Below are positions 1-21,443 of a DNA stretch of 21,443 bases, one piece after another. The stretch covers positions 1-21,443 of IMG/VR virus record IMGVR_UViG_3300049855_000097; one strand, 5' to 3'. The notes under the pieces were generated by a model. The model did no database searches and was not told the DNA's origin. It saw only the letters and a program-made list of their open reading frames with translations. Position 1 is the stretch's first letter. Each line of letters begins with the position of its first letter. The position numbers and the translations under genes were made by a program. This stretch comes from a virus.

Positions 1-951
1 GATGCACCGGGCAAGGCAGAAATCTGCGAGAAGCTTCAGATTGTAGCAAACCGTTATGTCAATCAGTCGTTAGACGTTCGTGACCTTATCGTTGATCCGG
101 TATTCTTTTACAATAGAGAATCCAATCTAAATACACGTAACCTCTATGTAAGACCGGGACGATTCATCCCAGTGGACGGTGATCCTAATTCTGTAGTAGC
201 ACCATTACAGGCGAATCTTCAACACCTAGCACAAGCAGACGAAGCAGTAGCACAGATGCGTGAATACATTCAAATGGGTTCAGCAATCCAAGATGACGTA
301 GGTAAAGGCGCACCCGGCCCAGATCGTGAAACAGCACGAGGCATGCTTGCGCGTCGTGAGGCACAGGGTACAAGACTCAACCTAGAAGCGCGACTCTATG
401 AAGAAGCATACTTTGAACAACTAGGTAACATGCAAGTAGCACTGAATCACCAGTTCCTAGAAACACCAACTGAAGTAATGATTCTTGGAAACAGTTCAAC
501 CACTGACCCAATAACAGGTCAGCAAATCCAAGAAACACGTCAGGTCATGGATGAGTTCGACTTTAGATACGTCTACACAGCACGCGCACAAGGAGCCACA
601 ACGGCTCTATCAAAGTCAATGAAGCAGCAGAACCTGATCCAGCTTCTAACAGCAATGGGTTCACCAATCGGTCAAGCAGCACTCGGCGCAATCAACGCTG
701 TTAACTTCTGGCGTGGCATTTTCAAGGACTTCGAAATTGACAATATTAATGAAATATTTGTACAGAATCCAATGCTACAACAAATGGCGATGCAAGCAGG
801 TAGCCAAGCTGGTGCAGCAGGAGTACCTACAAGTCCACAAGTGGCAGGCGGTCAGTTACCCCCCGGCGTTGCACAAGTAATGCAAGCTGCGCAGATGCAA
901 CAAGGCACACAACCATCGGCTGATGTACCGCAGATGGCACAGGGAGGATAA
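1..951 (+). CDS. Portal protein, C-terminal part (5' end outside window)
   Basis: The frame is open from base 1 to the TAA at 949-951 with no start needed inside, so this is the last 316 residues of a longer protein. The portal is the dodecameric ring at the capsid vertex through which DNA is packaged and ejected. Visible support is a helical region with ETARGMLARREAQG and an aromatic-rich helix (EEAYFEQLGNMQ), as in C-terminal regions of podovirus-type portals, then a Gln/Ala/Gly/Met-rich tail over about the last 90 residues, typical of the portal barrel end. Its place just upstream of scaffold and capsid genes fits. A GTG at 172 lies inside the frame and is not the true start. The stop abuts the next ATG (TAAATG), suggesting translational coupling. 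No motif is diagnostic alone; the call rests on motif style plus gene order. Confidence 0.77.
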   Translation, partial: DAPGKAEICEKLQIVANRYVNQSLDVRDLIVDPVFFYNRESNLNTRNLYVRPGRFIPVDGDPNSVVAPLQANLQHLAQADEAVAQMREYIQMGSAIQDDVGKGAPGPDRETARGMLARREAQGTRLNLEARLYEEAYFEQLGNMQVALNHQFLETPTEVMILGNSSTTDPITGQQIQETRQVMDEFDFRYVYTARAQGATTALSKSMKQQNLIQLLTAMGSPIGQAALGAINAVNFWRGIFKDFEIDNINEIFVQNPMLQQMAMQAGSQAGAAGVPTSPQVAGGQLPPGVAQVMQAAQMQQGTQPSADVPQMAQGG

Positions 952-1185
952 ATGGCAAGAAAGAAACCGACAGAGAAAGCTGAAGAAAGAACTGAAGGTT
1001 ACACAGACGCCGGAGGTTCTATCCCTGATCCCAACGAAAAGCAAGCAGAAGAGATTGGTAGAAACCATAATGATGATTTGACAAACTCATGGGCACGTAA
1101 GTTTATGCGTGATAATCCAAAAGATATAGCAAAAATGTCATCTAAGAGCAGAAAGGCACTTAAGAAGTCAATCAAATCAAAGTAG
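952..1185 (+). CDS. Small basic protein, paralogue family A (member 1)
   Basis: A 77-residue, Lys/Arg-rich protein of unknown function. It starts immediately after the portal stop and is preceded by GGGAGG inside the portal end. The N-terminal third holds the motif TDAGGSIPDPNEKQ (residues about 19-32) and the C-terminus is a cluster of Lys, Ser and Arg (KSRKALKKSIKSK). The same N-terminal pattern recurs in the products at 5293-5490 and, more weakly, 5490-5753, so this is one of three related small proteins on either side of the capsid genes. No signal peptide or membrane segment is seen. The strong basic tail would suit binding to nucleic acid or to an acidic capsid lumen, but that is inference. 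Confidence 0.75.
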   Translation: MARKKPTEKAEERTEGYTDAGGSIPDPNEKQAEEIGRNHNDDLTNSWARKFMRDNPKDIAKMSSKSRKALKKSIKSK

Positions 1186-1197
1186 AAAGTAGGAAGC

Positions 1198-1518
1198 ATG
1201 ACAGATTCAGTCTTTGACATTAACAAACTCAGTGCAGAAGAACTTGGACACATGGAATACATTGTCAATAGTCCTTCGTGGGAGCGTGTCTTTAGACCAT
1301 TCTTCATTCGCGCCCGAGACACGTACACTGAATTACTTTTACACAGAGATCCAAAAGTTCGAATTGCCCATGGTGGTTCACCATCACTCAGGGCAGCAGC
1401 TAACAATATGTCTCTCGTCGTGACCTTCTTTGACAAGATCATTGAGGAAACACAGCACGAGCGGGCAATTGCAGCAGCATCAGGCACTCCTGATTATGCA
1501 GCAGATACGGAGTTTTAA
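1198..1518 (+). CDS. Small helical phage protein, unknown function
   Basis: A 106-residue protein preceded by AGGAAG close to the ATG. It looks mostly helical, with a Trp/aromatic segment (SPSWERVFRPFFIRARD, residues about 26-42) followed by a long helix (LRAAANNMSLVVTFFDKII) and an Ala-rich acidic tail. Small helical proteins of this size are common between portal and scaffold genes, and some are head-completion or scaffold-related factors, but I do not recognise this family. The final TAA shares its last base with the ATG of the following short gene, so the two are probably translationally coupled. Confidence 0.7.
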   Translation: MTDSVFDINKLSAEELGHMEYIVNSPSWERVFRPFFIRARDTYTELLLHRDPKVRIAHGGSPSLRAAANNMSLVVTFFDKIIEETQHERAIAAASGTPDYAADTEF

Positions 1519-1667
1519 TGTTATGGGGTAGAAAGAAACCCGAGTGTTGCACATGTAGCATTCTAGAAAAGATTCTCAAGGAACTCAAGAAGATTCGTAA
1601 GCTTTTACAACCACGTAAAGCAGTAGCTTTAAACCTCAAAGTTGGTACACCCACTACCAAGGAGTAA
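1518..1667 (+). CDS. 49-residue Cys-cluster protein
   Basis: A short frame starting at the ATG that overlaps the previous stop (TAATG) and ending at TAA 1665-1667, two bases before the next gene. The product begins MLWGRKKPECCTCSILEKIL, with three Cys in four positions (CCTC, residues 10-13). An amphipathic Lys/Leu/Ile-rich helix follows (LEKILKELKKIRKLLQ). The one-base overlap upstream and the AAGGAG at its own end, which serves as ribosome site for the next gene, argue that it is a real link in the operon. The Cys group could bind metal or form disulphides, or be lipid-modified after the basic WGRKK stretch; none of these can be shown. There is no canonical lipobox. Confidence 0.62.
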   Translation: MLWGRKKPECCTCSILEKILKELKKIRKLLQPRKAVALNLKVGTPTTKE

Positions 1668-1669
1668 CA

Positions 1670-1969
1670 ATGGCAGACATTACTTTCCCTACATTTCCTG
1701 TTTCAAAGGCTCTTCCTTTCACAATTGCACCTGTAGATGAAACAGGTACTTTCGTACCGGGAGACTATCAGTGGCAGGTAAGTGATCCAGCAGTAGCTAC
1801 AGTTTCTGTAGCAGCTAACACACTATCAGCAATTCTAATTCCAATGGTAGCAGGTTCAGTGACTCTTACTGTTACAGACGGCAGCATTACCGATACAGCA
1901 AGCGGTTCTATGTCTTCAGTAGCAGTTGCGCTTAATCTAAACTTTGGAGTACCTATTAACAAGCCTTAA
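1670..1969 (+). CDS. Single bacterial Ig-like (BIG2-type) domain protein
   Basis: A 99-residue protein with AAGGAG six bases before the ATG. The pattern YQWQVSDPAVATVSV followed by the alternating strands of GSVTLTVTDGSITDTASG is the familiar core of the bacterial Ig-like fold (BIG2 family), which normally spans about 80 residues, so the protein is essentially one domain. In phages such domains sit on capsid, tail or fibre proteins and are thought to help weak attachment to carbohydrate or cell surface. Here it is a free-standing gene between portal and scaffold, which suggests a virion decoration role (inference). There is no signal peptide. Confidence 0.7.
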   Translation: MADITFPTFPVSKALPFTIAPVDETGTFVPGDYQWQVSDPAVATVSVAANTLSAILIPMVAGSVTLTVTDGSITDTASGSMSSVAVALNLNFGVPINKP

Positions 1970-1974
1970 ACAAT

Positions 1975-1991
1975 CGTAAGCCAACCTTACG
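1975..1991 (+). promoter_or_regulatory. Small hairpin upstream of the scaffold gene
   Basis: CGTAAG (1975-1980) pairs with CTTACG (1986-1991) around a five-base loop, CCAAC. It lies in the 34-base gap before the scaffold gene, directly ahead of the ribosome site AAGGAA. No T-run follows, so it is not a rho-independent terminator. It may be an RNA-processing or stability element, or chance. Confidence 0.3.
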
Positions 1992-2003
1992 GACAAGGAA
2001 CTC

Positions 2004-3077
2004 ATGCCACAATCGTTAAATCCAAACCGTCCTAACACAGAAGAAGCTCTAACAGCACACCTAGCAGCAACAATAGGTGCAGATGTAGAAAACGCTATGA
2101 CAGCGGCGGATTGGAAGTATACAGAAAACACTCCGCAGGCTCCGGTCAACCCCGAGTCTGTAGCACCAACAACCTCGCCCGAGGGCCAGAAAGCTTCGGA
2201 CAACCCGAACGCGCAACCAACGGCGAGTAACGATGCGATTAATTGGGAAGCATATCGTGATTCAAATGGACTTATCTTAGGTAAGTACAAGAATAGCGAA
2301 GCTGCTGTCCAAGGAATGCATTCGCTTCTCCAAATGACGAAATCAGTACTGAATGAGCGCGATGCGCTTCAGGCAGAAATCGGACAACTTCGTCAACAAC
2401 GTTCAACACCAGTTGCGGAACAGGTGTCATCAATCCCTCATGTAGATTCGAATCTACAACTACCAGAGCTAGATGCGGTGCGCAAAAAGCTTGAAGCAGG
2501 TGAAGGACTTGATGCTGACGATGCACTTAAGCTAGTAGATGGCATGGCCAAATACAGTGAGATTGCAGCGCAAAAGGTTCTAGAAAGAGACAGAAACATG
2601 CGGCAGCAAGAGACAGACTCATGGAAAAACGTTGATACATATATGTCTCAGCACTATCCACAGTCACTCAAGCATGCCGATGAAATGGAAGTCTTTGTCA
2701 GAACCAATCAGGAAGTTGGGAGAGTCTTCAATCGCTTACTTGCAGGCAACGATGATGGAGCAAAGCTAGATGCAACAATCTATCTTTGGAAAGAATATTC
2801 ATCAGCTAACCCTGTAACTCCGATTGATCCCGCGCAGCAGGAAGCACAACTTGCTGCACAAGCACAAGTCCGAAAGGAAGAAGTGGACAGAGCGCGTATC
2901 GACGCTGGCCTATTTGGCAACAGCGCCGGAGGCATTCACGAATCAAGTCAGAATACAGGAGTAACACAAGCTGATATTGATGCAGCGGCACGACAGATGA
3001 AACAGACGGCAGATGGCCGTCAATGGCGAGAGCTAACCATCGGTCGCACGCTGACAGGTCCATTTTTCGAAAACTAA
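2004..3077 (+). CDS. Capsid scaffolding protein
   Basis: A 357-residue, hydrophilic, mostly helical protein directly upstream of the major capsid gene, the usual scaffold position. Scaffold guides capsid assembly and then leaves the procapsid. Visible parts are a disordered Pro/Asn/Thr/Gln-rich region (residues about 40-80), a coiled-coil stretch (about 100-135, including LNERDALQAEIGQLRQQ), a second helical region (about 155-265) and an Ala/Gln/Lys-rich segment (about 275-300). The last 40 residues carry QADIDAAARQMKQ and a C-terminal hydrophobic patch, GPFFEN, a plausible capsid-binding end. AAGGAA lies 7 bases before the ATG. There is no sign of a fused protease, and none is encoded nearby, so removal is more likely by exit than by cleavage (inference). 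Confidence 0.78.
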   Translation: MPQSLNPNRPNTEEALTAHLAATIGADVENAMTAADWKYTENTPQAPVNPESVAPTTSPEGQKASDNPNAQPTASNDAINWEAYRDSNGLILGKYKNSEAAVQGMHSLLQMTKSVLNERDALQAEIGQLRQQRSTPVAEQVSSIPHVDSNLQLPELDAVRKKLEAGEGLDADDALKLVDGMAKYSEIAAQKVLERDRNMRQQETDSWKNVDTYMSQHYPQSLKHADEMEVFVRTNQEVGRVFNRLLAGNDDGAKLDATIYLWKEYSSANPVTPIDPAQQEAQLAAQAQVRKEEVDRARIDAGLFGNSAGGIHESSQNTGVTQADIDAAARQMKQTADGRQWRELTIGRTLTGPFFEN

Positions 3078-3103
3078 CCCAAATCCCAAGGAGCATATAA
3101 AAC

Positions 3104-4129
3104 ATGCCCGGAACACCAATTGGAAATGCTGGTGTCTATAAGTGGGGTCTGGCAGCGGGAGCAGGCGTTAATCGCGAAGACCTACTTGACCAGATCACAA
3201 ACGTTGACCCATGGGACACACCATGGGTAACACAGGCACCAAAAGTAAGTGCTAATCATGTTTACCATGAATGGCTAAAGGATACACTAGGTACAACTGA
3301 CACAACAGGCGCTGTTGAAGGTGCAGACTATGCATACGAAAGCAGCACAACACCAACTCGTGAATTCAACATCACGATGATTCTCCGTAAGGACATCGGT
3401 GTTTCTGAAACTCAGCGTTACCTAAACCCTGCTGGCTTCAAGGATGCATACGCATACGAAATCCAGAAGGCAACAAAGCTCCTAGCTATCAAGCTAGAAA
3501 AGGCAATCTTCACATCAGCCGTTTCCACATCAACTGGAAACTCAGCAGCCGCAAGACAGATGAAAAACCTACAGTCTTTCATCGTGACAAACACTGCTTT
3601 CGCTGGTGCGAAGGGTGGAACAGTAACGGGTGCCGCAGCTACAGCAGGTACATTAACTGACTCTGACTTTAACAACATGTTAAAGGTTATCTATGCGTCA
3701 GGTGGTAATCCTGAGCAGGTATATGTATCGCCTGCAATCAAGGCACAGGTAAGCCGTTTCACAATGACACAGGAAAACCGTAACATTGCTGCAATTGACC
3801 GCAAGCTAGTAGCTGCAATTGACTTCTACGATTCAGATTTCGGTCTTATTCAGATCGTACTTGATCGTTGGATTCCTGAAGCTGCTAACACAGGTCAGGC
3901 TACAGCGGGTTCAACACAGACAGACGTTACAGGACGTATGTTCTTCTTACAGCGTTCAGTTAACCGTCTAGCGTGGCTACGTCCAATGCAGCACTTCCTA
4001 GTTGGAAAGCGTGGTGACTCAGTGGCAGGTATTGTTGTCGGTGAAGTTACTCTAGAGGTATTAAACGAAAAGGCTAATGGTATGATGCTATCAGTCAATA
4101 ACCTTAACCCGCCTCTACTAGCATACTAA
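3104..4129 (+). CDS. Major capsid protein, SU10/DUF5309-like HK97 fold
   Basis: A 341-residue protein with a strong AAGGAG 10 bases before the ATG. It has the layout of the DUF5309/SU10-like major capsid family: an N-terminal segment with EDLLDQITNVDPWDTPW (residues about 25-41), a strand-rich E-loop region about 60-100, a long spine-type helix around 112-137 (AYAYEIQKATKLLAIKLEKA), a P-domain containing VYVSPAIKAQVSRFT (about 207-220) and a C-terminal strand pair, GDSVAGIVVGEVTLEVLNEK (about 304-323). The family forms the icosahedral shell of several podo- and siphoviruses. Codon use looks regular, as expected of the most expressed gene, and a strong hairpin follows the stop. There is no N-terminal delta domain of the HK97 type, in keeping with the separate scaffold upstream. 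Confidence 0.88.
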   Translation: MPGTPIGNAGVYKWGLAAGAGVNREDLLDQITNVDPWDTPWVTQAPKVSANHVYHEWLKDTLGTTDTTGAVEGADYAYESSTTPTREFNITMILRKDIGVSETQRYLNPAGFKDAYAYEIQKATKLLAIKLEKAIFTSAVSTSTGNSAAARQMKNLQSFIVTNTAFAGAKGGTVTGAAATAGTLTDSDFNNMLKVIYASGGNPEQVYVSPAIKAQVSRFTMTQENRNIAAIDRKLVAAIDFYDSDFGLIQIVLDRWIPEAANTGQATAGSTQTDVTGRMFFLQRSVNRLAWLRPMQHFLVGKRGDSVAGIVVGEVTLEVLNEKANGMMLSVNNLNPPLLAY

Positions 4130-4135
4130 ATTGAC

Positions 4136-4162
4136 GGTGGGGGCTTCGGCCCCCGCCTTCTT
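4136..4162 (+). terminator. Hairpin terminator after the major capsid gene
   Basis: A nine-base-pair stem (4136-4144 with 4149-4157, one T-G wobble) is closed by the very stable TTCG tetraloop and followed by TTCTT. It begins seven bases after the capsid stop. The T-run is short, so termination is probably partial, letting some transcription reach the tail genes. T7 likewise places its main late terminator just after the capsid gene. Confidence 0.82.
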
Positions 4163-4176
4163 ACAGGAGACTATAC

Positions 4177-4647
4177 ATGTCACATTTTGGATCACCAAAC
4201 TGGAACAACCCATGCGGAGTTGTAGCAGGACTAAGCCTAACTGGTAATACATCACAGACTGGTGCAGCAGCTACATACGATGGTGCAGTTGAAGGAACTG
4301 ACTTACTTACATACAGAACAGTTCGTACAGGTCTTTATCGTGTAACTGCGACAATACGTAATAACGTAGCATCAAACGCAGGCACATCAAATACCTTTTC
4401 AACTACAATCACATACAGTAACGGTACGGCGGTAGCAAAGGCTATTATGCAGCAGGTTGTAGCAGGTGGTTCTACTGCTACAGGTGTTGACTTTGTAGCT
4501 GGTGCTGTTGGAGCAACATGGAATGCACAGATGACTTTCATGGCAGCAACTGGAACGGATATCGTTCTAAACGTTCGTCAGGTAGTCGTAGGTGCCGCAG
4601 CAACACTAGGTAAGTACGACCTTAACTGGGCAATCGAAGCAATCTAA
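4177..4647 (+). CDS. Probable capsid decoration protein
   Basis: A 156-residue protein with AGGAG seven bases before the ATG. It is rich in Thr, Ala, Val and Gly and almost all predicted strand, with alternating hydrophobic runs such as YRVTATIRNN, TFSTTITYS and TDIVLNVRQVVVG. It has few charged residues and a single Cys (residue 13). It lies between the capsid terminator and a second hairpin, so it forms its own small transcription unit next to the shell gene. Size, beta composition and position fit a head decoration or cement protein that binds the outside of the expanded shell. A small fibre or head-spike is the alternative. I do not recognise a named family. Confidence 0.55.
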   Translation: MSHFGSPNWNNPCGVVAGLSLTGNTSQTGAAATYDGAVEGTDLLTYRTVRTGLYRVTATIRNNVASNAGTSNTFSTTITYSNGTAVAKAIMQQVVAGGSTATGVDFVAGAVGATWNAQMTFMAATGTDIVLNVRQVVVGAAATLGKYDLNWAIEAI

Positions 4648-4653
4648 ACACGG

Positions 4654-4683
4654 TGGAGGGGCTTTCATAGCCCCTCCATTCTC
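4654..4683 (+). terminator. Hairpin terminator after the decoration-like gene
   Basis: A perfect ten-base-pair stem, TGGAGGGGCT (4654-4663) with AGCCCCTCCA (4669-4678), has a five-base loop (TTCAT) and is followed by TTCTC. It starts six bases after the stop codon. As with the capsid terminator, the T-run is weak, so it may lower rather than end transcription, or may protect the 3' end of the upstream message. Confidence 0.78.
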
Positions 4684-4693
4684 AGGAGCATCA

Positions 4694-4978
4694 ATGGCAA
4701 AAAAGATTTCCCTATCGGGAACAATCAAACCGAATCCATCACCCGTTGCAGATGATGCAGTCAACGAAGTTGGTGGAGTACGATACACACCAGATGGTGG
4801 CAAACATCCTAACGTGCCAACAACATCGGCAGAAATGGACGAAGTGTTCCCACTGGTAAAAGCTGACGTATTTGACACAGCAGATGCCAATGATGGTACA
4901 GAGAATGGAGAACAAGACTCATTCAAGATGCCACCATTCGCAAACGGCGTAGATTCACGCAAACGCAGAGGATACTAA
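4694..4978 (+). CDS. Small acidic hypothetical protein
   Basis: A 94-residue protein of unknown function with AGGAG before its ATG. It is rich in Asp, Pro, Asn and Gly and probably largely disordered. It has a short ordered-looking part (EVGGVRYTPDGGKHPNVP, about residues 25-42), an acidic middle and a basic end (SRKRRGY). It is the first of five small genes that follow the second hairpin with no real gaps, and its TAA directly abuts the next ATG. It may be a minor virion component or assembly factor; there is no sequence evidence for either. Confidence 0.65.
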   Translation: MAKKISLSGTIKPNPSPVADDAVNEVGGVRYTPDGGKHPNVPTTSAEMDEVFPLVKADVFDTADANDGTENGEQDSFKMPPFANGVDSRKRRGY

Positions 4979-5293
4979 ATGAAGATCGACATTCTAACAT
5001 TCGGCAGTCACGCAATTGAATACACATCAAGCAGTGATAAGTCAGTAAACCAAGACTCACAGTGTGGAGGAAGTGATGTAACCTTCCCTCCGAGTGATTC
5101 CAAGGAAATTACACAGCACTACGGCAAGACAATGTATACAGGTGACGCACCTGTTGGTAGCGGGGCAAATGACGGAGAACGTGACAAGGCAGTTTCAACA
5201 GGACCAATTTCACTTCCCGATGAAGGTGACACAAGACACAAGAGCGGTGGTAAGAGTAGCAGTGATCATACACCGGGAATGCCGGGGGCTTAG
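4979..5293 (+). CDS. Small Ser/Gly/Asp-rich hypothetical protein
   Basis: A 104-residue protein of unknown function starting right at the previous stop. The first 15 residues look ordered (MKIDILTFGSHAIEY). The rest is low-complexity, polar and Gly-rich, ending in HTPGMPGA, and is probably flexible. There is one Cys. The final TAG overlaps the GTG start of the next gene by one base, which supports a coupled operon. Other long frames crossing this region on both strands are shadows, since only this frame joins cleanly to both neighbours. Confidence 0.6.
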   Translation: MKIDILTFGSHAIEYTSSSDKSVNQDSQCGGSDVTFPPSDSKEITQHYGKTMYTGDAPVGSGANDGERDKAVSTGPISLPDEGDTRHKSGGKSSSDHTPGMPGA

Positions 5294-5490
5294 TGTCAAA
5301 GCGCAAGTTACCAACACAGCGACTTGCAGAGCGCACAGCTTCAACAGATGCTGGTGCATCAATTCCCGGACCATCACCTAAACAGAAAGATGCAATTACG
5401 ATCCGCAAGATGGTTGACGATAGCAAGAAGAATCTCGCAGAAATGAAATCACGCAGACTCGCAGAGAAGAAACGTGATGGGACTCCATAA
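5293..5490 (+). CDS. Small basic protein, paralogue family A (member 2)
   Basis: A 65-residue protein starting at GTG, chosen because it overlaps the preceding TAG by one base and because the N-terminus then aligns with its paralogue at 952-1185. Shared features are a basic start with PT and AERT, the motif TDAGASIPGPSPKQ (TDAGGSIPDPNEKQ in the paralogue), and a C-terminal basic helix ending in a Lys/Arg cluster (AEMKSRRLAEKKRD). The function is unknown. Similarity between two genes on either side of scaffold, capsid and decoration points to duplication and a shared virion or assembly partner. Confidence 0.68.
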   Translation: MSKRKLPTQRLAERTASTDAGASIPGPSPKQKDAITIRKMVDDSKKNLAEMKSRRLAEKKRDGTP

Positions 5491-5753
5491 TGGCAAGACA
5501 GTTACCAACAACTAAAGCAAAGGCCCGTGCTGGTGGCTTCACAGCCGATGTAGATACAGAGGGAATGGACCCTGAAATGAAGAAGACTCTCACAACACCC
5601 GAGGGTGACAATCCCGTTCAGAAATTCTTTAGAAACTTTGGCAAGAAAAAAGTAGCACCAGCCAAGCCGATTCCAAAGGCGACACCCAAGCCACTGCCTA
5701 AAATGTCACAGGATGAAGAAGATCGACTCTCAAAGAAATATCTAGGTGGTTAA
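5490..5753 (+). CDS. Small basic protein, distant paralogue family A (member 3)
   Basis: An 87-residue protein whose ATG overlaps the upstream stop by one base (TAATG). The N-terminus MARQLPTTKAKARAGGFT follows the spacing of the product at 952-1185 (MARKKPTEKAEERTEGYT), but the Ser-Ile-Pro part of the motif is lost and replaced by an acidic stretch. The middle is basic with alternating Lys/Pro (about residues 52-70), probably extended, and the end carries SQDEEDRLSKKYLGG. The function is unknown. It may be a small minor capsid or linker protein. Confidence 0.62.
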   Translation: MARQLPTTKAKARAGGFTADVDTEGMDPEMKKTLTTPEGDNPVQKFFRNFGKKKVAPAKPIPKATPKPLPKMSQDEEDRLSKKYLGG

Positions 5754-6103
5754 TGAAAAAGAAACGTATCTCTTATCAAGCAACACCTGAGTTCCATCTG
5801 TTAAATGAAGTCACTCCTATTGACGCACTCGTGCCAAGGATAGAACGCTTCTCAGACATGAAGGAACATCTAGACGATGTACGCACGATGCAGAAGGAAA
5901 TCACAACACTAGCAAAGTTTTCCGATGCAACAGGCTTCACGCGTGACAGACATATGCAGAGAGTATGTAGAATCCCATCCAGTGTATGGTCAGCAGTTCT
6001 TGAAGTCTTTCCCGATGCGGGGCAGAACAAAGATCTTTTCTACGCTCTATTGGCTGGTCCACTCAAAGACTACGATCTACGCAACAAGGTATCCTTAACG
6101 TAA
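5753..6103 (+). CDS. Small phage protein with a C-terminal FYALL motif
   Basis: A 116-residue, mostly helical protein with a one-base overlap to the gene before. The first 25 residues are basic then extended, and the centre is a charged helix (DDVRTMQKEITTLAK). The C-terminal 45 residues hold RVCRIPSSVWSAVLEVFPD followed by NKDLFYALLAGPLKDYDLRN. Patterns of this last type (R-hydrophobic-x-IP, then a K/D-FYALL segment) recur in uncharacterised small proteins of phage head regions, from memory of such proteins. No enzyme motif is visible. Position suggests an assembly or connector-related role, unproven. Confidence 0.62.
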   Translation: MKKKRISYQATPEFHLLNEVTPIDALVPRIERFSDMKEHLDDVRTMQKEITTLAKFSDATGFTRDRHMQRVCRIPSSVWSAVLEVFPDAGQNKDLFYALLAGPLKDYDLRNKVSLT

Positions 6104-6112
6104 AGGACTTTC

Positions 6113-7354
6113 ATGTACCGAGTATATGCAGCAAACCATGCACGTAAAAGATTCGCCTGTCAGTATTATAGATTAGACGTACCACTTCGTGGTTTAGAAG
6201 AAGTCTATGGTGATGACATTATGACATGGAATGACATATTAGATGAAGGGATTGAGCGGGCTACACAAGGTCTGCTCAATTCTGACTTCGCACTCTTTTG
6301 GGGCATCAACGGTGGCGAAGCAGTAAAGCAATTTGAAATCATGAAAAACATCCCCATTGGCAAGGATGATGGCAAGCTTCTAGTTCCACCCATGCTCATA
6401 ACTGACATAGATGATAATAGAGATTACATCCACCCTTTCAATACATCCTTTTTTGAACAGGGTGTCCGTTCCTACCCCGAGTATAAGCTACTAAAGAAGG
6501 GGGATCGGATTACAACAACAGATATGTTTGGAAAGGAAATAGTCATTTGGGAAGATGGAGTCACAGAAAAAGAAGGTAGAATCTTTAATATCACAAAGAA
6601 CATTGAAGACATGCGCCTGACACATAAGCTATACCGAGCTTCTAATGGCGTGACAGTCACAGTAGAACCACTTGCTAAATACATGCGTGATGTTATCGGA
6701 TGCAAGCATGTTCATGTATTTCCAAATACGATCATCCCGGCTGACTATGTATCATACAATCTGGTACCTAAGAATGAAATCCGCATTCTCTGGCAGGGTG
6801 GTCTTTCACACTATCTAGACTGGTATCCACTCCGTGACGCCGTGATAGAAGTTACAAAGAAATATCCCAATGTCAAGTGGGTTATGTTCGGTGAGAAGTT
6901 TGACTGGATCACAGATATTATCCCACCAGCGCAGTTAGAATATCATGGATGGGTAGACTACGCAGCATACAAACTCAAGCGTGGCTTACTTCAGATAGAC
7001 ATTAACTTGTGTCCCCTTCAAGACGATCTATTCAACCGATGCAAGTCCGCTATCAAATGGTACGAAGCATCCATCTGGAACAAGCCAGAAGTAACCCTCG
7101 CCTCCCGAGTGCCACCTTTCTCAGACGAGATGACAGACAATGAGAATGGCTTACTATTTGCAAACCCCACTGAGTTTGTCCAGAAGCTTTCAATCCTGAT
7201 TGAAGACGAATCACTCAGGCAGCGGCTAGCACAAAGTGCAAGAGAATGGGTTCTAAACAATCGTACACCCAAGCAAACTATCCCGCCTCTATGGGACTTC
7301 TATAAGAGCCTACGCGATAGACGTGTTGGAGAATTTTTATTGGCACAGAAATAG
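6113..7354 (+). CDS. GT-B fold glycosyltransferase (GT4-like)
   Basis: A 413-residue, apparently complete enzyme of the GT-B glycosyltransferase class, which moves sugar from a nucleotide-sugar donor to an acceptor. The C-terminal half shows the GT4-type layout: a strand and glycine loop, RILWQGGLSHYLDW (about 224-237); a strand, VKWVMFGEKFDW (about 254-265); a helix after YHGWVDY (about 277-283); the donor-binding helix CKSAIKWYEASIWNKPEV (310-327), with Lys and Glu in GT4-like spacing; then NGLLFANPTEF (345-355) and the terminal helices LIEDESLRQRLAQSAREWV. The N-terminal half, the acceptor domain, is divergent, with an unusual acidic patch near 98-103. There is no signal peptide or membrane segment, so it acts in the cytoplasm. 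It sits between small head genes and the adaptor gene and has similar base composition to its neighbours, so it is not an obvious recent insertion. Confidence 0.85.
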   Translation: MYRVYAANHARKRFACQYYRLDVPLRGLEEVYGDDIMTWNDILDEGIERATQGLLNSDFALFWGINGGEAVKQFEIMKNIPIGKDDGKLLVPPMLITDIDDNRDYIHPFNTSFFEQGVRSYPEYKLLKKGDRITTTDMFGKEIVIWEDGVTEKEGRIFNITKNIEDMRLTHKLYRASNGVTVTVEPLAKYMRDVIGCKHVHVFPNTIIPADYVSYNLVPKNEIRILWQGGLSHYLDWYPLRDAVIEVTKKYPNVKWVMFGEKFDWITDIIPPAQLEYHGWVDYAAYKLKRGLLQIDINLCPLQDDLFNRCKSAIKWYEASIWNKPEVTLASRVPPFSDEMTDNENGLLFANPTEFVQKLSILIEDESLRQRLAQSAREWVLNNRTPKQTIPPLWDFYKSLRDRRVGEFLLAQK

Positions 7355-7368
7355 TGCTCGGAGCATAG

Positions 7369-8346
7369 ATGGCCACAAGTTACACACTAGTCAATATGGC
7401 AACAGAAATCGCTAAGTCAATTGGTGGTCAAGGAACACAGGCCAATATTGACTTAGCGACTATTGCAGTAAAGGCAGCTATAGAAGATTGGAACGCTGCA
7501 AAGCAGTGGAACTTCTTACTAAAGGATACCTCAACAAATACTCTTCTGACAATAGGTGCACTGACAAATGGGGCAAGTTCTATACCGATACCAACAGCAG
7601 GCTCAGGTGATTTCATCAATGTTGGTTCTACAATCACGATTAGTAGTGTCACAGGTACTACGACTCTTGCCGCAGGTACAACAGTTTCTACAATCACACG
7701 GGATGCAACAGGATCAATTACTTCATTCACAATGAGTAATCCTTTTGGTACGGCAACTGGTTCAGCAGGTATCCTATCATTTACAAGCAACATTCCAGTC
7801 ATAGCAAGCACTAATGAGTACAATCTGCCAATAGATTTCAGTTCTCCTTACATGGCACGTACCATTACTAATAAACGCACGCTTGAATACATTAAGTATC
7901 GTGAGTGGAATAAGAAGATTGTAGATCAGGAAAGCACAGGGCCGATAGATGCTTACACCATCTGGAACCCAGTTTCGCCTCTGACACAGAACTTTTCAAC
8001 GTATCGCTTACGCGTATTCCGCACACCCGCTGCGACAGATACCATCCACTTGCAGTATTTCCGCCGCATGGATGCGACTGCAACGACAGTAGACGTTCCA
8101 GATTCTTATGTCTATTTCTTAATGGACATGGCTATCTGGCGTTTCGTTTCACTAAAGAATACAGAAGATTCTCGTTTAGGCACTTTAGAATCTAAAGCCA
8201 TGTCGTCACTCAAGAAGGCGATGGAAGATGATGAAGAGAATGCCGATGATGAAACCTTTCGCCTAATAGGCCAAATGGAAACATGGAATGGTGAGAGAGG
8301 CCTCTGGTCAAACGGAAATTTCTATCCAACCATGCTTGATTATTAA
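7369..8346 (+). CDS. Head-tail adaptor (tail tubular A/gp11-like) with inserted beta module
   Basis: A 325-residue protein with GGAG before the ATG. The N-terminal helices (MATEIAKSIG, AAIEDWNAAKQWNFLLKD, residues 1-52) and C-terminal helices (about 242-310, with YVYFLMDMAIWRFVSLKN) frame a beta region containing RTLEYIKYREWN and RLRVFRTP. This is the layout of adaptor proteins of the T7 gp11 and P22 gp4 type that bind under the portal. T7 gp11 is about 196 residues; the extra length comes largely from a Gly/Thr/Ser-rich beta module at residues about 60-140 that resembles two modules in the next protein. The following nozzle gene is 9 bases away, as expected for adaptor-nozzle pairs. Confidence 0.76.
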   Translation: MATSYTLVNMATEIAKSIGGQGTQANIDLATIAVKAAIEDWNAAKQWNFLLKDTSTNTLLTIGALTNGASSIPIPTAGSGDFINVGSTITISSVTGTTTLAAGTTVSTITRDATGSITSFTMSNPFGTATGSAGILSFTSNIPVIASTNEYNLPIDFSSPYMARTITNKRTLEYIKYREWNKKIVDQESTGPIDAYTIWNPVSPLTQNFSTYRLRVFRTPAATDTIHLQYFRRMDATATTVDVPDSYVYFLMDMAIWRFVSLKNTEDSRLGTLESKAMSSLKKAMEDDEENADDETFRLIGQMETWNGERGLWSNGNFYPTMLDY

Positions 8347-8355
8347 GAGGAACAC

Positions 8356-11316
8356 ATGCCGGGACAAATCGTAAAAGAACTTCTTTGCAAGGGTCTGGTG
8401 ACAAAACGCCATGCTACCATGCTTCAAGAAGGCGAACTACAACAAGCTGATGATTGCATTTATAGACGATTTGATCCTGCCGTCCATGGTATCGCAGGAC
8501 GTACTGAGTATACAACAGGCACAGCATTTTCTGACCCTATTAAGGGACTGTCTTTCCTTGGATTCAACGGCAATACGGACATTCTTTTAGCGTACTCTGG
8601 TGCTCTTCTATATGCATCAGATTTCACGAGTCTAACAAGACCGTTCACTGTACTACCTATCCTTGGAACTCTACAGAATACAGGAACAGAGATAATGAAT
8701 GCTGTTCCATACGGCAGCAAATACTACATTCTTACATCAGGATCAACTCCAAGACGCCTTGGTTACTCCATTCCAACAATTATTACTACAACAAGTAACA
8801 CTGTTTCTGGTACTACTACACTTACTACTACGAATACAAAAGGATTCAAAAGTGTTATTGTCGGTCAGTACGTTAGTGGAGTAGGTGGAACAGGAACAAT
8901 TGCAGCAGGTGCCCGAGTATTGTCAAAGACAAGTGATACTGTTGTTGTTTTAGATACAGCCGGAACAGATGGGACAATCACAACAGTAACATTTTCGAAT
9001 ACAGCCTTTTTACAACCACAGTATGCCGGAATGATAGGAGTTTCAGGCGCTCCTACAGTTGCTACAGCAGCAGGATCATGGAGTACAGCAGCAGATATGG
9101 GAGCAGGATATTACTGGTTCCTCTATACTGAAATGCTCATGCCGGGTGAAGTAGACGATATCAATAATGGATTCATTGAAAGTGGCTACATAACAAAACC
9201 CGTTGTTCTACAAATTTCAGATACCACAACACAGGCTACTTTAGTAACTAGAAATAGCACAGTAAACACAGCACTTAATTTATCTAACGAAGCTACACAC
9301 TGGCAAGTTTACATGTCAGACAAGCAGACAAATGGAACAGTTCAACCCGACCTATCCACTTTCAAAAGAATTGGAAGTCCAATCTCTATCACTGCTACCT
9401 CTTATACATTCTCTGATGTGAATGTAACACAGGGTCCAAAGAATCCAGCTTCAAGTAGTACGATTACAGGATACTCTGCTCCAACAAATGCATCTGGTGG
9501 CTATACAGAGCATGATGGAACAAGTGCTATATTTACGGGTGGATATAAAGGTATGTCAGTAGGTACGTTTGGTTTTGTAGGATCAGGAGCTGTTACAGGT
9601 GGAACTTTAACAGGATCAGAAACTGTACAAGGAATCAAAGTTACTGTATTTGGTAAAGATTTAAGTGGTGGTTCAGTTACATTAAAAGCAACTGGTAAAG
9701 CATCCGAAACAAAAACTTTCAATTTGAGTGGATGGTCAAATCGCATACTCGGTGGCGCGTCAGATGTATGGGCTGAAACATGGACACCGGGAGATTTTGT
9801 AAATGGAACGTTTACTGTAGAAATAATAGCCTTTGGTTTCGGGAGTCTTTTTCCGGGGTACCTAGATGGTATTTCAATCACAGTTTACTATACAGGTACA
9901 ACAGTTAATCGTCTTGGTATTCCACTAAGAACAGTTACTTATCGCTCACAGGTAGGAACGTCAGTAACAGATTCTGCCAACCTACCCCTCCCGAGTGCGA
10001 CAACAGGTGATACTTTCAATGGCTCACTAGTCCTCAATGATCCAAGTGATCCTAGTGTAATTAAATACTCACTTCCGGGGACAGCCGATGCCTTTCCAAA
10101 ACCATACTTCTTACGGTTTAACTTACCTAGAAAGAATATTGTTACGAATATTAAACGAGTCGGACAGGTACTTGTTGTGGGTCTTAGAGATACTATTCAA
10201 AGAGTCAACTACCTCCCAACAGAAATCGACACAAACATGCAGTCAGGACTCGCACAAGAAGACCTAGCATCAGACCATGGTATCGTAGGACCACATGCAG
10301 CAACGCTATTTGACATGCCTTCAGGTGGTCCAGTCTTAGCTTACGTGTCATATCGAGGAATCCACATCACAGATGGTATCACAACAAAGTATCTAAATGT
10401 TGACCTTGATTGGGAACGTACAGTTGACCTAGCAAACATCGATACATGTGTTCTTACAAACTATCAACAAGAAAATTGGCTCATTATGTATTACGCTCCA
10501 TATGGTACATCTCATGGAAAGAATACAAGAGCCTTAGTGTTTAACTACAGTCCTGATAAGATCAAGGAAGACGGAACATTTCCTGCAATTGGACCGCATA
10601 AGGTATCTGCTCGTAGTGCTACAGCAGCTACATACACAGGACAAACTTACGTACTAACAGGCCATGAAGCAACTGGGAAGGTCTATGTTGAGGATCAGGG
10701 ATTAACTCTTCCAAGTACATATACGGTTGCAGATGCTAGTAATTCTGAAGTACCAATCACGCTAGTACCTGTGTGTAAGACTCGACGTGTGTACGCAGCA
10801 GACATCGGTAGCCAAGTACGCGAGCAGAGAGTTTACGCAATGGTTTCACCCTTCGGTTCAACAAGTACTATCGCATGTGGGACGACAATTTCAAACACAA
10901 CAGTCACATCTTCTGCTGCTTTCGGCAGTGTCATTGCTGGTATGCGAGTAACAGGAACAGGCATTCCACTTGACACAGTTGTAAAGTCAAAGAGTAACCC
11001 AAGTACAATTATTCTATCCTCTGCTGCGATTGCGACAGGTACAGTATCCCTGACATTCGATAGTGGTACTCTTGGCTTAAGTGTATCAGGTCAAGATATC
11101 AATGAAGCTTCAATCTCATTTGATCCGCTTTATCAATCAACAACACTTGGTGGCCTAGTCGTATGGCATGCGGACAACATGAAAGAAGCTTTAGAATGTA
11201 CATTCAGCAAGGTAACATTCGCTGACTTGACAACAGCAGATCTCAGCACTGGTATGCGCATTCACTATTTTGCATACATGATGGACCCAATGGGTCAGGA
11301 AACACATCGCTCATAG
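8356..11316 (+). CDS. Tail nozzle protein (tail tubular B/gp12-like)
   Basis: A 986-residue, beta-rich protein with GAGG before the ATG. The start PGQIVKELLCKGLVTKRHATMLQEG leads into aromatic strand repeats (GLSFLGFNGNTDILLAYSG, about 64-82) like blades of the nozzle propeller that extends the short tail. The core resumes at about 515-830, with NIKRVGQVLVVGLRD, HGIVGPHAATLFDMPSG, YVSYRGIHITDG and NYQQENWLIMYYAP, the conserved-looking nozzle part. T7 gp12 is about 794 residues. The excess is explained by three insertions: a small module at about 145-215, a beta-sandwich-like domain at about 379-515, and a second small module at about 840-903 with GMRVTGTGIPLDTVV. The insertions are probably surface-exposed and may aid host contact (inference). 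Confidence 0.74.
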   Translation: MPGQIVKELLCKGLVTKRHATMLQEGELQQADDCIYRRFDPAVHGIAGRTEYTTGTAFSDPIKGLSFLGFNGNTDILLAYSGALLYASDFTSLTRPFTVLPILGTLQNTGTEIMNAVPYGSKYYILTSGSTPRRLGYSIPTIITTTSNTVSGTTTLTTTNTKGFKSVIVGQYVSGVGGTGTIAAGARVLSKTSDTVVVLDTAGTDGTITTVTFSNTAFLQPQYAGMIGVSGAPTVATAAGSWSTAADMGAGYYWFLYTEMLMPGEVDDINNGFIESGYITKPVVLQISDTTTQATLVTRNSTVNTALNLSNEATHWQVYMSDKQTNGTVQPDLSTFKRIGSPISITATSYTFSDVNVTQGPKNPASSSTITGYSAPTNASGGYTEHDGTSAIFTGGYKGMSVGTFGFVGSGAVTGGTLTGSETVQGIKVTVFGKDLSGGSVTLKATGKASETKTFNLSGWSNRILGGASDVWAETWTPGDFVNGTFTVEIIAFGFGSLFPGYLDGISITVYYTGTTVNRLGIPLRTVTYRSQVGTSVTDSANLPLPSATTGDTFNGSLVLNDPSDPSVIKYSLPGTADAFPKPYFLRFNLPRKNIVTNIKRVGQVLVVGLRDTIQRVNYLPTEIDTNMQSGLAQEDLASDHGIVGPHAATLFDMPSGGPVLAYVSYRGIHITDGITTKYLNVDLDWERTVDLANIDTCVLTNYQQENWLIMYYAPYGTSHGKNTRALVFNYSPDKIKEDGTFPAIGPHKVSARSATAATYTGQTYVLTGHEATGKVYVEDQGLTLPSTYTVADASNSEVPITLVPVCKTRRVYAADIGSQVREQRVYAMVSPFGSTSTIACGTTISNTTVTSSAAFGSVIAGMRVTGTGIPLDTVVKSKSNPSTIILSSAAIATGTVSLTFDSGTLGLSVSGQDINEASISFDPLYQSTTLGGLVVWHADNMKEALECTFSKVTFADLTTADLSTGMRIHYFAYMMDPMGQETHRS

Positions 11317-11324
11317 GGTGACTA

Positions 11325-12800
11325 ATGCTAAATAAGGGACCAAACGTACCAAAAAAAGAAGGAACAGAACGTTGGCTCTACGAGTTACTACGTAAGCAAG
11401 GTCTGAATTCACAGCAAGCAGCAATCAGTATAGAGGCACTCGGGAGGGGGGAGCAACCGGACGGATCAGGACTCCCTCTTCCTACATTAGATGACTATCT
11501 ATACAAGCCGGGTAGAGTAGGGGGTCAGACAGCATTTGGTGGTAAGAATGCATCTGAGATCCTTGTCTTTAGTTCAACAAAAGATAGTAGAAAAGGTTCT
11601 ATCTGGTTAACTGAAGACGGTGACATCATTATAGATGAAGATAACAAGCGTGTTGGTATAGGTGAAACATCACCAGATGCAAAATTACACATTACGATTG
11701 GTGCACCACCCTTTACATACGTGCGCCCTGATCCAGCAAATCCTACATCAGTATCAGGAGACTGGTCTATCGTTGGGGTTGGTACAGACCCCGGCGCGGT
11801 ACTAGACGATCTTGTTGATGGTACAGGCGCAGATAGTGATTACATTCATGAAGAGTATGTCGGATTTGGCAGCCCGACACTTATCAAGTTTCAAACGATA
11901 ACTGGCCCTGTTCCAGACACAGGTGTATTTTTCAATATACGTGCGCGTGGTACATCAACAGGGGCATTACCAAATAGTTATATTTTCCTTGATTTTTCCA
12001 ACTCAACTGGTGGAATATTATTTTCACGCCGTATGGGTTGCCCCGGTTATAGTGCTTCACCAGCAACAGATTTTGATGTAACTGGAACATTCACTACATA
12101 CTCAATTGCTCTAACTGGCGCAGAGTGCGCTGCCTTGAGTGACACAGGTACTTACAAAATTAATTGCTCGTTTACTGGTGGTGGTATATTTTGGGCAGGT
12201 ACATTCGATATTTCAATGATGTACTTTTCCTTTTCTACTGGTGGGGCAGGTGCTGATGTACTTCAGAAGTGGGAGTATCCAAGCGGATCTAATCTTCTAG
12301 AATACGCAGATGATTCAAACGCTCAAAAAACATTACAACTCTCAGGAACACCTCCACTCAGACTGACAACAGCACCAGAATTTGATGTAGGTACACCAAC
12401 AGTTGGATGGGTATGGGATGCAGCAGATACAGAAGGCACGGGGGTTTGGTATGACCCGGCGTTATTAAGAACTAGAGAGTTTCATAGATGGGCAGCTAAT
12501 GGACCATACATTGTAGATACTTCAGTAGATGGTGCATGGATTGTTCCTTCGACAGTGACAATCACAAAGATCAAACTATGGCGCAGAACAGCAGGGACAA
12601 GTGGCACAACGACAGTAGCAATTTTACTTAATGGCGCTAGTCAGTCCACCCTGAGCGTCACAACCGCTAATGGTCCTAACTTTACATCATCTGCTACAGT
12701 TTCAATTGCATGTGTTGAAAATGATAAAATAACAATTGACTGTACTTCTGCCGAAACAGGAACACCATTAGACTATACGTTCATAGCATACGGAGCATAA
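11325..12800 (+). CDS. Tail fibre or spike protein
   Basis: A 491-residue modular protein. Residues 1-45 are helical and may dock on the tail. Residues about 66-122 follow the fibre pattern often seen near S74-type tailspikes: GGQTAFGGKNASEILVFSS, KGSIWLTEDGD, DEDNKRVGIGETSPDAKLH. A jelly-roll-like domain follows (about 135-305), then a linker with GTPPLRLTTAPEFD and a second beta domain (about 385-491) containing VDGAWIVPSTVTITKIKLWR. The S74 peptidase (intramolecular chaperone) is not present; the protein ends after the beta domain. It lies just after the nozzle gene, the normal site for receptor-binding proteins. Its trimeric state and receptor cannot be read from sequence. The start is the ATG 9 bases after the nozzle stop, with a weak AGGGTG ribosome site. 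Confidence 0.72.
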   Translation: MLNKGPNVPKKEGTERWLYELLRKQGLNSQQAAISIEALGRGEQPDGSGLPLPTLDDYLYKPGRVGGQTAFGGKNASEILVFSSTKDSRKGSIWLTEDGDIIIDEDNKRVGIGETSPDAKLHITIGAPPFTYVRPDPANPTSVSGDWSIVGVGTDPGAVLDDLVDGTGADSDYIHEEYVGFGSPTLIKFQTITGPVPDTGVFFNIRARGTSTGALPNSYIFLDFSNSTGGILFSRRMGCPGYSASPATDFDVTGTFTTYSIALTGAECAALSDTGTYKINCSFTGGGIFWAGTFDISMMYFSFSTGGAGADVLQKWEYPSGSNLLEYADDSNAQKTLQLSGTPPLRLTTAPEFDVGTPTVGWVWDAADTEGTGVWYDPALLRTREFHRWAANGPYIVDTSVDGAWIVPSTVTITKIKLWRRTAGTSGTTTVAILLNGASQSTLSVTTANGPNFTSSATVSIACVENDKITIDCTSAETGTPLDYTFIAYGA

Positions 12801-14888
12801 ATGGCAACATACATCCCACAGAAAGATGAGGATTCAGTAGCAACATCAGGAGATAAACTTGTTCCTGTTGCTGGTGTTAGAAATGACTCAGCCGTTAGTA
12901 AGACTGACACTGATGGTGACTATTCTGCTATAGCAACAGATGCTGCTGGTAGAGTAGGTATCGCAGATTTAGGCGGTTCTATCACAGTAGATGGTACCGT
13001 AGGGATCACAGTCGGTACAGCAGCATCAGATCTAGGTAAAGCAGAAGATAGTGTAGCAGGATCAGGTGATACTGGCGTTATGGCACTCGCAGTAAGACGT
13101 GATGCTGTTGGTGCTCTAGCTGCATCAAATGATTATCATGCTATTCTTCTTGATCGTGACGGTCAAGTATGGACAGCAGGATCAGTAACAGATGGTACTG
13201 CATATACTGCTGGTACATCTAGAGTACTAGATACTGGCGGTTCAGTTACAACAACTGCACCTACATACACTGATGGTACAGTAAGACCCTTATCACTGGC
13301 TCCTACTGGTGGATTACGAATTGATGACGGTGGAAAAGCTATCACAATCAAAGGTGAACCCGGAAATCCAATGCCAGTATTACTTACTGGTGCGGGAGCG
13401 TCACCTGATAATCCTGTATACATCGCCTCCCCGAGTGCGAGTGACAATGTAAAAATTTGGGATGGAACAGATACAGCAGATGTACTAGATCTAACTAATG
13501 CTAATCCACTTGCTGTCGCTATTGTAGATAGTACAGGAACACAAATTTCGTCTTTCGGTGGTGGTACACAGTATACAGAAGATATTCCTGCTGCAACTGA
13601 CCCGGTAGGAACAGTACCGATTCTTGTTCGTTCAGACACTCCGGCTGCACAAGTAAGTGCCGCAGGAGACAATATTGCACAACGTGGTACAAATTTTGGT
13701 GCTGCTTATTCTCAGATTGTTACATCAGCGGGTGCCTTTGTAGACACCTTTGGTGGTGGTACAGAGTACACTGAAGATGCAGCATCAGCAGCCGATCCAG
13801 TCGGTGGACAGATCATGTCTCGTAGACGTGATACATTAAGTGCCACTGAAGTTTCAGCAGATAATGATGTTATAGCATTAAACGCGACAAGCAAAGGTGA
13901 GTTGTATGTAAAGCAAACTGATGTAGTTCCAGTTAATGATAATGCAGGATCACTCACTGTTGATGCACCAGTTGGAACGCCTGTATTTGTACGTCTATCA
14001 GATGGTGCTGCGGCAATATCCACATTACCTGTTTCAGCAGACACAGAATTGCCAACAGCAACAGTACTCGCTGATGATACAGCGAACCCAACAGTACCGG
14101 GTGTAGGTTCATTTTTAATGGCCTACGATGGTACTAACTGGGATAGAGTAAGAACAGGTGCAGCAGCATCGGGGGCACTCAAGGTTGATGGATCGGCGGT
14201 GATACAACCAGTGTCTCTCGCTGCGAATCAATCAGTGAACCTTACACTAATCAACGGATCTACTCCAACAGAGTCTCAACCGGGAATTCCTTTTGTTACT
14301 ATTGCTAATGCAACTGGTGTAGGATTCCAATCAGCTACACATGCTGCGTCATATTCAACAGATTTATTAGCTGTTGGACTTATTGCGGAGTTAGATGATA
14401 CAGCACCAACTACAGCGACAGAAAATACGTTTAGTGCTTTACGTATGTCACCACAACGTGGACTCCACGTTACTCTACGTGATGGAGCAAGCAACTCGGC
14501 AGTAACAGTTACAGGTAATGCATTGAATGTTAATGTAGCAACAGATACTACAAAAATTACAGATAACTCTGCGTTCACAGATGGTACTACTAAAATTTCA
14601 ATGTCTGGTTATGTACTAGATGACACAATAGAGGTATTGACAAGTCCTCTTATAGAGAACGATGGAGCAGCAGCAAGAATAGATTCAAAACGTGCGCAAG
14701 TTATGGTCATAGAAGACTCTGTGACTAGAACACAAAAAACAGGAGTTTCTACTTCAGGAGATCTTTACACAAGAGATCGTGAGGGGTATAGAATCAACGA
14801 ACAGAATATGCTCTATGACATGATGAGTTCAATAAATTTAGCAACATCAGACAATAGAGGAATTAATCGTGGTTTTGAACTACGGTAA
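12801..14888 (+). CDS. Repeat-built tail appendage/structural protein
   Basis: A 695-residue protein, rich in Thr, Ala, Asp, Gly and Val and almost free of Cys and Trp, with GGAG before the ATG. It is built of degenerate repeats. Two units start EDSVATSGD (residues about 10-18) and EDSVAGSGD (about 82-90). A clear tandem pair of 65 residues starts FGGGTQYTED (252) and FGGGTEYTED (317). Further strand-rich segments include ANPTVPGVGSFLMAYDGTNW (about 428-447) and a C-terminal region with AFTDGTTKISMSGYVLDDT, IENDGAAARIDSKRAQVMVIED and RGINRGFELR. Such proteins occur in the tail regions of many environmental phages without a settled function. A stalk that extends or carries receptor-binding domains is likely. 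Its place after the fibre gene and before another appendage gene supports this. Confidence 0.68.
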   Translation: MATYIPQKDEDSVATSGDKLVPVAGVRNDSAVSKTDTDGDYSAIATDAAGRVGIADLGGSITVDGTVGITVGTAASDLGKAEDSVAGSGDTGVMALAVRRDAVGALAASNDYHAILLDRDGQVWTAGSVTDGTAYTAGTSRVLDTGGSVTTTAPTYTDGTVRPLSLAPTGGLRIDDGGKAITIKGEPGNPMPVLLTGAGASPDNPVYIASPSASDNVKIWDGTDTADVLDLTNANPLAVAIVDSTGTQISSFGGGTQYTEDIPAATDPVGTVPILVRSDTPAAQVSAAGDNIAQRGTNFGAAYSQIVTSAGAFVDTFGGGTEYTEDAASAADPVGGQIMSRRRDTLSATEVSADNDVIALNATSKGELYVKQTDVVPVNDNAGSLTVDAPVGTPVFVRLSDGAAAISTLPVSADTELPTATVLADDTANPTVPGVGSFLMAYDGTNWDRVRTGAAASGALKVDGSAVIQPVSLAANQSVNLTLINGSTPTESQPGIPFVTIANATGVGFQSATHAASYSTDLLAVGLIAELDDTAPTTATENTFSALRMSPQRGLHVTLRDGASNSAVTVTGNALNVNVATDTTKITDNSAFTDGTTKISMSGYVLDDTIEVLTSPLIENDGAAARIDSKRAQVMVIEDSVTRTQKTGVSTSGDLYTRDREGYRINEQNMLYDMMSSINLATSDNRGINRGFELR
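13554..13943 (+). repeat. In-frame tandem repeat, 2 x 195 bp
   Basis: Two consecutive copies of a 65-residue unit inside the appendage gene, starting FGGGTQYTED and FGGGTEYTED. Both copies then carry a D-P-V-G turn, an R-x-D-T position and a D/N-x-I segment. DNA identity is high only near the start (TGGTGGTACA shared), so the duplication is old. Confidence 0.7.
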
Positions 14889-14893
14889 GGAGG
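14887..14893 (+). promoter_or_regulatory. Near-perfect ribosome binding site overlapping a stop codon
   Basis: AAGGAGG shares two bases with the stop of the preceding gene and lies 8 bases before the ATG at 14902. It is the best match to the anti-Shine-Dalgarno sequence in the window and decides the start of the next gene. Confidence 0.8.
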
Positions 14894-14901
14894 CTTAACA
14901 A

Positions 14902-15510
14902 ATGTTAGCTGAGAAAAGAACAGGTCCACAAGTTACAACAGATGGTAGTATTCAGGAAGTAAGAGGTGGTAAGACGGGTGAACTTATTGTTGGTGATGCA
15001 CACGCCCGTTTTTATGAGGGTGTTGCTAGAGGTAGCGTATACATTGGAGCTAATCTAGGTGGTACACCTGTTACAACACAGGCTGGATTATCCGCAACAA
15101 CTCCGGCATTAACATTATATAATCCAACAGGGTCTGGTAAAAACTTAGTACTTCAAACAATCACAGTAGATATCACAACAGCACCAGCGGCAGCAGCAGG
15201 ATTAATGCTTGCAGCTAATGTGAATGCTGCTGCTCCAACTGCCACAACTACTGCGACTGTACAGAATGCTCTTATTGGTAATGCGTCTACAGGTGTTGGT
15301 TTATGTTACCGTATTGCAACATTAGCAGCAGCACCACTTGCAATTAGATTTCTTGGTGGTACAACAGGTGCAGCAGCTATTGGTGGTGTACAATTAATTG
15401 ATCACGTTGATGGTGAGGTTATCATAGCACCCGGTTCTTATGTTTCATTACAAGCAACAAGTGCTGCTGCAATTTTAGGTTCATTCACTTGGGAAGAAGT
15501 TTCAATCTAA
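14902..15510 (+). CDS. Beta-rich virion appendage protein
   Basis: A 202-residue protein. The N-terminal part has GGKTGELIVGDAHARFYEGV (about residues 22-41), a pattern I associate with small structural proteins next to fibre genes in environmental phages. The rest is a single strand-rich domain with NPTGSGKNLVLQTITVDI (about 74-91) and a C-terminal PGSYVSLQATSAAAILGSFTWEE (last 25 residues), resembling a jelly-roll or TNF-like head domain. Ala, Thr and Gly are very frequent. There are no enzyme motifs. It is probably a virion tail or capsid appendage. The good ribosome site suggests many copies are made. Confidence 0.6.
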   Translation: MLAEKRTGPQVTTDGSIQEVRGGKTGELIVGDAHARFYEGVARGSVYIGANLGGTPVTTQAGLSATTPALTLYNPTGSGKNLVLQTITVDITTAPAAAAGLMLAANVNAAAPTATTTATVQNALIGNASTGVGLCYRIATLAAAPLAIRFLGGTTGAAAIGGVQLIDHVDGEVIIAPGSYVSLQATSAAAILGSFTWEEVSI

Positions 15511-15511
15511 T

Positions 15512-15709
15512 ATGCCTACAGCCAATGTCACAATAAATCGTGTATCATCTGACAATACGTATACATACACATTTAATGTGGATGGTACGGTACAGACAGC
15601 AGTAATCAGTGTTGCATCTATCGGTGCAGTCATTGATGCAGTAAAGACATTAATTGCAGCGCAGGGAGGCACGGTACAACGTGCTTCTCTGACTGTAATA
15701 ATTACATAA
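15512..15709 (+). CDS. Small beta-strand protein, unknown function
   Basis: A 65-residue protein one base downstream of the previous stop, with only a weak GAAGAAG ribosome site, so it is probably translated by coupling. It has two beta hairpins (TVTINRV-like start, TYTYTFNVDGTVQTAVISV), a helix (IGAVIDAVKTLIAAQGG) and a final strand (RASLTVIIT). There is no membrane segment. It may be an accessory piece of the neighbouring appendage. I do not recognise the family. Confidence 0.58.
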   Translation: MPTANVTINRVSSDNTYTYTFNVDGTVQTAVISVASIGAVIDAVKTLIAAQGGTVQRASLTVIIT

Positions 15710-15718
15710 GAGGACACC

Positions 15719-16447
15719 ATGGACCCAGTATCAATGGTCTTAAATGCAGCAAATATAGGTGGCGGTTTAATGCAAGCTTTCGGAAAGAAGAAAGCTCGTT
15801 CCATCGACCCCGAGTGGCTCAAGCAACATTTCGGCGCAAATGCCGTTAACGATCAAATGGTCCAGCTATTCAACCATGTTTTATCTGGTCCCGTTGGTCA
15901 GCAACTAATGGCTAATGCAGCACAACAGGGACAGCAGTTCCAGACAGATCAAGCACGAGGCGCGGCTGCGGCTGGTATGGGACCAACAGGTGGTGCAGAC
16001 TCAGGCGCAAGTATTTTTAGTGGTGCAGCAGCAGGAGGCGCTACTAACGCATTGCAACGTGATGTAAAATCAGGTATAATGAACAATGCACAATCACAAG
16101 CGCAGCAGATGGTCAGCGATAGAATGCGCATTGCAGCCGCTAGCAAGCAACAGCAGATGGATAATGATTTCTCACAGCCAAGTACAATGCAATCACTCGG
16201 AGGGATGATATCCCGTGGCGCGAATGCAGGAATGGCAGCGATACCAGCAGCGGCAGCAGGTGCATCAGCACCTAGTGCTTTACTTCATCCAGCTAGTCCA
16301 GCTATGAATTCACCACTAGGAAGTATGGGGCAGTCAATTAATAAGACTCCCGGTTTTATGGGGTCTAGATTCCAAAGTGCAAGTCAGGGTAAATTCGGGC
16401 GTCTTTCTCGTGCCAATGCATCCTTACCTATGTGGAGTAATAAATAA
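15719..16447 (+). CDS. Small internal virion (DNA ejection) protein, gp14-like position
   Basis: A 242-residue protein with GAGG before the ATG. It starts with a short hydrophobic, glycine-containing helix (VLNAANIGGGLMQAFG), then a basic KKKAR and the segment SIDPEWLKQHFGANAV. A helical region follows (MVQLFNHVLSGPVGQQLM) and then a long Ala/Gly/Gln/Met-rich stretch (about residues 60-210). This composition is typical of the small ejection proteins (T7 gp14, P22 gp7 class), which are stored in the capsid and form part of the trans-envelope channel. It is the first of three genes in the T7-like order small, middle, large. It overlaps the next gene by one base (TAATG). Confidence 0.62.
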   Translation: MDPVSMVLNAANIGGGLMQAFGKKKARSIDPEWLKQHFGANAVNDQMVQLFNHVLSGPVGQQLMANAAQQGQQFQTDQARGAAAAGMGPTGGADSGASIFSGAAAGGATNALQRDVKSGIMNNAQSQAQQMVSDRMRIAAASKQQQMDNDFSQPSTMQSLGGMISRGANAGMAAIPAAAAGASAPSALLHPASPAMNSPLGSMGQSINKTPGFMGSRFQSASQGKFGRLSRANASLPMWSNK

Positions 16448-17334
16448 TGGTTGATTCAATTTACGGACCTCAAATTCCACCGGAGAACGTAGATCAGACT
16501 ACGGTACCAAGTCCGAAAGATCCATATGAAGAAAGAGCAAAGGGCGCAATGGATGAATACGGTGTGAGCATGAAGGCATTACAAGCAATGATGCCACAGA
16601 TCGACTATGAAAAGACCTTTGGACATTATCTAAAGAAACAGGATGAAACCCCGATGACACGTATGCCGGGGAGAGGAGAAGCATTCTCTAGAGCATTTGG
16701 TTCTGAAGGTGGAAATGAATCTGTCTTACAGCAGATCCAGCAAGCGCATCAAGAAAAGAGAAGTCTGCATCAGCAGCACCTAGAGACAGAGCGAGATATC
16801 CTAAGTGCAAAAGTAAAACAAGAAATGGACAAAGGTAATGCAGATAATGCAATGAAGGCACAGGCTGCAAAACGATTACTTGATTATCAACTAGACGCTA
16901 TCAATGATGAACGTAAGAATAAGCAACAGTTAGATCTTGAAGATAAAAAAGGGCGCGATAGAGCAGCACTGCAAGAAAAGAAACTCGCGGCCATGGGAGA
17001 TATCGCAAAAGATAAAATCATGGCTATGATCAAGACTCATGGTGGTGATGATAAGATGGCACTAGCTAAGTTCAATTGGTTTATGAAAACAAACTACGGA
17101 GCTATGAAGAGTCTTCTTGATGCAGATCCAATTCTTGGTAGTGCTGTTTCACCAGCACAAACAAGTGCACTTGCTGGTATGGTCACAGCCGCAATGGAAG
17201 ATTATGATAAATCACATGGTGGTAGTTCACAACCAACAGGTGGATCTACAACGACAGTAGTGAGTGGTAGCACATCTGGTTCAAGAACTAGACTACAGCA
17301 GATTGCCGATAGAAAAACGGCAGAAAGAAAATAA
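16447..17334 (+). CDS. Coiled-coil internal virion protein, gp15-like position
   Basis: A 295-residue, highly charged, helical protein. The N-terminal 45 residues are Pro-rich. Residues about 90-200 form one long coiled coil with many Gln, Lys, Glu and Asp (including LQQIQQAHQEKRSLHQQH and LDLEDKKGRDRAALQEKK). Next comes a helical segment with ALAKFNWFMKTNYGAMKSLL (about 205-225), and the C-terminus is Ser/Gly/Thr-rich with a final basic helix. No enzyme motif is present. Placed between the small ejection protein and the 980-residue protein, it matches the middle member of an internal core. A chaperone-like or tail-linker role is the alternative. Confidence 0.55.
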   Translation: MVDSIYGPQIPPENVDQTTVPSPKDPYEERAKGAMDEYGVSMKALQAMMPQIDYEKTFGHYLKKQDETPMTRMPGRGEAFSRAFGSEGGNESVLQQIQQAHQEKRSLHQQHLETERDILSAKVKQEMDKGNADNAMKAQAAKRLLDYQLDAINDERKNKQQLDLEDKKGRDRAALQEKKLAAMGDIAKDKIMAMIKTHGGDDKMALAKFNWFMKTNYGAMKSLLDADPILGSAVSPAQTSALAGMVTAAMEDYDKSHGGSSQPTGGSTTTVVSGSTSGSRTRLQQIADRKTAERK

Positions 17335-17343
17335 GGAGCTTTA

Positions 17344-20286
17344 ATGGATAATGTGATTGCACCAAGAGATACTACACAAGAACCTGAAGACGATAATGAT
17401 CTTATCTTCAAAGGTCTACGTGAAGACTATCCAGATTTAAAGGACGTTGATGACGATATTCTAGTTGACACAATACATGAGGGAGAATTTCCCGATGTAA
17501 AGGATCAGAAAGAATTCACTCAGATGCTCCATGATGCTTATGTACCAAAGAAGACTCCTCTTAACTTTGGTGCAATCACACCCACTGAAGCACCTAAACC
17601 AAAAGGCGCATCTGTATGGGGCGCAGTCGGTAAAGGCATAGCTGATATGGGTCATCAAATAGCATCATCATTTGCGTCCCCTATAGATGCTGCGGCAGAA
17701 TACGCACATCGCGGAGCATTTGAAAAGCCAGTTGATGAACTAGAAGCAATGCCTGATTACCAAGGGCTTATTCAGCGTGGTTACTCTCCAAAGATCGCTC
17801 GCCATATCATGGAACAGCGTATTGGAACTATGCAAGATCTCAATGCTAGTAACGAAGCTGAAGCAGAGTTAGGGAAAAGTAAAGCGGTAGAAGGTACAGC
17901 TACATATCTAAGCACAGCAGCATCAATGGGATTAGCAGGGGCACTTGGGGCAGGTGGTGCAGTAGCATCGGGAGTAGAGAGTGCTATTTCTCCTTTAAAC
18001 GTGGGTCTATCTGAATCAGCTATGCAGACACTAGCAAGTAAGGGTCTAGCTGGTGCAGCTAAGCACGCTATAGAAGGTGCAGCAGGACTCATGGGGTACG
18101 AAGCTGTAAAAGCCGCAGCCGAAGGAAAGTCAGCAGGTGAAATATGTGATCTTACTGTATATGGTACGACTAATAAGGCAGAAAGAAGTATAGGACAATC
18201 ACCTGCTGTACAAGGAGCATTATTTGGTGTGTCTCTTCCTATAGCAGTTAAAGGGGTTGGAAAAGTTCTAGGTAAGGTTGTCAATACAGCACAGCTTATT
18301 CCACGATACATTGAGCAGAAAGTAACCAGAGCAGCAAAGGCACAGATTGCCGCACTCGCGGCGCAGGCTGATAACTTCGCAGAAAAGTTTAATGCTGATC
18401 ACCTTCGTACACGGTATGAAGATCTAGCTAGAGCGCATGATGGGCAACCATCTACAATTCTAGCAGGTAGATTAATTAAAGACATATTAGGCGAAGACGT
18501 ACTAGCTAATGCATCAGCAGAATCAATTCTCAAGTTAGCAGAAAAGATTAAGATGCAAAGACGCTATATTGGCATCGACCCCGGCATGGGATCAACTAGA
18601 CCCATTGATCGTATTGTATCTCCCGAAGGATTTATGACTATACGGGATGATCTAGGTATGCCTGAACCTGATCCGTTACAAGTTATTAACATGCTCGCAC
18701 AGGAACAAATGCCGGGTATGCTACCACCGGGTGTAGATCCTATGAACCCACCAGTAGGTGGAATGGTAACAGAAGGGACACTCGGGCGGGAAGGTAGAAC
18801 ACTAGATCTAAGCCCACATGTTCCACAGAGTGGACCACTTGGTGCGCTTACAGAACACAATGCACCCGGTCCTATGAACACACAGCCTATGCAAGACGTA
18901 GGCAATCTGCCTTCTGAAGCAGGCGGAACATCAAATATAATTCCTCCGGCTGCACCACAGTTTGAAGGTACATGGAACGCGTGGGAACCACAGCCACAGC
19001 AGGATATCAATGCTCCTGAAATAGATCTAACGCGTGAATATCCTTTTGGAGCAACAACGGGGTTCTCAACAGAACCACGCATGATAGATCTTCCTTCAGT
19101 ACCAGCAGAACCAAGACTAGACTATCGTCCATTACCAGATGATCCTACCGGGCTACCTATTGAGCGTCCAACAGGAACAACACCAAGTGGTGGAGCAACA
19201 AGAAATAATCCTAATGTTATCATGCCAAGTACTAAGCGTGGCGTAGATCTAGGAGCTACAAAGGGTCTAGATGCAACACCACCAGCAAAGAAGTCTGCCA
19301 TTGTACCAGCAGCTAAAGAAGAACCAAAGAAGGTAGAAACAAAGAAAACTGGTCCAGCAATACAACCTTCAAAGGACTACAGTCCAACGAAGGTAAATAA
19401 GGCAGAAGAAGCTATTCGCAAGAATAGATCCACGCTAGAAACAGCAGCAAAGGACTTCAATTTAAATGAAGCAGAACACCAGAAACTCAAGGAACGGATG
19501 GGAGTCAAGCCCGAACCAGCACCAAAGGTAGCAGAACCACCAAAGGTAGATGAAACTACAGTGGAGAATGCTAAAGACTATAAGGCTTCTTTACATAGTG
19601 TTATCAGAAAGTCTATAGGTGGTCGTGTGTGGGAAGTACGTACTACAAAAGGACCAGTTACAGTTGATTCACAGATATTCAAGAATGAAGAAGAGGCTAC
19701 AAAGGAACTTGACAGACTTATCAAGCACGCCACACCAGACGAGATAGAACATAATAGTCAAACGATAGGGAATGTTAAAGAGAGTATACTAGGTGGAAAG
19801 AAAACTGTAAAAGAAGAAAAGTATTTAAAGCGCATTAAAAATGTACCACAAGAAACGACAGAACCAGCACCAGTTGAGGCACCTAAAAAACTTCCGTACA
19901 ACCCACCAAAGGAAAATAAAGCCGAACGTGGTAGTACAGAGTGGTTCACAAATACATTAGAAGACCTTCGTCATGGCTACATTGACATGCCAGATGCAAA
20001 GATGCAGAAGGGTGACTATGCTTCAGCTACACCAACACCTGAAGAGCTACATAACAACCTAGCACACAGACGCAACAAGCGAACAACAGCTTGGCATCAA
20101 GCAGTAGCAAGCTTCTCAGAAATGGTGGCGGCAAAGATTGAAGATCCAAAAATCAGAGAAGAGATCGAAAAGGCTTCCGAACACATTCTTACAACAAGAG
20201 ATTCAACGAAGCCAACAACAACAGAAGAAGTTAAGTTCGCAGATGATCTATTAGATAAGGTTCTTAAGGCACTCAAGGAGAAGTAA
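17344..20286 (+). CDS. Large internal virion protein
   Basis: A 980-residue protein whose AAGGAG overlaps the upstream stop. Residues 1-70 are very acidic (for example REDYPDLKDVDDDILVD), a type of N-terminus seen in large phage internal proteins. Residues about 183-260 and 287-312 are Gly/Ala-rich hydrophobic helices that could enter a membrane. A helical segment (about 325-410) follows, then a long Pro-rich linker (about 435-680) with repeated MPG/PPG turns. Near 740-800 is a small alpha/beta unit containing IRKSIGGRVWEVRTTKGPV. The end is helical and charged. No lysozyme or other catalytic motif is evident. Ejection-channel component is the best call, based on size, Gly/Ala helices and gene order. 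Confidence 0.58.
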   Translation: MDNVIAPRDTTQEPEDDNDLIFKGLREDYPDLKDVDDDILVDTIHEGEFPDVKDQKEFTQMLHDAYVPKKTPLNFGAITPTEAPKPKGASVWGAVGKGIADMGHQIASSFASPIDAAAEYAHRGAFEKPVDELEAMPDYQGLIQRGYSPKIARHIMEQRIGTMQDLNASNEAEAELGKSKAVEGTATYLSTAASMGLAGALGAGGAVASGVESAISPLNVGLSESAMQTLASKGLAGAAKHAIEGAAGLMGYEAVKAAAEGKSAGEICDLTVYGTTNKAERSIGQSPAVQGALFGVSLPIAVKGVGKVLGKVVNTAQLIPRYIEQKVTRAAKAQIAALAAQADNFAEKFNADHLRTRYEDLARAHDGQPSTILAGRLIKDILGEDVLANASAESILKLAEKIKMQRRYIGIDPGMGSTRPIDRIVSPEGFMTIRDDLGMPEPDPLQVINMLAQEQMPGMLPPGVDPMNPPVGGMVTEGTLGREGRTLDLSPHVPQSGPLGALTEHNAPGPMNTQPMQDVGNLPSEAGGTSNIIPPAAPQFEGTWNAWEPQPQQDINAPEIDLTREYPFGATTGFSTEPRMIDLPSVPAEPRLDYRPLPDDPTGLPIERPTGTTPSGGATRNNPNVIMPSTKRGVDLGATKGLDATPPAKKSAIVPAAKEEPKKVETKKTGPAIQPSKDYSPTKVNKAEEAIRKNRSTLETAAKDFNLNEAEHQKLKERMGVKPEPAPKVAEPPKVDETTVENAKDYKASLHSVIRKSIGGRVWEVRTTKGPVTVDSQIFKNEEEATKELDRLIKHATPDEIEHNSQTIGNVKESILGGKKTVKEEKYLKRIKNVPQETTEPAPVEAPKKLPYNPPKENKAERGSTEWFTNTLEDLRHGYIDMPDAKMQKGDYASATPTPEELHNNLAHRRNKRTTAWHQAVASFSEMVAAKIEDPKIREEIEKASEHILTTRDSTKPTTTEEVKFADDLLDKVLKALKEK

Positions 20287-21443
20287 TGGGATTATTTCAA
20301 GGCATTGCAAAGGCAGCAGGACCAGCGATAGAAGAAGGTATATCTAAAGCATGGCATGCACTAAGAACGCCTGCCCTACCTGAAGCTATAGCACGAGGCA
20401 CAGCAGAGCATCCTACAATACTAGAGGATGCACTCAAAGCTGGTGTACCTACAGCAGAACGCGCTAAGTCAGTACCATATGCTGGAACGCCAGAGATGCG
20501 TGCTAACGTGCGTGCGACAGCCCCCACCCGAGTGAAGACAATACCTGAAGTTATTCAGGATGGAAAGACAGTGCTTGGAGCGTTCTTCCAAGCACATCCA
20601 AACTTAGGTGCAGACGTTAAGAAAACACTTAATGAATCAGGATGGCGTGGTGGCGCAGCAAAAGACGCAGCAGATCAGCAACTAAAGAAAGTCTTTGAAC
20701 CCATTCAAGGGAATGAGAAAGAAGTATGGCGTAGGGTGAATCTATTCTATGACCATGCTATTGCAAAAGATAATATGTCACAGGGCCTACGTGATGGTTT
20801 AAGTCACGTAGATGGTAAGCCTCTTGAACACTGGTTAACAGAAACGGATAAATTCGAAAAAGCCATAGGTGATGATGAAGGAATCAGACAGGTACAAAGT
20901 AACTATCGTCAGATGCTTGATGGTATCTTTGCTGACCAACAAGCGCGTGGGTGGATACAACCGGAAAGAAAATTAGGTGACTATACGCCCATTAGAAAAC
21001 TATTTGCTACCGCTGAAGGATTAGCTGATCAGGGTGGAGAAGATTTTAGAGTAAGACTTCAGAACTCACAGTTCCGTAGAACAAACATGCAGCAAGGAGG
21101 TAGAGAAACAAACCTGCTCCTTCTTATGCACGATATTCTAGCTGAGCATCATAAGAAAGTAGTTGAACACGAAACGTTCATGAAGCTTATGGATGATCCA
21201 ACGATTAACTTCACTGATCAGTTTGAACATGGGGATGTGTTACCAAAAGGATTAATCTCATATAATCCCGGCGCAGGACATATGGGGTACCAGATCAAGT
21301 CACCTGATGATTCAGTCATTGATGCATTCGGTCGTGCCATGTCTCCCATTGAAGGCTATAGTAAGCTAGTTACTCCGGGCAGCTATGTTATACCAGAATC
21401 ACTTGGCAATGCGTTTAAGTATTATAATGGAAGCAAAGCAACG
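20286..21443 (+). CDS. Large virion-associated protein, N-terminal part (runs off the window)
   Basis: The ATG overlaps the preceding TAA (TAATG) with AAGGAG just upstream, and the frame is open to the end of the window, giving at least 386 residues. The start MGLFQGIAKAAGPAIEEGIS is an amphipathic helix. Residues about 100-230 are helical, with EVWRRVNLFYDHAI and NYRQMLDGIFADQQARGWI. LGDYTPIRKL (about 230-239) and a helix-rich stretch, NLLLLMHDILAEHHKKVVEH (276-295), follow, then a strand-rich part with LPKGLISYNPGAGHMGYQI. This resembles the body of very large polyvalent or internal virion proteins of phages (T7 gp16-like position), which can carry enzyme domains further on. The functional part is probably outside the window. 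Confidence 0.6.
   Translation, partial: MGLFQGIAKAAGPAIEEGISKAWHALRTPALPEAIARGTAEHPTILEDALKAGVPTAERAKSVPYAGTPEMRANVRATAPTRVKTIPEVIQDGKTVLGAFFQAHPNLGADVKKTLNESGWRGGAAKDAADQQLKKVFEPIQGNEKEVWRRVNLFYDHAIAKDNMSQGLRDGLSHVDGKPLEHWLTETDKFEKAIGDDEGIRQVQSNYRQMLDGIFADQQARGWIQPERKLGDYTPIRKLFATAEGLADQGGEDFRVRLQNSQFRRTNMQQGGRETNLLLLMHDILAEHHKKVVEHETFMKLMDDPTINFTDQFEHGDVLPKGLISYNPGAGHMGYQIKSPDDSVIDAFGRAMSPIEGYSKLVTPGSYVIPESLGNAFKYYNGSKAT

Follow-up and report, generated by a model that had tools for sequence, protein, structure and literature searches.

Absence of CCWGG Sites from an Uncultured Phage Fragment and Their All-or-None Distribution among Its Relatives

Introduction

Why should a long stretch of viral DNA lack every copy of one five-base palindrome? 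The window analyzed here, a complete virus record of 21,443 bases, had been predicted from its letters to be free of CCWGG owing to selection at the DNA level, possibly exerted by a restriction system cutting that sequence. CCWGG is the recognition site of EcoRII, MvaI, BstNI, and PspGI, and EcoRII requires at least two sites. Restriction-site elimination in non-temperate dsDNA phages was described by Rusinov et al. in 2018 (PMC6286503), and near-complete loss (observed/expected <0.1) of an orthodox Type II site was found in about one-tenth of viral genomes.

Gene content of the window and its place in the genome

The window has a coding share of 98% and a GC content of 44.4%, as estimated earlier (mid-40s). 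It carries structural genes, and the nameable products are the end of a portal or adaptor protein, the major capsid protein, and a glycosyltransferase (Table 1). The capsid gene served to find and order the relatives. No near DNA match to the window was detected among 50,697 phage records, and the capsids of isolated phages, including those of Pseudomonas, Rhizobium, Vibrio, and Methylophilales, matched that of the window at 28-34% identity. The capsid is probably distantly SU10-like. The Pfam families of long relatives comprised SU10-type capsid, portal or adaptor proteins, family A DNA polymerase, RtcB, and 3TM holin. The longest relatives measured 57-66 kb, and the window is therefore probably about one third of a phage genome of approximately 60-65 kb. 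Site elimination is most frequent in non-temperate phages. No integrase was present among the Pfam families listed for three long relatives (25 of 33 families in the case of G030), the window itself being a fragment.

Table 1. Positions of named genes in the window and in related contigs
Feature	Location	Strand	Remark
Portal / head-tail adaptor gene, 3' part	window, 1..951	+	PHROG 332, weak match
Major capsid protein gene	window, 3104..4129	+	PHROG 1328; SU10-type capsid in relatives
Glycosyltransferase gene	window, 6113..7354	+	PHROG 7162
DegT-type aminotransferase gene	L086:7558-8637		in CCWGG-full contig
DegT-type aminotransferase gene	L074:1955-2926		in CCWGG-full contig
DegT-type aminotransferase gene	L095:11257-12579		in CCWGG-full contig
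DegT-type aminotransferase gene	L113:12033-13196		in CCWGG-full contig
Array of 28 tRNA genes	L102:9872-13580		in CCWGG-full relative

CCWGG is absent from the window

Exact counting gave 0 CCAGG and 0 CCTGG versus 15 CCCGG and 18 CCGGG (0 CCWGG versus 33 CCSGG), which bears out both the predicted total absence, on either strand, and the earlier hand count of about 32 CCSGG. Under a maximal-order Markov model, 24.5 CCWGG sites were expected (Poisson P = 2e-11), and no other palindromic pattern or pentamer tested in the window with that model was as strongly depleted. The order-2 Markov expectation was 36, and a synonymous-codon shuffle, which preserves the proteins and the codon usage, gave 31.1 (sd 3.7, minimum 20 in 1000 draws). 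The original prediction had anticipated roughly 25-30 sites.

The absence was confined to the W-centered words, the frequency of CCSGG being normal or raised. There were 33 CCSGG sites against 25 expected and against 12.7 under the codon-shuffle null, and the excess over the latter is expected if the wobble base of Pro-Gly codon pairs was pushed from W to S. All 29 Pro-Gly dipeptides of the window used CCG (17) or CCC (12) and none used CCA or CCT, although CCA and CCT supplied 281 of the 380 Pro codons (74%; CCA 183, CCT 98, CCG 51, and CCC 48). The same usage had been traced by eye in about 26 of these dipeptides.

Related phages are either empty or full

The capsid search yielded 68 related viral contigs, and the 59 nearer ones were used for the CCWGG distribution. 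Of these, 29 were found at or below 5% of the CCWGG expectation, 30 above 60%, and none in between; several are near-duplicates, and a thinned set retained 21 empty and 22 full contigs. In a sample of unrelated viral contigs, each with at least 8 sites expected and drawn by one 14-base word, hence only roughly random, 2 of 66 were near-empty and most lay near 1.0 observed/expected.

The longer pieces gave the same picture. Sixteen empty contigs held 4 CCWGG sites where 1386 were expected, a mean of 0.25 with 0 or 1 kept in up to 60 kb, whereas 15 full contigs held 1361 versus 1507 expected; the expectations in empty genomes are themselves lowered by avoidance, so the tests are conservative. 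Two contigs of 60 kb contained none of 141 (G016) and none of 129 (G029) expected sites. Restriction-site elimination was taken to require an observed/expected ratio under 0.1 where no fewer than 15 sites are expected; both the window and the 16 contigs lie below that ratio, and the lost word, whose sister words are spared, is recognized by known orthodox Type II enzymes. Sites in full genomes were scattered along the whole length, and therefore no genome was half-purged. A regional or mosaic absence was ruled out, as full genomes have sites throughout and empty ones nowhere.

On the capsid tree, which may differ from the whole-genome history where recombination has separated the capsid from the genome, the CCWGG state switches at least 9 times. 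The tree neighbors of the window comprise one empty contig (L002) and three full ones (L007, L003, and L050), and close relatives similar in base composition carry normal CCWGG numbers. The comparison with related phages that had been proposed thus divided them about equally into empty and normal. With no site in the window and with related contigs from many metagenomes empty over tens of kb, the original prediction of absence held inside the window and, as far as the related contigs show, over longer stretches.

Sites are lost by every mutational route

When full relatives were aligned with empty ones (seven alignments), the empty partner had kept none of 137 CCWGG sites, against a control retention of 23% for CCSGG and of 21% for CCWGG between full relatives. 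The sites had been lost through changes of the center, inner and outer transversions, and outer transitions, that is, by every route, as selection against the word predicts. Inner C-to-T changes made up 7 of the 81 single changes at lost sites (background, 2/41 and 4/67). The observed/expected ratio of CTWGG was 0.71 in the empty and full groups alike, while nearly all other one-step neighbors of CCWGG were 8-15% higher in the empty group. In the window, CTWGG/CCWAG occurred 66 times against 52.5 under the codon-shuffle null (17 of 1000 shuffles were as high). A signature of Dcm deamination, namely a CTWGG/CCWAG excess combined with inner C-to-T changes among lost sites, was not found in these comparisons. 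The check suggested earlier, under which deamination should raise CTWGG/CCWAG, accordingly disfavors deamination, the main alternative raised at the outset.

Other motifs are purged lineage by lineage

Individual lineages had also eliminated further classical Type II sites, namely CTCGAG, CTGCAG, GATC, AATT, and GTCGAC. Of 25 informative genomes (core relatives L002-L060 and the longer pieces L070-L125), 23 had lost CTCGAG irrespective of the CCWGG state, AATT was eliminated in 9 of 13 CCWGG-empty versus 0 of 14 full genomes, and GATC was purged in a subset of relatives. GATC was entirely absent from the CCWGG-empty L022, L023, L040, L041, L042, and L046 (0 of 164 expected in 40 kb for the contig of L041). 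The contig of L053 (L107-L108), a CCWGG-full relative, had none of 74 expected AGCT sites in 40 kb.

The window was also devoid of CTGCAG, CAGCTG, RCCGGY, and CTSSAG, for which the Markov expectations were 6.3, 6.1, 8.3, and 10.7 and the codon-shuffle means 15.0, 16.0, 9.2, and 30.6, respectively; further restriction sites may therefore have been purged from it. The most depleted tetramer was TGTG on the + strand of the window (21 versus 54.6 expected), which was low in several relatives too. In viral contigs generally, hexamer palindromes were mildly depleted (median observed/expected 0.84) and non-palindromic hexamers were not (median 0.99). General avoidance of palindromes was ruled out, CCSGG being normal and unrelated viral contigs being without the effect.

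Searches for phage enzymes and for the host

Searches for DNA methyltransferases, in which the controls were detected, found no PF00145 in 41 phage contigs and no PF01555 or PF05869 in 24. No gene family separated the two groups by occurring in each of the eight long empty contigs but in none of the full ones; five of the eight are incomplete, and the gene absence is accordingly provisional. The genes that best discriminated empty from full contigs were shadow reading frames or an NT5C nucleotidase. A shared CCWGG nuclease was likewise not found in the empty contigs, where the EcoRII-C profile search lacked a positive control. Neither self-methylation nor a phage CCWGG nuclease is supported, because no methyltransferase of these three families and, in the partly incomplete contigs, no empty-specific gene emerged.

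Among the long contigs, a DegT-type sugar aminotransferase gene occurred in 5 of the 10 that are CCWGG-full and in none of the 8 that are empty, a distribution that perhaps reflects differing host surfaces. Scans of bacterial genome contigs with the capsid profile and the DegT aminotransferase gave no confirmed relative, searches with the DNA polymerase and the portal reached only very distant phages, and a 980-aa protein gave no match. The listing of the tRNA genes of relatives gave no pointer to a host name.

Discussion

The loss of CCWGG in this clade matches the near-complete loss of an orthodox Type II site in the phages of Rusinov et al. (PMC6286503), which speaks for host restriction. 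Unlike those phages, which have known hosts and enzymes, the clade is uncultured, and relatives fall into two sharply separate states. Escherichia phage T7 is similar in holding 2 CCWGG sites versus 56 expected (GATC, 6 versus 141), but it retains two, where the empty contigs have 0 or 1. Methylophilales phage Venkman EXVC282S (MT375522), a distant capsid relative (32%), has 0 of 29 CCWGG and 0 of 99 GATC expected; it differs in its annotated DNA methyltransferase, its host, and a GC content of 34%. In its 38.6 kb (L135), CCWGG, GATC, ACGT, TCGA, GGCC, GCGC, and CTNAG-type sites are almost completely missing. Among Pseudomonas phages, Lyrsu01 (PP179323), a distant capsid relative (29%) that differs in being an isolate from P. 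syringae, has 2 CCWGG versus 100 expected, while PaeP_1647, another distant relative, is normal (196 versus 185).

That selection acts at the DNA level, as originally proposed, is well supported by the codon null, the specificity for W over S, the all-or-none state over long contigs, and the repeated switches. Several other causes were weighed. If a Dcm-type host methylase modified the inner C of CCWGG and the sites decayed by deamination to CTWGG/CCWAG, CCWGG alone would be affected, and the slight excess of these words in the window would fit; but this process predicts intermediates, of which there were none among the relatives, and neither the unraised CTWGG nor the near-background share of inner C-to-T changes agrees with it, so it appears highly improbable. 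A compositional or structural bias against the palindrome, or an assembly artefact, could draw on the mild depletion of hexamer palindromes in viral contigs. CCSGG is equally palindromic, however, and normal, CCWGG stands at normal levels in close relatives whose base composition is similar, and the empty contigs stem from many metagenomes and are tens of kb long; such an origin is scarcely credible.

Two explanations involve a different nuclease, and both seem very improbable. A phage-encoded CCWGG-specific enzyme might destroy the DNA of the host or of rival phages while the phage is protected by having no sites, and an all-or-none, genome-wide pattern would follow if it were tied to the gain or loss of one gene. 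However, no family had that distribution in the long contigs, and the many palindromes purged would demand many nucleases. In the other case, no classical restriction-modification pair would be needed, as a host Type IV modification-dependent nuclease would cut CCWGG after a Dcm-like host methylase had modified the phage DNA. The motif specificity would be identical, and cleavage of Dcm-modified DNA has been reported for TagI (PMC12707154), but the methylated sites of the host itself would be cut too, and the published survey found only weak site avoidance for modification-dependent enzymes, which it ascribed to Type II systems (PMC6286503).

Most probably, the phage lineage lost CCWGG because its host population selects against it with an orthodox Type II restriction-modification system that recognizes this word (MvaI, BstNI, PspGI, or EcoRII type). 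Incoming unmodified phage DNA would be cut at any CCWGG, so that every site would be costly, and sites would be lost by the cheapest mutation, often a synonymous one, for instance where Pro-Gly codons go from CCA/CCT-GG to CCC/CCG-GG. Normal numbers would persist in sister lineages whose hosts lack a system of this kind. As a counterpoint, so many palindromes are avoided at once that either the hosts would have to carry numerous systems or the hosts themselves would have to be numerous. Of the earlier proposal of a restriction system cutting CCWGG, the selection on the site stands and restriction is its best explanation; the link to an enzyme we infer, the two host scans having yielded no relative and no cognate endonuclease or methylase, and the clue to the host foreseen in that proposal led to none. 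Empty contigs average 0.25 sites and EcoRII needs at least two; the loss of the last site is thus a mild hint at an enzyme able to cut solitary sites, which is somewhat likelier than EcoRII itself.

The avoidance of restriction sites is established, for the most part from depletion in phages examined one at a time; what sets this case apart is that a single clade splits so cleanly into two states and that several motifs are involved. This one uncultured clade offers about 20 lineages that are purged and about 20 that are not; they share core genes, and there are no intermediates. In it, one can measure by which mutations sites are purged and how they come back once selection is lifted. The motifs that have been purged predict, in a form open to testing, which restriction systems the hosts carry. 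Tentatively, elimination may act as a switch, with CCWGG either at 0-1 sites or unselected, no intermediates, and several more motifs purged in each genome. Each phage could then possibly be read as a barcode of the restriction systems in its host population, and the clade might serve as a natural record of host jumps.
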